64,000 bases of DNA from Aquabacterium sp. A3. Its GTDB lineage: Bacteria > Pseudomonadota > Gammaproteobacteria > Burkholderiales > Burkholderiaceae_C. The stretch spans positions 1,364,001 to 1,428,000 of the forward strand of contig NZ_JBBPEV010000001.1 in assembly GCF_038069945.1 (NCBI RefSeq). Direction: 5' to 3'. The position numbers and the translations under genes were made by a program. Below are positions 1-64,000 of the stretch, in pieces (position 1 is the stretch's first letter; every line of letters starts with the position of its first letter). A model generated the notes under the pieces. The model ran no database searches. It was given only the letters and a program-made list of their open reading frames with translations, and had not been told where the DNA came from.

Positions 1-468
1 GACCTGCGCAAACTCAAGACCCTGATCGACCTCGTGTCCGAATCCAACGTCTCCGAACTGGAGATCACCGAGGCCGATGGCAAGGTGCGCATCGTCAAGG
101 CCGGCGCCCAGCCGGTGGTGTATGCGCAGCCCATGGCCGCAGCCGCCCCTGTCGCTGCTGCTGGCGTGGCCGCCGCTGCCCCGGGTGCGCCCGCTGGCGC
201 CGTCGCGGCACCTGCCGAAGCACCGGCTGAAACCGGCCATGTGGTCAAGTCGCCCATGGTGGGCACCTTCTACCGCGCCTCCAGCCCGGGCGCCAAGGCC
301 TTTGCCGAAGTCGGCGACCAGGTGAAGGCCGGCCAACCGGTGTGCATCATCGAAGCGATGAAGATCATGAACGAGATCGAGTCGGACATCGATGGCACCA
401 TCACCAAGATCCTGGTCGAGAACGGCCAGCCTGTGGAATACGGCCAGCCCCTGTTCATCGTTGAGTAA
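1..468 (+). CDS. accB: Biotin carboxyl carrier protein of acetyl-CoA carboxylase (5' end cut by one codon)
   Basis: This protein carries the biotin that AccC carboxylates and the carboxyltransferase uses to make malonyl-CoA, the first step of fatty-acid synthesis in the cytoplasm. The first base of the window is the second codon ([15 protein letters not shown] is the usual N-terminus), so only the start ATG is missing and the full protein would be 156 residues, the same as in E. coli. An Ala/Pro-rich linker (about residues 42-78) joins the N-terminal part to the biotinyl domain. [10 protein letters not shown] supplies the biotinylated lysine (about residue 122). It lies 12 bp before accC, the conserved two-gene operon. 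Confidence 0.97.
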
Positions 469-480
469 GCGGGGTCTTCC

Positions 481-1833
481 ATGTTCAAGAAGATCCTGAT
501 CGCCAACCGTGGAGAGATCGCCCTGCGCATCCAGCGCGCCTGTCGCGAGATGGGCATCCAGTCGGTGGTCGTCTACTCCGAGGCCGACCGCGACGCCAAG
601 TACGTCAAGCTGGCCGACGAGGCCGTGTGCATCGGCCCGGCGCCGTCGGCCCAGAGCTATCTGCACATGCCGGCCATCATCTCGGCGGCCGAGGTCACCG
701 ATGCCGAGGCCATCCACCCCGGATACGGCTTCCTGTCCGAGAATGCCGACTTCGCCGAGCGCGTCGAGCAATCGGGCTTCACCTTCATCGGCCCCACGCC
801 CGAATCCATCCGCATCATGGGCGACAAGGTCTCAGCCAAGCAGGCCATGATCAAGTCGGGTGTGCCCTGCGTGCCCGGCTCGGAAGGCGCCCTGCCCGAT
901 GACCCCAAAGAGATCATCCGCACCGCGCGCGCCGTGGGCTACCCCGTGATCATCAAGGCCGCCGGCGGTGGCGGTGGTCGCGGCATGCGGGTGGTGCACA
1001 CCGAGGCTGCGCTGATCCACGCCGTGCAGACCACCAAGGCCGAAGCCGGTGCCGCCTTTGGCAACCCCGAGGTCTACATGGAGAAGTTTCTGGAGCACCC
1101 ACGCCACGTGGAGATCCAGATCCTGGCCGACACGCACAAAAACGCCGTGTGGCTGGGCGAGCGCGATTGCTCCATGCAGCGTCGCCACCAGAAGATCATC
1201 GAAGAAGCACCGGCCCCCGGCATCCCCCGCCGCCTGATCGAGAAGGTGGGCGACCGCTGCGCCGCCGCGTGCAAGAAGATCGGCTACCGCGGCGCGGGCA
1301 CCTTCGAGTTCCTGTACGAAAACGGCGAGTTCTATTTCATCGAGATGAACACCCGCGTGCAGGTGGAGCACCCCGTCACCGAGATGACCACGGGCATCGA
1401 CATCGTGCAGATGCAGATCCGTGTGGCGGCGGGCGAGAAACTGCCCTTCACGCAGCGCCAGATCGAGATGCGCGGCCACGCCATCGAGGTGCGCATCAAC
1501 GCTGAAGACCCGGTGAAGTTCATCCCCTCGCCGGGCCGCATCACCACCTGGCATGCGCCGGGCGGGCCTGGTGTGCGTGTGGATTCGCACGTCTACACCA
1601 ACTACTTCGTGCCCCCCAACTACGACTCGATGATCGGCAAGGTCATCGTGCACGGCGACACGCGCGAGCAGGCCCTGGCGCGCATGCGCACGGCCCTGTC
1701 CGAGACCGTGGTCGAAGGCATCCAGACCAACATCCCGCTGCACCGCGAGCTGATGGTGGACGCCGGCTTTGTGGAAGGCGGCACCGACATCCACTACCTG
1801 GAAGCGTGGATGGCCGCGCGCAAACAGCGCTGA
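481..1833 (+). CDS. accC: Biotin carboxylase subunit of acetyl-CoA carboxylase
   Basis: It uses ATP and bicarbonate to carboxylate the biotin on AccB. The 450-residue length is normal for the family (449 in E. coli). The N-terminal Rossmann-like domain begins [14 protein letters not shown]. The ATP-grasp glycine loop [13 protein letters not shown] is near residue 160, and the catalytic [14 protein letters not shown] stretch is near residue 285. The C-terminal domain is complete. It follows accB in the same direction and is followed 27 bp later by prmA. Nothing is unusual about it. Confidence 0.98.
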
Positions 1834-1860
1834 GACCACGGGCCCCTCCGTCCACTTGAC

Positions 1861-2823
1861 ATGCCTTTGTACGAACTCACCCTGCTGGCCTCCGAGGCCG
1901 ACGTCGAGATCCTCAGCGACGCGCTGATGGAGGTCGAAGCCCTGTCGGTTTCGGTGGAAGACGCTGACGCCGACACCGAGCACGAAGAAGCCCTGTGGGG
2001 CGAGCCGGGCATGCCCGTGCCCCGCGAAGCCTGGCAGCGCTCAACCATCAAGAGCCTGTTCCCGGACGAGGCCGAGGCCCTGGAGGCCGTGACCCTCATC
2101 CTGGCGCAGGACTGGGCGGCCGACATCCACGTGCAGGGCATCCAGCCGGTGGACGAGCAGGACTGGGTGCGACTGACACAGTCGCAGTTCCAACCCGTGC
2201 CCATCACCAATGAGTTCTGGATCGTGCCCACCTGGCACGAGGTGCCAGCGGGGGCCACCGTGGCCATGCGCCTGGACCCGGGTCTGGCCTTTGGCACCGG
2301 CACCCACCCCACGACCCGCATGTGCCTGAAGTGGCTGGCACAGAATGTCCCGTCCTATGGAGGCAAGCCGGTGCTGGATTACGGCTGTGGCTCGGGCATC
2401 CTGGCCATTGGCGCACTGCTGCACGGCGCCCGCCACGCCGATGCGGTGGACATCGACCCGGCCGCCGTGGACGCCACCCTGGCCAATGCCGACGCCAACG
2501 TGTCGCACCTGAAAAATGACCAGGGCGAGCTGCCCCTGGCCGTGGGCCTGCCCGAGCTGGTGGGCCAGGCGCAAGGCGCATATCCGGTGGTGCTGGCCAA
2601 CATCCTGGCCACGCCCCTGAAGATGCTCGCCCCCCTGCTGGCCGGGCACGTGGCCCCCGGTGGCCACCTGGTGCTGGCTGGCATCCTGGCCCGCCAGGAA
2701 GACGAGCTGAAGGCCGCCTACGCCGAGGCCGGCCTGCAGTTGCAGGTGGCCAACGAGGAAGAAGGCTGGATCCTCATGACGGCGCGCAAGGCGGTCAACG
2801 AGCCCGCGACTGTGGCAGCATGA
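1861..2823 (+). CDS. prmA: Ribosomal protein L11 methyltransferase
   Basis: It methylates lysines and the N-terminus of ribosomal protein L11 with S-adenosylmethionine. The C-terminal class I methyltransferase domain shows motif I (VLDYGCGSGILAIGAL, near residue 175) and the family-typical NILATPL motif near residue 242. The N-terminal half is the L11-recognition domain. The length of 320 residues is slightly above the usual 293-300, and the extra sequence is mainly the tail after WILMTARK. No clear Shine-Dalgarno precedes the ATG. The accB-accC-prmA order is common in Burkholderiales. Confidence 0.95.
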   Translation: MPLYELTLLASEADVEILSDALMEVEALSVSVEDADADTEHEEALWGEPGMPVPREAWQRSTIKSLFPDEAEALEAVTLILAQDWAADIHVQGIQPVDEQDWVRLTQSQFQPVPITNEFWIVPTWHEVPAGATVAMRLDPGLAFGTGTHPTTRMCLKWLAQNVPSYGGKPVLDYGCGSGILAIGALLHGARHADAVDIDPAAVDATLANADANVSHLKNDQGELPLAVGLPELVGQAQGAYPVVLANILATPLKMLAPLLAGHVAPGGHLVLAGILARQEDELKAAYAEAGLQLQVANEEEGWILMTARKAVNEPATVAA

Positions 2824-2830
2824 CAGGCCT

Positions 2831-4429
2831 ATGAGCCTGGCCACCCGATGCACCCACTGCGGCACGATCTTCAAGGTCGTGCAAGACCAATTGAAGGTCT
2901 CTGAAGGCTGGGTGCGCTGTGGCCGCTGCAACGAGGTGTTCAACGCCCTGCCGGCCTTGTTCGACCTGGCGTCGGAGGCACCGCCCCCCCGGCCATCCAC
3001 CCCCTCACCGACGCCGCCCGCCTTTGGCGCCGTGGCCCGACAGCCCACCAAGGCAGACCTGCTGGCGGACGCCCCGCTGAACCTGGGCGCCCCCCGGGCG
3101 ACCCCCAAGGACGACTTTGACCTCGACACCTCGGTGTCCCTGAGGGACGTGCCAGCGGCGGTGCAGCCCGGCGGCGTGTTCGTGCAGCACACGGACGACG
3201 TCGCCGCCCCCGGCCCGGACAGCGTGCCCATGACCTACGAGGCCGACGCCCTGGAGTCGCGCTATCTGTTGCCGTCCAGCAGTCGCAGCCGCAAGGCCCC
3301 GGTGCGCCGCACACAGGGCCCCGAGTTTGCCGACGCCGAGTTCCCCATGGACGCCTGGCTGGACGCCGAAGACGACTGGTCGCTGGACGTGCCGCCACTG
3401 CCCAGCACGGCCCCCCCCTCGCTGGCGCGAGGCCACGCGGCCCCAGCGTCTGAGCCCGGGCCATCGGCGCCCGCCGCCCTCCCCCCTCACACTGACGAGA
3501 CCACGCCATCCGGTCTGAGCGTGGCCGAGCGTGCACTGGCTGCACTGGCCACCTTGCCCAGCGCCCCGCCTGAGTCCGCACCTGAGCCTGAGCCTGAGCC
3601 CGTGGCCGCGTCGACGCCCAGCAAGGCCCTGCCCCCATCGGAGACACCGCCAGCACCGCCGCCCATGCCGGCCGACGCCCCCGCCGCTGACGACCTCATC
3701 AGCACGGTACCGTCGCGGTTTGCTGACGACGACGAGCGGCCACCGCACGCCGAAGACCAGCGCCCCACCACCGCCATCGCCCCGGCGCTGACCGAGGCTG
3801 AGTTGCTCGCGCGGCACCAGCGTCAGGCCCGCCAGAAAAGCCGGCGACCGCAGGCCGACACCCCCGAGTTCATCCGGCAGGCCGAACGACAAGCCCTGTG
3901 GCGCAATCCCGGTGTGCGCGGCGTGCTGACCGGCCTGTGCCTGGCCCTGTCGCTCACGCTGGCCGCTCAGGTCGCCCACCAGCAACGCGACTGGCTGGCC
4001 GCCCACCTGCCGGCCAGCAAACCCTGGCTGACCCAATGGTGCAGCCTGGCGGGCTGCGAGCTTCGGCTGTTGAAAGGCCTGGACCAGCTGCAGGTGGACC
4101 ACGCAGCATTGGTGCGGGCCGAATCAGAAGGTCCCGATCGATACCGCCTGACCCTGGTGGTGCGCAACCTGGCACGCACCGAGCTGGCCTGGCCAGCCGT
4201 CGACCTGGTGCTCAATGACGCCAATGGCGTGGTGATGGCACGCCGCACCCTGCGGGTGAACGATGCCGACTGGCTGGCCGAAGCCCCTGTGCGCGCCACC
4301 ACTGGCGTGCGCCCCCCGGCGGCCGTGGGCCCCGCTGCCCTGGGCACCCTGAGCTGGTCGCTGCAACTGGACGACCTCACCCCGGCTGGCTACACCGCCG
4401 AGCTGTTCTACCCACCCGATCACCCCTGA
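2831..4429 (+). CDS. Zinc-ribbon and DUF3426 membrane protein
   Basis: A conserved betaproteobacterial protein of unknown function. The N-terminus has a zinc ribbon of the MJ0042 type (CTHCGTIFKV, then CGRCNEVFNAL, residues 8-41). A long Pro/Ala/Glu-rich, probably disordered segment (about 45-335) follows. One membrane helix (GVLTGLCLALSLTLAAQVA, near residue 362) precedes a C-terminal DUF3426-like domain containing WCSLAGCEL. The zinc ribbon would face the cytoplasm and the C-terminal domain the periplasm. It starts 7 bp after prmA and is probably co-transcribed with it. Confidence 0.85.
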   Translation: MSLATRCTHCGTIFKVVQDQLKVSEGWVRCGRCNEVFNALPALFDLASEAPPPRPSTPSPTPPAFGAVARQPTKADLLADAPLNLGAPRATPKDDFDLDTSVSLRDVPAAVQPGGVFVQHTDDVAAPGPDSVPMTYEADALESRYLLPSSSRSRKAPVRRTQGPEFADAEFPMDAWLDAEDDWSLDVPPLPSTAPPSLARGHAAPASEPGPSAPAALPPHTDETTPSGLSVAERALAALATLPSAPPESAPEPEPEPVAASTPSKALPPSETPPAPPPMPADAPAADDLISTVPSRFADDDERPPHAEDQRPTTAIAPALTEAELLARHQRQARQKSRRPQADTPEFIRQAERQALWRNPGVRGVLTGLCLALSLTLAAQVAHQQRDWLAAHLPASKPWLTQWCSLAGCELRLLKGLDQLQVDHAALVRAESEGPDRYRLTLVVRNLARTELAWPAVDLVLNDANGVVMARRTLRVNDADWLAEAPVRATTGVRPPAAVGPAALGTLSWSLQLDDLTPAGYTAELFYPPDHP

Positions 4430-4444
4430 TCTGAAAGTGCACCC

Positions 4445-5353
4445 ATGTCTGTCTTGATCTGCGGCTCGCTCGCCTTCGACACCATCACCACCTTCCCGGG
4501 CCGCTTTGCGCAACAGATCCTGCCCGAGCAAGTGCACATACTCAACGTGTCGTTCCTGGTGCCGTCCATGCGCAAGGAGTTTGGCGGGTGCGCGGGCAAC
4601 ATCGCCTACAGCCTCAAGCAGCTCGGTGGCGAGCCCCTGATCATGGCCGCGCTGGGCAAGGACGGCGCGTTGTACCGCACCCACCTCGAACACCTGGGCA
4701 TCAGTCAACGGCATGTGCTGACGGTGGACGACGACTACACCGCGCAAGCCATCATCATCACCGACCAGGACAACAACCAGATCACGGCCTTTCACCCGGG
4801 CGCCATGGGGCAGGCCCACCGCCTGACCATCGAAGCCGACCCCGACATCGACATGGCGATCGTGGCCCCGGATGGCCGCGACGCCATGATCCAGCATGCC
4901 GAGCAACTGCAAGCCGCCGGCATCCCCTTCGTCTTCGATCCGGGTCAGGGTCTGCCCATGTTCGATGGTACCGAGCTGAGCCGCTTCGTGTCGCAAGCCA
5001 CCTGGGTGGCGGTGAACGACTACGAGGGCAAGATGCTGGCCGACCGCACAGGGCAAAGCCTCGTCGAGATTTCCAAGGCCCCCCACCTCAAGGGCCTGAT
5101 CGAGACCCTGGGGGCCGACGGCTGTCATGTGTACATCCAGGGCGAAAAAACACACGTGCCCGGGGTGCAGGCGGCGGCCGTGGTCGACCCCACCGGCTGT
5201 GGTGACGCTTTCCGCGGCGGACTGCTGTACGGCCTGTCGAAAGGCTGGGACCTGGTCAAGGCCGTGCAACTGGGCAACCGCATGGGCGCCCTGAAGATCG
5301 CCGTGGCGGGGCCACAAAACTACACGCTGGACGGCTCGGTGCTGGTGTTGTGA
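4445..5353 (+). CDS. PfkB-family carbohydrate (adenosine/ribokinase-like) kinase
   Basis: A sugar or nucleoside kinase of the ribokinase superfamily, 302 residues. The signature near the C-terminus, DPTGCGDAFRGGLLYGL (about residues 244-260), supplies the catalytic aspartate and anion hole. GGCAGNIAYSLKQLGG near residue 48 is the substrate-lid PfkB signature. The N-terminus begins directly with the kinase fold (SVLICGSLAFDTITTFPG). The substrate cannot be told from sequence; relatives are often labelled adenosine kinase. It lies 15 bp after the DUF3426 gene, as in many Burkholderiales genomes. Confidence 0.88.
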   Translation: MSVLICGSLAFDTITTFPGRFAQQILPEQVHILNVSFLVPSMRKEFGGCAGNIAYSLKQLGGEPLIMAALGKDGALYRTHLEHLGISQRHVLTVDDDYTAQAIIITDQDNNQITAFHPGAMGQAHRLTIEADPDIDMAIVAPDGRDAMIQHAEQLQAAGIPFVFDPGQGLPMFDGTELSRFVSQATWVAVNDYEGKMLADRTGQSLVEISKAPHLKGLIETLGADGCHVYIQGEKTHVPGVQAAAVVDPTGCGDAFRGGLLYGLSKGWDLVKAVQLGNRMGALKIAVAGPQNYTLDGSVLVL

Positions 5354-5377
5354 GGGCGTGGTGAAGGTGTGTTGAAG

Positions 5378-6376
5378 ATGCCTGGGCGCTGCGCCGTGGC
5401 GGCCCTGCTTGCCCTGAGCGCTCTGAGCGCCGCCTGCACCCGCGCCGAACAGGCGCCATCGACCGGGCAACTTGGCCTGGCCACCTGGAACCTCGAATGG
5501 CTGATGACGCCCGCCGAACACCACCGGCTGGCGTCGCGCTGCACCGCCCGGCAACCCGGCAGCGACGAGCGGGCCCTGCCCTGCACCCCGGGCCGTCCAC
5601 CTCCCCCCCGACGCAGCCAGGCCGACCTGGATGCACTGTCAATCACGGCCCAGGCCCTGCACAACGAGCACCAGGTCGACGTGGTGGCCTTGCAGGAAAC
5701 CGATGGCCCCGAGGCTGCCGCGCAGGTGTTTCGCCAGGGGTGGCGGCTGGACTGCTTCGTGGACCGCGCCCACCCACAGAAGGTGGGATTTGCCATCCGC
5801 GATGGGGTGCCTTACCGCTGCAATGGCGACCTCGGTGCGCTGGACATCGACGGCCACGCACGCGCGGGGGCTGACCTCACCTTGTGGCCGGGCACCGCAC
5901 AGGCGGTGCGCGTGCTGAACGTGCACCTCAAGAGCGGGTGCTTCACAGGCCGGCTCGACCGCACCCTCGGCCCCTGTGCCGCCCTGCGCAAACAGGTGCC
6001 GGTGGTGGAATCATGGATCGATGATCGCGTGCGCGAAGGCGTCGCCTTTGCCGTGCTGGGCGATTTCAATCGCCACCTGGCCACCGATGCCCGGTTCCCG
6101 GCCGGGCCGGATGAAAACGCCCCACTCAATGCCATGCAGGCGTGGAGCGACAACGAGCCACGTGGAGCGATACTCTGGCGCGCCACCGATGGCCAATCCT
6201 ACGTGCCCTGCCATCCCGGCGAGCGACACCGCCACTACATCGATGACATCCTGATCGATCAGCGCCTGGCCCAGCGGTACGGGCAGCGGCGCTTCACGCG
6301 GGCCACTTTTGACGATCAGCCGCCGGGACGCGTCTTGTCGGACCACTGCCCGGTGGTGTGGGCACTGCGGCACTGA
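5378..6376 (+). CDS. Exported endonuclease/exonuclease/phosphatase-family protein
   Basis: A predicted metal-dependent phosphodiesterase (EEP fold: nucleases, inositol phosphatases, sphingomyelinases). The N-terminus has a signal sequence ending near LSALSAAC, perhaps a weak lipobox, so the product should be periplasmic or membrane-anchored. EEP landmarks are ATWNLEWL, VDVVALQETDG (metal-binding Glu), LNVHLKSGC (catalytic His), LGDFNRH (Asp-Phe-Asn) and LSDHCPVVWAL (terminal Asp-His). Start: the ATG at 5378 has AAGG about 10 bp upstream; in-frame GTG 5369 and TTG 5372 are alternatives. Its 3' end overlaps the convergent AraC gene by 83 bp. The substrate is unknown. Confidence 0.8.
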   Translation: MPGRCAVAALLALSALSAACTRAEQAPSTGQLGLATWNLEWLMTPAEHHRLASRCTARQPGSDERALPCTPGRPPPPRRSQADLDALSITAQALHNEHQVDVVALQETDGPEAAAQVFRQGWRLDCFVDRAHPQKVGFAIRDGVPYRCNGDLGALDIDGHARAGADLTLWPGTAQAVRVLNVHLKSGCFTGRLDRTLGPCAALRKQVPVVESWIDDRVREGVAFAVLGDFNRHLATDARFPAGPDENAPLNAMQAWSDNEPRGAILWRATDGQSYVPCHPGERHRHYIDDILIDQRLAQRYGQRRFTRATFDDQPPGRVLSDHCPVVWALRH

Positions 6377-7403
6377 CAGGCCGCACAGGGGCGTCAGGGC
6401 CGCCTCGCCATTGCCCAGGGGTGCGGCCCGTGCTGCGCAAAAAAGCCCGATGGAATGCACTGACGTTGAGGTACCCCGTGGCCTGCGCCACCGCCTGAAT
6501 GCTCATCTCGCCCTGACACAACAAAGACTGCGCACGCGCCAGCTGAACGCGCGCAAGCACCTCGTTGTAAGTGACACCGTGCTCATGCAATTGGCGCCGC
6601 AAGGTGCGTTCATGCAATTGCATGCGCGCGGCAATGTCGGCCATGCGAGGCCGCTCATGCAGGCAGGCCTCCAGGGTCTGGATCAAGGTTTGCACGCAGC
6701 TTTGGCGCGCCCTGAGCTCGGCCATCGTCATGTCGGCACGCAAGCGCACGGCCTCAAACAAGACAGGATCTGCGCCAGGCAGGCCACGCTCCAGCATCTG
6801 CGTGTCGAACACCAAGGCGGCACGAGGCGCGTCAAAGACCAACTCGCCATCAAAGGCCTCGGCATAAGCCCCGACGTGATCTGGTCGCGGATAGGGAAAG
6901 CAGGTGCGCACAATCCCGGAGCGCCCTCCGCCGGCCAGGCGCCAGATCATGGTCAGGCCCACCAGGATGAACTCCAGCCGGCAGCGCAGGCCTTCGGCGG
7001 TGCGCCCCAAGGGGTCGATGTACACGGCCGAGCACGGCAAGGACGGCTCGAACTGCAGCTCAGATCGCTCCTGGGTCAGCACCGCGTAGCGGGTGATGAC
7101 CTCGATGATGCGCCGCAAATCTGGCGCATTCATGATCAACGATGGCAAGACGCCATAGCGCACCACCGCCGGCGAGGCCCCCAGGAGCAGACCCAGATCA
7201 GGGCGCCCTGAGCCCTGCATCAGTGCCAGATAGAGACGCTCCAGTTCGGTGGCATCGAGCCACTGGGCCTCGGCTTCGGACGAGCCCGCCGCTCGGGCCT
7301 CGGCCAGGCGCTGACGCGCCCATGCAGGCACCGGCCAGTGCTGCAAATCGGCGGCATCCAGAACCACCTGGAACGCCACGGGGGCCACTTTCATCACCGC
7401 CAT
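6294..7403 (-). CDS. AraC-family transcriptional regulator (PF12625-type sensor domain)
   Basis: A 369-residue regulator. The N-terminal two thirds resemble the AraC-type arabinose-binding-like domain found in OruR/ArgR-type regulators. The C-terminal part has two helix-turn-helix motifs (MADIAARMQLHERTLRRQL and SIQAVAQATGYLNVSAFHRA, followed by FLRSTGRTPGQWR). About 35 Pro-rich residues after the second motif are not part of the family core and overlap the convergent phosphodiesterase gene. It is divergent from the GMC oxidoreductase gene across 239 bp, so I infer that it controls that gene. The start is ATG 7403 or ATG 7394; neither has a strong ribosome site. Confidence 0.85.
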   Translation of the reverse strand: MAVMKVAPVAFQVVLDAADLQHWPVPAWARQRLAEARAAGSSEAEAQWLDATELERLYLALMQGSGRPDLGLLLGASPAVVRYGVLPSLIMNAPDLRRIIEVITRYAVLTQERSELQFEPSLPCSAVYIDPLGRTAEGLRCRLEFILVGLTMIWRLAGGGRSGIVRTCFPYPRPDHVGAYAEAFDGELVFDAPRAALVFDTQMLERGLPGADPVLFEAVRLRADMTMAELRARQSCVQTLIQTLEACLHERPRMADIAARMQLHERTLRRQLHEHGVTYNEVLARVQLARAQSLLCQGEMSIQAVAQATGYLNVSAFHRAFLRSTGRTPGQWRGGPDAPVRPVSAAVPTPPGSGPTRRVPAADRQKWPA

Positions 7404-7642
7404 GAATCACTTCTTCTCACGGACCACGTGTTACGCAGTGTAACGGCGCCTCCCCCAGGAATCGAACAACGATGCGCGAACAACGACATGAAACGGGTAA
7501 TCCCTCAGCGGCCCCACCCCACCCAAGTCAATGGAGGCAAAGGTTTGTCCCCAACTGCAAGTCAATGTCCCATCCCGTCAGTGCCAGAAAGGGCTTCAAT
7601 CAACAGACCCGCCCTTCGTGGTCACTCAGGCACCGCTTCATC

Positions 7643-9298
7643 ATGCACACCTCCCGCCGACGCTTCATGGGCCAGACTGTTTTGCAGGCCGCTGCCCTGG
7701 CCGCGCTGCCCGCCTTCAAGGCTGGCGCCCAGACACTGAACCGCGGCGAACGGCTCGACCCACGAGCGGCCGCCCCTGCGGCCTCGCTGGGCACCCTGGG
7801 GCGCGTGCCTGCCATCGTGGTGGGCTCAGGCTATGGCTCGGCGGTCGCCGCGCTGCGCCTGGCCGAGGCGGGCACCCCGGTGGTGATCCTGGAAATGGGC
7901 CGCCTGTGGACCCAGGCCGGCAGCGACGGTCGCATCTTTGCCAAGACCCTCTCGCCAGACGGGCGGGCGATGTGGTTCAAAGACCGTACCGAGGCACCCT
8001 TGAGCAGCTTCTTGTGGCTGGACGTGATCAACCGCAAGATCCCTCGTTATGCCGGCGTGCTGGACCGGGTGAATTACCCCGGCATCAGCGTGTACCTGGG
8101 CCGGGGGGTGGGCGGCGGTTCGGTGGTCAATGGCAGCATGGCCGTGACCCCTCGCCGCGATTATTTCGAAACCATCTTGCCCGAGGTCAGTGCCTCGGAC
8201 ATGTACGCGCGCTGGTTCCCGCTGGCCAACCGCACCCTGGGCGTGGGGCAGGTCAATCCCACCTGGTTTGAATCTGCCCGCTCGCAGCGTTACGCCCGCG
8301 TGGCGCGAGACCAGGCGCACCGGTCTGGCTTCAAGACCATGTTCGTGCCCTCGGTCTACGACCTGGACTACCTGGCCCGCGAAGAACGCGGCGAGGTGCC
8401 ACGCTCGGCCCTGGACCAGGAGGTGATCTACGGCAACCACCACGGCAAACGCAGCCTGGACAAGACCTACCTGGCCGACGCCGTGGCCACCGGGCGCGTG
8501 AGCATTTACTGCCTTCACGAGGTCCGTCGCATCCGGCAAGAACCCAACGGTGACTACCTGTTGGACGTGCGGCAGATCGACGAGCACGGTGCCGTGATCG
8601 ACGAAGTTCAGGTCAGCTGCGGCAGCCTGTTCCTGGGGGCGGGCAGCATCGGCACGAGCGAACTGCTGGTGCGAGCCCGTGACAGCGGTGATCTGCCACG
8701 ACTGCCCGGCGCTGTGGGCCAGGGCTGGGGGCACAACGGCAACGTGATGGCCGCCCGCGCGAACCACGTCTGGCATCCCACCGGATCGCTGCAAAGCACG
8801 ATGCCACTCATGGGCATCGACGACTGGGCTCACCCGACACGGCCCATCTTTGCCGAAATCACGCCGCTGCCCACGGGCTTCGAGAACTGGGTGAGCATGT
8901 ACCTGGGCGTGACCCGCAACCCCGAGCGCGCCAGCTTTCGCTACAACAGCAGCACCGGCCAGGTCAGCCTGGATTGGCAACGCTCACAGAACACGCCCAG
9001 TGTGCAGGCCCTGCGCGGCCTGCTGGACACCATCAACCGGCGCGAAGCCACCGTGTACCGAACCGATCTGTTCGGTGGCGGACGCATCGTGGCCGATGAC
9101 TTCACCTACCACCCGCTGGGGGGCTGCCTGCTGGGCCAGGCCACCGACCTTCACGGCCGGGTGCGCAACCACCCTGGCCTGTATGTGACCGATGGATCGC
9201 TCATCCCCGGCAGCGTGGGCGTCAACCCCTTCGTGACCATCACGGCCCTGGCCGAGCGCAACATGCACCACATCCTGGGGCACGACGCGATCCGGTGA
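7643..9298 (+). CDS. Tat-exported GMC-family oxidoreductase (cholesterol-oxidase-like)
   Basis: An FAD-dependent oxidase or dehydrogenase of the glucose-methanol-choline family, closest in layout to class I cholesterol oxidases. From ATG 7643 the N-terminus is a twin-arginine signal (SRRRFMGQTVLQAAALAALP), as in secreted cholesterol oxidases. Landmarks are the FAD dinucleotide fold (VVGSGYGSAVAALRLAEAG), GRGVGGGSVVNGSM, and the C-terminal HPLGGCLLG and GVNPFVTITALAERN blocks with the flavin-side residues. Length is 551 residues. The reading frame stays open 171 bp further upstream, but that segment lacks a signal peptide and a ribosome site. The substrate is probably a sterol or other hydrophobic alcohol; this is inference. 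Confidence 0.87.
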   Translation: MHTSRRRFMGQTVLQAAALAALPAFKAGAQTLNRGERLDPRAAAPAASLGTLGRVPAIVVGSGYGSAVAALRLAEAGTPVVILEMGRLWTQAGSDGRIFAKTLSPDGRAMWFKDRTEAPLSSFLWLDVINRKIPRYAGVLDRVNYPGISVYLGRGVGGGSVVNGSMAVTPRRDYFETILPEVSASDMYARWFPLANRTLGVGQVNPTWFESARSQRYARVARDQAHRSGFKTMFVPSVYDLDYLAREERGEVPRSALDQEVIYGNHHGKRSLDKTYLADAVATGRVSIYCLHEVRRIRQEPNGDYLLDVRQIDEHGAVIDEVQVSCGSLFLGAGSIGTSELLVRARDSGDLPRLPGAVGQGWGHNGNVMAARANHVWHPTGSLQSTMPLMGIDDWAHPTRPIFAEITPLPTGFENWVSMYLGVTRNPERASFRYNSSTGQVSLDWQRSQNTPSVQALRGLLDTINRREATVYRTDLFGGGRIVADDFTYHPLGGCLLGQATDLHGRVRNHPGLYVTDGSLIPGSVGVNPFVTITALAERNMHHILGHDAIR

Positions 9299-9301
9299 GC
9301 C

Positions 9302-9322
9302 GGTCGGCCTCGGGGGCCGACC
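9302..9322. terminator. Hairpin between convergent genes
   Basis: GGTCGGCC, a 5-nt loop, then GGCCGACC form a perfect 8-bp stem immediately after the GMC oxidoreductase stop and before the convergent gpmA stop. There is no T-run, so it is a candidate bidirectional transcription end or RNA-protecting hairpin rather than a canonical intrinsic terminator. Confidence 0.45.
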
Positions 9323-9331
9323 ACCCACTGT

Positions 9332-10075
9332 TCAAGCCTTGCCCTGGCTGGCCACGGCAGCCGCGGCCTTGGCAGCGGCTTCGGCGTCGCCCAGGTAGTA
9401 GTGCTTGATGGGCTTGAGATCGGCGTCCAGTTCGTACACCAGGGGGATGCCGTTGGGGATGTTCACACCCACGATGTCGTTGTCGCCGATGTTGTCCAGG
9501 TACTTGATCAGGGCGCGGATGGAGTTGCCGTGCGCGGCGATCAGGATGCGCTGGCCACCCTTGATTGCGGGGGCCAGCACCTCATTCCAGTAGGGCACCA
9601 CGCGCGCCACGGTGTCCTTCAGGCACTCGGTCAGCGGCACCTGTTCAGGGTTGAGCTTGGCGTAACGCAGGTCTTGACGCTGGCCGCGCGGGTCGTTGGC
9701 TTCCAGCGCGGGCGGCGGCGTGTCATAGCTGCGGCGCCAGACCAGCACCTGCTCATCGCCATACTGCTTGGCCATGTCGGCCTTGTTCAGCCCCTGCAGA
9801 CCACCGTAGTGGCGCTCGTTCAGGCGCCAGTCCTTGACCACGGGCAGCCAGGTGCGGTCCATCTCGTCCAGCGCGTAGTTCAGGGTGTGGATGGCGCGCT
9901 TGAGCACCGAGGTGTAGGCCACATCGAACTCGTAGCCCTCGGCCTTGAGCAGCTTGCCGGCGGCCATGGCTTGCGAGATACCGGTGGGCGTCAGCTCCAC
10001 ATCGGTCCAGCCGGTGAAGCGGTTTTCCAGGTTCCAGGTCGATTCGCCGTGGCGGATCAGCACGAGCTTGTACAT
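9332..10075 (-). CDS. gpmA: 2,3-bisphosphoglycerate-dependent phosphoglycerate mutase
   Basis: It interconverts 3- and 2-phosphoglycerate in glycolysis and gluconeogenesis. The start at 10075 gives [15 protein letters not shown], whose His is phosphorylated in catalysis. Other active-site blocks are [24 protein letters not shown] and [12 protein letters not shown]. The 247 residues match the family. An Ala-rich tail ([14 protein letters not shown]) is a mild local extension. The frame is open far upstream of 10075, but only this start gives the conserved N-terminus. It is divergent from the rhodanese gene. Confidence 0.96.
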
Positions 10076-10119
10076 GAGATCGGGCCTCTCTTTGAAGAGT
10101 GGGATGAAGAGATGGAAAC

Positions 10120-10139
10120 CCGGGATTCTATAATCCCGG
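10120..10139. promoter_or_regulatory. TATAAT box inside a perfect inverted repeat, gpmA/rhodanese divergent region
   Basis: CCGGGATT-CTAT-AATCCCGG is a perfect 8-bp inverted repeat that encloses a consensus TATAAT (10129-10134, + strand). It lies 60 bp before the rhodanese start and 45 bp from the gpmA start on the other strand. A -10 box within an operator-like palindrome suggests a repressible promoter or a leader hairpin. No well-spaced -35 box is visible. Confidence 0.4.
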
Positions 10140-10198
10140 CCTGTTCCCGATGCCCCCTGACGCCCTGAAACCAGCCACTGGCTGCTGAAAGCCCCCGC

Positions 10199-10627
10199 AT
10201 GAGTGCCACGCCGAATTTCTTCGTTGACAACTGGATCTGGATCCTGGCCGCCGCCAGCTCGGGGGGCCTGCTCTTGTGGCAACAGATTCGCGAGGGCGGC
10301 GGTGGTGGCCTGACGCCCACCCTGGCCGTGCAGATGATGAACAAGGAAAAGGCCCAGGTCATCGACGTGTGCGAGCCCGCCGAGTTCGCGGCCGGCCATG
10401 TGCCAGGCTCGAAAAACATCCCCCTGGCGCAGATTGGCGAGGCCAAGGGCCTGCCAGGCAACAAACAGACACCGCTGATCGTGGTGTGCGCCAGTGGCAT
10501 GCGGGCGGGCCGCGCCGCCGCGCAACTCAAGAAGCTGGGCTACGACAACGCCCAGGTGCTGCAAGGCGGCATGAAGAGCTGGCGCGAAGCCCAAATGCCC
10601 GTGGAGCGCAGTCAGGCCAAGGCCTGA
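10199..10627 (+). CDS. Membrane-anchored rhodanese-like protein
   Basis: A 142-residue protein with one N-terminal membrane helix ([19 protein letters not shown]) followed by a single rhodanese domain. The active-site loop [16 protein letters not shown] carries the catalytic cysteine expected to bind persulfide sulfur. [19 protein letters not shown] is the conserved substrate-side block. It sits upstream of grxC and secB, the usual order in many proteobacteria (compare yibN-grxC-secB-gpsA in E. coli), which points to a role in thiol or sulfur handling at the inner membrane. Confidence 0.9.
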
Positions 10628-10737
10628 GCGTCGAGGCCCGGCTTGGCCCCACAGCGATCTCAGGCATCCTGAACACGCCACAATGTTAAGACTTTGTGAA
10701 CCCAGCGCCCCCACTGGGCGCGCGTGAGAAAGCCGCC

Positions 10738-10995
10738 ATGCCAGCCGTCAAGATGTACACCACCCTGGTCTGCCCCTACTGCATGCGGGCCAAGTCCCTG
10801 CTCAAGCAACGGGGGGTGGACACCATCGAAGAAATCCGCATCGACCTCGACCCGGCCCAGCGGGACCACATGATGGCCATCACCGGCCGACGCACCGTGC
10901 CTCAGATTTTCATCGGCGACACCCACGTGGGCGGCTGCGATGACCTGATCGCCCTCGACCAAAAGGGTGGCCTGCTGCCCTTGCTGCAGGCCTGA
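10738..10995 (+). CDS. grxC: Glutaredoxin 3
   Basis: A dithiol glutaredoxin of 85 residues that reduces disulfides using glutathione. The active site is [11 protein letters not shown] (Cys-Pro-Tyr-Cys). [18 protein letters not shown] supplies the cis-proline and the glutathione-binding GG. The start at 10738 gives the normal N-terminus (PAVKMYTT); the upstream in-frame start would add 14 residues unlike the family. It is part of the rhodanese-grxC-secB-gpsA string. Confidence 0.95.
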
Positions 10996-11042
10996 CGCGA
11001 CGCTGCGCCTGGTGCGCACACGCTCAAATGGGCGCCAAAACC

Positions 11043-11067
11043 TGACACGCCTGCCCAGGCAGTGTCA
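11043..11067. terminator. Hairpin between grxC and secB
   Basis: TGACAC-GCCTG-CC-CAGGC-A-GTGTCA forms an 11-bp stem with one bulged base and a 2-nt loop, which would be read as a slightly longer loop in RNA. It lies 47 bp after the grxC stop and 70 bp before secB, with no T-run. A CATAAT box (11079-11084) follows and may be the secB -10 box, so the hairpin could separate two transcription units. Confidence 0.4.
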
Positions 11068-11136
11068 CAGGGCTGGGCCATAATGGGTCACCGGTGGGCG
11101 CCTTGTGCCGCACCCTTGCCATTAACAGGACATCTC

Positions 11137-11598
11137 ATGAGCGATCAAGACAACAACCAGCCCAGCTTTGCCATCCAGCGCATCTACCTGAAGGACCTCT
11201 CGCTGGAGATGCCCAACGCGCCCAAGATCCTGCTGGAACAAGGTCAGCCCCAGATCGACGTGCAATTGAACCTGCACGCCGAGCCCGTGCTGGAAACCGT
11301 TTACGAAGTGACCGTGACGGCCACCGTGACGGCCAAGATCAACGACAAGGTGCTGTTCCTGGTCGAAGCCAAGCAATCGGGCCTGTTCGAGATCAAGAAC
11401 GTGCCTCAAGAGCAGATGCAGCCCATCATCGCCATCGCCTGCCCGCAGATCGTCTACCCCTACCTGCGCGCCACCGTGGCCGACGTGCTCAACCGCACCG
11501 GCTTCCCCGCCGTGCACCTGACGGAAGTGAACTTCCAGGCCATGTACGAGGCCCAGCTGGCTCAAGCCGCTGCCGCCAACGGCCAAGCCCAGGCCTGA
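11137..11598 (+). CDS. secB: Protein-export chaperone SecB
   Basis: A cytoplasmic tetrameric chaperone that keeps preproteins unfolded and delivers them to SecA. The 153 residues match the family. The conserved core [19 protein letters not shown] and [27 protein letters not shown] are present. The ATG at 11137 has AGGA 8 bp upstream; earlier in-frame starts lack the conserved MSDQDNNQ beginning. gpsA follows 16 bp later in the same direction, as in E. coli. Confidence 0.97.
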
Positions 11599-11614
11599 GG
11601 GCGTCACGCACGGC

Positions 11615-12625
11615 ATGGCGGTCACCATCCTCGGCGCGGGCGCCTGGGGCACAGCCCTGGCCATCAGCGCAGCACGCTACAACACTGACGTCTGGCTGTG
11701 GGGGCGCGACAGCGCCCAGATTGCCCAGATGCAAGCCCAGCGTGTCAACGGCCGCTACCTGCCCGACGCCCCGCTGCCCGACAGCCTGCAACTGACGGCC
11801 GACCTGGACGCCGCCGTGCGCAAGGCGCGGGGCGATGGGGGGCTGGTCATCATCGGCACGCCCATGGCCGCGCTGGACGGCATGCTCAAGGCCCTGCCCG
11901 ACGAGTTGCCCGTGCTGTGGCTGTGCAAGGGCTTTGAAAAAGGCACCGGGCGCCTGGGCCACGAAATTGCCCAGACGCTGCGCCCCCGGGGCCGCCATGG
12001 TGTGCTGTCCGGCCCCAGCTTTGCCAAGGAAGTGGCCCTGGGCCAACCCACGGCGCTGGTGGCGGCCACCAACGACCCGGCCCTGGCCGATCAGGCCGTG
12101 GCGTATTTCCACAGCGACAGCGTGCGCGTGTACACCTCGACCGACCCGGTGGGTGTGGAGGTGGGTGGCGCCGTCAAGAACGTGCTGGCGATCGCCACCG
12201 GCATCGCCGATGGGCTGGCGTTGGGCCTGAACGCCCGCGCAGCCCTCATCACCCGTGGCCTGGCCGAGATGACGCGCCTGGGTGTGGCCCTGGGTGCCCA
12301 GACCGAAACCTTCATGGGCCTGTCTGGCCTGGGCGACCTGGTGCTCACGGCCACCGGCAACCTCTCGCGCAACCGCACGGTGGGCCTCAAACTGGCCGAA
12401 GGCAAGACGCTGGACGACATCCTGCGCGAGCTGGGGCATGTGGCCGAAGGCGTGTACAGCGCCGCCACCGTGCGCGAACGCGCCCGCTCGCTGGGGGTGG
12501 ACATGCCCATCACCAACGCGGTGGTGGAGGTGATCGAAGGCCGGCTGACCCCGGCTGATGCGGTGCAACTGCTGATGGCCCGAGAGGCCAAGCCGGAGTT
12601 GCCCCTCGATTCTGCAAGTCACTGA
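11615..12625 (+). CDS. gpsA: Glycerol-3-phosphate dehydrogenase [NAD(P)+]
   Basis: It reduces dihydroxyacetone phosphate to sn-glycerol-3-phosphate for phospholipid synthesis. The nucleotide-binding fold starts [18 protein letters not shown]. The catalytic lysine lies in [20 protein letters not shown] (about residues 179-198). [19 protein letters not shown] is the substrate-binding block. Length 336 is normal. It is co-directional with secB, 16 bp away. Confidence 0.97.
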
Positions 12626-12704
12626 GCGCAGCGTCACGTCCACGCTGCAGACAAAGCACGCCAATGCGCGCACACTGTGGGGTGTCTGAAGCCCCACCTC
12701 GCGC

Positions 12705-14533
<1,829 letters not shown>

Positions 14534-14537
<4 letters not shown>

Positions 14538-15184
14538 GCACACCGTTTCCCTTGCCTCCATTTCACAGCCGCGTGGTGCCCGTCGTGGCGCTGAGCCATG
14601 CCGATCAGGCCGTACCCCTGGCCCGAGCCCTGCTAGCGGGCGGCATCGACGTCATCGAGATCACGCTGCGCCACCCCTGTGCCCTGGACGCCATCGCGAA
14701 CGTGGCCGCCGAGGTGCCCGACATGGCCCTGGGGGCGGGCACCCTGCTTCAGGCGGCCGACGTCGAGCGCGTGATGCGGGCGGGCGCCCGCTTTGGCCTG
14801 TCGCCTGGCCACACCGATGCCCTGCTCGACGAGGTGGTGAACCAAGGCCTGCCCTTCGTGCCTGGCGTGATGACCCCCAGCGAGGTGCTGGGCTGCCGGG
14901 ATCGGGGCTTCCGCCTGATGAAGCTGTTTCCGGCCCAACAGGCTGGTGGCCTGGGCATGCTCAAGGCCCTGGCCGCCCCGGTGCCCGATGTGCGCTTTTG
15001 CCCCACGGGCGGGGTGAGCGAGACCAGCTTCACCGAGCTGCTGGCCCTGCCCAACGTGGCCATGGTGGGCGGCTCGTGGCTGGCACCGCTGGCCGACATC
15101 GAAGCCGGTCGCTGGGCGCTGATCACACAGCGCGCGCAACAGGCCACCCGGTGCGCGCAGAACTTGCTTGGCCCATCAGGCTGA
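14534..15184 (+). CDS. eda: KDPG aldolase (2-keto-3-deoxy-6-phosphogluconate aldolase)
   Basis: It splits KDPG into pyruvate and glyceraldehyde-3-phosphate, completing the Entner-Doudoroff pathway begun by the overlapping edd. From ATG 14534 the protein is 216 residues. The Schiff-base lysine is in [13 protein letters not shown], the catalytic glutamate in [10 protein letters not shown], and the phosphate site in [20 protein letters not shown]. The start is fixed by the 4-bp ATGA overlap with edd. Confidence 0.96.
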
Positions 15185-15221
15185 GCACCGCTGGCCCCCG
15201 AATCACCTCACGCCCCTGTCC

Positions 15222-18074
15222 ATGCCATCCACCCGATCGCCCCGACAACGCGCCACGAGCGCCACCACCCCATCCACCCACGGCAGCACCTTGCTGCCCG
15301 ACATCCGCCACCTGGGGCGCATCCTGGGTGAGGTCATCCGAGAGCAAGAAGGCCGTGACGCTTTCGAACTCATCGAGCGCATCCGCCAATTGGCCGTGGC
15401 CTACCGGGGCAAGCGTGACGCCAGCGCGGGCAAAGACCTCGACAAACTGCTCAAAGGGCTGTCGTCCGACCGCGCGGTGTCCGTCATCCGGGCCTTCAGC
15501 TACTTCTCGCACCTGGCCAATATCGCCGAAGACCGGCAGGCGCTCAAGCCCGCACGCGCCCTGCCACCGGCATCCACACCGACACCAGGCACCCTGGCGC
15601 ACAGCCTGCACCGCCTGACCGAGGCCGGTCACAGCAGCGAAGACATCGCGGCCCTGCTGTCGCAGGCCTACCTGTCGCCCGTGCTGACCGCCCACCCCAC
15701 CGAGGTGCAGCGCAAGTCCATCCTCGATGCCGAGCGGCACATCGGTGCGCTGCTGTCGCAACGCCACCAGGCCACGGCGCAGGCCGACGAGACCCGCGTG
15801 GCCGAGGTGGACCAGGCCCTGCGCGCCCGCATCACCCAGCTGTGGCAAACGCGCATGCTGCGCTACACCAAGCTGACGGTGGCCGACGAGATCGAAAACG
15901 TGCTGAGCTACTACCCCAGCACCTTCCTCACGGAGATCCCGAAGCTGTACGCGCAAGTGGAGGCCGCCCTGCCCGGGCTGGACATCGCATCGTTCTTGCG
16001 CATGGGCCACTGGATTGGCGGCGACCGCGACGGCAACCCCTTCGTGACGGCCGACACCCTGCGCCTGGCCCTGGGCCGACAGGCCGAGGTGGCCTTGCGC
16101 CACTACCTGCTGAAGGTGCACGAACTGGGTGCCGAGCTGTCGATGTCCGGCCTGCTGGTGGGCGTGTCGCCCGAGATGCAGGCCCTGACCGAACGATCGC
16201 CCGACCACAACCCGCACCGCGCCGATGAGCCCTACCGCCGCGCCCTGACCGGCGTGTACGCGCGGCTGGCGGCCACGCTGCGGCAGCTGTCGGGCGAAGA
16301 GGCCCTGCGCCATGCGGTGGCGCCCTCCACACCCTACCCCGATGCCGACGCCTTCCTGGCCGATTTGCGCACCGTGGACGCCTCGCTGCGCAGCCACCAC
16401 GCGGCCACGCTGGCCGACCTGCATGTGCGGCCGCTGATGCGGGCCGTGCAGGTGTTCGGCTTTCACCTGGCCACGCTGGACTTGCGGCAAAGCTCCGACC
16501 AGCACGAGCTGGTGGTGGCCGAGCTGCTGCAGCACGCGGGCCTGGAAGACTACGCCGCGCTGGACGAAGACGGCCGCCAGGCCGTGCTGCTGCGCCTGCT
16601 GCGCGAGCCCCGCCCGCTGCGGGTGCCCGGCGCCCCGTACAGCGAGCTGGCCCTCAAAGAGCTGGCGATCTTCGAGGCCGCGGCCGAGGCCCGCCGGCGC
16701 TATGGCCCACAGGCCCTGAAGCACTACATCATCAGCCACACCGAAACCGTCAGCGACCTGCTGGAGGTGTTGCTGCTGCAGAAGGAATGCGGGCTGCTGC
16801 GCGGCACCCTGGGCCATCCCCAAGCGCAGTTGGACCTGATCGTCTCGCCCCTGTTCGAGACGATTGCCGACCTGCGCAACGCCACGCCCATCATCGGTGC
16901 CTACCTGGAGCTGCCCGGCGTGGCCGAGCTGATCGAGCGCTCGGGCGGCGAGCAAGACATCATGCTGGGCTACAGCGACAGCAACAAGGATGGCGGCTTC
17001 TTCACCAGCAACTGGGAGCTGTACCGCGCCGAGGTGGCCCTGGTGGCGCACTTTCAGGCGCTGCGCCAGCGCCACGACATCCGCCTGCGCCTGTTCCATG
17101 GCCGGGGCGGCACCGTGGGGCGTGGCGGTGGGCCGTCGTACCAGGCCATCCTGGCGCAGCCCCCGGGCACCGTGAATGGCCAGATCCGGCTCACCGAACA
17201 GGGTGAGGTGATCGCCTCCAAGTACGCCAACCCCGAGGTGGGCCGACGCCACCTGGAGACCCTGGTGGCCGCCACGCTGGAGGCCAGCCTGCTGGCGCCC
17301 GAGCGCCCCGTGCCGAAAGACTTCATCGAGGCGGCTGATTTCCTCTCGCAGGCCAATATGCAGGCCTACCAGGATCTGGTCTACCGCACGCCGGGCTTTG
17401 CCGACTATTTCTTCGCGGCCACGCCCATTCGCGAAATCGCCGAGCTCAACATCGGCTCACGCCCCGCCTCGCGCAAGTCCACCCGCCGCATCGAAGACCT
17501 GCGCGCCATTCCCTGGGGCTTTTCATGGGGGCAATGCCGCGTGGCGCTGCCCGGCTGGTTCGGCCTGGGTTCGGCCATCGAGGCCTACCTGCAGCAACCC
17601 GGCAGCACGCGTGAGGTGCAGCTCAAACGACTGCAGCGCATGGCCAAGCGCTGGCCGTTTTTCAGCACGCTGCTGTCGAACATGGACATGGTGCTGGCCA
17701 AGAGCGATCTGGGCATTGCCGCCCGCTACGTGAGCCTGGTGGAGGACAAGCGCCTGGGCAAGCGCATCTTCGCGGCCATCGAGGCCGAATGGCAGCGCAC
17801 CAACGAGATGCTGAACCTGCTGACCGGCACCAAAGCACGCCTGGCCACGCAGCCCGAGCTGGCCGCCACGCTGGCCTTCCGCTTCCCCTATGTGGACCCG
17901 CTCAACCACCTGCAGGTGGAGCTGATGCGCCGACACCGCAAGGCCCCACCCCTGGACACCGCACCGGCGGCACAGGCCGAAGGCGTGTATGCCGATGCGC
18001 CCGGGCAGCGCCTGCGCCGGGGCATCCACTTGTCGATCAACGGGGTGGCCTCGGCCCTGCGCAACACGGGTTGA
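15222..18074 (+). CDS. ppc: Phosphoenolpyruvate carboxylase
   Basis: It converts phosphoenolpyruvate and bicarbonate to oxaloacetate, replenishing the TCA cycle. Landmarks are [12 protein letters not shown] (catalytic His), the [12 protein letters not shown] block near residue 583, and [19 protein letters not shown] near residue 625. The C-terminus ends [14 protein letters not shown], the typical allosteric-site tail. The 950-residue length is above the 883 of E. coli, mainly at the N-terminus. The ATG at 15222 is preferred; an in-frame TTG at 15168 overlaps eda. Confidence 0.97.
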
Positions 18075-18097
18075 GTGGCCACGGCAGTCAGCGGCGC

Positions 18098-18568
18098 TCA
18101 GGCGCCGCCCGCATAGCCGTTTTGCCGCCAGGCCTCGAACACCGTCACGGCCACGGCGTTGCTCAGGTTCAGGCTGCGCTGGCCGGGCAGCATGGGCAGG
18201 CGCACGCGCTGGCTGGTGGGAAAACGCTCACGCAGCTCGGGGGCCAGGCCCCGGGTTTCACAGCCAAACACCAGCCAGTCGCCCGGCTGCCAGGCCACCT
18301 GCGCGAAGGGTTGGCTGCCATGGGTGGTGAAGGCGAACATGCGCGCGGGGTCGGGCTGCACGGTCTCGATGAAGGCCGTCCAGTCGGCGTGCCGGCGCAC
18401 CGGGGCGTACTCGTGGTAATCCAGCCCTGCGCGGCGCAGCAGTTTGTCGTCCATCGAAAAACCCAGGGGCTCAACCAGATGCAGCTCGCAGCCGGTGTTG
18501 GCCGCCAGGCGGATGACGTTGCCCGTGTTGGGCGGGATCTCGGGTTCAACCAAAACGATGCGGAACAT
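18098..18568 (-). CDS. trmL: tRNA (cytidine/uridine-34-2'-O)-methyltransferase
   Basis: A SPOUT-class methyltransferase that modifies the wobble base of leucine tRNAs. The 156 residues match TrmL. The knot motifs are visible: PEIPPNTGNVIRLAANTG, LVFGCETRGL and MLPGQRSLNLSNAVAVTVFEA. The start at 18568 gives the usual MFRIVLVEPEIPPN. It is convergent with ppc (23 bp apart) and lies 8 bp downstream of the HDOD gene on the same strand. Confidence 0.95.
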   Translation of the reverse strand: MFRIVLVEPEIPPNTGNVIRLAANTGCELHLVEPLGFSMDDKLLRRAGLDYHEYAPVRRHADWTAFIETVQPDPARMFAFTTHGSQPFAQVAWQPGDWLVFGCETRGLAPELRERFPTSQRVRLPMLPGQRSLNLSNAVAVTVFEAWRQNGYAGGA

Positions 18569-18576
18569 GCCCGCGA

Positions 18577-20220
18577 TTATGTGACGGTCTGCTTGAAGGC
18601 CATCACGGCCTGGTTGCGCAAGGTGTGCAACAAGGACAGCTCTCGCTCGCCCAACTGCAGGCTGTGGGTCTGGCCCTTGTCGGCATACAGCATGCCAATG
18701 ACCACATCGGCCTGCCCTGCCCGCTTGAGCACCAGGGGCAACAGCAAGAAGGTGGGCGCCTGCACCTGGTCGCGGAACCACGCCGGCAACCGGTTGACGA
18801 TGTTGGGGGCGGCCGCATCGGCGATCAAGGTGTCGGCCTGACGCAGGGCCACCGCGGTGAACAAGTCGGGCTGCTGCCCCGGTGGCACCGCCAGCGGCAC
18901 CTTGAACACCGACTTGACCGCCTCGCCGCCCTCGCCCAGGGCCAGACGCCCCTGCAGGGCGCCGCTGCGCGGATCACGCAAGCAAAACACCACGCGGCGG
19001 CAGTCCAGGGCGCGCCACATGATCTCCATCACCATCTGCAGCACGTCGTTGAGCTTGAACGACTCGACCAGGGTGTTGGCGATGTCCTGGATGCCACTGG
19101 TCAGCACGCTGGCGGCGTCGTGCGCCGGCAGGGGCGAATCCTGCACCAGCACACCGGGCTCGCTGTCGAGCCCCAGCGCCTCAGGCGAGGGGCCGCTGGT
19201 GTCGCCCGCATTGGGCGCGTCCACGTAGAAGGTTTCCAGCAAGCGCTCCACCTGCGGGCCGCCGGGCAGTTGCATGTTCAGCGCGGCCGTGAGGTCTTTC
19301 AGGCGCTGGCTGGCCCGGCCCAGGGCATCGCGCAGCACCGGGGGCGACACGGCCAGGGCCTTCACATAGGGCTGGGTGAGCTGGTTGAGTGCCTCGCCCA
19401 TCTCGGCCGCGTCGGTGTGCATCAAGGTGTGGGCGGCCTGATGGCTCAGGCTGGCCAGCCACCACAGGCGCTCGGGGCGGGCGGCCAGCGACACCGCCGG
19501 CACCAAGCCCTGCGGCGTGCGCATGCAGGCGCGCAGCCCGTCGGGCAGGCCCCAGGCGGCGGCCACGTGGTCGGCCAGATCGTCCAGGCTCACGCCCAGC
19601 ACCTCTCGGGCGGCCTGCGCCAGCGCCGCAGGCGACGGGGTCAGGCCTTCACTGGCGCCACAGCGCTCGCGGATCTGGTCAGCATCCTCCGGCAGGTAGT
19701 ACGACACCAGCAGCCACCCCAGTTGCCTGAACAGGGTACCCAGAAAGGCCTCCTCGGCTTCGCGGGCGTTGCCACTGAGCTCGCCGGCCACCGTGCCGGC
19801 CATCACGGTTTGCAAAAACTCCACCTTCAGCTGCCGTGCGTGATCGCGGTCGGGCATGTGCTCCAGCAGCATCAGCGACAGGGCCAGGTTGCGCACCCCG
19901 CCCACCCCCAGCAGCAGCACCGCGCGCGACACCGTGCTGATGGGGTCGGCGCCTGCCCGCCGATAGTGGGCCGTGTTGACCACCTTGAGCAGCTTGTTGG
20001 TCAGGGCCACGTCCTGGAGGATCTCGTCGCACAGGGCCTGCAGCCGGTCGTCTTCCGACTCTGACAGCGCCTGCACCCGCGACACCGACGCCGACAGCGC
20101 GGGGAAGTCGCTCTTGAAGCGCATGCGGCGCAAGAGGTAATCGATGGTCAGGTCGCCCTCGGCACGGGGGGGTGCCTCAGGCTCGGACAAACTGACATGG
20201 TGCGGGCTGGACGATGTCAC
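18577..20220 (-). CDS. HDOD-domain protein with C-terminal GAF-like domain
   Basis: A signalling protein of 547 residues. The HDOD domain (about residues 25-270; note DFPALSASVSRVQALSES and LLKVVNTAHYRRAGADPISTV) is an HD-like helical domain that usually lacks the full catalytic metal ligands. The C-terminal part (about 370-545; ALDCRRVVFCLRDP and IGMLYADKGQ) looks like a GAF sensory domain. The ligand and target are unknown; relatives sit in regulatory networks for motility or stress. It precedes trmL on the same strand. Confidence 0.8.
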   Translation of the reverse strand: MTSSSPHHVSLSEPEAPPRAEGDLTIDYLLRRMRFKSDFPALSASVSRVQALSESEDDRLQALCDEILQDVALTNKLLKVVNTAHYRRAGADPISTVSRAVLLLGVGGVRNLALSLMLLEHMPDRDHARQLKVEFLQTVMAGTVAGELSGNAREAEEAFLGTLFRQLGWLLVSYYLPEDADQIRERCGASEGLTPSPAALAQAAREVLGVSLDDLADHVAAAWGLPDGLRACMRTPQGLVPAVSLAARPERLWWLASLSHQAAHTLMHTDAAEMGEALNQLTQPYVKALAVSPPVLRDALGRASQRLKDLTAALNMQLPGGPQVERLLETFYVDAPNAGDTSGPSPEALGLDSEPGVLVQDSPLPAHDAASVLTSGIQDIANTLVESFKLNDVLQMVMEIMWRALDCRRVVFCLRDPRSGALQGRLALGEGGEAVKSVFKVPLAVPPGQQPDLFTAVALRQADTLIADAAAPNIVNRLPAWFRDQVQAPTFLLLPLVLKRAGQADVVIGMLYADKGQTHSLQLGERELSLLHTLRNQAVMAFKQTVT

Positions 20221-20326
20221 GTGGCGAACCCCTGCGGTGTGTGTCTGACATCATGATGTCTTTGGCGATCTTGCACCAGCACCAGCCCACACAGCCGCCT
20301 GAAAAGACCGGGGAATGGCGGACAAC

Positions 20327-23038
20327 TCAGGGTGCGGAGTGACGGCGCAGCACCCACTTCTCCAGCTCCAGCACCACGAACACGGCCACACCGGCGGCCA
20401 CGATGGCCGGCAGGGCCTGCAGCGGCAGGGCGGCGCTGCCAAACAAGGCGTGCATGAACGGGGTGTACGTGAAGAACAGCTGCAACACCACCACCGCCGT
20501 CACCGCCACCAGCACCAAGGGCGTGCCCTTGACGCCCTGCAGGGTGAAGGAACCTGCCTTCAGGTAGCGCACGCTGAACAGGTAAAACACCTCCATGCAC
20601 ACCAGGGTGTTGACCGCCACGGTGCGGGCGGCCTCGTCGCCCAGGCCTTGCGCCAGGGCCCAGTCGTGCAATCCGAAAATGCCCAGCAAGAACAGCACCG
20701 ACACGAACAGCACCCGCCAGACCACGAACCCCGACAACATCGGCTCGCCCACGGGTCGCGGGGGGCGACGCATCACATCGGCCTCGGTGGGCTCAAAGGC
20801 CAGCACCATGGCCAGGGCCAGCGAGCTGACCATGTTCACCCACAGCACCTGCGCCGGTGCGATGGGCAGGCTCCAACCCAAAGCGATGGCCACCAGCAAC
20901 GACAACGATTCGCCCCCATTGATGGGCAACAAAAAGGTGATCGTCTTGCGCAGGTTGTCGTACACCGTGCGCCCCTCTTCCACCGCGTGGGCGATGGACG
21001 CAAAGTTGTCATCGCCCAGCACGATGGCCCCCGCCTGTTTGGCCGCCTCGGTACCCTTGAGGCCCATGGCCACGCCCACGTCGGCCTGTTTGAGTGCCGG
21101 CGCATCGTTGACGCCATCGCCCGTCATGGCCACGATTTCGCCATTGGCCTGCAGGGCGCGCACCAGGCGCAGCTTGTGCTCTGGACTGGCGCGCGCAAAC
21201 ACCCGGGTGCGGTGCACCACCTCGCACAAGGCCGCGTCGTCCAGCGCTTCGATCTCGGGGCCGGTCAGGGCCTGCAACTCATCGGCTTGACCCATGCCCA
21301 GCTGCGCCGCGATGGCCGAGGCCGTCACGGCATGGTCGCCCGTGATCATGGTGACGCGGATGCCCGCGCGACGGCAGCGCGCCACGGCGGCCATCGCTTC
21401 CTCGCGTGGTGGGTCGATGATGCCCACCAGGCCCAGCAAGGTCATGCACTGGGCCACCTGGGCGTGGTCCAAGTCCATGGTGTGGGCCGGCAGGCGCTTG
21501 CCCGCCAGGGCCAGCACACGGCGCCCTGCCCGGGCCTGGGCCTCGATGGCGGCCTGCCAGACGCCGGGTGTCAGCGGCACCAGCGTGCCATCGGGCGCCA
21601 TCTGGTGCTGGCACATGGCCAGCACACGCTCGGGGGCGCCCTTGAGCCACACCTGGGCCCCTTGGGCGTCGTGATGCAAGGTGGCCATGTAGCGGTGCGC
21701 CGACTCGAAGGGAATCACCTCCACCCGGGGGCACTCGATCTGCGCCGTCACCGGGATGACGCCGCCCTTCATCGCCAGGGTGAGCAAGGCGCCCTCGGTG
21801 GGATCGCCCGTCAGGCGCCACTGCCCGGCGTCGTCACGCAAGCTGGCGTCGTTGCACAAGGCCGCAGCCTGCAGCAGGGCCCGCAGCGCGGGGGCAGCAC
21901 TGCCCGCCGGCCCCGTGGCGGTGAGCGTCCCTTCGGGCGCATAACCCGCACCGCTCACGGCCACGCTCAGGCCATCACACACCACCGCCTGCACCGTCAT
22001 CTCGTTGCGCGTGAGCGTGCCGGTCTTGTCAGAGCAGATCACGGTGACCGAGCCCAGCGTCTCGACCGCCGGCAAACGACGGATCACCGCATGCCGCGCC
22101 GCCATGCGCTGCACCCCGATGGCCAGGGTGATGGTGAGGATGGCCGGCAAGCCTTCGGGGATGGCCGCCACCGCCAGGCCCACGGCCGCCATGAACACCT
22201 CGGCGGCCGGCATCTGCCGCAGCAGCGTGGCGTAGGCAAACAGGCCTGCGGCCACCACGATGATGGTGAGCGTGAGCGTGCGGCCAAAGGCCTCCATCTT
22301 GCGCAACAGCGGCGTGGCGCCCCCCTCGACCGTCTGCAAGAGCTTGCCGATGCGCCCCATTTCAGTCTGGCCGCCCGTGGCCACCACCACGGCACGGGCC
22401 TGGCCCTGCGTCACCAGGGTGCCTGCATAGGCCATGCCCACGCGATCGCCCAGGGCCGCCGCCCGGTCCACTGCGGCGCAAGACTTGTCCACCGGCACCG
22501 ACTCGCCGGTCAGCGCCGACTCGTCCACCCGCAGGTTGCGTGCCTGGATCAGGCGCACATCGGCCGGCAGGCTGTCGCCCGAGGCCAGCAGCACCACGTC
22601 GCCGGGCACCAGGTGGGCCGCCTCCAGATCGTGTGGCCGCCCGTCGCGCAACACCACGGCGTGCGGGGCCAGCAGGTGGCGTATCGCCGCCAGCGCCTTC
22701 TCGGCCTTGCCTTCTTGCACAAAACCGATGACGGCATTGAGCACCACCACGGCCAGGATGGCCACCGTGTCGACCGTGTGGCCCATCCAGGCCGTGACGG
22801 CCGCCGCCCCCATCAACACCATCAGCAAGGTGTTGTTGAACTGGGCCACCAAGCGCCGCCAGGCCGGCACCAGCGGCGCTTCGGCCAGGCGATTGGGGCC
22901 GTGTCGCGTCAAGCGGGCTTGAGCATCGACGCCAGTGAGGCCCTCGGCATCGGTGGCCAACGCGGCCAGCACCGCCTCGGTGTCAAGGGCATGCCACGGG
23001 TGCGCCGTGGACGTGGTGGCCAGGTCAGGGTCGTGCAT
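20327..23038 (-). CDS. P-type cation-transporting ATPase (Ca2+-type, P-IIA-like)
   Basis: A 903-residue membrane pump. CSDKTGTLTRNEMTV (about residue 336) holds the phosphorylated aspartate. TGDGVNDAPALKQADVGVAM (about 641) is the hinge motif. PEGLP in membrane helix 4 (about residue 293) is the motif typical of SERCA/PMR1-type calcium pumps. The N-terminal cation-ATPase domain begins HPWHALDTEAVLAAL, and the C-terminal helices are complete. The start is ATG 23038; the open frame further upstream overlaps the divergent PepSY-like gene. The ion is inferred to be Ca2+ or Mn2+ and is unproven. Confidence 0.92.
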   Translation of the reverse strand: MHDPDLATTSTAHPWHALDTEAVLAALATDAEGLTGVDAQARLTRHGPNRLAEAPLVPAWRRLVAQFNNTLLMVLMGAAAVTAWMGHTVDTVAILAVVVLNAVIGFVQEGKAEKALAAIRHLLAPHAVVLRDGRPHDLEAAHLVPGDVVLLASGDSLPADVRLIQARNLRVDESALTGESVPVDKSCAAVDRAAALGDRVGMAYAGTLVTQGQARAVVVATGGQTEMGRIGKLLQTVEGGATPLLRKMEAFGRTLTLTIIVVAAGLFAYATLLRQMPAAEVFMAAVGLAVAAIPEGLPAILTITLAIGVQRMAARHAVIRRLPAVETLGSVTVICSDKTGTLTRNEMTVQAVVCDGLSVAVSGAGYAPEGTLTATGPAGSAAPALRALLQAAALCNDASLRDDAGQWRLTGDPTEGALLTLAMKGGVIPVTAQIECPRVEVIPFESAHRYMATLHHDAQGAQVWLKGAPERVLAMCQHQMAPDGTLVPLTPGVWQAAIEAQARAGRRVLALAGKRLPAHTMDLDHAQVAQCMTLLGLVGIIDPPREEAMAAVARCRRAGIRVTMITGDHAVTASAIAAQLGMGQADELQALTGPEIEALDDAALCEVVHRTRVFARASPEHKLRLVRALQANGEIVAMTGDGVNDAPALKQADVGVAMGLKGTEAAKQAGAIVLGDDNFASIAHAVEEGRTVYDNLRKTITFLLPINGGESLSLLVAIALGWSLPIAPAQVLWVNMVSSLALAMVLAFEPTEADVMRRPPRPVGEPMLSGFVVWRVLFVSVLFLLGIFGLHDWALAQGLGDEAARTVAVNTLVCMEVFYLFSVRYLKAGSFTLQGVKGTPLVLVAVTAVVVLQLFFTYTPFMHALFGSAALPLQALPAIVAAGVAVFVVLELEKWVLRRHSAP

Positions 23039-23237
23039 GAGCGCATTACAACAAGCCACCGGTTTCACAAACTTGAGACACATCAAGTCAGTGAGCGCCA
23101 GAGCTTGTAGGACCTCGCCGACGCGCACTCGCGCCCAACACCGACAGCCAAACCGAGACATGAATTGCACGATGTGACCACGCTGAAGCGGTTGGTGATG
23201 AGCACCCCGCAGCGCAACGTGAACAGGAGAAAAAGAC

Positions 23238-23981
23238 ATGCAACGCTCTGTGAAGCACACCACCTCGATCGCCCTGACCACCCTGGCCCTGGCCTGCGCC
23301 GGCCTGGCCCACGCCGCCTCGGACGCGAAGAACAGCCAAGCATCTGCCTCTGCAGGCACCAGCAGCAGCGACCGGGCCATGGCCACCACCGCCCAGGCCG
23401 AGCGTGAACAGCTGGAAAAGGCCCTGACGGGCGTGAAGACCGTGACCGGCATCAGCGCCAAGCTCTCGCAGATGGGCTACCAGATCACGGCCATCAACGA
23501 TGCCGACAAGAACAGCATGGAGTACGAAGTGGTCAAGGGCCCCCACAGCCATGAAGTGACCCTGGACCTGTCGGGCGGCCAGGTGACCGACGTGAGCGTG
23601 GCGGCCAACCTGTGGCGAGCCGACAGCACCAAACTGGCCCTGGAAGGCAAGAAGGTGCAAGCCATCAAGTCGTCCGACTTCAGCGACCGCCGATTCATGC
23701 CCGCATGGAACGCCGAGAAGCAGGCCCTGCAGAAGTCCATGACGCCGGGCAAGGCGCCGGCCGACTACCTGTCGCAACTGCAAGGCCTGGGCTACACGGT
23801 GACCTCGGTCAATGACCGCGAGAAGGACTACGTGGAGGTCGAGATCGTCAAGGGGCACAACAGCTACGAAGTGCAGCTGGACCTCAACACCAAGACCGGC
23901 AAGGCCGAGAAGGTGGACGTGACCAACAACCTGTGGGAGAGTGACGCCACCGAGGCTGCGTTGAAGCGTCGCGGCGGTTGA
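23238..23981 (+). CDS. Periplasmic protein with two PepSY-like repeats
   Basis: A 247-residue protein with a clear Sec signal (STTSIALTTLALACAGLAHA, paraphrased near residues 7-26) and a Ser/Ala-rich linker. Two homologous halves follow: ITAINDADKNSMEYEVVKG...VTLDLSGG and VTSVNDREKDYVEVEIVKG...VQLDLNTKTG. Each ends in an AANLW or TNNLW block. This beta-hairpin pattern is that of PepSY-type domains. AGGAG lies 8 bp before the ATG. It is divergent from the P-type ATPase across 199 bp; a functional link is possible but unproven. Confidence 0.8.
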   Translation: MQRSVKHTTSIALTTLALACAGLAHAASDAKNSQASASAGTSSSDRAMATTAQAEREQLEKALTGVKTVTGISAKLSQMGYQITAINDADKNSMEYEVVKGPHSHEVTLDLSGGQVTDVSVAANLWRADSTKLALEGKKVQAIKSSDFSDRRFMPAWNAEKQALQKSMTPGKAPADYLSQLQGLGYTVTSVNDREKDYVEVEIVKGHNSYEVQLDLNTKTGKAEKVDVTNNLWESDATEAALKRRGG

Positions 23982-23986
23982 TTGAA

Positions 23987-24005
23987 GGCGGGCCTGGGGC
24001 CCGCC
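23987..24005. terminator. Hairpin after the PepSY-like gene
   Basis: GGCGGGCC-TGG-GGCCCGCC is a perfect 8-bp stem with a 3-nt loop beginning 5 bp after the stop codon. There is no T-run, so it is a weak intrinsic terminator candidate. Confidence 0.45.
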
Positions 24006-24042
24006 CATCGCCCCTACACTGGCTGCTCAAGGGAGGACACCC

Positions 24043-24648
24043 ATGAGCAGCCTTTTCATTGGGCCCGACGCCCAGCCCCGTTGCCGATGGTGCGGTGGCG
24101 CGCCCGAATTCCTGGCGTACCACGACCACGAATGGGGCTTCCCGGTCGCCGACGACCGCCGCCTGTTCGAAAAGATCAGCCTGGAGGCGTTTCAGTCCGG
24201 TCTGAGCTGGCGCACCATCCTTGCCAAGCGCGAGCATTTCCGCGAGGCCTTCGCCGAGTTCGACGTGGCCCAGCTGGCCACCTACGGCCCGGCCGAGGTC
24301 AAGCGCTTGCTCGCCAACCCAGGCATCGTGCGGCATCGCGGCAAGATCGAAGCCACCATCCACAACGCCAGCCGCGCACTGGAGCTCGCCGCCGAACACG
24401 GCTCGCTGGCCGCGTTCTTCTGGCGCCACGAGCCCCCCGCCGACACCCTGCCCGAGCCGCAGAGCGTGAACACCCTGCCCGCCGCGGTGGTGCTGTCCAA
24501 AGAACTCAAGCGCCGGGGCTGGAAGTTCGTGGGGCCCACCACCGTCTACGCCTTCATGCAGGCCATGGGTCTGGTCAACGATCACGCAAGCGGGTGCAGC
24601 GTGCGGACGAAGGCAGCGGCGGCGCGGCGGGCGTTCAAACGCCCTTAA
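24043..24648 (+). CDS. tag: DNA-3-methyladenine glycosylase I
   Basis: It removes 3-methyladenine from alkylated DNA. The 201-residue protein shows the Tag zinc-binding and base-pocket blocks: RCRWCGG-type start (CRWCGGAPEFLAYHDHEWGFP), LEAFQSGLSWRTILAKRE, and near the end FVGPTTVYAFMQAMGLVNDH. GGAGG lies before ATG 24043. A short hairpin (GGGCGTT-CA-AACGCCC, 24629-24644) spans its 3' end and may terminate transcription. Confidence 0.95.
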   Translation: MSSLFIGPDAQPRCRWCGGAPEFLAYHDHEWGFPVADDRRLFEKISLEAFQSGLSWRTILAKREHFREAFAEFDVAQLATYGPAEVKRLLANPGIVRHRGKIEATIHNASRALELAAEHGSLAAFFWRHEPPADTLPEPQSVNTLPAAVVLSKELKRRGWKFVGPTTVYAFMQAMGLVNDHASGCSVRTKAAAARRAFKRP

Positions 24649-24675
24649 CAATCGCTCAAACAACCCCTGTTCGAA

Positions 24676-25253
24676 GGGAAGAGGCGATTGGACAAAAAAC
24701 ATTGTCCGAGACTGACACGGCTCGTGGCAGCGGCTGGGCCGTGTTGGCGGGCTCGATGACACCTGAGCAGGACAAGCGCACCTTCTTCCTGGCCCAGGTG
24801 CTGTTCTGGATGCTGTGCGCACCCGACGGCCACGCCAAGAACTTCAGCCTCTTCATCCGGCCGGGAGGGCGCTATCAACTCACGCCGCTGTACGACGTGA
24901 TCTCGGCCTACCCCATCCTGGGCCATGGGCCCAACCAGATCTCGCCATTCAAGGTCAAACTGGCCATGGCGGTTCGAGGCAAGAACGCGCACTGGAAGAT
25001 GAACGACATCCAGCGACGGCATTGGGTGGCTGTGGGCACTCGGCACGGTGTGGTCACCGAGAATGGCCAACCCGTCGACAAGCTGCTGGACGACCTGGTG
25101 GCACGCACACCTGAGGTCATCCAGCAGGTCAGGCGCAAGCTGCCTGAAGGGTATCCGCTGAACCTGGCTGACCGGATTCTGGAGGGCCTGGCCCAGACCG
25201 CTGCGCGGCTGCAGGCACAAAAAAACCCGAGCACCAAGGTGGCGGTCGGGTGA
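24676..25253 (+). pseudogene. HipA-like kinase remnant (C-terminal third only)
   Basis: The reading frame carries the C-terminal part of a HipA-type serine/threonine kinase: VLAGSMTPEQDKRTFF, LFWMLCAPDGHAKNFSLFI (catalytic Asp and the following His-Ala-Lys-Asn), LTPLYDVISAYP (metal-binding Asp) and LAMAVRGKNAHW. Intact HipA proteins have about 250 residues before this point. Here that part is absent and no partner hipB precedes it. The frame joins antisense-like sequence inside tag, so no sensible start exists except an internal ATG at 24756. It ends 7 bp before the island's left repeat and lies outside the island, so it is probably debris from an older insertion at the same site. Confidence 0.75.
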
Positions 25254-25259
25254 TTCAGT

Positions 25260-25304
25260 TGGCGCGCCCGGCTGGGATCGAACCAGCAACCCCTGCCTTC
25301 GGAG
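25260..25304. repeat. Island left attachment site (tRNA fragment)
   Basis: These 45 bp are identical to 61962-62006 and in the same orientation. They correspond to the tRNA-Arg 3' half (T-arm, acceptor 3' strand and CCA). The match ends after the anticodon loop, and the 5' half of the tRNA is absent here, so it is an attachment core and not a tRNA gene. Confidence 0.93.
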
Positions 25305-25401
25305 CGCCATTTCCGACTGCGAGGGACACTGAAAACCTCGCAAAATCAATAACTTAGTACAGCAGGGTAGACCACAGTATACCGGTGTTTCCCGGGTCAA
25401 C

Positions 25402-25419
25402 TGTCGGAAAACTGTCGGA
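25402..25419 (+). promoter_or_regulatory. Paired TGTCGGA motifs, candidate recombinase arm sites (left)
   Basis: TGTCGGA occurs at 25402-25408 and 25413-25419, 11 bp apart, about 100 bp inside the left attachment repeat. The same pair with the same 11-bp spacing and orientation lies just inside the right end (61873-61890). Half-sites TCCGAC occur at 25312 and 61850. Tyrosine integrases and their excisionases bind such arm repeats; the assignment here is inference from position and symmetry. Confidence 0.5.
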
Positions 25420-25546
25420 GCGCCAAGATCTGCAACACCTGGACTGGCATCAGATCATTGGCTTCATCTGCTGCGTTTATTGCACTTATGGATTAAAGTG
25501 CCGATATCGAACAGACAGCCTTGAGGCCTCCACCGGAGGCACACAG

Positions 25547-26038
25547 ATGGCTGCACCGGAGGTCCAAATGTCAACACTGGAGCGCAACGGAGAGATCATG
25601 CCCCCGGTCATGTCTGCCCAGGACGCAGAGATGGCCCGCGCTGCACAGCGGTGCATCATGGCCGCCTTGGACCACTCCAAGGCGGCCTCAATCACGCTGA
25701 CCGATGATGAAGGCAATCAGCCCGTCATCCAGGTCCCGCCACAGGCCCTGAAAGTCATTGCGCAGGTTCTTGGCGCCATGAGCGAGCGTCGCCCCATCGT
25801 GGTCATGCCGTCCAAGCAGGAAGTCTCGACCGTGGAAGCAGCTAACTTTCTGAACGTCTCGCGCCCTTTCGTCATCAAGGAAATCGAGCAAGGACGGCTG
25901 CCCTACCGGATGGTGGGCACCCATCGCCGCATCGCATTTGATGACCTAGTGCAATACGCCGAGAAGATGCGCGTACGCCAACAGTCCGCGCTAGATCGCA
26001 CGGCTGAGGACGCCCACGAGTTGGGCCTGGGCTACTGA
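25547..26038 (+). CDS. Antitoxin-type DNA-binding protein with excisionase-like helix-turn-helix
   Basis: A 163-residue protein. The C-terminal half has an excisionase-family (MerR-like) helix-turn-helix: STVEAANFLNVSRPFVIKEI, followed by GRLPYRMVGTHRRIAFDDL. This layout is typical of antitoxins paired with PIN-domain toxins. The N-terminal half (ITLTDDEGNQPVIQVPPQAL) is a toxin-contact-like segment. The ATG at 25547 has GGAGG 7 bp upstream; the frame opens further upstream but without a ribosome site. An inverted repeat GCACTT-N8-AAGTGC at 25482-25501 may be its operator. The downstream toxin gene overlaps by ATGA but is broken. Confidence 0.8.
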   Translation: MAAPEVQMSTLERNGEIMPPVMSAQDAEMARAAQRCIMAALDHSKAASITLTDDEGNQPVIQVPPQALKVIAQVLGAMSERRPIVVMPSKQEVSTVEAANFLNVSRPFVIKEIEQGRLPYRMVGTHRRIAFDDLVQYAEKMRVRQQSALDRTAEDAHELGLGY

Positions 26039-26310
26039 TGGCAGGACACGCACGCTACACGGCATTGCTGGATGCATGCGTGCTGTATGCCCTGATGAGC
26101 CTCGCGTCCAAAGGACTGTTTGCGGGGAAATGGACCACGAGGATTGAGGATGAGTAGATTCGGAACCTGGAGGAGCAACGGCCCGATCTGATCGGACGAC
26201 TGACCACCCGGCGCGATGCCATGCGGGAGGCCGTCCTTGACTGGGAGGTTCAAGAGGCGCCCCGTCCGACGTACCGTGGACTCGTTCTGCAAGAACTCCA
26301 TACAGACTAA
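26038..26310 (+). pseudogene. Broken PIN-domain toxin gene
   Basis: Beginning in an ATGA overlap with the antitoxin, the frame reads HARYTALLDACVLYALMSLA, the opening of PIN ribonucleases with the first metal-binding aspartate. It then continues KGLFAGKWTTRIEDE and hits an in-frame TAG at 26155. After the stop the same frame continues with recognisable PIN-like sequence to TAA at 26308, but the whole is only about 90 codons, far short of the usual 180 or more. An internal deletion and a nonsense mutation have therefore inactivated it, leaving a solitary antitoxin. Confidence 0.75.
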
Positions 26311-26364
26311 GTAAGTTGCAACTGACTTCTGAGTTGCAACCTTGAATGAATGAGCACGGCGAAT

Positions 26365-26479
26365 GTTACCGATCGGTAACTAAAGTCCCATGCACCATCG
26401 ATTACATAAAGAACTTACCGATCGGTAATCAAGTGCTTGTCATGATCGAACTGACCTCATAAAATTACCTAACGGTAAT
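26365..26479. promoter_or_regulatory. Three evenly spaced palindromic operators upstream of hipBA
   Basis: Three related palindromes lie between the PIN remnant and hipB. GTTACCGATCGGTAAC (26365-26380) and TTACCGATCGGTAA (26415-26428) are perfect; ATTACCTAACGGTAAT (26464-26479) is imperfect. Their centres are 49 and 50 bp apart. The last one ends 15 bp before the hipB start. HipB dimers bind such TTACC-type palindromes in other systems, so cooperative autorepression of hipBA is the likely role. Confidence 0.75.
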
Positions 26480-26494
26480 TTGAAGGCCGCCCCC

Positions 26495-26761
26495 ATGGAC
26501 ACCACCGCAGACAGCCCCTTGCTCGACCCCACACCTCATGTGGTTCGCACCGCGCTGGACATCGGTCAGATGGTCAAGCGGCAGCGCAACGGCATGAACC
26601 TGCGCCAGCTCGATGTCGCCGGCCTGGCCAACACCGGCAACCGCTTGATCGTCGATGTGGAAAACGGCAAGCCCACCGTGCAGCTTCAAAAGGTGCTCGA
26701 CCTGCTCGACATCCTCGGCCTGGAAGTCGTGATCCAGCCCAAGACATCCAGGACGCTGTGA
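26495..26761 (+). CDS. hipB: HipB-type antitoxin (XRE helix-turn-helix)
   Basis: An 88-residue helix-turn-helix antitoxin that neutralises HipA and represses the operon. HTH region: DIGQMVKRQRNGMNLRQLDV, then AGLANTGNRLIVDVENGKPT, followed by LQKVLDLLDILGLEVVIQ, which is typical HipB. The ATG at 26495 has GAAGG 8 bp upstream. An upstream in-frame TTG (26480) overlaps the third operator and is less likely. The stop overlaps the hipA start, so the two are translationally coupled. Confidence 0.9.
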   Translation: MDTTADSPLLDPTPHVVRTALDIGQMVKRQRNGMNLRQLDVAGLANTGNRLIVDVENGKPTVQLQKVLDLLDILGLEVVIQPKTSRTL

Positions 26762-28026
26762 TGGAACGCGTCACTGCGCTGGACGTCTTCCATGGCGATG
26801 AGCTGATCGGCACCGTCTTCGACACCGAGCCATTGAGCTTCGAATACGCGCCGACCTGGCTGGGCAGGCAACAGCCGGCTGGTCCCTTCCCCTTGTCCAG
26901 CATCGCCCTAAAGCCGGGGCGCCTGGTCGAACCCCAGGTGCAGGCCTTCTTCGAGAATCTGCTGCCCGAGGGCGAGGTACGCACCTACCTCTCGGCTCAG
27001 CGCAAGGCGTCCACGCTGTTCGCGCTGCTGCAAGCCGTGGCGGGCGACACGGCCGGTGCCTACGTGATGCTGCCCCAGGGACAACGCCCACAGCCCCCGC
27101 AATACGAACCCACCAGCTGGCAGGCCCTGGCCGACATCCTTAAGTCCAAATCGGCCGCAGCCATCCAGGTTCAAGGAGAGGACGCCCGCATCTCACTGGC
27201 TGGTGCGCAAGACAAAGCAACGATCGCCATCTTCGACGGCCAACCCATGCTGCCCAAGGGGCACGCGCCGTCCACGCACATCCTCAAGCCCGACATCCGC
27301 CGGCTGGCCAAGGTGCGAGACAGCGCTGTGAACGAGGCCATCATCATGCGCACGGCCAAGCACTGCGGGCTGAGAACGGCCGAAGTGTTTTACGAGCCAC
27401 TGACCAAGGCCTGTGTGGTCGAGCGCTTTGACCGGCTTCGCAGAGACGATGGTGGCTTGAGCCGCGTCATCCAGTACGACCTGTGCCAGTTGGCAGGCAC
27501 CGTATCTGAAAAGAAGTACGAAAAGGAAGGCGGGCCCGGACTACAGGCCTGCGCCCGACTGATCCGCGAACACAGTTCACGCGCAGCCCTTGACCTGCAA
27601 GCGCTGGTGCAATGGGTGTTCTTCAACATCTGTGTGGGCAACAACGACAGCCACGCCAAAAACCTGTCGCTGTACGCGTTACCAGGCCAGGGCGTTCGCC
27701 TCACGCCCTTCTATGACCTGATGTGCACGCGCATCTACCCCGGGCTGTCCAAAGAGTTCGCCTTCAATGTGGGCGGCGAAGTGCTTCCAGGCCAGATGGG
27801 CCACGTGCAGCTGCAAGGCATGGCCCAGCAACTGGGCATGAAGCCCCGGTATCTGCAGACGGTTGCAGACGATGTGGCGGCGAAGGTTCCTGCTGCCATC
27901 GATCAAGCCGTGAACGAAATCTCGCCGCTGCTGGCCCACAACAGCCAGACCTTCGCAGAGCACCTTACCCACGAGGTGAAGTCGATCACCAAAAAGGCAC
28001 AGGCGAGATTCCGTCAAGCGCCCTAG
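26761..28026 (+). CDS. hipA: HipA-type serine/threonine kinase toxin
   Basis: A full-length (421 residues) HipA-family kinase. E. coli HipA phosphorylates glutamyl-tRNA synthetase and induces persistence; the target here is unknown. Visible blocks are the ATP-loop region ISLAGAQDKATIAI, the lysine-containing STHILKPDI, VVERFDR, the catalytic loop CVGNNDSHAKNLSL (Asp near residue 295) and the metal-binding TPFYDLMCT. It begins in a TGATG overlap with hipB. It differs clearly from the truncated HipA remnant outside the island, so the two are not a recent duplication. Confidence 0.9.
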   Translation: MERVTALDVFHGDELIGTVFDTEPLSFEYAPTWLGRQQPAGPFPLSSIALKPGRLVEPQVQAFFENLLPEGEVRTYLSAQRKASTLFALLQAVAGDTAGAYVMLPQGQRPQPPQYEPTSWQALADILKSKSAAAIQVQGEDARISLAGAQDKATIAIFDGQPMLPKGHAPSTHILKPDIRRLAKVRDSAVNEAIIMRTAKHCGLRTAEVFYEPLTKACVVERFDRLRRDDGGLSRVIQYDLCQLAGTVSEKKYEKEGGPGLQACARLIREHSSRAALDLQALVQWVFFNICVGNNDSHAKNLSLYALPGQGVRLTPFYDLMCTRIYPGLSKEFAFNVGGEVLPGQMGHVQLQGMAQQLGMKPRYLQTVADDVAAKVPAAIDQAVNEISPLLAHNSQTFAEHLTHEVKSITKKAQARFRQAP

Positions 28027-28043
28027 ATCGGAAACAAGAAGGT

Positions 28044-28358
28044 TCAGCACCGCCCGTTCCTGCGCTCGATCTCCTCGCGCTTCGTGAGCCGCCCCGTCCG
28101 ACGTACTGAGGACTCGCTCCCGCCGGGAGATCCGTCGATGAACTCAGCAAGATCTTGCAGACGCACAAACCTGCGACCACCGCGCTTGATGGTCTTGAGC
28201 TGGCAGCGCCCCTGGCTGATCTGGTTGCGCAAGGTCTGGACGGCAACGCCACTGATGCGCGCTGCGTCCTTCAGACAAATCAGCGCAGGTTGGCCTTGCC
28301 TCTGAAGGAGCTCAAGAGTTGTGGGTTGGACTGCGGTCAGTCGATCGTGAGGGTGCAT
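28044..28358 (-). CDS. AlpA/excisionase-like helix-turn-helix protein
   Basis: A 104-residue DNA-binding protein. The central region ICLKDAARISGVAVQTLRNQ followed by GRCQLKTIKRGGRRFVRLQDL is a MerR/AlpA-type winged helix-turn-helix like those of island excision regulators. The C-terminal tail is basic and polar. GGAG lies 8 bp before ATG 28358. It is convergent with hipA and faces the origin-like region, which fits a role in excision or regulation of the island. The exact function is unproven. Confidence 0.7.
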   Translation of the reverse strand: MHPHDRLTAVQPTTLELLQRQGQPALICLKDAARISGVAVQTLRNQISQGRCQLKTIKRGGRRFVRLQDLAEFIDGSPGGSESSVRRTGRLTKREEIERRNGRC

Positions 28359-28549
28359 GATGGATCTCCGATGCTTCGATCGGACTCAGTCTAGAAAATT
28401 GACCCCCGTATAAAATCTCACGAGCGGGCGCCTACGCCCTTGGTGAGCACCTTGTCCCACGCCGGACATGTCCGCCCATCTTGTATAGTGGTCGAAGACC
28501 AGGGGCTGGTCCGCAGGGCGGGCCAGCCTTTGACGCGCGCAGCGCGTGG

Positions 28550-28626
28550 CTGTTCGGCTGTTCGGCTGTTCGGCTGTTCGGCTGTTCGGCTGTTCGGCTG
28601 TTCGGCTGTTCGGCTGTTCGGCTGTT
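28550..28626. repeat. 8-bp tandem repeat, nine perfect copies plus a partial one
   Basis: CTGTTCGG is repeated nine times without error from 28550 to 28621, followed by CTGTT. It lies in non-coding sequence upstream of the replication-relaxation gene. Perfect short tandem repeats of this length slip readily, so copy number should vary between isolates. Confidence 0.95.
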
Positions 28627-29010
28627 TTGAATGGTGACCTTTTGGTCACGACCGGCCGCGCGGGGACCTTGTGGGCAACTCGGGACGAGTTGTCCATGGG
28701 GTGCGCTCGCTCACGACCACAGGGCGTGAGTCGCAACGGTAACGTTGGACAAAAAGTGCGCGAGGTATACCGCGTGCTCCCGCCTTCTACCTCGATCCGA
28801 TCCTGACGGTTTTATACGTTGCTTACGCTCTACCGTTGGCGCATGCGACATCTCAGCCGACCACATCGGGGCCTCCTGATCTCTCCCCCCACCCCCCCGC
28901 CCTGCCCCAGGGCAGGGGGCGCTGCACCGCCCGCAGGGGCTCGATCGGGCCAACAGCCAAGCGGCTGCATGGCCCGCGTCGAGCAAGCGTATCCGCGCCG
29001 CAATCTCAGT

Positions 29011-29051
29011 CAATGGCTGCGCAAGTGGCTCCGCATGCGGAGCCACCATTG
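29011..29051. promoter_or_regulatory. Large palindrome before the replication-relaxation gene
   Basis: GTGGCTCCGCA and its exact complement form a 22-bp perfect palindrome (29025-29046). Outer arms CAATGG (29011) and CCATTG (29046-29051) extend the possible structure to about 41 bp. It ends 34 bp before the ATG of the downstream gene. It could be an autoregulatory operator or a nicking or initiation hairpin. Confidence 0.6.
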
Positions 29052-29085
29052 ACAGAGCCTGCAGCGCCATCTGAAAGGTCAAAAC

Positions 29086-30246
29086 ATGATCCAAACGACC
29101 ATCCCCAATCTCGAATTGGCGCTCCGACCAAGTTATCTGATACCTGGCCCTCTGGCCCGCCTTCTCCATCAGCAGAAGGTCTCCAAGATCTTGAAGTTGA
29201 CTTACCTGACCCACATGATTTCGGTCCCCTGTGTGCAGGCCTTGTTGGGCGCGAGTAACTCGAATGCGAATGCCACCGTCCGCCAACTGCTCATGCGCCG
29301 CCTTCTGCAGGAAGTGGTGCTGACATCGAGCGCACTCGCGCCCAACGGCCGCGTCTTCATGCTCACGAAGGCAGGCCTTCTAGCCGCGCAGTCCGACTGC
29401 GACCGCGAAGATTTACATGACTACGACACCCGTCCCGAGTCGATCAGGCGAGCCCAGCTGGAACATGACCTGACGGTAGCCTGCATCGCTGCGCATTGGA
29501 TCCACGGTGGGGGTCGCGTCATTGAGACCGACTTGACACTTCGTTCCAAGCACTCCAGCAGCGACGTCAAGCACATCAAGCTGCCAGACCTGATCTGCGG
29601 CTACGGACACCACGAGATCGCCTTCGAGATCGAGCGCTACCCCAAAAAGGTGCGGGAGGTCGAACAGGCCCTGCTACTCGCATCCAGGTCACAGCACTTG
29701 CCAACAATCTGGCTGTGCCGCGCGCCATCCACCAATAGGTACCTGCGCGAATGCTTGAAGAACGCCAGCGTCCGGAAGTGGAAGCTGGCGAGCGGGCAGA
29801 AGTGGACTGCGGGTCCACCGGTCGGCCTTCCCTTTGCCTTCCGGGTGCGGCAATCTGTCGTTCACCTGGACGAACACTCGATCGCCTTTGAACCCTCATC
29901 GTGGCTGTGGCGTACCGGCGAAACAGAGGCCGCAGCCAAAGACATGGTGTTGCGACGCCTCCAGAAAGAGGGCTGGACTTGGTGGAACTTCGAGCCGTAC
30001 CTGGAGTACGAAGGGGCGACGACTTTCCTCTTCACCCAGAGCACGCTGGATTTCAAGCGAGAGCTTCTGGTGACCACATTGGGTCATGGCAAATGGCATG
30101 TCCATCGGCCAGAGCAAACTCCGGAGGAAGGCTTGGAGGTCGATCTGAAGACCTCGCCGAATCCGACCGCGGGGCATCAGCCATCCTTGGGTCTGCTCGA
30201 AGCCGCCGCCAAGACGGCCGACCTCCTGCTGGTGCCGTTGAACTAA
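29086..30246 (+). CDS. Replication-relaxation family protein (MobC-like accessory)
   Basis: A 386-residue protein with an N-terminal winged-helix-like part (residues 15-100; KILKLTYLTHMISVPCVQAL, VRQLLMRRLLQE, VFMLTKAGLLA). A middle domain follows that resembles PD-(D/E)XK-type Rep-relax proteins: RRAQLEHDLTVACI, IKLPDLICGYGHHEIAFEIE (possible Asp and Glu-x-Glu metal ligands) and a nearby lysine in PKKVREVEQA. Such proteins are encoded on plasmids and integrative elements near origins. No full relaxase was found in the island. AAGG precedes the ATG. The family call is moderately secure, the exact role is not. Confidence 0.6.
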   Translation: MIQTTIPNLELALRPSYLIPGPLARLLHQQKVSKILKLTYLTHMISVPCVQALLGASNSNANATVRQLLMRRLLQEVVLTSSALAPNGRVFMLTKAGLLAAQSDCDREDLHDYDTRPESIRRAQLEHDLTVACIAAHWIHGGGRVIETDLTLRSKHSSSDVKHIKLPDLICGYGHHEIAFEIERYPKKVREVEQALLLASRSQHLPTIWLCRAPSTNRYLRECLKNASVRKWKLASGQKWTAGPPVGLPFAFRVRQSVVHLDEHSIAFEPSSWLWRTGETEAAAKDMVLRRLQKEGWTWWNFEPYLEYEGATTFLFTQSTLDFKRELLVTTLGHGKWHVHRPEQTPEEGLEVDLKTSPNPTAGHQPSLGLLEAAAKTADLLLVPLN

Positions 30247-30324
30247 TTTGGAGAGCCGCCTGCAGCGCAAAGTATGCGCGTGCGCCAAGTGTTCACCCGC
30301 AACTCATCGCATCTGTTAAGGCCT

Positions 30325-30603
30325 TTACGGGGGAGGATGAATGTCATCGCCAACATCCTCCCCAGCGGATTGATCAAGCCCATGATCGTCAACAGATCCT
30401 GAGGGGATGTTGCTCTGCTTGCGGAGCAGGATCCGGCAATGGATCCGACGCTTCAACTCAGCAATCGCCGTCATTGGAATGTCCGCACCGATCAGACCGA
30501 CCACTCCGCCTGGCGTGACGACCTTCACCACCATGCGGCCCTTGCTGTCCCGAAAGATTCGGCGGTTGTCTTCGGGGTCATTGCTCCAGAACTTTGAATC
30601 CAC
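30325..30603 (-). CDS. Small conserved hypothetical protein
   Basis: A 92-residue protein of unknown function. The GTG start at 30603 is chosen because AGGAG lies 6-7 bp upstream and the protein then begins MDSKFWSNDPEDNRRIFRDS. The middle part GRMVVKVVTPGGVVGLIGAD looks like a small beta-rich fold, followed by a basic helix (ELKRRIHCRILLRK). No domain is recognised. It is co-directional with the XRE gene further right. Confidence 0.6.
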   Translation of the reverse strand: MDSKFWSNDPEDNRRIFRDSKGRMVVKVVTPGGVVGLIGADIPMTAIAELKRRIHCRILLRKQSNIPSGSVDDHGLDQSAGEDVGDDIHPPP

Positions 30604-30742
30604 ATGCTTCTCCTGCTGATGCCAACCAATGAGCGCGATTGGCCAAAGCGCTGCCCACAACCGCATGGACCCGTGCCAGCGATCAGGACAAGGAGAGAGG
30701 CCAGTGAGAACGCCCATCAAGGCACTGGCTGATCAGAGGGAT

Positions 30743-30994
30743 TCAGTCTTTTGTGGAGCCGGTGGCGTCAGCGAGGATTTCATCCTCGACCAAGGCCACG
30801 ATTTCGGAAGGTCTCCGTTTCAGAGGGACGGACAGTTTGAACAATGTCTTAATCGTTGGCTGCTGCTGCCCCAACTCAAGAATGCTGATGTAGTTGCGCA
30901 TCAGATCGGCATCCAGGCCCAACTGCTCCTGGCTGAGCCCGGCCTGCTTGCGCAACCGCCTCAATACTTTACCGAACGCTGTCCCGACTTCCAA
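30743..30994 (-). CDS. XRE-family helix-turn-helix regulator
   Basis: An 83-residue Cro/CI-type repressor. The helix-turn-helix is RRLRKQAGLSQEQLGLDADL followed by MRNYISILELGQQQPTIKTL, near the centre. It probably controls itself and the divergent small genes starting at 31070, because 75 bp of shared promoter region separates them. The second half (FKLSVPLKRRPSEIVALVED) is the usual short dimerisation tail. Confidence 0.88.
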   Translation of the reverse strand: MEVGTAFGKVLRRLRKQAGLSQEQLGLDADLMRNYISILELGQQQPTIKTLFKLSVPLKRRPSEIVALVEDEILADATGSTKD

Positions 30995-31069
30995 AAAAAC
31001 TCCTCCAATAGTTGGAAGAATTTCGCGTTTCAGCTAGGATTTGTCTTCACACAATAATAGGAATTCAAG

Positions 31070-31270
31070 GTGAAGAAGCGAATCGCTTTGCGCATGCTGG
31101 CGGCATCCACCCTTGCCGCCGGCAGCTTGGCCAAGGTGCAGACCGAGGTGGATGGCAAGGCCAACGACAAGTGGGTCAAGCTAATTGACCTGGTACCGAT
31201 CCACTGGCAACAGAGCCAGTGCGCCTTCTTTCCCAGCGAGAACGAATCATGGTCCAAGTGCAATCACTGA
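31070..31270 (+). CDS. Small putatively exported protein
   Basis: A 66-residue frame from a GTG start with AGG 8 bp upstream. The N-terminus (KKRIALRMLAASTLAAGSLA) has a basic start and hydrophobic core like a signal sequence, and the rest is polar with two cysteines. It overlaps the next gene by 22 bp. No relatives are recognised; it could be a chance frame that only serves as leader for the following gene. Confidence 0.4.
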   Translation: MKKRIALRMLAASTLAAGSLAKVQTEVDGKANDKWVKLIDLVPIHWQQSQCAFFPSENESWSKCNH

Positions 31271-31662
31271 TGGTCACGGCCATTGAAGGCCGTCGCAACT
31301 TCTCCTACGGTCAAGAGCTGCGGGAGGTCTGGTATCGCCGCGAGGATGGCATCGAAGGCAGCCTGCAGTACTCGGGCGACTTTGGGGTCCGGGCTGGCAA
31401 CAAGCTGGCCCTGATCTACTCCCCGACGATCAACAGCCACTGGCTCGGCATCGTCAACTTCTCGACCGAGCTGTACATCAACTTCGTCCCGAACTGGGTG
31501 TCACGCAAGACCTACCCATTTCCCGACCTGATCTGGCCGCTCAACAAGGCATTCCCGGATCTGCAGGAAAGTGCCTTTGGCAAGCAGTCGCCCGCATTGC
31601 ATCAGGCTGTGGAGCAGACGATCCAGAAGCTCATCGACCAACGCAGTCGTTGCACCGCATAA
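31249..31662 (+). CDS. Hypothetical protein
   Basis: A 137-residue protein from ATG 31249 with no recognised domain. The sequence alternates beta-like segments (LQYSGDFGVRAGNKLALIYS, LGIVNFSTELYINFVPNW) and ends in a polar helix (QAVEQTIQKLIDQRS). The frame extends 30 bp upstream, but the ribosome site is weak for either start. It is divergent from the XRE gene and followed by two small conserved genes on the same strand. Confidence 0.6.
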   Translation: MVQVQSLMVTAIEGRRNFSYGQELREVWYRREDGIEGSLQYSGDFGVRAGNKLALIYSPTINSHWLGIVNFSTELYINFVPNWVSRKTYPFPDLIWPLNKAFPDLQESAFGKQSPALHQAVEQTIQKLIDQRSRCTA

Positions 31663-31785
31663 GACGAGACGTCCACCAGGGGCTACGCCCCCCGAAGTTG
31701 GGATTTTTGGATGAACTCATTGAACGACTTTTGAGACAGTCACCCCACCCTGATGACAGGGGGCAACTTTCAACTAGGAGTTCAT

Positions 31786-31944
31786 ATGAGCAAGAAGACC
31801 AGTGCACAGCCCAGGCCCGCCACACCGATGACCCAACACGCTGCGTCACGCGCCCAAAGCGCCGTTGCCAAGCAACACGGCGGCAAGGTGCCCTCCGGCA
31901 GCTATGTTGGACGTCTGCAGCAGGCAGCGGCCAAGTCCAAGTGA
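31786..31944 (+). CDS. Small basic protein of integrative elements
   Basis: A 52-residue, Ala/Lys/Gln-rich protein (SKKTSAQPRPATPMTQHAAS, then KVPSGSYVGRLQQAAAKSK) with AGGAG 5-6 bp before the ATG. Short basic proteins of this style recur in islands and integrative elements of Burkholderiales and may bind nucleic acid. No function is assigned. It is followed by another small gene 7 bp later. Confidence 0.6.
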   Translation: MSKKTSAQPRPATPMTQHAASRAQSAVAKQHGGKVPSGSYVGRLQQAAAKSK

Positions 31945-31951
31945 GGTGGCC

Positions 31952-32089
31952 ATGCAGCGAGACAAAGACCGTGAAGACAACCGCGCCAACCAACTCAACC
32001 CCAACAACGATGTCTACTGGCAATCACGGGGAGAGGACGAGCGCCCTCAAGACTGGGCAGATCAGGTTGATGATGGCGACAAAGACTGA
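31952..32089 (+). CDS. Small acidic hypothetical protein
   Basis: A 45-residue, highly charged protein (RDKDREDNRANQLNPNNDVY and DWADQVDDGDKD) starting 7 bp after the previous small gene, with a GAGG-like ribosome site. The pairing of a basic and an acidic small protein suggests they interact; this is inference. Its 3' end overlaps the convergent unknown gene by 28 bp. Confidence 0.55.
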   Translation: MQRDKDREDNRANQLNPNNDVYWQSRGEDERPQDWADQVDDGDKD

Positions 32090-33273
32090 TTGACCAACCA
32101 GTCGGGCCAATCGTGCGTTTCGGTCGCAGGTTGGTCCGCCAGCACATCGACATGTCGCTGCCAACAGGCACGGTACAAAGCTTCGTCCAAGATCGTGAAG
32201 GCATCCAGTTTTGATCCAGGCCCCCTCTGGACGAAAAAGCGCTGCCAAAGCAAGGCGACATGCAACAGCGCCATGGGCGGGGTCGGCTCGTCAGCCTCAG
32301 AGACGTTGCCCGACAGGCGTTGATACATGGCATGCCACATGGCCACGTAATCCCCCTGCCGGAGAGCTTTGGTCCCATCGAAGTAACTGCCGATCACGAC
32401 TTCAGTCTGATCCGCATCAATCGCCAGCGAGGATCGTCCGGCAGGCTGACTGGGCCATGCCTTCCGGTACTCACGCTGTATCAACACATGGCTCAGCTGC
32501 AGCAACCTGCGCACCGGCAAATAGACAATGTTGCGGCGGCTCTTCAAATCCACCTTCCCTTGACCTACGGGCAAATCAGTCATGGGTGCGACCCAAAGAA
32601 AGTAGGGCGCCGGCTTCATCGCGCCGAAGTAGAGTCGGCCCCACTCGGCATCCATGGCTGAGAAAAAGTCAAAGAACCACAAATCGACCGCGTCCTTGAA
32701 CACCGGCAGGATTTCACCCCATGTGCTCGCAGCCATACACGCAGACCGATAGCGCTCAAGACGATCGGTCACCACTGCACCAAGATGCTCGAACGGCTCG
32801 CAAGTTACCGCCGGGTGCAACTTCTCTCGGAAGGCATCAAATCGATCGGCCTCAGCATCTTCAAACAGTGCTCTCAGTCGTCGCCCGTAATCTCTTCCAA
32901 CCGAACGCGCATGAGGGATCATGTGGACCTCTCGGACCATGAGCATCACTGCAAAAAGCTCCCACGGTTCGCGCTCGAGATCCTTGAGTTCCGCCAGTCT
33001 AAGCTCCATCTCTTCAGCAGAAAGTCCATTGCGACGACCTTCTTGAAAAGCCATCTCTCGGGCATGTGCGGCAACCCGCCGCTGAGTGGCAGAGCTCAAT
33101 GAACCGAGATTTCCCTTGGCAATGCGGGTCTCAGACAGTCCTGTCATTTTGGCCAAAAGGGGCCGCATCGCCTTGCCCTGGATCGCGGCCATCAGCAGCA
33201 GAGGCAAAGCCAGCAGAGCATCGGCCATGACCATGGCTTTCTGACGCCCCTCGGCATCGCTGATGATCTCCAC
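32062..33273 (-). CDS. Hypothetical protein of the NYN-LOTUS cassette
   Basis: A 403-residue protein with no recognised domain, mostly alpha-helical. The N-terminus has a hydrophobic stretch (VMADALLALPLLLMAAIQG) that could be a membrane helix or a buried helix. Several Trp/Phe-rich blocks follow (AVDLWFFDFFSAMDAEWGRL, KPAPYFLWVAP). It begins 4 bp after the NYN-LOTUS gene, so the two should be co-translated and probably cooperate. The function is unknown. Confidence 0.7.
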   Translation of the reverse strand: MEIISDAEGRQKAMVMADALLALPLLLMAAIQGKAMRPLLAKMTGLSETRIAKGNLGSLSSATQRRVAAHAREMAFQEGRRNGLSAEEMELRLAELKDLEREPWELFAVMLMVREVHMIPHARSVGRDYGRRLRALFEDAEADRFDAFREKLHPAVTCEPFEHLGAVVTDRLERYRSACMAASTWGEILPVFKDAVDLWFFDFFSAMDAEWGRLYFGAMKPAPYFLWVAPMTDLPVGQGKVDLKSRRNIVYLPVRRLLQLSHVLIQREYRKAWPSQPAGRSSLAIDADQTEVVIGSYFDGTKALRQGDYVAMWHAMYQRLSGNVSEADEPTPPMALLHVALLWQRFFVQRGPGSKLDAFTILDEALYRACWQRHVDVLADQPATETHDWPDWLVNQSLSPSST

Positions 33274-33277
33274 GACC

Positions 33278-34009
33278 TCAGCCCCCCACCTTCAGCCTGA
33301 CGAACAAATGCAGATGGGTGGAGCCGTCCTGCATCGGCGTCTCCTTGACCTCCAGGTAGCCCTGCTTGCGCACCAACTCCCCGAGCTTCTGGCAGCCGTA
33401 GTTGCGCGGGTCAAACGACGAATGATTCTTCATGATCATCGAGCCCACTGTCGACAAGGCGGCCCAGCCGTTGTCTTTGGCCGTGGCCGTCACAGCGGTA
33501 CGCAGCATGGATTCCAACGACAGCCCGGGCTCCTCCGTCACGATGGGCTGAGCGGCCACCTCGCCCTGAGCTCGCAAGATCTCGGTGTAGATGAACTTGT
33601 CGCAGGCCGCCACAAATGGCTGCGGTGTCTTTTGCTCGCCAAAGCCATAGACGACCAGGCCTGCTTCACGGATGCGAGTGGCCAGGCGCGTGAAATCGCT
33701 GTCTGATGAGACCAGGCAGAAACCGCTGACACTGCCTGAGTGCAGCAGGTCCATGGCGTCAATGATCAAGGACGAATCGGTGGCGTTCTTGCCCGTGGTG
33801 TAGGCAAACTGCTGCATGGGCTGAATGGCCAGCTTGTGCAGCACGTCCTTCCAGCCTCGCAAGTTGGGTGTCGTCCAATCGCCATAGGCCCGCTTCACGG
33901 TGGCGGTGCCGTAGCGAGATACCTCGGCCATCAGCTCGTTGATGATGCTGGCCTGCGCGTTGTCCGCATCTATGAGCACAGCCAGCTTGTCGTTGTGTGG
34001 TGTTGCCAT
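33278..34009 (-). CDS. NYN-domain RNase-like protein with C-terminal LOTUS/OST-HTH domain
   Basis: A 243-residue protein of the LabA/MARF1-like type. The N-terminal NYN (PIN-like) domain keeps the acidic metal-binding residues: LAVLIDADNAQ (Asp14, Asp16), NATDSSLIIDAMDLLH and LVSSDSDFTRLATRIREAG. It should therefore be an active nuclease. The C-terminal segment (about 170-243; SLESMLRTAVTATAKDNGWA, NYGCQKLGELVRKQGYLEV) matches an OST-HTH/LOTUS RNA-binding domain. It is the third gene of a four-gene leftward cassette. The substrate is presumably RNA. Confidence 0.88.
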   Translation of the reverse strand: MATPHNDKLAVLIDADNAQASIINELMAEVSRYGTATVKRAYGDWTTPNLRGWKDVLHKLAIQPMQQFAYTTGKNATDSSLIIDAMDLLHSGSVSGFCLVSSDSDFTRLATRIREAGLVVYGFGEQKTPQPFVAACDKFIYTEILRAQGEVAAQPIVTEEPGLSLESMLRTAVTATAKDNGWAALSTVGSMIMKNHSSFDPRNYGCQKLGELVRKQGYLEVKETPMQDGSTHLHLFVRLKVGG

Positions 34010-34036
34010 TCCTTTTGCTCGGCAGCGCTGCAGGCC

Positions 34037-35293
34037 CTACTTCGGATAACGCCAGTTCTTGAAGTACGCCAGCGCATCCGTGCTGCCAATCACCTCCCTG
34101 GCCTGCTGCACATTGGCAAGGATAGCCGCACGCTCGGCTTCGTCCGGCAGTTCGGCTGCACGGCGTTCAACGTCTTCGAAGAATGCGTCCATGGCCTTCA
34201 CCTTGGCCCAATGCTCGATGGACGCGAGCAAAGCCTCTTTGCTCTTCGTCTGTGCGTTCAGCAGTTCCTTGGCGCGGCTTTCGGCCTGCCACCGCTGCCA
34301 TTCCGCTTCTCTGCGCTGACGCTCACCCTCGGCCCGCTGCTGCGCGGCCTCGTAAAACGCCACCAGCTCAGGCGCCAAGTCGGCAAGCTCCTTCGCGATG
34401 GCTTGCTCCTTGCCCAATAACTCGCCCGGCTTGGCCTCCCCCCACTGCCGACTCCAGTCGAGCACACCGTAGGGAGAATAGGCCTGGATGCAGAAGCGGC
34501 CAGTGCACTGGTTCTGCATGGTGGTCCATGAATGCACCATGTCGCGCGGGTTCACCTTGGGCAACTGGTCTTCCCGGTAGTAGGTGCCTCGGATGTAGCG
34601 CATCTCGATGGCTTCGCAAGTCTCGAAAATGGTCAGGCCAATGGCCAGCGTGCCCATCGAAACCGCCGTCAGCCTGACTGGATACCAATAAGTCTCGTAG
34701 TCCTCATGCCTTGGTGGCTTTTCATGCACATTGACTTTGTGCCGTTGAAAGTCTGCGCCCACCGGCAACCATGACACCTCATGCCCTAAGTCTTCAAAGG
34801 CCAGGTAGAGCTGGTTGGCCAGTTGAACCGCCGCCGGCAAAGCCGCTTTCGACACCACCACGTCTGACAACGTCTTCTTGTTGGGGCGGAAGTACCCGTT
34901 CTGATTCTCACGCCCGGCTTCGAAGTGGCTGCGAATGTCACGCAGCAAGGGGTGCATTCGAGGCCCGGTCAAGGCAGGCTTCTTGGGCGCCCTGGCCTTC
35001 TTCGCGGCAGGCACTGGGGCGGCTGGCTTCAGCACGGGCTTAGCGGGAAACGCCATGCCGGGTGCCCAAGCCAGCACGTCAAAGGGTCGAGCGTCAGGCA
35101 AGGGTGGCTTTGACACTGGCTTGCCAAATTCCAACCGAGTCCAGTAGCCCACCTCAGGTCGGGGCACGTTCATGGCCGTGCACACCCTGGCCATGAAGCT
35201 GGACGAGACGCCGTAGCGCAGCGCCACCTTGGTCATGGGCTCGGCCCAGACCTCGGCGTAAAGCTGCTCACGCGTGATCGCCTCAATGCCCAT
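34037..35293 (-). CDS. Helix-turn-helix-containing hypothetical protein
   Basis: A 418-residue protein. The N-terminus (TREQLYAEVWAEPMTKVALR, GVSSSFMARVCTAMNVPRP, GYWTRLEFGK) is a helix-turn-helix-like module common to many uncharacterised proteins. A Pro/Ala/Lys linker (about 65-100) leads to a mixed domain, and the C-terminus is a long charged helix or coiled coil (about 320-385; QQRAEGERQRREAEWQRWQA). The start at 35293 is chosen by this conserved N-terminus. It overlaps the upstream small membrane protein gene by 11 bp and precedes the NYN-LOTUS gene by 27 bp. Confidence 0.75.
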   Translation of the reverse strand: MGIEAITREQLYAEVWAEPMTKVALRYGVSSSFMARVCTAMNVPRPEVGYWTRLEFGKPVSKPPLPDARPFDVLAWAPGMAFPAKPVLKPAAPVPAAKKARAPKKPALTGPRMHPLLRDIRSHFEAGRENQNGYFRPNKKTLSDVVVSKAALPAAVQLANQLYLAFEDLGHEVSWLPVGADFQRHKVNVHEKPPRHEDYETYWYPVRLTAVSMGTLAIGLTIFETCEAIEMRYIRGTYYREDQLPKVNPRDMVHSWTTMQNQCTGRFCIQAYSPYGVLDWSRQWGEAKPGELLGKEQAIAKELADLAPELVAFYEAAQQRAEGERQRREAEWQRWQAESRAKELLNAQTKSKEALLASIEHWAKVKAMDAFFEDVERRAAELPDEAERAAILANVQQAREVIGSTDALAYFKNWRYPK

Positions 35294-35444
35294 GCGTGCC
35301 CGCTGCCTGCCTGACCCACTCCAGCACCTGAACACGGTCAACGGCATGCCTTGCGCGGCGGCGAGCAGACCGTGCTTCAAGCAAGGCCCAGACGATGATG
35401 GCGATGGGCACCGTGGCGGCGATAGCACAGATGAACAACACCAT
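35283..35444 (-). CDS. Small single-helix membrane protein
   Basis: A 53-residue protein that starts VLFICAIAATVPIAIIVWAL, one membrane helix, followed by a very basic tail (ARSARRRARHAVDR). GGAGGG lies 3-4 bp before ATG 35444, the strongest ribosome site in the cassette. It overlaps the next gene, so it is probably the first gene of the four-gene operon. Small membrane effectors occur in toxin and abortive-infection systems, but no family is recognised. Confidence 0.6.
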   Translation of the reverse strand: MVLFICAIAATVPIAIIVWALLEARSARRRARHAVDRVQVLEWVRQAAGTHGH

Positions 35445-35473
35445 GTTCCCTCCAACACTTGTACTGATCACAT

Positions 35474-35527
35474 TGAACATGTTCACATGCCTTGTGCACA
35501 AGAACCATGTCAATTGAACATGTGCAA
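35474..35527. promoter_or_regulatory. Palindromes upstream of the NYN-LOTUS cassette
   Basis: TGAACATGTTCA (35474-35485) and CTTGTGCACAAG (35491-35502) are perfect 12-bp palindromes, and TTGAACATGTGCAA (35514-35527) is an imperfect one sharing TTGAACATG with the first. All three lie 30-85 bp upstream of the small membrane protein gene, where a promoter is expected. They look like operator sites for an unknown repressor. Confidence 0.5.
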
Positions 35528-36108
35528 CTGTGCAGGTCGAGTGTCCCGAATCCGGGCCCGAGCCTGATCCGATTCCGGGTGACTCGGAGCCAGAATCGGG
35601 TGACGTGATCGGGGCAGCACCCGGACATCACCGGGGCCTCAAGGGGCGGCTGGACGCCGCCCACGGCCCCTATCCCCGCTGGACGCGGGGCTTGCTGCCC
35701 GCCCGCTGTCCGGGGTCGCGCCTCCCCCTGCTGATGGCTGCGCCATCAGCGCCCCGCTGCGCGGGGGCACCCGGCAGATCCGGCTCCCTGCGAGGGTCTG
35801 CTGCGCGCCCCTACTCCGGTCGGCCCTACGGGCTGGGGCTGGACGCCCCACCGGCCTCCCGGGTGCCCCCGCGCCTGCGGCGAGGGGGAGGCGGGGGCTT
35901 CGCCCCCCGCTCATGCACCGGCGCTGGGGCGCCTCAAATCGCTGGGGCGATTTGTGCCTGGCGGCTCCCCCCAGCCCCTCGGCAACCTGGCTGGGGCCAG
36001 GTGCGCCTCGGGGGCCTGCGCAGCGCCTGCTGCTTGGCCCGCCGCGAAGCGGCGGCGCCCGTTCACGCTGATATCGGCATGACCTGAGCAAGGTTTGCCA
36101 CATGCCAT
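35528..36108. other. GC-rich non-coding stretch with a series of hairpins
   Basis: No credible gene is seen. After short repeats of CGGGTGAC (35576 region) come at least four compact hairpins with 3-4-nt loops: GCTGATGGC-TGC-GCCATCAGC (35730-35750), GCGGGGGC-TTC-GCCCCCCGC (35891-35909), CAAATCGC-TGGG-GCGATTTG (35935-35954) and CGCCGC-GAA-GCGGCG (36040-36054). It separates the NYN cassette from the defence locus. It may be a structured RNA, a boundary between modules or decayed sequence. Confidence 0.5.
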
Positions 36109-36122
36109 ATTGACAGGTCAAT
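36109..36122. promoter_or_regulatory. Candidate operator of the WYL regulator
   Basis: ATTGAC-AG-GTCAAT is a near-perfect palindrome 107 bp upstream of the WYL gene. It sits inside weaker outer arms CACAT (36100-36104) and ATGTG (36129-36133 region). WYL regulators of defence islands (BrxR/CapW type) bind inverted repeats near their own promoters, so autorepression is likely. Confidence 0.45.
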
Positions 36123-36228
36123 CTGGAATATGTGACACCGAAAATCCCCGGCCAGCTCGCCACACTCAAACCAAGGGCTGGCTGAGAAGCAGGCCACAAT
36201 CCTCAGAACAATATCTGGACCAACAGAC

Positions 36229-37212
36229 ATGGGCGCCCAAACTGATCGCATCGTCAAAATTGAAAGCCTGCTGCGCCGTAACCGCCCGGTCAACTTTCAA
36301 ACATTGCGCGACATCCTGGAGGTTTCTCCCGCAACCATCAAGCGCGATCTGGCTTTTCTGCGTGATCGACTCGGCTGCCCCATCATTTACGACCGGGCCG
36401 AAGACACCTACCGCCTTGACGCCTCAGCTCAAGTCGGAGAACGCCTGGAAATCCCAGGCCTGTGGTTCAGCGCAACAGAGCTTCATGCACTGCTGACGGC
36501 CCACCAATTACTCAGTAGCCTCGACCCCAATGGCGCACTGAATAGGCATGTCGGCCCCTTGCTGGATCGCATCCACCAGTTGGTCGGTCAGAATGATCGC
36601 GACCGGATCGACGTGATGCAGCGCATCAGCGTGATCAATGCCAGCCAGCGCCCCGTCGAGGCGCCCTGCTTCGAAGCGGTATGCAGCGCATTGCTGGGCC
36701 GCCATAGGCTTTCCTTCAAGTACTTCACGCGCTCACGCCAGGCCGAGTCCCGTCGAGAAGGTTCCCCCCAACGCCTGATCTATTACCGCAACACCTGGTA
36801 CCTGGACGCGTGGTGCCACAAGAACAACGACCTGCGCCGCTTTGCCCTCGACGCCATGGACGACGTTCAGGTGCGGGATGAAAAAGCCAAGGAGGTCGCC
36901 ATCAGCACAGTCATCAAGAAACTGGACGGGGGCTATGGCATCTACGCTGGCAACCAATTGCGCTGGGCGCGACTGATGTTCAGTGCCCGCGCGTCGCAAT
37001 GGGTGGCTCGCGAGCGATGGCACCCTGATCAGCAATTGACTGCGCTGGACGATGGCAGGGTAGAGATGAAACTGCCTTTCACCGACATGACCGAACTGCG
37101 CATGGACATCTTGCGGCACGGCCCCGAGGTGGAGGTATTGGAGCCCAAAGAATTGAGGGCAGAGGTTGCACAGCAACTGCGCGATGCCCTGGCAACCTAC
37201 TCCCGCACTTAG
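36229..37212 (+). CDS. WYL-domain transcriptional regulator of the defence locus
   Basis: A 327-residue regulator. The N-terminal winged helix-turn-helix is RIVKIESLLRRNRPVNFQTL, EVSPATIKRDLAFLRD. A WYL domain fills the middle (about 140-215; RLSFKYFTRSRQAESRREGS, LIYYRNTWYLDAWCHKNNDL, where WYL is replaced by the equivalent RNTWYLDAW). A C-terminal WCX-like extension follows. BrxR and CapW proteins of this layout repress BREX and CBASS genes and sense a nucleic-acid ligand. It is the first gene of the locus and points toward the convergent seven-gene operon. Confidence 0.88.
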   Translation: MGAQTDRIVKIESLLRRNRPVNFQTLRDILEVSPATIKRDLAFLRDRLGCPIIYDRAEDTYRLDASAQVGERLEIPGLWFSATELHALLTAHQLLSSLDPNGALNRHVGPLLDRIHQLVGQNDRDRIDVMQRISVINASQRPVEAPCFEAVCSALLGRHRLSFKYFTRSRQAESRREGSPQRLIYYRNTWYLDAWCHKNNDLRRFALDAMDDVQVRDEKAKEVAISTVIKKLDGGYGIYAGNQLRWARLMFSARASQWVARERWHPDQQLTALDDGRVEMKLPFTDMTELRMDILRHGPEVEVLEPKELRAEVAQQLRDALATYSRT

Positions 37213-37339
37213 GGTGGTGGGGGCCATGGCATGGCTCGCCCGACACCACACTGAAGCTCATGCCATGAGCCTAAGACTGATCACAATGGAACGGATGCCC
37301 CTGTCCAACAGGCAGATTTAAGTTCAGAGGATCTTCCAG

Positions 37340-39010
37340 ATGGTCAACATTTCCGCATTGATGAAAGCCCTGCCCGTTTCCGGGCTTGAGCCGCAAGAAT
37401 TGGCCACCCTGACAGGCTTCCTCGACTTGCCTGAGCACCAGCGTTGGCACGGGCATATCACCTTGCTGGAGCCTCCTGCTGGCCATCGCATGCCGTACAT
37501 CAACCCCGTTGCCGCACTGATCATTCTGCTGCGACACCAAGGCATGGCCGCAGACGAGGCACCGGCTCATGCGCGCGCCCTGGTCAAGGAGTTGAGGGCC
37601 GACATGCCAGATGTGCCAACGGCCCGCTTCCTGGATGATTTGAGGCCCGATTCTCCCGAATGCCTGCCAGCGGCGACATTTGTCGAGGCACTGAAGAAGG
37701 AAGGGCTGATTTCAGAAGCAGTCGCCGAATTCCTCGAAAAGTCCATCGGGGTCGCAGCATCCGTGCCCATGTTCCGGGGGCCGGACAACTGGACCAGCCC
37801 GTGGTCGCTGCTTGACCTTCCCGAATGGCCGCCCAGTAAAGCGATGATCGAGTTCACCCCTGGCGCACCCTGGATCGACATCGACAGGTGGGGCACCAAA
37901 GAAGATTGGCCATCAGACGAGAACCCCTTCATCCAATGGCGCAAGGCCATCTACCCCATTGCTCAGGCGTTGGAGCAAACCCTGGGCGAGTCGGTCTACC
38001 ACTTCGCTGATCTGCAAGATGAACTGGACGACGATTACGTGCATCGGTTCTTGGTGCTGCACTGGTGTTGCTCACATAAGCCCGACGCGACGTTCGTGAA
38101 GCATCTCGTGACCATCAGTGGCGTCCGGGATGTGGATGAACTCAAAGCCGTGCTGATCGACCCGGCAAGCTACACCCATCCGTACAAGATGAACGGCGCG
38201 TCGGGACTGGAAACATTGCCCTGCCGGATCAGCTACCTGCCACCTGGCGCCCGCAAAACCATCGGCGTGTTGTTCTCAAGCCCAGAGGCACGCCCGGTGG
38301 CTCAGGCCATCCTGGCCATGCAGATCGGTGCCGACGCTCATGTCGTCGCCCCACAGGATTTGGCGTCTTTTGCCTGGATCAGGCAAGCGGCGATCAACTG
38401 CCCCAGATGGCGCACAGACTACATGCAGGGACAGTGCGTGGATCAACCCATCGAGACTCTGGCGTTGATCGACGAGCTGTTTATCATCACAGGTGACACA
38501 GCCGCATCAAAGGGACGTGACCTGCACCTACACGAATCAGTGGAGGACCTGCTTTGGCTCGCACTGGAAAATGGGATCGCCATCAAGTGCCTCGGCATAG
38601 ACCGCATGGGGCGATCAAACCCCGAATACTTTTTGAAGCAATGTGGCGCCCCAGAGCGAGTGGCTGCCAAGCGGGCGCTGCGCACGGCATTCACACAGCA
38701 ACTCACCGAACTACGCGTGAACAGCAAGGAGCACTGCAGTGGTTTGTGGGATGCAGAGGGCATCGCGCTGACCTATGACCAACTGGATTTGCCATTCCCG
38801 TTGGTCAGGCGAATCGCCGCCTGGCAGCGAGACCATGACGAGAACATCAGCGAGCCCCCATATGGGCCGCCCGGGTCATTCTGGACGCGACACAGACGCG
38901 AGCAATCGCAAATCACCAGGGAACTGCAAGCAGAGTTGGGGCCGAGCGTCGCGGTCAAGGCCATGGTCGATGGGGCGTGGTCGGCTGCGCAGGACCTGCC
39001 ACGCTGGTAA
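37340..39010 (+). CDS. Unknown 556-residue protein of the defence locus
   Basis: No family is recognised. The N-terminal 110 residues are helical. A middle part is rich in Trp (FRGPDNWTSPWSLLDLPEWP). The segment around 380-440 (LALIDELFIITGDTAASKGR, LHESVEDLLWLALENGIAIK) looks like an alternating beta-alpha fold. The C-terminal block SGLWDAEGIALTYDQLDLPF ending LGPSVAV resembles motifs at the end of other uncharacterised island proteins. It lies 127 bp after the WYL gene and ends 53 bp before the convergent operon. Co-location makes it a candidate partner or immunity component. Confidence 0.7.
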   Translation: MVNISALMKALPVSGLEPQELATLTGFLDLPEHQRWHGHITLLEPPAGHRMPYINPVAALIILLRHQGMAADEAPAHARALVKELRADMPDVPTARFLDDLRPDSPECLPAATFVEALKKEGLISEAVAEFLEKSIGVAASVPMFRGPDNWTSPWSLLDLPEWPPSKAMIEFTPGAPWIDIDRWGTKEDWPSDENPFIQWRKAIYPIAQALEQTLGESVYHFADLQDELDDDYVHRFLVLHWCCSHKPDATFVKHLVTISGVRDVDELKAVLIDPASYTHPYKMNGASGLETLPCRISYLPPGARKTIGVLFSSPEARPVAQAILAMQIGADAHVVAPQDLASFAWIRQAAINCPRWRTDYMQGQCVDQPIETLALIDELFIITGDTAASKGRDLHLHESVEDLLWLALENGIAIKCLGIDRMGRSNPEYFLKQCGAPERVAAKRALRTAFTQQLTELRVNSKEHCSGLWDAEGIALTYDQLDLPFPLVRRIAAWQRDHDENISEPPYGPPGSFWTRHRREQSQITRELQAELGPSVAVKAMVDGAWSAAQDLPRW

Positions 39011-39063
39011 CTCAGCGCCAACGTGGCGCGAAAGCCTTCCCCTCACGCATCAATCGTTGTGAG

Positions 39064-39633
39064 TCACCTGGGATCATTTTCAGCTTCGGCTTGGCTCTTC
39101 TGAAAGCTTTCGTACATCGACGCGATCCGAAACACGTGCATCGTCGCAGCCAGGGCGCTGGCGAGGGAATAGATGAAGAGCGCGTAGCCAATGAAACCCG
39201 CCGCCCCATTCATCCACGGAAGGGCGGCCTTGAAAAAAGCCGGTGCATCAATCCAAGGGAAGTACATGGCCTTGGCGATGATCGCGAACAACAGCGCCAA
39301 GATCTGTACCAGGATGAAGTGCACGAATGTGGAGCAAAGCCTGACGTAAGCGGTCGGGGCATCCTCGTCGTCCTCGTCATCTGGCTCAGCGAGCAGTTGC
39401 CTGAACTTCTCATCGCCGAAGCTGATGAAGATGGCAAACCCTCCAAGGGTGAAGCCGAGGACGTTGGGGACGATCGCAGTCACTTGATCCCACCAACCAG
39501 GGGTGAGCCAGACATTGGCACAAATCAACGTGATCAGAAGCGCCGCGTGCAAGTAGAACGAGCGCACCAAGGCAGCGGTGCCGCCATAGGCACGCCAGTA
39601 CCGTGCGTAGATGCTGAACACGCCCTTGTACAT
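39064..39633 (-). CDS. Four-helix membrane protein, last gene of the defence operon
   Basis: A 189-residue integral membrane protein. Four hydrophobic segments are visible: LHAALLITLICANVWLTPG, VTAIVPNVLGFTLGGFAIFI, TFVHFILVQILALLFAIIAK and AAGFIGYALFIYSLASALAA. An acidic cytoplasmic-like loop with EPDDEDDEDAP lies between helices 2 and 3. The start at 39633 lies 10 bp after the DUF4747-like gene. It could be a membrane effector or anchor paired with that gene. No established family is recognised. Confidence 0.75.
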   Translation of the reverse strand: MYKGVFSIYARYWRAYGGTAALVRSFYLHAALLITLICANVWLTPGWWDQVTAIVPNVLGFTLGGFAIFISFGDEKFRQLLAEPDDEDDEDAPTAYVRLCSTFVHFILVQILALLFAIIAKAMYFPWIDAPAFFKAALPWMNGAAGFIGYALFIYSLASALAATMHVFRIASMYESFQKSQAEAENDPR

Positions 39634-39643
39634 GGTCACCCCG

Positions 39644-40510
39644 TCAGCCGAGCATGTCTGCGGCTCGCCGCAACGTGTCAAACAGTGTCTCGACATTTGG
39701 ATCATGCTGGAAGCGTTCGCGCAAGGGCTTATCCTCGGTCGACATGTCCTGCTTGACTCCGGCTGCATCGTGACCGCTTGCCGTCACCTTGCCATTGCTT
39801 GCCGCCACCCTGGCCAGGGCCACCGTCTCCGCATCTGGCTTGATCGTCTGGTTCCGTTCTGAGTCCAGCTGAACCGTTTGCTTGCGGACGTTCTGTTTCT
39901 TCAGCCGATCTTTCCAGCTCTTCTCGATGTCATCGCCATCGTCAGGATTGGGCGGAACCAGCTCGATCACCAGATGTTCGAGTGACGTGAGGCTCAAGAT
40001 CTCATCCAGCGCATCCTTGGCCGGCTCCACCGTGATTTCCACAGGAGGGAACAAACCCTCCAAGGCGAGCGGCTGAAAGACGCCATCCAAGAGCTGCTTG
40101 GCAGTACTCGGGGACATGTTGTCTTTTCGATCCTTGGATACAAGGTACAGGCGATGGGTGGCCGGTTTGAACAGAAACGGGACCCTCTGCAAATGCGGCA
40201 GCAGGTGCGAAGGAATACTCAGTGCTTCCAGATCGTCAGGTGATGCGGCCTCTTTCGTCTGGGCGTTGAACCATGGCTCGTCGGGGTCCAGCTTCAAGAA
40301 GCGATACAGCTCGCCCGTCAACTCCTTCTCAGCGCTCGCGCTGGCCGTGCCATACAGTGAGCCGATCATTCCCCCGTGGACACTTCCAAGGCGCACCATG
40401 CGTTTGGCGGCGAACGCCGTAGACAACAGCTCCACATACCGCCTCCTGGAATGTGGCGAGTGCATGGCGAGGTTCAGGCAAGAGACCGTGATCGTCCGGG
40501 TTCGTTCCAT
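39644..40510 (-). CDS. DUF4747-like protein
   Basis: A 288-residue protein whose N-terminus (RTITVSCLNLAMHSPHSRRR, YVELLSTAFAAKRMVRLGSV) and overall layout resemble my recollection of DUF4747 proteins; a profile search would settle this. The middle part (LLPHLQRVPFLFKPATHRLY, EITVEPAKDALDEILSL) has RNA/DNA-binding-like beta-alpha segments, and the C-terminus is charged and probably disordered. It lies 49 bp after the DUF1998 helicase gene and 10 bp before the membrane protein gene. DUF4747 proteins accompanied by small membrane proteins occur in mobile islands; the function is unknown. Confidence 0.55.
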   Translation of the reverse strand: MERTRTITVSCLNLAMHSPHSRRRYVELLSTAFAAKRMVRLGSVHGGMIGSLYGTASASAEKELTGELYRFLKLDPDEPWFNAQTKEAASPDDLEALSIPSHLLPHLQRVPFLFKPATHRLYLVSKDRKDNMSPSTAKQLLDGVFQPLALEGLFPPVEITVEPAKDALDEILSLTSLEHLVIELVPPNPDDGDDIEKSWKDRLKKQNVRKQTVQLDSERNQTIKPDAETVALARVAASNGKVTASGHDAAGVKQDMSTEDKPLRERFQHDPNVETLFDTLRRAADMLG

Positions 40511-40559
40511 GATGTCGTTTTGCTTCCCAAATTGAAATTTCTTGTGGTCTTTGCTCGCG

Positions 40560-43500
40560 TCAGAGGACCCGAACCAGCTCAGCGACAGCTCGCACCGCGT
40601 TTGCGTCAGACGGGGTCAGCTGGATCGGCGTGAACGCCGGGTTCACTGGACTCAAGGTGATCTTGGTCTGCTGGACATCACCGTCATCGCCAACCAACTT
40701 CTCGCTGCGATACAGCTTGAGCGTGTATTGCCCGCCCGTTTCCGGATCGGTCACGCCGCTGTGCCAGACCAGCAGCTTACGTCCATCCTTCGTGCCACCT
40801 GGCACCGGGCGGAACAGACAGTAGCTTCCAGACGGAACCAAAGGCTCCATCGATTGGCCCACAACCTGTGCAACGAACATCCCCGGTGCCAGCTTGAACT
40901 CATCCAGAACGGCCCACTCGTCGGCGTGGTCAGCCAAAGCATCAAGATTGCCCTGCTCCTCACTCCACAGGCCCGCCGCAGCCTTCAGTGTGCTGATCGG
41001 CACGCAAGTGTCGTAGGGCTTGAACGCTGCCTGACCGGGTTGGATCACGGGGAACGGGTAGATCGTGGCGCTCGGGGCACTGGCTGGCGCCTCGGCCGGT
41101 TGCGCACCCGTGGCGATTTCAAACCACCCGTCGGCGGCTTCGACTTCTTTGGCTTTGGCCTTGCCCACCACGGCCTTGGCGATGCGGCGCATGTGCGTGC
41201 GCATCACGGTCTTGTCGTACAGCTCCTGGTACTGGATGGCCACCACCTCGTAGTCGGTGTTCAGCAATTCATCGCGGATCTGCCGGTCCTGCGCCGCCGT
41301 CTGCGAGTTGCCATGCAGGTGCTCACTCATACCGTCTAGGTAGACGCAAACGCCGTCGAACTGGTCGTTCGGTTTGTGGAAGTAGACATCAGGCCGGGTC
41401 ACCACGCCGCCGCTCAACTCAATGGGTCGCTCCGTCTCAAAGTCGAGGAGGCCAGCCGCTTTGAGCATGGCAACGAGCTGCTGCTCGGGCGGGTTGCCAG
41501 GCTTCTTGCCCTGGTTGTCGTCGGGCAGCACTGCTGGGATCGCGTGGCTGAGGATGAGGCCGTCACCCCAGTTCGTGATGCACTCAAACGCCGCATGCCT
41601 GTTCAGGTGCTCGTGATAGAACGAATTGCGAAAGTTCTGCAAGCAATCGATGCACGAGGTGTCGCAGGCGGATGGGCAGTCCTCGACCAGCGCCAGGGTG
41701 TGCTTGACCACAGCGGGCCAGTGCGCGAGCAACTGCTCCAGCAGGCCCGAACCACCAGGCATCGGGTCATACAACAGGGCATCGAACTTGTCAGACCCTG
41801 GCTTACCCAACACCTGAACCTGCAGATCCGAGATTTCCATGTCCAGTACACCCGCAGCCCCTTGCCGCAAGGCTTCCATCACGCTGTAAGCAGCCTCCTT
41901 CGACGCACAGTCGGGCAGCACCAGCGCGTCGGCCACCACTTCGGCGTAGAAAGCGATCTTCTGGATGGGCCGCCCACAACGCTCGATGTGGTGCTCGTTG
42001 AAGGCATCCAGCTCCTTGAGGGTGCTCATCGGCGAGCGGCTTTGGCCGCAGACCATGCACACGGGGTAGCCCATCTCACCGCTGGATCGCACCTGCGAAG
42101 CCGCACCCACATTGACCAAGCGCATGTGCAGCCCGTGCTTCAGGTGCAGCGTGGCCGCACCCCATTCATAGGCCTTGCCACCCGAATGGCGCCCTTGGTC
42201 CTGGCCGAAGACGGCCACCGGAAGCTGGAAGCGGTAGTCCTCATCGTCTGAGATGTAGGACTGGTGCGGCGCATCCACGTCACACACCTGCACGCCGAAG
42301 ATGCTGGACACCCCCACCGATTCAGCTTGCGTGGGTGCAGCAGCCTTACCCAGCCCTCCGGTCTCCTGGATCGCTTCATTCGCAAGGTCCACCGCAAACA
42401 CGATTGGCTCTTCCGGCACCAGATGGAAGGTGCGCGGCACGAACTTGTGTGCGTTGGCGTAGATCAGGTTACCCGGCACGTACTCGCGCACGGCCAGTGC
42501 GCTGTTGCGCCGCAGTTCCCAGTCAGAGATGTCTGATCCAAAGCGCGGTGCGATGTGCGTGATGCTGACCGCGCCGGTGTCCAGGCCATAGCCTGGCAGG
42601 AAGCCTTCGGCCGCCAGCACGCCATAGGTGTTGGTGTCGTCAACACCCTCGGCCTGGTTAGCCCGACGGCGAGCCTCACCCTTGAGCTTCTTGACCAGGC
42701 GCTCGCAGCGACTGCGCAGCGCTTCTTCATCAGGGTCCAGCGCCCCCTTGGCACTGGCCACCTTGCGCAGGCGCTCCAGCTGATTCAGCGCCCATTGCAG
42801 GCGCTGGAAGAGGCGGTCCACCACCACTTGCAACTCTGCTGACAACCCGTCGATGGTGGCCTCCACACTGGCCTGGCTGACCACATCAGCATCTGCCGCT
42901 GGCCACCCTTGCTGGAAGGCCGTCATCGTGGCCGACAGCAGTGCTTGGCGATGGCGCTGAATCACTGTTTCCAACGCGCTCACCTTCATCGGCGCAGGGC
43001 GCACCATGCCCTCAGGGGTGAACAGGTAAGTTCTGATCTGCTGTGGCAAGCAACTGCGTACCGCTTCTTGCAGCTCATCCATCGCGGCTTGAGGCAGGGC
43101 CTTGTCACGCAGCATCTTGAAAACTGCAGTGAGCACCGTGGCATGCACATGCTTGGCCACCATGATGGGGTTGCGCAAGTTGAAGCTGGGGGGCTCGACC
43201 AAACCTTCCAGCATCTTCAACGGTTCGTTGAAGTAGGCACGGTCATGGCTGGCGGCGCGCGCATAGGTGATGTCCAGCGCCATGCGGAACTGACGACCCG
43301 CACGGCCTGCGCGCTGCCAGTAGTTGGCTGGAAGCGGGGGCACGTTGCGCATCAGCACCGCATCCAAGGCACCGATGTTCACGCCCATCTCCAGCGTGGG
43401 TGTACACACCAACGTGTTGATGCGCTCGTTGTCGCCCTTGAAAGCGTTCTCGATGCGCTCCCGGTCTGGCCCGGGGATCTGGGCTGAGTGCTCTTTGGCA

Positions 43501-46500
43501 CGCAACATAGCGAATTCCTGATCGAGCAACAGCAGGTCGTAGTCGTCCGCGTTCTCCGGCTCCAACACCAGCTTGCCCGCGCAACGCCAAGCCATGCATG
43601 ACAGCGTCGGGTTCGGTCGGCTGTGCAAGCGCCGGCAGGTTTGACAGCGGTACATGCCCTTGGCGGGTCGCATCTTCAACCGATCGACGTCCACCTGGTG
43701 CGCGCCCACGCAGCCAGGCAGCAACTTGCCGCGAGCACCCTTCAACTGAACCGGCGCCAACAGCAGCAGCTCGTTGGCCACCAGCGCCCACATCTCGCTC
43801 AGGAACTCGCCTGCATCACCGCTGGGAACACCCCAGGCCAGTGCCGCTTGTCGGGCCACAGTGGCATGGGTGCTGAACCACTGCTTGATTCGTGTCTCGT
43901 CGTCTTGCCCGTCACGCTGGAACTTCAGAGCCGAGGGCACGCCCTTCATGGATGGCAGGTAACCCCGCAAGACCTCGCGCTCGCCGTCCAGCCACACCTT
44001 GGAATACACGCCGGTGACACTGTCAAAGATCATGCGCCGTGACCGCGCTGCATCCAGCAGAGACGCCACGCCCTGCGCCAGCGCCTCAGGCTCGCAGCCG
44101 ATCCTGGCAGCCCATCGCTTGATCTCAGGGCGCTCACCGTCCAGGCCCAGGTAGTCCACCTTCAGTCGGCCCATGGGTTCCAGGCCCAGGCGCTGTCGGC
44201 CACCGATGGCCAGTTCACGCAAGATCTGAACACGCAGGAACCACTTGCGTTCCTGGCCGTGCGCCTGGCCCGTCTCTGACTTGGGCTCGACACGCCACAC
44301 CTCAGGGATCAGCGCACGCGACAACTCGTCGTCCGCATCCAAGTGCTGGTCCAGCCACAGCGTGAGGTCGCTGACCGAAATCGTTCCCTGCTTGAGTTTC
44401 TGATAAATCAGTTCGCGGAAGCGATAGCGGCGCGATCGGTCTTGCATCCAGCCAGCCTGGAAGGCCGCGTCCTGCCGGTTGTCAGCAAACACCAGCAGGC
44501 GGCGGCGCTCGGCACGGTGAATCATGCTTTGGGCCAACACATGCACGTCGGCCACCGTGGTGGCCCGAACAGGACGCGCTGGCTCACGGTAGTTGCCACT
44601 GAATCGGCGGCCAGCCGCTCCGCAAGACACACAACGCGTCAACTTGCCCTTGTGCTCATCCTTCTGCTGGACGAAGTACAGCGGCTTGAGCGCCTTGTTG
44701 CGGCCACAGCCCGCGCACTCAGTGACGTTGTCATCATGGACAGTGCCGCAGTAACGGCAGGCGAACAGCGTTTCGGTTCGGACGGGCTCTTCCTCGGCAT
44801 CGTTGCCCACTTGGTGGTCCAGCGACAAGGCACGCACGCCGCCCAGTTTGATGTCTGCCCCACGCCAGACGCGGCCCTTGCCCTCAGCTGAGCCACCACC
44901 GGGGTGCGCGCCGGTGAAGTCAAAGTCCTCCAAACCGTGCTCGAAGTAGTGCTGCCCGCAGGTGGTGCAGCTCAGTAGCGGGAAGCGATGCAGGTCGGTG
45001 TTCTCGGCCAGTGCGTCCTCAGCCGACAGCCACAGCTTGGCATCCTTGCTCTGGTCAGGGAAGGTGACCACCGCGCCGCTGACGCCGCGCACAAAGCCAT
45101 GCACTACAGGGCGCAACAAGGGCCGGCCGCCTTGGCGCGCGGCAGCGCCCAGGGCCAGCCACACCAGGATCTCCTCTTGTGAGATGGTGCGCCCCAGCTT
45201 TTCGCTCAGATTGACCAGCAGGTCATCGAGCGCACGCGGACGGCGCAGCGATTCAGCGATCTGGTAGACCACTTCGTTGTGGCTCATCCAATGCCCGATG
45301 GCCTCGCGCCAAGGGCCAGGCTGCAATCGGCTGCCCGTGGCGGTGGTGAACCATACGCGCAAGGCCTGCACATCGGCCTCGGTGGCCTCTTCCCGGTCAA
45401 CCTGGGTCAGCACCTCCAGCACGGTCTGCAACTGGGCCGATTGGTCACCGTTGAGTGGCGGGCTGGCAGTTCGGGGCGTACCCCACACATCGGCCTCGTA
45501 GCTTTCGCCCACCAGGGCGACATTCTTGCCGTCCACGCCAAAGAAGCGGCTGGCAAACTCGCGCCCAGCGTCCAGGCCCTTGACCGGATCGGCGATGGTG
45601 GCCGAGGTGGCAATGCAGGTGGTGCTGGACTGGTCCTTGCCGCAATAGGCACGTAGGCGGCGAATCAGGCAAGCCGTCTCGGCACCTTGCGCCCCGGTGA
45701 AGGTGTGGGCCTCGTCGAAGACCATGAACTCCAGCCGGGCGTTGTCGAACAACTCCAGGTCGTGCTGGCGGGTCAGCAACAGCTCCAACTGTTTCACGTT
45801 GGTCAGCAGGATGCGCGGTTGTTGGCCGGGGGTTCGCATGGCCTCGCGGCTGGTGCGCTCTTCCGCAGGGTGCAGGGCCACGTCCTGCTTCTTGGCCTGC
45901 ATGTCGGCCAGCTTGTTCTGATAGTCGGCCGCAGTGCTGCCGGGCGGCAAGCGCACGCCCACCACGTCAGACTCTTTCTGCGGCGTCTTGCCCACGTACA
46001 TGCCGAAGGTCACGCCCGTACCGGCAAGCAGCGCGCGCATGCGTTGCAACTGGTCTTCGGCGAGCGCGTTCATGGGGTAGACGATCACAGCGGTGATGCC
46101 TGCGGTCGCATCCTCGTCACGCAGTTGCAGGCAGCGGCTGATGATGGGAAACAGGAAAGATTCGGTCTTGCCCGAGCCCGTGCCCGTGGCCACCAGCGTA
46201 GGCTGGCCGGCGTGGATGGCACGGAAAGCCTGCTCCTGGTGGCGGTAGGCCGCCGGGTAGGGAGACAGCTTGCGGATGTGGGCGTGCAGCACCCCTTCCT
46301 TCACCAACTGTTCCAAGGTCGCGCCCTGCTGGAAGGTGCGTGACAGCGAGATGTACGGCCCCTTCATCAGTGGCGTGTTACGGGTGTGCTCCAGGTTGAG
46401 CAGCGTCCGCATCTGCTGGTACAGGCCCGTGTCGGCGAAAGCGTAGGTGCTGAGCTGGTAGCGCAAAAAGTCGCCGACGACCTGCTCGGTGTAGGTGATG

Positions 46501-46511
46501 GGGTTGAGCAT
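40560..46511 (-). CDS. Giant SF2 helicase-DUF1998-nuclease-S24 fusion protein
   Basis: A 1983-residue protein. Domains in order: SF2 helicase with Walker A ATGTGSGKTES (about 108), FDEAHTF (about 265), ATSATIAD, and the second RecA lobe with TPTLEMGVNIGALD and QRAGRAGR (about 1068); two Cys-pair zinc sites (CRYCG with CAGCG, and CQTC with CAGK); DUF1998 with a Cys cluster CPSACDTSCIDCL (about 1617); a Vsr/PD-(D/E)XK-like nuclease segment (about 1675-1790; RPDVYF, VYLDG, then QDRQIRDELLNTDYEV); and a C-terminal LexA-type S24 domain (about 1835-1983) with Ser1887 in GQSMEPLVPSG and Lys1932 in YTLKLYR. It looks like DrmA-DrmB of DISARM fused, or DruE of Druantia, with added modules. The start overlaps the methylase stop (TGATG). 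Confidence 0.88.
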   Translation of the reverse strand: MLNPITYTEQVVGDFLRYQLSTYAFADTGLYQQMRTLLNLEHTRNTPLMKGPYISLSRTFQQGATLEQLVKEGVLHAHIRKLSPYPAAYRHQEQAFRAIHAGQPTLVATGTGSGKTESFLFPIISRCLQLRDEDATAGITAVIVYPMNALAEDQLQRMRALLAGTGVTFGMYVGKTPQKESDVVGVRLPPGSTAADYQNKLADMQAKKQDVALHPAEERTSREAMRTPGQQPRILLTNVKQLELLLTRQHDLELFDNARLEFMVFDEAHTFTGAQGAETACLIRRLRAYCGKDQSSTTCIATSATIADPVKGLDAGREFASRFFGVDGKNVALVGESYEADVWGTPRTASPPLNGDQSAQLQTVLEVLTQVDREEATEADVQALRVWFTTATGSRLQPGPWREAIGHWMSHNEVVYQIAESLRRPRALDDLLVNLSEKLGRTISQEEILVWLALGAAARQGGRPLLRPVVHGFVRGVSGAVVTFPDQSKDAKLWLSAEDALAENTDLHRFPLLSCTTCGQHYFEHGLEDFDFTGAHPGGGSAEGKGRVWRGADIKLGGVRALSLDHQVGNDAEEEPVRTETLFACRYCGTVHDDNVTECAGCGRNKALKPLYFVQQKDEHKGKLTRCVSCGAAGRRFSGNYREPARPVRATTVADVHVLAQSMIHRAERRRLLVFADNRQDAAFQAGWMQDRSRRYRFRELIYQKLKQGTISVSDLTLWLDQHLDADDELSRALIPEVWRVEPKSETGQAHGQERKWFLRVQILRELAIGGRQRLGLEPMGRLKVDYLGLDGERPEIKRWAARIGCEPEALAQGVASLLDAARSRRMIFDSVTGVYSKVWLDGEREVLRGYLPSMKGVPSALKFQRDGQDDETRIKQWFSTHATVARQAALAWGVPSGDAGEFLSEMWALVANELLLLAPVQLKGARGKLLPGCVGAHQVDVDRLKMRPAKGMYRCQTCRRLHSRPNPTLSCMAWRCAGKLVLEPENADDYDLLLLDQEFAMLRAKEHSAQIPGPDRERIENAFKGDNERINTLVCTPTLEMGVNIGALDAVLMRNVPPLPANYWQRAGRAGRQFRMALDITYARAASHDRAYFNEPLKMLEGLVEPPSFNLRNPIMVAKHVHATVLTAVFKMLRDKALPQAAMDELQEAVRSCLPQQIRTYLFTPEGMVRPAPMKVSALETVIQRHRQALLSATMTAFQQGWPAADADVVSQASVEATIDGLSAELQVVVDRLFQRLQWALNQLERLRKVASAKGALDPDEEALRSRCERLVKKLKGEARRRANQAEGVDDTNTYGVLAAEGFLPGYGLDTGAVSITHIAPRFGSDISDWELRRNSALAVREYVPGNLIYANAHKFVPRTFHLVPEEPIVFAVDLANEAIQETGGLGKAAAPTQAESVGVSSIFGVQVCDVDAPHQSYISDDEDYRFQLPVAVFGQDQGRHSGGKAYEWGAATLHLKHGLHMRLVNVGAASQVRSSGEMGYPVCMVCGQSRSPMSTLKELDAFNEHHIERCGRPIQKIAFYAEVVADALVLPDCASKEAAYSVMEALRQGAAGVLDMEISDLQVQVLGKPGSDKFDALLYDPMPGGSGLLEQLLAHWPAVVKHTLALVEDCPSACDTSCIDCLQNFRNSFYHEHLNRHAAFECITNWGDGLILSHAIPAVLPDDNQGKKPGNPPEQQLVAMLKAAGLLDFETERPIELSGGVVTRPDVYFHKPNDQFDGVCVYLDGMSEHLHGNSQTAAQDRQIRDELLNTDYEVVAIQYQELYDKTVMRTHMRRIAKAVVGKAKAKEVEAADGWFEIATGAQPAEAPASAPSATIYPFPVIQPGQAAFKPYDTCVPISTLKAAAGLWSEEQGNLDALADHADEWAVLDEFKLAPGMFVAQVVGQSMEPLVPSGSYCLFRPVPGGTKDGRKLLVWHSGVTDPETGGQYTLKLYRSEKLVGDDGDVQQTKITLSPVNPAFTPIQLTPSDANAVRAVAELVRVL

Positions 46512-49500
46512 CAGAACAAACCTGGTTGATGGTTCGGATCGTTAGCAGGCGCCAGCGCACCCACAGCTGTACGCGCTTCGTCCACGTAGATCTTAGGTGC
46601 GATGGTTCGAATCAGCGCTGCGTGAGCTTCACATTCTTGCCATGAGCGGTCAACGTCTTCTGAGAGCTGCCAGTCGAGGTGACGGGGACCGAAATGCCTT
46701 GCGACTTCCTGCACTGCTTCCGCACGCGAATCGTGCCCTAAGCCAAAGTCAGCCAAGCGTAGATGCTCCGGAAGCAACCACCCCTCGCCGTCATTCATCG
46801 CCATAAACGGCTCAAGGCCAAGACGAGAAATCTCATGTAGTGCTACGAGAGACAACACGGTCGCCCTGAGTTCGGGAGGGCGATCACGGTCAACACGCCA
46901 GAATCCCTTTGGATCGAAGCCCGTGACACGACTACGAAGATCATCTTCCGGTCTGTCGCAATCAGCCAGAATGTGCGCGAAGTCTTCTGTGGACAGCCCA
47001 TAGATGTGTGCTGTCACCGCGTCGGCGATTACTCGCAGGCGTAGGCGCTCATGGGGCGTGACGGCCCAGTGTCTTCGCCATGACTTTGAACGGTCAATGT
47101 CAACCAACCAGGCGTTGGCTACCCGCTCAGAAGTTGCACTGAGCGCTCGACCAATAGCCGCTAGGTGTCGTGCCCTCCCAGGCCTCGGGAAGACCGATTC
47201 GTCCAGCAGGAAGAAGCTGAGGTTCAACCCACCGAGCCGCTGGCGAACGTCGTAGTCGAAGACAAAACTGTTCAGCGCAACGGGAGCGCAGAAGGTCAAC
47301 TCCTGATCCTGAAAGGTAATCGGATTCAGCGAGTGGTTGCAAGGGAAGCCTCGCATCAAGCCTGCGATCACCGACCGGCTATTGGTGGCGCTTCCGATGT
47401 TGAGCATTGGAGCTTTCCAATCGAGAAGCATGCCGTTATCTACTGCATCTTCCAGTCCCATCAAAAACTGCGGCTCCAGTTCCTTCTCGTCATAGCTCAG
47501 CTCTCGCCAGACGGCCGCGCGACCTTTGCCACTCACCCAGCCCTTCTCGGCCGAATCGAACTGCCCAATCATCCGCCCCTCGTAGAGCGGCAACGCCACG
47601 TCCTCGATGCTGCCAACGTGGAGCGCCTGGTTGCCATCACGCGACAGCACCAGCCCCGCCGGGCGATCCAGGATGTTGCTCGGCCCGCTGTATGGTTGCC
47701 AAGGCCCCTTCAGCCAATGACCATACTCGTCCGGCTGGTACCCCTTCTCTTCCCACTTCGGCCGTGGCGGGAACAGCTTGGAGTCGTTGGTCATGTCGAA
47801 CTCGCGGGCGTACTTGACGCCCCAGCCGCGTTCGCTTTGGTCACCCAGCAGCACGCCGTTGGCGTAGATCTTCTGCAGCACCCTCAGGTCTTGCTCGCTG
47901 CGAATTTCCAGGATGGCCTTTGAGTATGGGGAGAACTCGAGCACGCGTTCGCGTGGGTAGGCCATGACATGCCGCTCGGCCTGAGCCCAGTCGTCCACAT
48001 TGCGGTGCATGAACGCCGCACGGATCGCCTGCGTGGTGCCGGTTTTCTGGATCACCAGCGGGCAGAACTTGAATGAGCGGTGAATGTCGAAGATACCCTC
48101 GCGGTTCTCGAACCCGAACAACCACTGCCATTCGCAGTGGTCCAGGAACAGCGTGCGCAGGTCGGTGGTGCCCTTGTCGGTGTAAATGCCACTGGGCACG
48201 ATCATGCCCATGCGCCCGTGCGGTCGCATCAGCGCATGGCTTTGCTCCAGGAACATCTTGTAGGTGTTCAGGTCGGCCGATCCCTGGTGCTTGAAAGGGT
48301 GGGCGCTGTCAGCGAAGCCCTTGCGCTTCTTGCGCTGGCTCAGCCACTTGTCGTGCAGACGCTGTGACACGACAAAGCTGTCGCGGCCTCGGCCACCCAG
48401 GTTCAGATCGTGTTTTTTCTTGCCGTCCTTGTCGGTGGTGACGCGGTCGCCAAACGGTTGGCCAGCGCACTTCACCCAGTTCGACATCGCTTTGATGCCT
48501 GCCACGTAGGCAATCCATTTGTGTTCCAGCTGCGGGTTGGCCTTGAAGTACTCGATCTGCTGGGCCAATGCGTCTTGCTTGCCGTAGGCGCGGTACAGCG
48601 GGTCGTGGTTGGAAAAGAACTCCTTGGAGCTGGGCTTCTGGATCTCCCACGGCGGGTTGCCCAAGATCGCGTCAAAGCCCTGCTGGCTGGCTGTGAACAC
48701 GTCAGGGAACTCCAACTCCCAATGAAAGAAGTGCCGCCTGGCTGCCACCTCGGTGGCCACGGCCAAGGCAGTCTCACTGGGTTGGCCAAACTGCAGCGGC
48801 AGCGGGGCCACGTCGATCTGGTCCCCAGGCCAGAACCACAGCGCGCACCACAGGTCCATGCGGGCCTTCAGCGCATGGTAGTGCGGGTTGGCCAGCACCT
48901 CCTCGCGGTAGACGGTGGCGCGGCGGTCGCTGTCGTGCACAGGCAGGCGGTGCAGCTTGCGGAACACCTTCAGCAGTTCGTTGTGCACCTCGCTGGCTTC
49001 CAGCCCACCTTCCAGCGTGATCTGGCCGCTCAGTTGACCGATCAGCTGCTCAGGTACGGCCTTGCTGCGCGCAGCAATGGCGGCGGTGAACTTGTCGCCG
49101 CGCTTCTTGCCCTTGGCGTCGGTGTAGGAGTGATTGACCAGATTCTGTGGCTTGTCCTTCTGGTAGTCCTTGTCTCCACCTTCGCGCTCCCAGGCCAGGG
49201 CCGGATAGTCACGGTAAGTGTCAAACCAAGTGCCGACCAAGGCGTTGCCTACCTTGAGCTTGTGGTCCAGGAAGCCGAATGGCAGGTCCCGGTCCATGGT
49301 TTCCACCCACAGGGCCATGCGGCCCAATTCCACGGCCAGTGGGTCCAGGTCCACGCCGTAGAGGCAGCGCTCGACGATGTGGCGCTTGAGTTGGGCACGC
49401 AGTGCGTCTTCAAAGCCTTCCTCGGTGGGGCGCAGCTTCAACAGTTCATCGCTCAGCACCTCGCTGATCTGGCCATCGGCCATGCGGGGCACGCCACCGT

Positions 49501-51580
49501 CTTCCGACCGTTCAATCAGCTTGTGGTGGTACAGCGAAGCCACCAGGGCATCGGTCAGGTAGCGCAGCGCACCGGCCAGGAAGGAGCCTGAGCCCATGGC
49601 CGGGTCGCACACCTTGAGCGCCAGGATGTCTTCAGGCCGCTTCGGCACCCAGTCCACTACTTCGGTCAAGCCAGTGCGCGTGTCGACTTCGGTGCGGGCC
49701 GCTTCATAGGCCAAGGGTTGCAGGGCACGGCGCACGGTGGGTGCGGCCAATTGAGGGCGGGTGTAGAAAGTGCCCGCGCCTTTTCGTGTACCACCCCAGC
49801 GAACCAGGTAGAACTGGCCTGGCGCGACCTGGCGCGCACACAGACTGCGAGCGGCCTTGGCCAAGGCCTCGGCATCTTCGCCGTCAGCAGCCCCCGCCGC
49901 TCGGCGACCACGAGGCTTCTTCACCAAACCAGCGATGACGGCGGCCTTCTCCAGCCACGCCTGGGCGCGTTGCAGGTGGTCTTGGCTGAGGGCCAGCTCG
50001 TCATCTTCAGCAGCGACGTCTGTTGGCGCCTCCTCAGGCTCTGCAACCTCTTCAATGTCGTCAGCCTCTGCATCAGATCCGGCTTCCTCGTCGGCCTCAG
50101 CGGCTTCGTCCTCACCGCCATCGTCATCACCATCGCCACCGCCGGCTTTGTCTTTTTTCTTGAGCGCGTCGAACAACTGCTTGATCACGGCATCGCTCAT
50201 CCCTTCCAACTGCGACAGGGTCAAGGCAGGTTCGTTGCCCACCGCCAGGAAGATGACCGGGTCATCAACAGCCGCTTGCTTGAGTTCGAAGTCCAGCAGG
50301 CCCTCGTACAAGATGCCGATGTACTCGGACGACAGGGCCGAGAAATCAACGGGCGATGGCACCAACCGACTGCTGCGACCTTGCCGAACCCGCATCACCG
50401 TTCGGGTGAGCAGTTGCAGCATGCGGTGAACCTGACGGTCGGTCACGGCGTTTTGCGGCCCCTCCAACAAGGCCAGGGCACGATCAATGCCGTCTTTGGA
50501 GGCAGCGTCGCCAGGTGCGAACAGTGCGCCGCTGTAGTGCGGCACGGGCAAGGCTTCGTGAGACGAGCCTTCGTGGATCAGCCGGAACAGGGCCATCAAC
50601 CGGGGCCAGGCACTGCGGCTTTGCGACAAACGATCGTTGCCACGGCCAGTGGCACGGCGATCCAGCGTCTGGCGCAGGCCTTCGAGGCTGTAGGCACGCT
50701 GGTAGACCGGGTTGTCCACCGGCAGCAGGTTCCGGGCTTCAGCAAAGAGCGTGATGATGCAACGCATCACGATGCGTGAACCTGCCACGTACAGATCGGC
50801 ATAGGCGGGCGCCGTACCGGCCTGCTGGGCCTGCTCGATGGCGCCATGCGATGCGGTGATCAGCTCTTCCACAGCCTGGCGTACACGCTCGCCCAACACA
50901 GCAGACAAGTCTGCCTGGCCTTTGCGGGATGCCAGAATGGCACTGAGGAGGACGCCGTGTCGCTGCCCGGCCTCTGCCACCAGCGCGGACCGGTTGAGCA
51001 ACTGGCGCCACGCGGTGACCTGGGAGCCAGGGGCACCTTCGACAAACCACAGGTCGATGTCCCATTCACACCAGGCGTCGTAGTCTTGGCCGGCATGCAC
51101 CAGCCGCCACTGTCGGCCGTTGGTCACCAGTGCCAGCGGTTGCTGCTTCTGGCGCAGCCATTCCACGACGCGGCTGAGCAGTTGGCGCGAGCGCCCCACA
51201 CCCAGGCGGCCGCTGAATTGGCGTGAAGCGCCGTCTTCCGGCACGAAGACCGGCAGTACCTCACCTTGCGGCCCTTGCCACAGGCGGCGTGGCTTGACCA
51301 GGACGCCCGTGAAGCTGCGCAGGCTCCAACGTGCATCTACCGCCTGGGCCTTCTGCCATTCACCATCGGGCAGTTCAGCCAGGTCATGCAGCACGAAGTC
51401 CAGCAGCGCACCCAGTTGCTCGTTCTCGCCATTGAAGGCTGTGAGCGCGCGGCGCAGGCGCTCGGCCCGCCAGGCAGGCAGCGGCGAAAGCTCGGTAGCA
51501 AATTCGTTGGCAACTTTGTCCGGCGAGATGAGCAGGCCACCATGCTTGAGGCTGCTCCACCAATCGATGGCGATGCTCAT
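46511..51580 (-). CDS. Large Eco57I-type adenine-specific DNA methyltransferase (DrmMI-like)
   Basis: A 1689-residue protein. SAM-binding motif I is DPAMGSGSFLAGAL (about 657) and the catalytic motif IV is GNPPWEIQKP (about 973), as in N6-adenine methylases. The N-terminal 600 residues include a type IIG/type I-like segment (QQPLALVTNGRQWRLVHAGQ, near 155) and a very acidic insertion (about 460-530; GDGDDDGGEDEAAEADEEAG). The C-terminal third probably recognises DNA. The length exceeds DISARM DrmMI, but its place between a SNF2 helicase and a DUF1998 protein is DISARM-like. It starts in an ATGA overlap with the SNF2 gene. Confidence 0.88.
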   Translation of the reverse strand: MSIAIDWWSSLKHGGLLISPDKVANEFATELSPLPAWRAERLRRALTAFNGENEQLGALLDFVLHDLAELPDGEWQKAQAVDARWSLRSFTGVLVKPRRLWQGPQGEVLPVFVPEDGASRQFSGRLGVGRSRQLLSRVVEWLRQKQQPLALVTNGRQWRLVHAGQDYDAWCEWDIDLWFVEGAPGSQVTAWRQLLNRSALVAEAGQRHGVLLSAILASRKGQADLSAVLGERVRQAVEELITASHGAIEQAQQAGTAPAYADLYVAGSRIVMRCIITLFAEARNLLPVDNPVYQRAYSLEGLRQTLDRRATGRGNDRLSQSRSAWPRLMALFRLIHEGSSHEALPVPHYSGALFAPGDAASKDGIDRALALLEGPQNAVTDRQVHRMLQLLTRTVMRVRQGRSSRLVPSPVDFSALSSEYIGILYEGLLDFELKQAAVDDPVIFLAVGNEPALTLSQLEGMSDAVIKQLFDALKKKDKAGGGDGDDDGGEDEAAEADEEAGSDAEADDIEEVAEPEEAPTDVAAEDDELALSQDHLQRAQAWLEKAAVIAGLVKKPRGRRAAGAADGEDAEALAKAARSLCARQVAPGQFYLVRWGGTRKGAGTFYTRPQLAAPTVRRALQPLAYEAARTEVDTRTGLTEVVDWVPKRPEDILALKVCDPAMGSGSFLAGALRYLTDALVASLYHHKLIERSEDGGVPRMADGQISEVLSDELLKLRPTEEGFEDALRAQLKRHIVERCLYGVDLDPLAVELGRMALWVETMDRDLPFGFLDHKLKVGNALVGTWFDTYRDYPALAWEREGGDKDYQKDKPQNLVNHSYTDAKGKKRGDKFTAAIAARSKAVPEQLIGQLSGQITLEGGLEASEVHNELLKVFRKLHRLPVHDSDRRATVYREEVLANPHYHALKARMDLWCALWFWPGDQIDVAPLPLQFGQPSETALAVATEVAARRHFFHWELEFPDVFTASQQGFDAILGNPPWEIQKPSSKEFFSNHDPLYRAYGKQDALAQQIEYFKANPQLEHKWIAYVAGIKAMSNWVKCAGQPFGDRVTTDKDGKKKHDLNLGGRGRDSFVVSQRLHDKWLSQRKKRKGFADSAHPFKHQGSADLNTYKMFLEQSHALMRPHGRMGMIVPSGIYTDKGTTDLRTLFLDHCEWQWLFGFENREGIFDIHRSFKFCPLVIQKTGTTQAIRAAFMHRNVDDWAQAERHVMAYPRERVLEFSPYSKAILEIRSEQDLRVLQKIYANGVLLGDQSERGWGVKYAREFDMTNDSKLFPPRPKWEEKGYQPDEYGHWLKGPWQPYSGPSNILDRPAGLVLSRDGNQALHVGSIEDVALPLYEGRMIGQFDSAEKGWVSGKGRAAVWRELSYDEKELEPQFLMGLEDAVDNGMLLDWKAPMLNIGSATNSRSVIAGLMRGFPCNHSLNPITFQDQELTFCAPVALNSFVFDYDVRQRLGGLNLSFFLLDESVFPRPGRARHLAAIGRALSATSERVANAWLVDIDRSKSWRRHWAVTPHERLRLRVIADAVTAHIYGLSTEDFAHILADCDRPEDDLRSRVTGFDPKGFWRVDRDRPPELRATVLSLVALHEISRLGLEPFMAMNDGEGWLLPEHLRLADFGLGHDSRAEAVQEVARHFGPRHLDWQLSEDVDRSWQECEAHAALIRTIAPKIYVDEARTAVGALAPANDPNHQPGLF

Positions 51581-54500
51581 TGCGTGCTCCCCGGCAGACG
51601 AATCTCGATGGTCACGGGGAAGACTTGAGCCGATCCCAGGAGTGCAAAGCGATGGGGCATGACGTGTTTGAGGATGCGGTCCCGCTCCTGTGTCAGGCGT
51701 TCGAGCAGGTCTCCGAACTGGCCTTGTCGGCGCTTGAGCTCATCTTGCAGATCGCGCAATTCACGTTCCGCCTTCTCGTTGGCGTCTTCCAGTAACGAGT
51801 ACTGCAGTTGCTGCTTGCGGTGCTCTTCGATCTCGCGCTTGATCTTTTCGATGCTCTGCTCGCGTTGCAGGCTGGCCACCTCGCGAATACGGCGCTCGAA
51901 AGCAGCTTTCTCGTGTTCAGTAGCAGTGCTACCGGCCGATTTGAGTTCGCGAGCCAATGTGGTGGTCAGTTGATCGCGGTAGGCGTTCAACCAGGTTTTG
52001 ACGCTGGTGTCGACGTCGTCCCAGATGTCGCGAGCGGCGGGCACGATGGCTGCGTCCTCGGCTCCAGGCATAGTTGCTGCATGTGGCCCGGCGTACGGCA
52101 GCATGCTGCCCAGCTTGCCACCCGACACCGGTAGGGCCACGGTGCGCACCCAGTGGTGCAGCGTTTCGCGGAGTTCGTTGATGCCCAGCTCCTCAATGGT
52201 CAGCAGCACAAGCGCATCTGCCCCGGCCGGCACATGGCCACGGGTGGCCACCCAGCGACTCGGCGGAGCGAACTCGCTTTGCCCCCCCGGAAAGCGCAAC
52301 CGGGCGAACGAGGTCAGCGCCTGGCGCATCACCGGATGGCCAAGGTGCATCAGGACCGTGTCAGGCGACGGGCGGAACACCGGGCGCCCGTTGATGGTGT
52401 GGACGAAGTAGCGGTTGTCGAACACCAGCCAAGGCATGGCACCAGCCACGCCGCGATCACCACGCAGGCGCAGGCTGTCATCAGCCACGGCTTGCCAGCG
52501 CGCTGGCAGGGGTGTGCGCAGCCGCATGCGTCCGGTCGCGTCCGGGCCTTGCAATGGCTCATGGGCCGAGCCCAGGCCCAGTGCCATACGCAGGGTGTTT
52601 TGAAGGGTTTGAGGGGTCAGATCCAGGTCGGTCAGCAAGCGCTCCAAGCGCGCACGCTCTTCGATTCCGCGCTCGGCTGTGACCACGCGGGCGTCGTCCG
52701 TGGCGTGTTGTCGGGTCCCGATCTCGCGGTCCAGGTCGGCCAACACGTCCTGATCGTCGTTCAGCTCCATCATGCGACGCTGAAATGCCGCGTCGAACAA
52801 CTCACCGACTGATCCCAAGTCCTCGCGGATGTCGTTGACCTTCTCCAGCACGCGGGCCACAAAGGCCAGGTCGGCATCATCGTCACTGGCGAAGTGAAAG
52901 ATCGTGACATCGCGCGCCTGGCCATGCCGGTCGATACGGCCGTTGCGCTGCTCCAGCCGAGAGGGGTTCCAGGGGATCTCGTAGTGCACCAAAAACCGAG
53001 CGGTGTGCTGGAGGTTCAAGCCCTCGGACGCAGCATCGGTGGCCACCAGGATCTGGACTGCAGAGCCCGGGTCATTGAAGGCAAGCTTGATGCGCTCGCG
53101 ATCTTCATCGGACATGCCGCCGTAAAGCTGGACGATGGCGCCTGTGTCGGCACCGTACTCGCGCTCCAAGCGCTGCACCAGGTAATCCAGAGTGGTCTTG
53201 TATTCGGTGAAGATGATCAAGCGCTCGTCAGGGTTCCAGGCCTCAGCGTTGCGCAAGCGCTCACTGATCAGCTCTTTCAGCCGGTCGAAGCGAGCATCAA
53301 CGGCAGGCACCTTGGTGGTGACTGGCAAGTCGGTCAGCTTCAGCGCCTGGAGGGCTGCATCGACTGCGGCCACTTCTTTGGTCAGTTTCCCCAAGTAAGG
53401 GTGCATCCAGGCGCCGACAACGTGCGCCGCATGCAGGTTCCGGCTTTCGCGCTCCTGATCGTCATCGATGTCTTCCTCAACGGCCCGACGAGCGGCCAGC
53501 ACTTCGCTTGCATGGGTCTGCTCCTGTGCATCAAGGCCCGCTTTGAAGCGCAGCCAGCTGTCCGCGAAGGTGACCGGGCTGGACAGCAGACGCTTGCGCA
53601 GCACCTCGATGGCAAAGTTCAGCACGGAGCGCACTTCAGGGGCCGCCAAGATCTGGCGCTTAAGGGCCGCGCAGAACGCTCGCACGGCCACGGCCAGGTC
53701 TTTCTCGGCCCGCATCATGTAGAGCGGCATTGGCTTCAGGTTGCGCGTGGCGAATCGCGGCGGCCGTCCAGCATCCTTGTCTTGCGTGTTGATCTCGCTC
53801 TTGAGACGGCGGATCAGCACATCGCCGATCATGGCGCGCTCTTTTTCGGTGAAGGCGGGTGTGCGCGTGAACCGCACGGGGTCCAATTGCTCCAGGAGGC
53901 CGGAGAAACAGCGTGTGTGGCCGTTGTGCGGAGTCGCGGTCAAGAACAGCCGGTGCTCGAACCAAGGCGTCAGCAGGCGCAACATTTCTGCCAGGTCACT
54001 GTCCTCGCCAAAGTTGGACGGCATCAGGTTGTGCGCTTCGTCAACGATGAGCAGATCCCAAGGCAATTGGGCGCCCTGCTGGGTCTGCGTGGACCGGCAG
54101 TTGGCGATGAACTGCTCCAGCACGTCTGGCTGGCGCAGGTAGTGGTACGAGGTGATGATGCGGGGCAGCGCGCGCCAGGGGTTGGCGTCCAGCCCCATTT
54201 CTTTCTGCAAGCGATGCGTGGCCGCCTTGTCCACGATGTCAAAGCCCAGAGAGAACTTCTCTTCCATTTCTTGCTGCCACTGGGTACGCAGCGAGGCCGG
54301 GGTGATGATCAACACGCGCCGGATCCGGCGCTTTCGGACCAACTCGGCAAGGATCAGACCTGCTTCGACCGTTTTACCCAAGCCGACATCGTCGGCCAGC
54401 AGCAAGGACACGCGCGGCATCCGCATGGCGCGGGCCAGCGGCACCAACTGGAAGTCATCTGCACTGACGGCGCCATAAACTGGAGCAGTTGGGACCGACT

Positions 54501-54849
54501 CAGCTTGGCGATCGGGGTCTTCTGGCGAGAGGAATGGCGTGATGGCTGTCCAGCGCGTGGCCCGCTGGAGCGAAAGGAATTCGGCCATCTTCATGGGAGC
54601 TTCCGCATCGACCTTGGGCAATGCGTTGGGCTCCAGCACCACAGGCCCACGTTCCCGCTCCCACAACACAGTCTCTTCGGGTTCGCCATCGGCATCGCTG
54701 AACTCGATGGTGACCAAGTGGAGCAGCTCAGATGTCTTGGAGGCAGCAAATGGCTCGACGGCGGAGATGACGCCGCGCCGATTGCGCACAGTTGCCAGCA
54801 TCCCTACCCGAGGAACAGAAATCTTTTCAGTATTCACAGCAAAATCCAA
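51577..54849 (-). CDS. SNF2-family helicase, DrmD-like (second helicase of the operon)
   Basis: A 1090-residue ATPase. An N-terminal SH3-like part (VGMLATVRNRRGVISAVEP) is followed by the SNF2 core: LLADDVGLGKTVEAGLILAE (about 158), LLIVDEAHNL (about 268), LFLTATPHNGH, and the second lobe IIFTEYKTTLDYLVQRLE, LVATDAASEGLNLQ and RLEQRNGRIDRHGQ (about 638). The C-terminus is a long coiled coil (about 960-1065). The start is TTG 54849 with GGAG 4 bp upstream; GTG 54837 is an alternative. It lies 25 bp after the Hsp70-like gene and overlaps the methylase by ATGA, which is how DrmD and DrmMI are arranged in DISARM class 1. Confidence 0.88.
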   Translation of the reverse strand: MDFAVNTEKISVPRVGMLATVRNRRGVISAVEPFAASKTSELLHLVTIEFSDADGEPEETVLWERERGPVVLEPNALPKVDAEAPMKMAEFLSLQRATRWTAITPFLSPEDPDRQAESVPTAPVYGAVSADDFQLVPLARAMRMPRVSLLLADDVGLGKTVEAGLILAELVRKRRIRRVLIITPASLRTQWQQEMEEKFSLGFDIVDKAATHRLQKEMGLDANPWRALPRIITSYHYLRQPDVLEQFIANCRSTQTQQGAQLPWDLLIVDEAHNLMPSNFGEDSDLAEMLRLLTPWFEHRLFLTATPHNGHTRCFSGLLEQLDPVRFTRTPAFTEKERAMIGDVLIRRLKSEINTQDKDAGRPPRFATRNLKPMPLYMMRAEKDLAVAVRAFCAALKRQILAAPEVRSVLNFAIEVLRKRLLSSPVTFADSWLRFKAGLDAQEQTHASEVLAARRAVEEDIDDDQERESRNLHAAHVVGAWMHPYLGKLTKEVAAVDAALQALKLTDLPVTTKVPAVDARFDRLKELISERLRNAEAWNPDERLIIFTEYKTTLDYLVQRLEREYGADTGAIVQLYGGMSDEDRERIKLAFNDPGSAVQILVATDAASEGLNLQHTARFLVHYEIPWNPSRLEQRNGRIDRHGQARDVTIFHFASDDDADLAFVARVLEKVNDIREDLGSVGELFDAAFQRRMMELNDDQDVLADLDREIGTRQHATDDARVVTAERGIEERARLERLLTDLDLTPQTLQNTLRMALGLGSAHEPLQGPDATGRMRLRTPLPARWQAVADDSLRLRGDRGVAGAMPWLVFDNRYFVHTINGRPVFRPSPDTVLMHLGHPVMRQALTSFARLRFPGGQSEFAPPSRWVATRGHVPAGADALVLLTIEELGINELRETLHHWVRTVALPVSGGKLGSMLPYAGPHAATMPGAEDAAIVPAARDIWDDVDTSVKTWLNAYRDQLTTTLARELKSAGSTATEHEKAAFERRIREVASLQREQSIEKIKREIEEHRKQQLQYSLLEDANEKAERELRDLQDELKRRQGQFGDLLERLTQERDRILKHVMPHRFALLGSAQVFPVTIEIRLPGSTQ

Positions 54850-54874
54850 ATCACTCCGAGGATGCTATCGCGTT

Positions 54875-56626
54875 TCATTTAGCGTACAGGTCGTCTCTGT
54901 CGAGTCTGGGGCGGACATGGACAGCGCCAAGAGCTGGGTCGTCTTCAATGTCCTTCGCGAGAGTGAGCGTCCCAAAATTGAAGGGGTCTTGTGCCAGTCC
55001 GCAGGCCACTGAGATGCGGTGGTAGCTACCAGGTGGGAACAGATGTTCCGCCACCTTGTTATGTCTGGGAATGTCCAGCATGTTGACGCGGTGGGCCACC
55101 CTTCCGACACCTCCGTCTACCGGCCCTCGGTACTCAGCCAGTGAACCGCCTCCGCCCGACATGAAAACTCTCAGCCCGTTAGCCCAGGCGGGTGAAAGCT
55201 TGTAGCGCTTTGTCTTGGTCTTTGCGACAACCGCCCTGACGAGCTTCTCCACCTCTTGCCCAAACAAGCCATCTCGGGCCAGAACCGTATCGGGCTTCAG
55301 GCTTGCTTGCCGTGCAAAAGCCTCAGCTTCCAGCGCGCATGAAATGGGATCTACGGCGCTGGCGTCCTGAGTATCCGCCCCCACCAACCGGTTTTGGAGC
55401 AGCATGTGAACGCCCAAAGGTTTGACCTCTGGTGCCCATATGGCGAACTTATCCTCACCCTCGCGGTGGATCACAGAAAACGTGACCACATCCAACGAAC
55501 CGCCACCCACATCAACCAAACAGTGCAGTCCATCTGTTCTTTGCGATGACTGGACATAGCCTGCTACTTGAGCCAAAAACTCCGGGATGAGGCCTGGCTC
55601 GTCAGCCAGAGATTCAGGACGATTGGTCATCCAATCCAACACCTGGGATGTATCGGAATCGAGTCGACCGGGGACTTGATCTTGCAGGCTGAGGTGCCAT
55701 GCCAAATGAACCAAGCGCAGGTAAGCAATCTTTTGCTGATCGTCTTCAAGACCATTGCTTGGCATGCCCAGGTTGAGCATCCAATTGAGGCGCTTGTGCC
55801 GCAACAAGTCACCATGCTCCTTGTAGGTCCATGAGCGAACGTATCGAATCACCAATGCGAGGAAGACCGCAGCTTCGCATATGGAGCGGCGTGACACTGC
55901 AGGCATGAGGAAAGGATGTTTGAGGTTTACCAACACCGATTCACGTGTTACACGAGGGTGCTGCCCTAAAACTGCCCGACCTCCCTCCAAGACTGAGTAC
56001 TCGGTAGGGAGTGTCAACTGATCATCGGCGCTGTTCGCGCCATCCCACCGAACAGGGAAGATCGCGTCCATCAGGCCTACAGCCGCTTTGGTGTATGAAG
56101 TTCCAAAGTCAATGCCGATGAATACGTCGATGGGCGGCTGCCCGGTCCGCTCTTCGCCCAAGGACAGTTGGCGCCCCGCTTCAACCCAATCAGGTGCTTC
56201 AACGTACTGGCACTGCCGCGTCAATGCAGAGGGCCTAATGGAGCGAAAGGTGACAGGAACAGCAGGCTCTGCCTTGGGCTTCACCGCCGCGACAATCTGA
56301 GCTGACGCGGGCATGGGCGCTGCAAGCTTTTCTAGCAGCGGTCTTGCCGTTTTGGTTTGGGGCTGGGACCTGATCTGCTGCGACTTGGACACTGGCGCCG
56401 GTTGGCGTGTTCTATCGGATGATCCCCTTCGATCAAACTTGGCCCCAGACGGCTTATTGGTTGCCGACGTGGTTGTGCTGCGACGCAGCGGGTCCAGCGG
56501 CGGCCTCGCAGACTGGCTGTGCGTCACACGTTGGTCCGCCTGCCGTGGCGCGCTGCTTGGGCTGTCTGCCCTTATTGAGGCCAGGTCGCCCTTGATGGCC
56601 TTCAATTGATCTCGCCAATCTTTCAT
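54875..56626 (-). CDS. Hsp70/actin-fold ATPase of the defence operon
   Basis: A 583-residue protein with the sugar kinase/Hsp70/actin ATPase fold. Phosphate 1 is VFIGIDFGTSYTKAAVGLMD (about 165-185), phosphate 2 LVDVGGGSLDVVTFS (about 375), and the adenosine motif VFMSGGGGSLAEYRG (about 490). About 130 Ser/Pro/Arg-rich, probably disordered residues precede the fold. No substrate-binding domain of true DnaK is present. The ATG at 56626 overlaps the upstream helicase stop (ATGA). Its role is presumably nucleotide-dependent assembly or gating of the complex; that is inference. Confidence 0.85.
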   Translation of the reverse strand: MKDWRDQLKAIKGDLASIRADSPSSAPRQADQRVTHSQSARPPLDPLRRSTTTSATNKPSGAKFDRRGSSDRTRQPAPVSKSQQIRSQPQTKTARPLLEKLAAPMPASAQIVAAVKPKAEPAVPVTFRSIRPSALTRQCQYVEAPDWVEAGRQLSLGEERTGQPPIDVFIGIDFGTSYTKAAVGLMDAIFPVRWDGANSADDQLTLPTEYSVLEGGRAVLGQHPRVTRESVLVNLKHPFLMPAVSRRSICEAAVFLALVIRYVRSWTYKEHGDLLRHKRLNWMLNLGMPSNGLEDDQQKIAYLRLVHLAWHLSLQDQVPGRLDSDTSQVLDWMTNRPESLADEPGLIPEFLAQVAGYVQSSQRTDGLHCLVDVGGGSLDVVTFSVIHREGEDKFAIWAPEVKPLGVHMLLQNRLVGADTQDASAVDPISCALEAEAFARQASLKPDTVLARDGLFGQEVEKLVRAVVAKTKTKRYKLSPAWANGLRVFMSGGGGSLAEYRGPVDGGVGRVAHRVNMLDIPRHNKVAEHLFPPGSYHRISVACGLAQDPFNFGTLTLAKDIEDDPALGAVHVRPRLDRDDLYAK

Positions 56627-59600
56627 CGCCCGCCTCCCAACACGCGAATCACCCCGAAACAAACAGGAGAGTCATCCGGGTTGAGACGCTCTCTTTGGCG
56701 CACCCGCTCACGTTTGAGCTCAATGCGCGCACGAAGCTTATCGATCCGCCCCTGCGTGGCTTTGACAAGGCCATGGCGCGCCAGCGCTTTGTGCATGGCC
56801 AGGACACCCTCCAGCTTGCCCAACTGCTGATTCAGATGCTGATCAAGCCCATGGAGCTGGAACATCATCCGGTCTGCGTTTTCGTTCTGTTTGCGTTGCA
56901 GTGCACGCTGATACGCCCCTTGGATGTTTGAATCCAAGAGGTCATAAGCCTCTGCCACCACGTTAGCGGTCAAAACACTACCCGCCGCAAGCCAGTCGCG
57001 CCCATGCAGCCTGGCGGCGTTGATCAAGGCCTCAGCCGCATCCTCATCCAACAGATCTGCCGATGCCAATGGACAGGCCGCCTTCTGCAACCACTCTTCC
57101 TCGCTTACCCCAGAAAATGACCACTTACGGATGGAAAGTGCGTAGTCGCCAGGCTTTAAGGTTGGCACCTGCTCAGCGTCAATCTCAACACTCACCAGCC
57201 CGTGATGCGCTTGGCCTTTGCTTCGTTCACCAATAAAGCGCACCAATGGATGAAACTGGTGAATGGCCTCCCATCCACGGTTGCCCGACACGGTGATTTT
57301 GTTGATGAACCGGCACTGGCGAGGCAAGCCACTTCCCAAGGCTGACATCCCTGTCTGTCCGGTCCTTCGGCAGTATTCGTCAAAGTCTGCGGCCACTGCC
57401 GATGGCAACTGGATCGAATACTCATGAGGGCCACCGCTCTGTACGAACTGGTGCCCTTGCGCTTGTCTGACTAAAAAGTCTTTGACATAGATGATCAGGT
57501 CGTCTTCAGTCACACGACGAGAGACCTCTTGAGCGGCCTTGATGCGCTCCAATACCAAGCCGCCATGGGCCATCATCTGGGCGGCATTTTTCTCCAAACG
57601 CTCCTGCTCGATGCGAACGTTTTCCAGGGACTGTCGCGCTGCCTCAATAGCTCGCTCCTCCTCCTCCGGTGTCAGGCGACGCGTTAGCAGGGTGGATTCA
57701 AGGTTCTGAATCACCTCGCCTATGACGGGCTCAGGTTCGCCCAAGGCCTGCTCAAATACCCTCAGCCTTGAAAGCAGGCGGCTGAAGATGCGTTCGTCAA
57801 TCGTGCCGCCATACATCAGGTTCCAGATGTGGATGATGTCGGCTTGCTGGCCAAGTCGATCGATACGGCCAATGCGCTGTTCAACGCGCATTGGGTTCCA
57901 TGGCAGATCGTAGTTGATCAACAGCTTGCTGAACTGCAAGTCGACGCCCTCAGACGCGACCTCCGTCGACACCAAGACCCGGAGATCAGGCTGGTCGCGA
58001 AACTGATTGATCAGGTCTTGCTTGGACTCTTGCATGTTGCCCCACAGCAGCAGGGAAGGAATGCCAGCAGCACAGAGCTTCTCGGTCAGATACTTGGCGG
58101 TGACGCGGAAGGAAGTGAACAGGATCACCTTCTCACCTGGGGAGGCCGCAAAGTAGTCGCCCAGAACAGCCTTGAGGCGATGTAGCTTTGAGTCGTTAAG
58201 CTCAAGCGCCTGGACATCCAGATTTCTGGGGCGATTGGCCTTCAAAAAATCCTTCAACGATCCACTGACATCTTCGTATTCAAAGTCATTGGACTCGGAC
58301 TCTTCGCTGTCTTCGACATACACGCTGGTCATGTCGTCAACCAACTCGGCCTGATCGCCTAACCATGCTTTGGCAAAGGCTGCAGGGCAGCTACAAACCT
58401 GCCGCTGTGGCGTTGCCAGCAAGAACCCATCTGAAATGCTGTGACGGAAGGCATAGTCACGCGTAACCTCGGTGACATGCTCATAGAAGGCACGCTCTTC
58501 TGCCGTCATGGCGACGATCTCGGCCTTGGGTTCACGCTTGGCCCTTTTCACTTGCACGTCGCGTTTGCGCGTGCGCGTGATCACATGTCCGAGCAGGTTG
58601 ACACGCTCCAGGCCGGCCGCCAGCTCGGAACGATAGGATGGCTCCGCCAGGTCCGCATCTGTAGGCGGCGTGTCTCGTAATGCCGCCAGTTGCCGAGACC
58701 TTGCCAGCATGTCATGCGCAGCAGCCTCTTGGATGAAACCATTGATTTCTTCAGCCGTTGACCCGATGCGCAACGCCGCATCTCTGGCCGCCACCAAAGG
58801 CTGGTTTGCTTGAACCATCTCCGCAAAGTTTGATCGGTACTGAAAGTGGTCCGGGTCACACAGGCGCAGAAGGTGGAACAAATCCTCTCGGTCAGTGTTG
58901 ATGGGAGTGGCAGACAGCAGCACCCGCTGATGCGAAACATCCCGAAGCATCTGGCCCAGTTTGTACGAGGCGCTTTCAGGATTGCGCATGTAGTGGGCCT
59001 CGTCATAGATGACCAAGTCCACCAACGGCTCTTCTTCTGCACAGCCATCCAGCAACTCCGCGAGCAGATGCCGAGACCCTGGTCTTTTCGAAGTGGCGCT
59101 GGCGCCAGACTTCCAGCCACGAGGTGGCCTCAGCGCCTGGTAACTGGCAATCCATGCCTTGGTCGGACCGAAGGCAGACGTGTTCTGAAGCTCACTGGTC
59201 AAAGTGGCTGCATCCACTATCTGAGACTCAATACCAAATCGGTTCAAGAGTTCGTCCCGCCATTTCTCCCTGAGCATGGCGGGGCAGACGATCAAAAGCC
59301 GCCGCATCTCTTCGCGTGCACGCAACTCCGTCCAGATGATGCCGGCCTCGATGGTCTTGCCCAAGCCGACCTCATCCGCAATCAGGATGCCGCTTGCAGG
59401 AGACTCCAGCAATGTCAAAAGCGGTTTGTATTGATGGGCATAGAAGTCAGTGTTGGTGACGCCCATCGAATAGACCAAGTTGGCCAACCGCCCCGATAGA
59501 TGCACATGGGTGAGGTTGCGCCGTAAGTCTTCAGACCGGCCATACCGACCAGCGTCGATCTGTTGATAGATGTCGCCATCACCATCTTCGGTCAGCGCCT

Positions 59601-59748
59601 CCAGCAGCTCACTGGAGCAATAGTCAGTTGTGCCGTCGTGCCATCGAATGGAGTAGTACGGCACCCCATTCCGGGGCCGCTGATTGCCCGTGGCTGTGCC
59701 AACCTTACCTGGGTTGTCCTTGCGGCGAACCTGTGTCCCCTTTTCCAT
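56623..59748 (-). CDS. RapA-like SNF2 helicase, first gene of the defence operon
   Basis: A 1041-residue SNF2-type ATPase. An SH3/Tudor-like start (TQVRRKDNPGKVGTATGNQR) is followed by ILIADEVGLGKTIEAGIIWT (about 128), LVIYDEAHYMRNPES (about 249), LLSATPIN, VILFTSFRVTAKYLTEKL, STEVASEGVDLQFSKLL and RVEQRIGRIDRLGQQ (about 626). The C-terminal 400 residues, with charged helices, are not recognised. RapA/HepA relatives displace proteins from nucleic acid. AGGGAGGT lies 4 bp before the ATG, a very strong ribosome site. It shares its layout with the second helicase but is clearly diverged from it. Confidence 0.88.
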   Translation of the reverse strand: MEKGTQVRRKDNPGKVGTATGNQRPRNGVPYYSIRWHDGTTDYCSSELLEALTEDGDGDIYQQIDAGRYGRSEDLRRNLTHVHLSGRLANLVYSMGVTNTDFYAHQYKPLLTLLESPASGILIADEVGLGKTIEAGIIWTELRAREEMRRLLIVCPAMLREKWRDELLNRFGIESQIVDAATLTSELQNTSAFGPTKAWIASYQALRPPRGWKSGASATSKRPGSRHLLAELLDGCAEEEPLVDLVIYDEAHYMRNPESASYKLGQMLRDVSHQRVLLSATPINTDREDLFHLLRLCDPDHFQYRSNFAEMVQANQPLVAARDAALRIGSTAEEINGFIQEAAAHDMLARSRQLAALRDTPPTDADLAEPSYRSELAAGLERVNLLGHVITRTRKRDVQVKRAKREPKAEIVAMTAEERAFYEHVTEVTRDYAFRHSISDGFLLATPQRQVCSCPAAFAKAWLGDQAELVDDMTSVYVEDSEESESNDFEYEDVSGSLKDFLKANRPRNLDVQALELNDSKLHRLKAVLGDYFAASPGEKVILFTSFRVTAKYLTEKLCAAGIPSLLLWGNMQESKQDLINQFRDQPDLRVLVSTEVASEGVDLQFSKLLINYDLPWNPMRVEQRIGRIDRLGQQADIIHIWNLMYGGTIDERIFSRLLSRLRVFEQALGEPEPVIGEVIQNLESTLLTRRLTPEEEERAIEAARQSLENVRIEQERLEKNAAQMMAHGGLVLERIKAAQEVSRRVTEDDLIIYVKDFLVRQAQGHQFVQSGGPHEYSIQLPSAVAADFDEYCRRTGQTGMSALGSGLPRQCRFINKITVSGNRGWEAIHQFHPLVRFIGERSKGQAHHGLVSVEIDAEQVPTLKPGDYALSIRKWSFSGVSEEEWLQKAACPLASADLLDEDAAEALINAARLHGRDWLAAGSVLTANVVAEAYDLLDSNIQGAYQRALQRKQNENADRMMFQLHGLDQHLNQQLGKLEGVLAMHKALARHGLVKATQGRIDKLRARIELKRERVRQRERLNPDDSPVCFGVIRVLGGGR

Positions 59749-60145
59749 GCATACCTCCCTTATGCCGACCAGTTTTTATGGAGATCATCAAACGATGGAG
59801 GGACTTTACCGCCCGACCTCGCGCGTGCGCAGACGTGATCTCCATCAATGATTCATCGCTCCAAACCGATGACCCCGCGTTGCCTTCACGCGAGTAGAAC
59901 TAGTTGCGCAAGGCGATTGTGCTCGCCCCCTGCACCGAACACTTTGAATCATCACAAGCTCAATACATGAGCCTGTGCTTGCGCTATACTCATCAACGGC
60001 AGCCGCCCCGTGACGGCTCGCGCGCCCACATTAGCAAAGCCGGGTTCGGCATCACGACATCAACAGTCTTTTTTTGCACTTCCTTCATTGGCGGTGACAT
60101 CTGGTCGTGTGGGCCCGATCTTCTGGAACTGCCCTGGAGTGAAAG
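59749..60145. promoter_or_regulatory. Divergent promoter region of the defence operon
   Basis: This 397-bp gap must hold the operon promoter. A perfect 10-bp inverted repeat, ATGGAGATCA (59778-59787) and TGATCTCCAT (59836-59845), spaced 48 bp apart, lies 30-100 bp upstream of the operon start and may bind a repressor. A TATACT box (59985-59990, + strand) could serve the rightward gene at 60146, giving a 150-nt leader. No gene is seen. Confidence 0.5.
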
Positions 60146-60751
60146 ATGCAAGAACCCCTTACCAAGGGCCGCCTGGAACAATTGCGGCGGGATGCCCGTA
60201 AGCAACAGAAGGTCAGTGGCACACCGTACGTGCAGTTGCTGAATCAGTTTGCGCAGAGCATGGGCTTCGCCGATTGGGCTGACCTGCACCATCAACAGGA
60301 AAAGTCGCTGACCGCCCCCTTACCGAATTCAGAGCTGTATGCCGATCCGATTTACCAGATCAGCCAGGCACTGGAAACTTTTCTGCGTCAGTGCAGCAAC
60401 TCAGACATCTATTGGCTGTGCCGTGGCGGAACACTTTGGGTGCGGCGACGCGACCTGAAGAACGGTGACCTGAGTACTCTCCACTTCGAGGTCATGGGTG
60501 CACTTGATCGAGCCACGCAAGATGAGGCGGACAACACCGGATTGCTCCTGTCCAACGACTTCGAGGGCTTCCCAGACCGGCTCGTCTTCCACGGTGACGA
60601 AGATGACGAAGGCAATCCCCTGGAGCCGCAAGAAGGCGTCCAAGAATGGTATTCCCACGAGCGCGGGCGCGAGATGCTGCTCGCGGAAGTTGAGGACCTT
60701 GCCATCGACGCGTACCACGGCAGCATCGAGCCGTATCTGATGGGTGAGTGA
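60146..60751 (+). CDS. Hypothetical protein next to the integrase
   Basis: A 201-residue protein with no recognised domain. The N-terminus (KGRLEQLRRDARKQQKVSGT, PYVQLLNQFAQSMGFADWAD) is helical and basic. The rest has beta-like strands (DIYWLCRGGTLWVRRRDLK) and an acidic stretch (FHGDEDDEGNPLEP). GGAG lies 7-8 bp before the ATG. It is divergent from the defence operon and convergent with the integrase gene. Confidence 0.7.
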   Translation: MQEPLTKGRLEQLRRDARKQQKVSGTPYVQLLNQFAQSMGFADWADLHHQQEKSLTAPLPNSELYADPIYQISQALETFLRQCSNSDIYWLCRGGTLWVRRRDLKNGDLSTLHFEVMGALDRATQDEADNTGLLLSNDFEGFPDRLVFHGDEDDEGNPLEPQEGVQEWYSHERGREMLLAEVEDLAIDAYHGSIEPYLMGE

Positions 60752-60802
60752 CTAAATCCTGAAATGTGGGCAGGCCCACGGCCTGCCCGCTTCAGACCTC
60801 AA

Positions 60803-61840
60803 TCACCCAAGCTTGGCAGCAATGTCCCCCGGCCTCGGGTGGTAGTAGCGCTTCAGCATCTGCAAGTCCTTGTGCCCCGTCACGCTGGACAACTCCAGCA
60901 CGTTGCTCAGCTTCTCGGCAATGCGCGAAGTGCCTTCGTGCCTCAGATCATGGAAGTGAAAATCTTCCAGCTTGGCGCGCTTCACAGCCCGCGCCCAGGC
61001 CAGCTTGAAGGCATTGGCTGACACGTCAAACACACGCCCTTCTGGCTCGTCATCGCCCTTCAGCTCCGCCAGGATGGCCATGGCCTGCGTTGACAGGGGT
61101 ACGTTCCTCGACTCGCCGTTCTTGGTCTCCGGCAGGTGCACATAGCGCTCTTCCAGGTGCACGTGCTGCCAGTCCAGCGCCAGGATTTCGCCGCGCCGCA
61201 TGGCGGTGGCAATGGCCAGCTCCACAATCGGTCGCAGCCAGGGCACACGGCAACTGCGCTCACGGCCGTCGGCCGTACAGGCAGCCAACAGCCGCGCTTC
61301 TTCTGAAAGGTGGGCCTTGCCCTTCTTGGCTGGCTTCAGGCGGCGGTCACGCCCGTTTTTCACCTTGGGCCTGGCCACGCCCTGCGCCGGGTTGCGCGGC
61401 AATGCAATTTCCCACTCCTGCATGGCGTGGGCGATCACGCGCTGCAGCAGGCCCATCTCGCGCACCACGGTGGCCGGGCACACCCCGTCCACCTTCAAAC
61501 GTTCGTCGCGGTAGCGGGCGATGTCGATGGGCCGCAAGTTGGCCATGGCCGTCTCGGCGAACTTGCGCCGTGCCATGGCCTTGAGCCGAGCGATTTCGCT
61601 GTCAGCGCCTCGGTGCAACGGCGAGACCTCCTCAACGTACTGGCCGATCAGGGCGGCCAGCGTCTTGCGTTCGGCCAATGCGCGCGACACGAAGGTGCCA
61701 CGGCGCATCTCGGTCTCGACCTCAGCGGCCCAGGCCATCGCGTCTGATTTGCTCTCGAAAGTGCGGGCAAGCTGAGGGAATCCGGCTTTGCGGATCTTGG
61801 CTTCCCACTGGTAGTCGCCGCGCTTGTAAAAGCTGGCCAT
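60803..61840 (-). CDS. Tyrosine-type site-specific integrase
   Basis: A 345-residue phage-type recombinase that integrates and excises the island at tRNA-Arg. The N-terminal arm-binding start is ASFYKRGDYQWEAKIRKAGF, and a SAM-like core-binding domain spans about 60-150. Catalytic residues are Arg in AIATAMRRGEILALDWQHV, His-x-x-Arg in FHDLRHEGTSRIAEKL (about 298), TGHKDLQMLKRYYHPRPGD with the nucleophilic Tyr (about 330). The ATG at 61840 gives the normal N-terminus; the frame stays open through the tRNA but has no gene-like start there. It reads away from the tRNA, the usual arrangement. Confidence 0.94.
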   Translation of the reverse strand: MASFYKRGDYQWEAKIRKAGFPQLARTFESKSDAMAWAAEVETEMRRGTFVSRALAERKTLAALIGQYVEEVSPLHRGADSEIARLKAMARRKFAETAMANLRPIDIARYRDERLKVDGVCPATVVREMGLLQRVIAHAMQEWEIALPRNPAQGVARPKVKNGRDRRLKPAKKGKAHLSEEARLLAACTADGRERSCRVPWLRPIVELAIATAMRRGEILALDWQHVHLEERYVHLPETKNGESRNVPLSTQAMAILAELKGDDEPEGRVFDVSANAFKLAWARAVKRAKLEDFHFHDLRHEGTSRIAEKLSNVLELSSVTGHKDLQMLKRYYHPRPGDIAAKLG

Positions 61841-61872
61841 CTGTCGTCCTCCGACGTCTCCGTCATAAGCAG

Positions 61873-61890
61873 TGTCGGAGAATTGTCGGA
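61873..61890 (+). promoter_or_regulatory. Paired TGTCGGA motifs, candidate recombinase arm sites (right)
   Basis: TGTCGGA at 61873-61879 and 61884-61890, 11 bp apart, lies between the integrase start and the tRNA repeat. It matches the pair at the left end in sequence, spacing and orientation. The sites also overlap the expected integrase promoter, so integrase or excisionase binding could regulate int. Confidence 0.5.
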
Positions 61891-61961
61891 AAAAGGCCTG
61901 CGTATAAATTCCAGAGCCCTTTTTGAGGGGTCTGCGGGGGCATTTGCCCCAGGCCACAGAG

Positions 61962-62037
61962 TGGCGCGCCCGGCTGGGATCGAACCAGCAACCCCTGCCT
62001 TCGGAGGGCAGTACTCTATCCATTGAGCTACGGGCGC
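61962..62037 (-). tRNA. tRNA-Arg(CCG), island insertion site
   Basis: The minus strand folds as a complete 76-nt tRNA: acceptor GCGCCCG/CGGGCGC, D-arm with AGCTCAATGGATAGAGT, anticodon arm CTGCC-CTCCGAA-GGCAG with anticodon CCG (complement at 62002-62004), T-arm TTGCTGGTTCGATCCCAGC, and an encoded CCA (61962-61964). It reads CGG arginine codons. The 3' 45 nt are the attachment core shared with 25260-25304. Confidence 0.96.
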
Positions 62038-62181
62038 AACAGGGGCATTCTAGCAGCGGCTTTGTACGGGTTACGCCACGCTGCGGCCCGACCTATAATC
62101 ACCTTCTTGGCATGAGGCTTTCCGGCCACGAGCAAGGCCCCTCACTGCCGTTTTTCAACCTCCAGCGCACGACAACACCCC

Positions 62182-62724
62182 ATGAGCCAAGCGCCCCAAT
62201 CTCACGAGTCCGGCCACGAAGGCCCGATCAGCACCCCTCAGCAACTGGTGGCCGCCGTCGTGGCCGCGTTCGTGGTGCCGGTGGTCATCATCGTGCTGCT
62301 GGTCAACTACGTCACCTCCAGCGCCAAAGATTCGGCAGGCAGCGATGCCTTGTCGGCCCAGGCCGTGTCCGAGCGCATCATGCCGGTCAGTCAGGTGGAC
62401 CTGAAGCTGGTTTCGGCCAACACCGGCCCCCGCTCTGGCGAAGAGATCTACAAGGCCGCTTGCGCCGCCTGCCACGCCGCAGGCGCCCTGGGTGCGCCCA
62501 TCTTTGCAGATGCCGGCGCCTGGGGTGGCCGCATCGGCAAGGGCCTGGAAACGCTGGCCCTGCACGCCATCAAGGGCTTCAACGCCATGCCCCCGCAAGG
62601 TGGTGGCGAGATGTCGGACACCGAGATCACCGCCGCCGTGGTGTACATGGCCAATGCGGGCGGCGCCAAGTTTGAAGCGCCCGCCATGCCGGCCGCTGCG
62701 GCGTCTGAGGCTGCGGCCCAGTAA
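62182..62724 (+). CDS. Membrane-anchored class I cytochrome c (c5-like)
   Basis: A 180-residue electron carrier. An N-terminal helix (LVAAVVAAFVVPVVIIVLLV, residues 17-36) anchors it in the inner membrane with the heme domain in the periplasm. The heme site is CAACHAAGALG (about 92-102), the distal ligand Met lies in GFNAMPPQGGGEMSDTEI, and VVYMANA closes the fold. An Ala/Glu-rich tail follows. It lies directly outside the island, behind the tRNA, and ends at a strong terminator. Confidence 0.92.
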   Translation: MSQAPQSHESGHEGPISTPQQLVAAVVAAFVVPVVIIVLLVNYVTSSAKDSAGSDALSAQAVSERIMPVSQVDLKLVSANTGPRSGEEIYKAACAACHAAGALGAPIFADAGAWGGRIGKGLETLALHAIKGFNAMPPQGGGEMSDTEITAAVVYMANAGGAKFEAPAMPAAAASEAAAQ

Positions 62725-62743
62725 ACACCAGGCCCCCAAAAAA

Positions 62744-62764
62744 AACCGGCTCTGGCAGCCGGTT
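62744..62764. terminator. Intrinsic terminator, bidirectional
   Basis: AACCGGCT-CTGGC-AGCCGGTT is a perfect 8-bp stem. An A-run precedes it and TTTTTT follows, so it can act in both directions, between the cytochrome gene and the convergent hypothetical gene. Confidence 0.9.
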
Positions 62765-62798
62765 TTTTCATGGGCCAGCGGCCTGAAGCCACGGCGCC

Positions 62799-63359
62799 TC
62801 AGCCCTGGGCTTGCGGGTGCAATTGATAGCCAAACCGCTGGGGCAGCTCGTCAAAACGACACTCGCTGAGCGTCAGGCCACTGGCCTCCAGGGCGTCGGC
62901 GGCCACGTCCATGTCCAGCGAGCGCACCAGGCCAAAGCCCGCATCGGTGTCGATGAACAGCCGGCCATGCTCGTCCAGCCAGGCAGAGCGCAGCGTTTGC
63001 GCCTCCAGGCCCGTGTGCGCCTGCCATGCGTAGGCTGCCTGGACCGGCGTGCCCGGCGTCACCTGGGTTGCGCGCCGAACGCCCCAGACCAGCGGGCTGG
63101 CCTCCAGCGTCACGTAGACCCGCTGCGGGCCGTTCTGAAAGTACCAGGCCCCCTGCTCGTCGTGCTCGTAGTTGCGCTCGATGAAGGCCTTGAGTTTGTC
63201 GTGCACCACCCGCTGTCCTTTGGACTGCGGAAACGGGCCGGCCGCCTGGGTGGGGGCGTCACGCAGGTACCAATCGCCGCGCGCGTCCAGCGCCAGCCAG
63301 TCGTGGCAGTGGGGCACATTGGGCCACTTCTTCAGCGCGGCCTTGACGATGTCATCCAT
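62799..63359 (-). CDS. Conserved DUF-type hypothetical protein
   Basis: A 186-residue protein common in Burkholderiales, function unknown. Its sequence reads KKWPNVPHCHDWLALDARGD, WYLRDAPTQ, then GAWYFQNGPQRVYVTLEASP, with many Trp and aromatic residues and alternating strands. The ATG at 63359 is used; a TTG at 63368 is an alternative. It lies 9 bp downstream of the hydrolase gene on the same strand, so the two are probably one transcription unit. Confidence 0.75.
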   Translation of the reverse strand: MDDIVKAALKKWPNVPHCHDWLALDARGDWYLRDAPTQAAGPFPQSKGQRVVHDKLKAFIERNYEHDEQGAWYFQNGPQRVYVTLEASPLVWGVRRATQVTPGTPVQAAYAWQAHTGLEAQTLRSAWLDEHGRLFIDTDAGFGLVRSLDMDVAADALEASGLTLSECRFDELPQRFGYQLHPQAQG

Positions 63360-63368
63360 GGAAGGCAA

Positions 63369-64000
63369 TCAAAGGTGTTGAAGCAGCCATTGTCCGACGG
63401 CGTCGGGCAAGGAGGCCACATGCCCCGGGAAGCGCCCGGCAGGGAACCCGACATGACCTCCTTCGTGGGGTTGCCAAAGCGTCACCGCCGGCCCCACCTC
63501 GGCGCGCGTGGGCAAGCTCCAGGCCGGCACCATCGGGTCGTTGCGGGCGTTCAGCAGCAGCGTTGGCACATGCTTCATGCGCCGCAGATGGGGTTTGGCC
63601 GAACACCGCGCCCAATAATCTTCGGTGCTGGCAAAGCCGTGCACCGGCGCCGTGAACGCGTTGTCGTAGGTGTAAAAGTTGTGCGAGGCTTGCAGCGCCT
63701 GGGCATCAAACAAGCCGGGGTGCTGGGCCAGCTTGCCCATGGCCTTGTCCTTGAGGCTGCGCAAAAACATCCGGGTGTACAGGCGCCCCGACAGCCCGCT
63801 TGACAGGGCCTTGGCGCTGGCCTCCAGGTCCAGCGGCGAGCACACGGCCACCACGGCACGGGCCTTTTGCAAGGCCGCGTCACCAGCCTCTTGCGCCCAG
63901 CGCATCAGCATGTTGCCGCCCAGCGAGATGCCCACCGCGACGATGGGCCCTGCGTGCGCCTGGGCCAGGCGGCCCAGGATCCAGTCGATCTCGGCGTGAT
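63369..64000 (-). CDS. YheT-like alpha/beta hydrolase (5' part cut by the window edge)
   Basis: The C-terminal two thirds of an alpha/beta hydrolase. The nucleophile elbow is AVGISLGGN (Ser near 63910), with the preceding HAEIDWILGRLAQAHAGPIV typical of the YheT/ABHD family. The later acid is in NARNDPMVP and the catalytic histidine in HEGGHVGFPAG. The frame runs off the end of the window, so the start is not seen. Substrates are likely esters; none is known. Confidence 0.85.
   Translation of the reverse strand, partial: HAEIDWILGRLAQAHAGPIVAVGISLGGNMLMRWAQEAGDAALQKARAVVAVCSPLDLEASAKALSSGLSGRLYTRMFLRSLKDKAMGKLAQHPGLFDAQALQASHNFYTYDNAFTAPVHGFASTEDYWARCSAKPHLRRMKHVPTLLLNARNDPMVPAWSLPTRAEVGPAVTLWQPHEGGHVGFPAGRFPGHVASLPDAVGQWLLQHL

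Follow-up and report, generated by a model that had tools for sequence, protein, structure and literature searches.

Three candidate anti-phage modules at a tRNA-Arg gene of Aquabacterium sp. A3, with a LexA/UmuD-type tail on an ARMADA-like core helicase

The seven-gene run described here, from a 64,000-nucleotide stretch of the Aquabacterium sp. A3 genome (the window), is most likely a set of three adjoining anti-phage modules carried by a mobile island, and not one new system. We put at about two in three (0.66) the probability that the run consists of three co-directional anti-phage modules at tRNA-Arg, with a central ARMADA-like core (genes g5, g4 and g3) whose g3 product is S24-regulated, plus accessory gene pairs (g7-g6 and g2-g1). 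Homology of the predicted proteins gives good support to a role in defence. Profile searches with PADLOC 2023, NCBIfam and Pfam gave no PADLOC or NCBIfam label that covers all seven genes, and identity of the whole set with a named PADLOC or NCBIfam system was rejected for this reason. The original prediction of an undescribed defence system thus stands as to defence and the missing label, but not in taking the seven genes as one unit.

The seven ORFs lie nearly contiguously on the minus strand from 59748 to 39064, with the lengths first reported for them. As originally described, these co-strand genes overlap or are separated by at most 49 bp: ATGA overlaps occur at g7/g6 and g5/g4, a TGATG overlap occurs at g4/g3, and the gaps at g6/g5 and g3/g2 measure 25 and 49 bp. 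An apparent 125-bp overlap of g2 and g1 vanishes when g1 is started at its most likely initiation codon, ATG 39633 (189 aa). A pattern scan of 38900-58800 detected no terminator-like sites between genes on the minus strand; the two minus-strand sites found lie inside g4 and inside g7. The same scan returned no promoter-like sites where 3.6 are expected by chance, and so says nothing about promoters. The tight spacing permits a single transcript, and therefore the modules may be functionally coupled.

The run is carried on a 36.7-kb mobile island flanked by 45-bp direct repeats at tRNA-Arg(CCG) (61962-62037, minus strand; ARAGORN). The left attachment repeat (25260-25304) is identical to the right one (61962-62006), and a tyrosine integrase gene (60803-62023, minus strand; PF00589, 94.6 bits) is present. 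GC content is 0.606 in the island interior versus 0.676 and 0.664 in the outside flanks, and a congener (G549) has an empty site at which both island flanks are contiguous. These features uphold the claim of an island. The WYL regulator said to adjoin it (36229-37212, plus strand) is indeed near, but it faces the run from the 3' end across a single intervening ORF of 556 aa, rather than lying upstream of g7.

Other genomes carry only parts of the run, an outcome that the original prediction had itself set against a single system. Genes g5-g4-g3, here also called A, B and C, occur without adjoining g7-g6 in the relative G633 (88/83/91%) and on a Synechocystis plasmid; the order A-B-C is kept in both, although the plasmid genes are broken into pieces. 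The order is also found in the IMG/VR contig L127, with four ORFs between B and C, while G1051 has A-B only, its contig ending there. The sole DNA homology found with G633 (54815-41122) covers the core minus the last ~185 residues of g3. The g7-g6 pair was found apart from the core in four further genomes (an Aquabacterium MAG, with 98% and 78% amino acid identity, G329, G231 and G212), and a g2-g1-type pair was found alone in G420. GC content also follows the modules, at 0.57-0.58 for g7/g6, 0.62-0.63 for g5-g3 and 0.57-0.58 for g2/g1. Conserved gene order elsewhere is thus seen for the core, but no second locus with all seven genes was found by a genome-contig scan, by protein searches made without gene context, or in genome samples of 130 to 399. 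That all seven proteins work together as one integrated system appears quite improbable. The near-gapless, co-directional arrangement with no terminator-like site between genes would favour it, and the SNF2-Hsp70 pair adjoins DISARM DrmA/DrmB in G231 and a BrxHI/HmaA-like helicase and a methylase in Aquabacterium, so that systems of helicase and methylase may be its genuine partners. On the other side, the modules occur without one another and differ in GC content; a single conserved seven-gene unit was accordingly rejected.

The first module begins with g7 (56623-59748, minus strand; 1041 aa), a RapA/DrmD-like SNF2 translocase. It scores 996 bits with the PADLOC DrmD model and 435.9 bits with NCBIfam DrmD, below the cut-off of 610; in the tree it groups with three SNF2 partners of other Hsp70-like genes (support 100/100). 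Its partner g6 (54875-56626, minus strand) is predicted to encode an Hsp70/actin-like ATPase. Its most likely start is ATG 56626 (583 aa), which replaces TTG 56662 (595 aa) because its closest homologues have 581-584 aa or a length near that. Searches of Pfam, NCBIfam and PADLOC gave no match to g6 at E 0.001, and its assignment draws on conserved motifs, with the G.DFGT..TK and D.GGG columns invariant across 40 aligned sequences. A g6 profile gave seven PDB matches at E<=1, four to DnaK (best E 0.16) and three to MT-A70 methylases; phmmer gave none in PDB. The 20 pattern matches of the g6 alignment in viral contigs included no relatives, and three plasmid records matched, all distant. PMC11090510 describes Hsp70-like domains in CoCoNuT systems, and a literature search, mainly of titles and abstract starts, found no description of an SNF2-Hsp70 defence pair.

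At the other end of the run, g2 (39644-40510, minus strand; 288 aa) encodes a DUF4747 protein (PF15931, 318 bits against a cut-off of 27; phrog_10040, 240.5 bits), and g1 (39064-39633, minus strand) a membrane protein that has four hydrophobic segments by hydropathy and matches phrog_20580 (144.7 bits). Published exclusion systems also pair a DUF4747-type protein with a membrane protein. As in RexAB and CarolAnn gp44-gp43, a DUF4747-type cytosolic protein is followed by a four-helix membrane protein, and by this analogy g2-g1 resembles the RexAB/CarolAnn exclusion pairs, with a putative role in exclusion. The two cases differ in that the DUF4747 link of those systems depends on HHpred matches in CarolAnn and Sbash that their authors describe as weak. 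Moreover, tblastn of g2 and g1 against 50,697 phage records gave no matches, and g2 matched two plasmid records, all distant.

The core begins with g5 (51577-54849, minus strand; 1090 aa), an ArmA/DrmD-like SNF2 helicase that scores 641.7 bits with NCBIfam DISARM_DrmD (NF038317), above the cut-off of 610. In the tree, g5 and two close relatives are sister to DISARM DrmD and not to ARMADA I (99/98); grouping g5 with ARMADA II was rejected (p=0.002). The next gene, g4 (46511-51580, minus strand; 1689 aa), encodes a PglX/YeeA-like adenine methyltransferase with the motifs DPAMGSG at residue 659 and NPPW at 975. Its PADLOC scores are 2260 bits for REase_MTase_IIG and 433 bits for DrmMI, and it is sister to the ARMADA II methylases, ArmB (100/99); a common group with the four methylases of DISARM type in the tree was rejected (p-AU 0.0006). 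A blastn search with part of g4 gave no match in E. coli.

Gene g3 (40560-46511, minus strand; 1983 aa) encodes a YprA-family, ArmC-like helicase. Pfam places DEAD, Helicase_C and MZB/DUF1998 domains in it, with Walker A at 110-116, DEAH at 266 and QRAGRAGR at 1066; the original description as a helicase-DUF1998 protein was correct this far, but had missed a Vsr-like region and an S24 tail behind these domains. The Vsr-like PD-(D/E)xK region (residues about 1660-1797; 41121-41534, minus strand) contains a PD-x-[YF]..YLDG motif that is present in 105 of the 120 g3 homologues listed. By profile this putative nuclease assignment is weak: the Pfam restriction-enzyme model MTES_1575 matched one of eight members (E 0.014), and four PDB matches at E<=10 (best 0.053) were not convincing. 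Beyond the motif, the assignment relies on analogy to published ArmC. In trees, g3 belongs to a separate clade (100/100) beside the ARMADA I/II and Druantia helicases, the nearest row beyond it being a haloarchaeal ARMADA I helicase. Joining g3 with ARMADA I gave p-AU 0.435, with Druantia 0.103 and with DISARM DrmA 0.247, the value for DrmA falling short of a formal rejection; joining with ARMADA II had support of 69/35. PADLOC's best label for g3 is DruE3 (374.8 bits), with DrmA at 46.5 bits, and its DrmA and PLD_Helicase matches fall on the helicase parts. Viral contigs searched with a single g3 sequence were uninformative, and of 279 searched across the phylum with the g3 alignment only one matched, the window itself.

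The C-terminal residues of g3 (1838-1983; 40563-41000, minus strand) form a LexA/UmuD-type S24 domain, identified by a conserved active site and a PDB profile. The putative cut site A1846-G1847 (nt 40976-40971) and the predicted catalytic residues Ser1887 (40853-40851) and Lys1932 (40718-40716) were compared in 56 S24 sequences, from 50 g3 homologues and six other helicase-type proteins. A1845, A1846, Ser1887 and Lys1932 are kept in all 56, and G1847 in 55. Pfam Peptidase_S24 scores 20.1 bits on the tail, below its cut-off of 23.3, and phmmer with the S24 part alone found nothing in PDB; all 13 PDB matches of the S24 profile at E<=1 are LexA or UmuD, the Ser column aligning to LexA. The literature search outlined above found no S24/LexA tail on a YprA helicase. 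The term S24 does not occur in PMC12458937, PMC13192584 or PMC11090510, and in PMC13192584, which uses the LexA self-cleavage inhibitor 3-aPBA, LexA figures solely as host SOS repressor.

The core would best be read as a DNA-degrading system of the ARMADA kind, equipped with a switch that is optional and coupled to SOS. In this proposal the g4 methylase would mark or survey DNA, and g5, as SNF2 translocase, and g3, as YprA helicase-nuclease, would load onto invader DNA that is unmarked or in replication and degrade it, with the host surviving. The S24 domain would serve as a regulatory tail that cuts itself off. Once RecA had formed filaments on the ssDNA of a phage, Ser1887/Lys1932 would cleave the A1846-G1847 bond, so that the ~137 residues behind the nuclease would come off and its activity would change; release of a restraint is the favoured effect. 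The g2-g1 pair may provide a RexAB/CarolAnn-like, membrane-acting back-up, and g7-g6 may act as an accessory remodeller of SNF2-Hsp70 type, which accompanies defence systems built on a helicase and a methylase. A bolder version, which we offer only tentatively, is that the core is a third ARMADA-type lineage, a mosaic that takes gene A from DISARM and gene B from ARMADA II; in this lineage RecA filaments would proteolytically switch an SOS-gated nuclease through an optional LexA-type tail. If so, it would be an SOS-gated immune effector controlled at the level of protein rather than transcription, with RecA filaments on phage replication intermediates or damaged host DNA as the switch. An S24 tail on the main helicase could thus tie phage defence to the DNA-damage response.

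It is less likely that the S24 domain is no switch, but either a relic or a tag for protein turnover. The tail is present in 50 of the 120 g3 homologues listed and lacking in 70, and therefore is not needed for the core; at least 11 changes of state on the g3 tree indicate that it was often gained and lost, and, as helicases of other kinds bear it too, it could be a tag for stability or a general one for SOS. Of 56 sequences, 55-56 retain the cut site, Ser and Lys, even though some share only 34-45% identity with the window's domain; this is unexpected for a relic, but compatible with a turnover tag. A tail that keeps its active site through so many changes makes it testable whether some defence nucleases listen to RecA. 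As for the core's ancestry, it is unlikely that this is an ordinary ARMADA Type I system in reversed gene order, within the published classification and new only in its tail domain. The A-B-C order has been reported for ARMADA Type I of many archaea and cyanobacteria (PMC12458937), the Synechocystis homologue pieces are 42-58% identical to g3-clade members and less like other reference helicases, and a single clade of g3 with ARMADA I was not rejected; Bell et al. may already count the g3 clade within ARMADA I. Yet g3 falls outside the references for ARMADA I, among them haloarchaeal systems of A-B-C order, and g5 and g4 have their sisters in DISARM DrmD and the ARMADA II methylases. In our trees the core is a separate lineage, and genes pointing to different parents show that such systems are reassembled from parts. 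The island illustrates how three modules stacked at one tRNA gene can be read from sequence as one operon.

Of the known systems, the core corresponds to ARMADA, which the original prediction did not name; the 2025 preprint of Bell et al. described ARMADA as linking DISARM and Druantia (PMC12458937). The E. coli ARMADA II system gives non-abortive defence and requires all four genes, and the window's methylase and helicase motifs match those shown necessary there (PMC12458937). Like ARMADA, the window has a BrxHII/RapA-like helicase and a PglX-like methylase in one operon with a YprA-family helicase on the ARMADA/Druantia side, in the A-B-C order shared with G633, the Synechocystis plasmid and L127. 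Proteins of the ARMADA/Druantia branch normally combine helicase and DUF1998 in a single chain (PMC12458937), so that g3 need not be a fresh fusion of drmA and drmB functions, as had been proposed. Unlike ARMADA, the core has a gene A whose sister is DISARM DrmD and a gene C that forms its own clade in our trees and may carry an S24 tail, and it is flanked by two other modules. Whereas ArmD "almost always" follows the YprA gene in ARMADA Type II (PMC12458937), the window lacks a GajB-RelE ArmD, and DUF4747 and membrane protein genes come next; after gene C, the next ORF in L127 is 278 aa and the G633 contig ends. The self-cleaving S24 peptidases LexA, UmuD and CI share the Ala-Gly site and catalytic Ser and Lys with the g3 tail, which differs in being fused behind a helicase-nuclease and not to a repressor or polymerase subunit.

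The gene order drmD-drmMI-drmA of DISARM class 1 is helicase-methylase-helicase, as is that of the window core, and g5 qualifies as DrmD by the NCBIfam cut-off. Class 1 was nevertheless rejected: separate DrmA and DrmB are absent from the seven ORFs, as is any Pfam phospholipase D domain, which agrees with the original observation that no such gene is present, and the g4 tree places the methylase with ARMADA II and not as DrmMI. Druantia III was rejected as well, despite the DruE3 label, because the PADLOC model on which g3 scores so much lower gives 2256 and 2486 bits for two genuine DruE3 proteins. DruH is absent from the lists of PADLOC families that the seven proteins match (the best 25 for four; g1, g2 and g6 have none), and where Druantia has PLD domains, g3 has a Vsr-like region and S24.

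Seven minus-strand ORFs, g7 to g1, extend from 59748 to 39064, in keeping with the original prediction of a one-strand run with tight junctions: the overlaps are ATGA or TGATG and the gaps are 25 and 49 bp. ATG 56626 is a better start for g6 (its seven closest homologues are 575-584 aa long), as is ATG 39633 for g1. The SNF2 protein g7 matches the PADLOC DrmD profile at 996 bits and NCBIfam DrmD at only 435.9, under the cut-off of 610. No match to g6 was found in PADLOC, NCBIfam or Pfam; it keeps the motifs DFGTSYTK and DVGGGSLD, most columns of which do not vary across 40 aligned sequences, and which we take to resemble those of Hsp70/actin ATPases. Its profile drew seven PDB matches, four of them weak ones to DnaK (best E 0.16) and three to MT-A70 methylases. 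The second SNF2 helicase, g5, exceeds the NCBIfam DrmD cut-off of 610 with 641.7, and the methylase g4 matches REase_MTase_IIG (2260 bits) and DrmMI (433 bits). The YprA helicase g3 matches DruE3 in parts (374.8 bits) and the Pfam domains DEAD, Helicase_C and MZB, with S24 at 20.1, just below the cut-off of 23.3. The last two genes encode a DUF4747 protein (g2), with no match in PADLOC or NCBIfam, and a membrane protein (g1), with none in PADLOC, NCBIfam or Pfam. By homology, the identification of the run as a defence array is well supported. The further claim of a single new seven-gene system is not supported, as modules of the run are found apart in other genomes; the run is most probably composite.

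The core genes g5, g4 and g3 (A-B-C) are rare in the genome samples searched (399 for the family, 369 for the class and 279 for the phylum). The g4 search hit 9/399 genomes of the same family at E<=1e-30, with full-length close matches only in the window and in G633, and 2/369 genomes of the class at E<=1e-50 (the window and G1051); a search of the phylum sample with an alignment of g3 homologues recovered, at 1e-150, one of 279, the window itself. The core proteins of G633 are 88, 83 and 91% identical in unchanged order. Within its 16.9-kb contig, the only stretch homologous to the window at the DNA level corresponds to 54815-41122, the core minus the end of g3. An IMG/VR contig carries A and B, then four other ORFs, then C (49% identity); the Synechocystis B12 plasmid (L051, CP101713) carries A-B-C in pieces at 34-67% identity; and G1051 has A-B at 48%, followed by the contig end. 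No g6, g2 or g1 was detected by tblastn in these four core loci, and the g7 matches there are cross-matches to gene A. The G633 locus stops 0.17 kb past C, that of G1051 inside B, and the IMG/VR stretch starts inside A; the absence of flanking modules is therefore covered for two loci on the downstream side and for three on the upstream side. The Synechocystis core, which belongs to the same clade, is fragmented into numerous ORFs, perhaps through decay or a sequencing artefact; transposases and a PIN-domain gene lie among them.

Among 399 genomes of the order, g6 found a match in five, the window's own among them. A g6-like gene lies directly 3' of a g7-like gene in G329, G231 and G212, and G171 has a marginal match with stops. 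One scan of genome contigs placed the two genes side by side in an Aquabacterium MAG (L001), with g7 98% and g6 78% identical. A search with g3 drew a blank in three of the four pair-bearing genomes; the fourth, G212, yielded only weak YprA pieces. When window 59748-54875 was compared with L001 6876-11749, the DNA was 95-99% identical from 59748 to about 56550 and 71-83% thereafter, a sharp mosaic boundary inside g6 near its start; the homology extends upstream as far as 60120. In G231 the pair is preceded by three genes: DrmA (789 bits, under the cut-off of 950, the gene being incomplete in the stretch examined), DrmB (514 bits against a cut-off of 240) and one of 578 aa. The Aquabacterium pair is oriented toward a BrxHI/HmaA-like helicase; next after the helicase comes a methylase whose HmaB and DUF1156-type matches fall below the cut-offs. 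Judged from these two neighbourhoods, in which the pairs adjoin helicase-methylase systems, SNF2-Hsp70 appears to be an accessory unit that moves among such systems. Directly after the G329 pair is a 906-aa protein (L048 5089-7809) of no recognised family and without an NCBIfam match.

For the g2-g1 pair, PF15931 was searched for in 130 same-family genomes and matched in two, the window's own and G420; in the latter, a 299-aa DUF4747 gene has a 207-aa membrane protein gene immediately 3'. The seven proteins revealed no core gene by tblastn in 19 kb of G420 (g2 itself is too distant for detection this way). The profiles phrog_10040 and phrog_20580 match g2 and g1, respectively. Passages in PMC7542560 and PMC6426606 describe CarolAnn, Sbash and lambda RexAB as exclusion systems pairing a DUF4747-like with a membrane protein, with weak HHpred support, and an entry in PMC13373217 treats DUF4747/CarolAnn as an immune operon.

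The array lies, next to an integrase gene, on a 36.7-kb island (25260-62006) with a 45-bp repeat at each end (25260-25304 on the left; 61962-62006 on the right, within tRNA-Arg(CCG)). The site is empty in the congener G549, where the two flanks, equivalent to window 24741-25307 and 61961-63998, run into each other with a 49-bp overlap. At the same tRNA, a short element of G431 bears HipA and integrase remnants; the window has a HipA-like kinase gene at 26758-28026, and the HipA-bearing stretches share 90% nucleotide identity over 1.8 kb. The island also encodes a putative RNase with NYN and OST-HTH/LOTUS domains (33278-34009), flanked by ORFs without Pfam or PADLOC matches (32062-33273 and 34037-35458). 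A WYL regulator, with a 556-aa ORF lacking a Pfam match after it (36229-39010), faces the 3' end of the array.

The C-terminal S24 region of g3 is present in 50 of its best 120 homologues, out of at least 7343 significant whole-protein matches among 8000 candidates. Other tails occur in 15 of the 120, and in the remaining 55 the chain stops close to the nuclease; 51 of these are 1793-1847 aa long, so they are not truncated, and four are shorter. A 122-row FastTree tree calls for at least 12 changes in the S24 state, or at least 11 once the four short rows are left out. Other helicase-type proteins also end in this domain: eight loci were checked, an ORF was found in seven and six were used (L034 was dropped). 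These six (L014, L016, L019, L030, L021 and L025) represent two other kinds of helicase-like protein, by eye DUF2075-like and type III Res-like, suggesting that the domain is a generic add-on of defence enzymes. Residues A1845, A1846, S1887 and K1932 are invariant in 56/56 S24 sequences, and G1847 is conserved in 55/56. At E<=1, a profile built from seven diverse members retrieved 13 different PDB sequences: nine LexA (best E 0.0015) and four UmuD (E 0.44-0.83). Its Ser column lines up with GDSM of LexA. LexA, UmuD and CI undergo RecA-stimulated self-cleavage, and their biology predicts, by analogy, that the g3 tail would be cleaved between A1846 and G1847 under RecA stimulation.

By homology, the core would degrade invading DNA. 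Passages of PMC13192584 describe DruE, a relative, as engaging replication intermediates that contain ssDNA and as a presumed competitor of RecA. With a LexA-type tail on a DruE-like helicase, RecA-ssDNA filaments could report on the same substrate. We favor a reading in which tail cleavage would release a restrained nuclease; the main alternative is that the tail would act as an off-switch during host damage.

For the phylogenies, ARMADA labels came from gene order and neighbours, Druantia labels from PADLOC or tree position, and DISARM labels from record annotation, or from NCBIfam for 5/6 DrmD rows; the groupings were tested only after a first tree was known, and long branches are involved. 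A clade of g3 and seven homologues (100/100) falls among ARMADA I, ARMADA II, a Thermales/haloarchaea group and Druantia. Possible sisters of this clade are ARMADA II (support 69/35), ARMADA I (p-AU 0.435), Druantia (0.103) and DISARM DrmA (0.247, on a very long branch). The A proteins of the window, G633 and G1051 are sister to six DISARM DrmD (99/98, with row L083 left out), and g5 likewise grouped with DISARM DrmD in the first tree, which included that row (95/98); placement with ARMADA II is rejected (p-AU 0.002). The methylase g4 is sister to those of ARMADA II (100/99, the incomplete E. coli row L052 being swapped for L108), and placement with DISARM methylases is rejected (p-AU 0.0006). 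Judged by these trees, the nearest kin of gene A thus differ from those of gene B.

ARMADA is defined in PMC12458937. In that paper, the E. coli Type II system tested is active against 13/80 phages, is non-abortive and requires NPPW and most Walker motifs, and many archaeal and cyanobacterial Type I systems have the reversed order A-B-C; the main text makes no mention of Hsp70, DUF4747, S24 or LexA. Since a cyanobacterial homologue groups in the g3 clade (pieces 42-58% identical), Type I as drawn by those authors may already include this clade. Anatomy and phylogeny support the assignment of the core, with its putative function, to the ARMADA type, as a separate lineage bearing a LexA-type tail.
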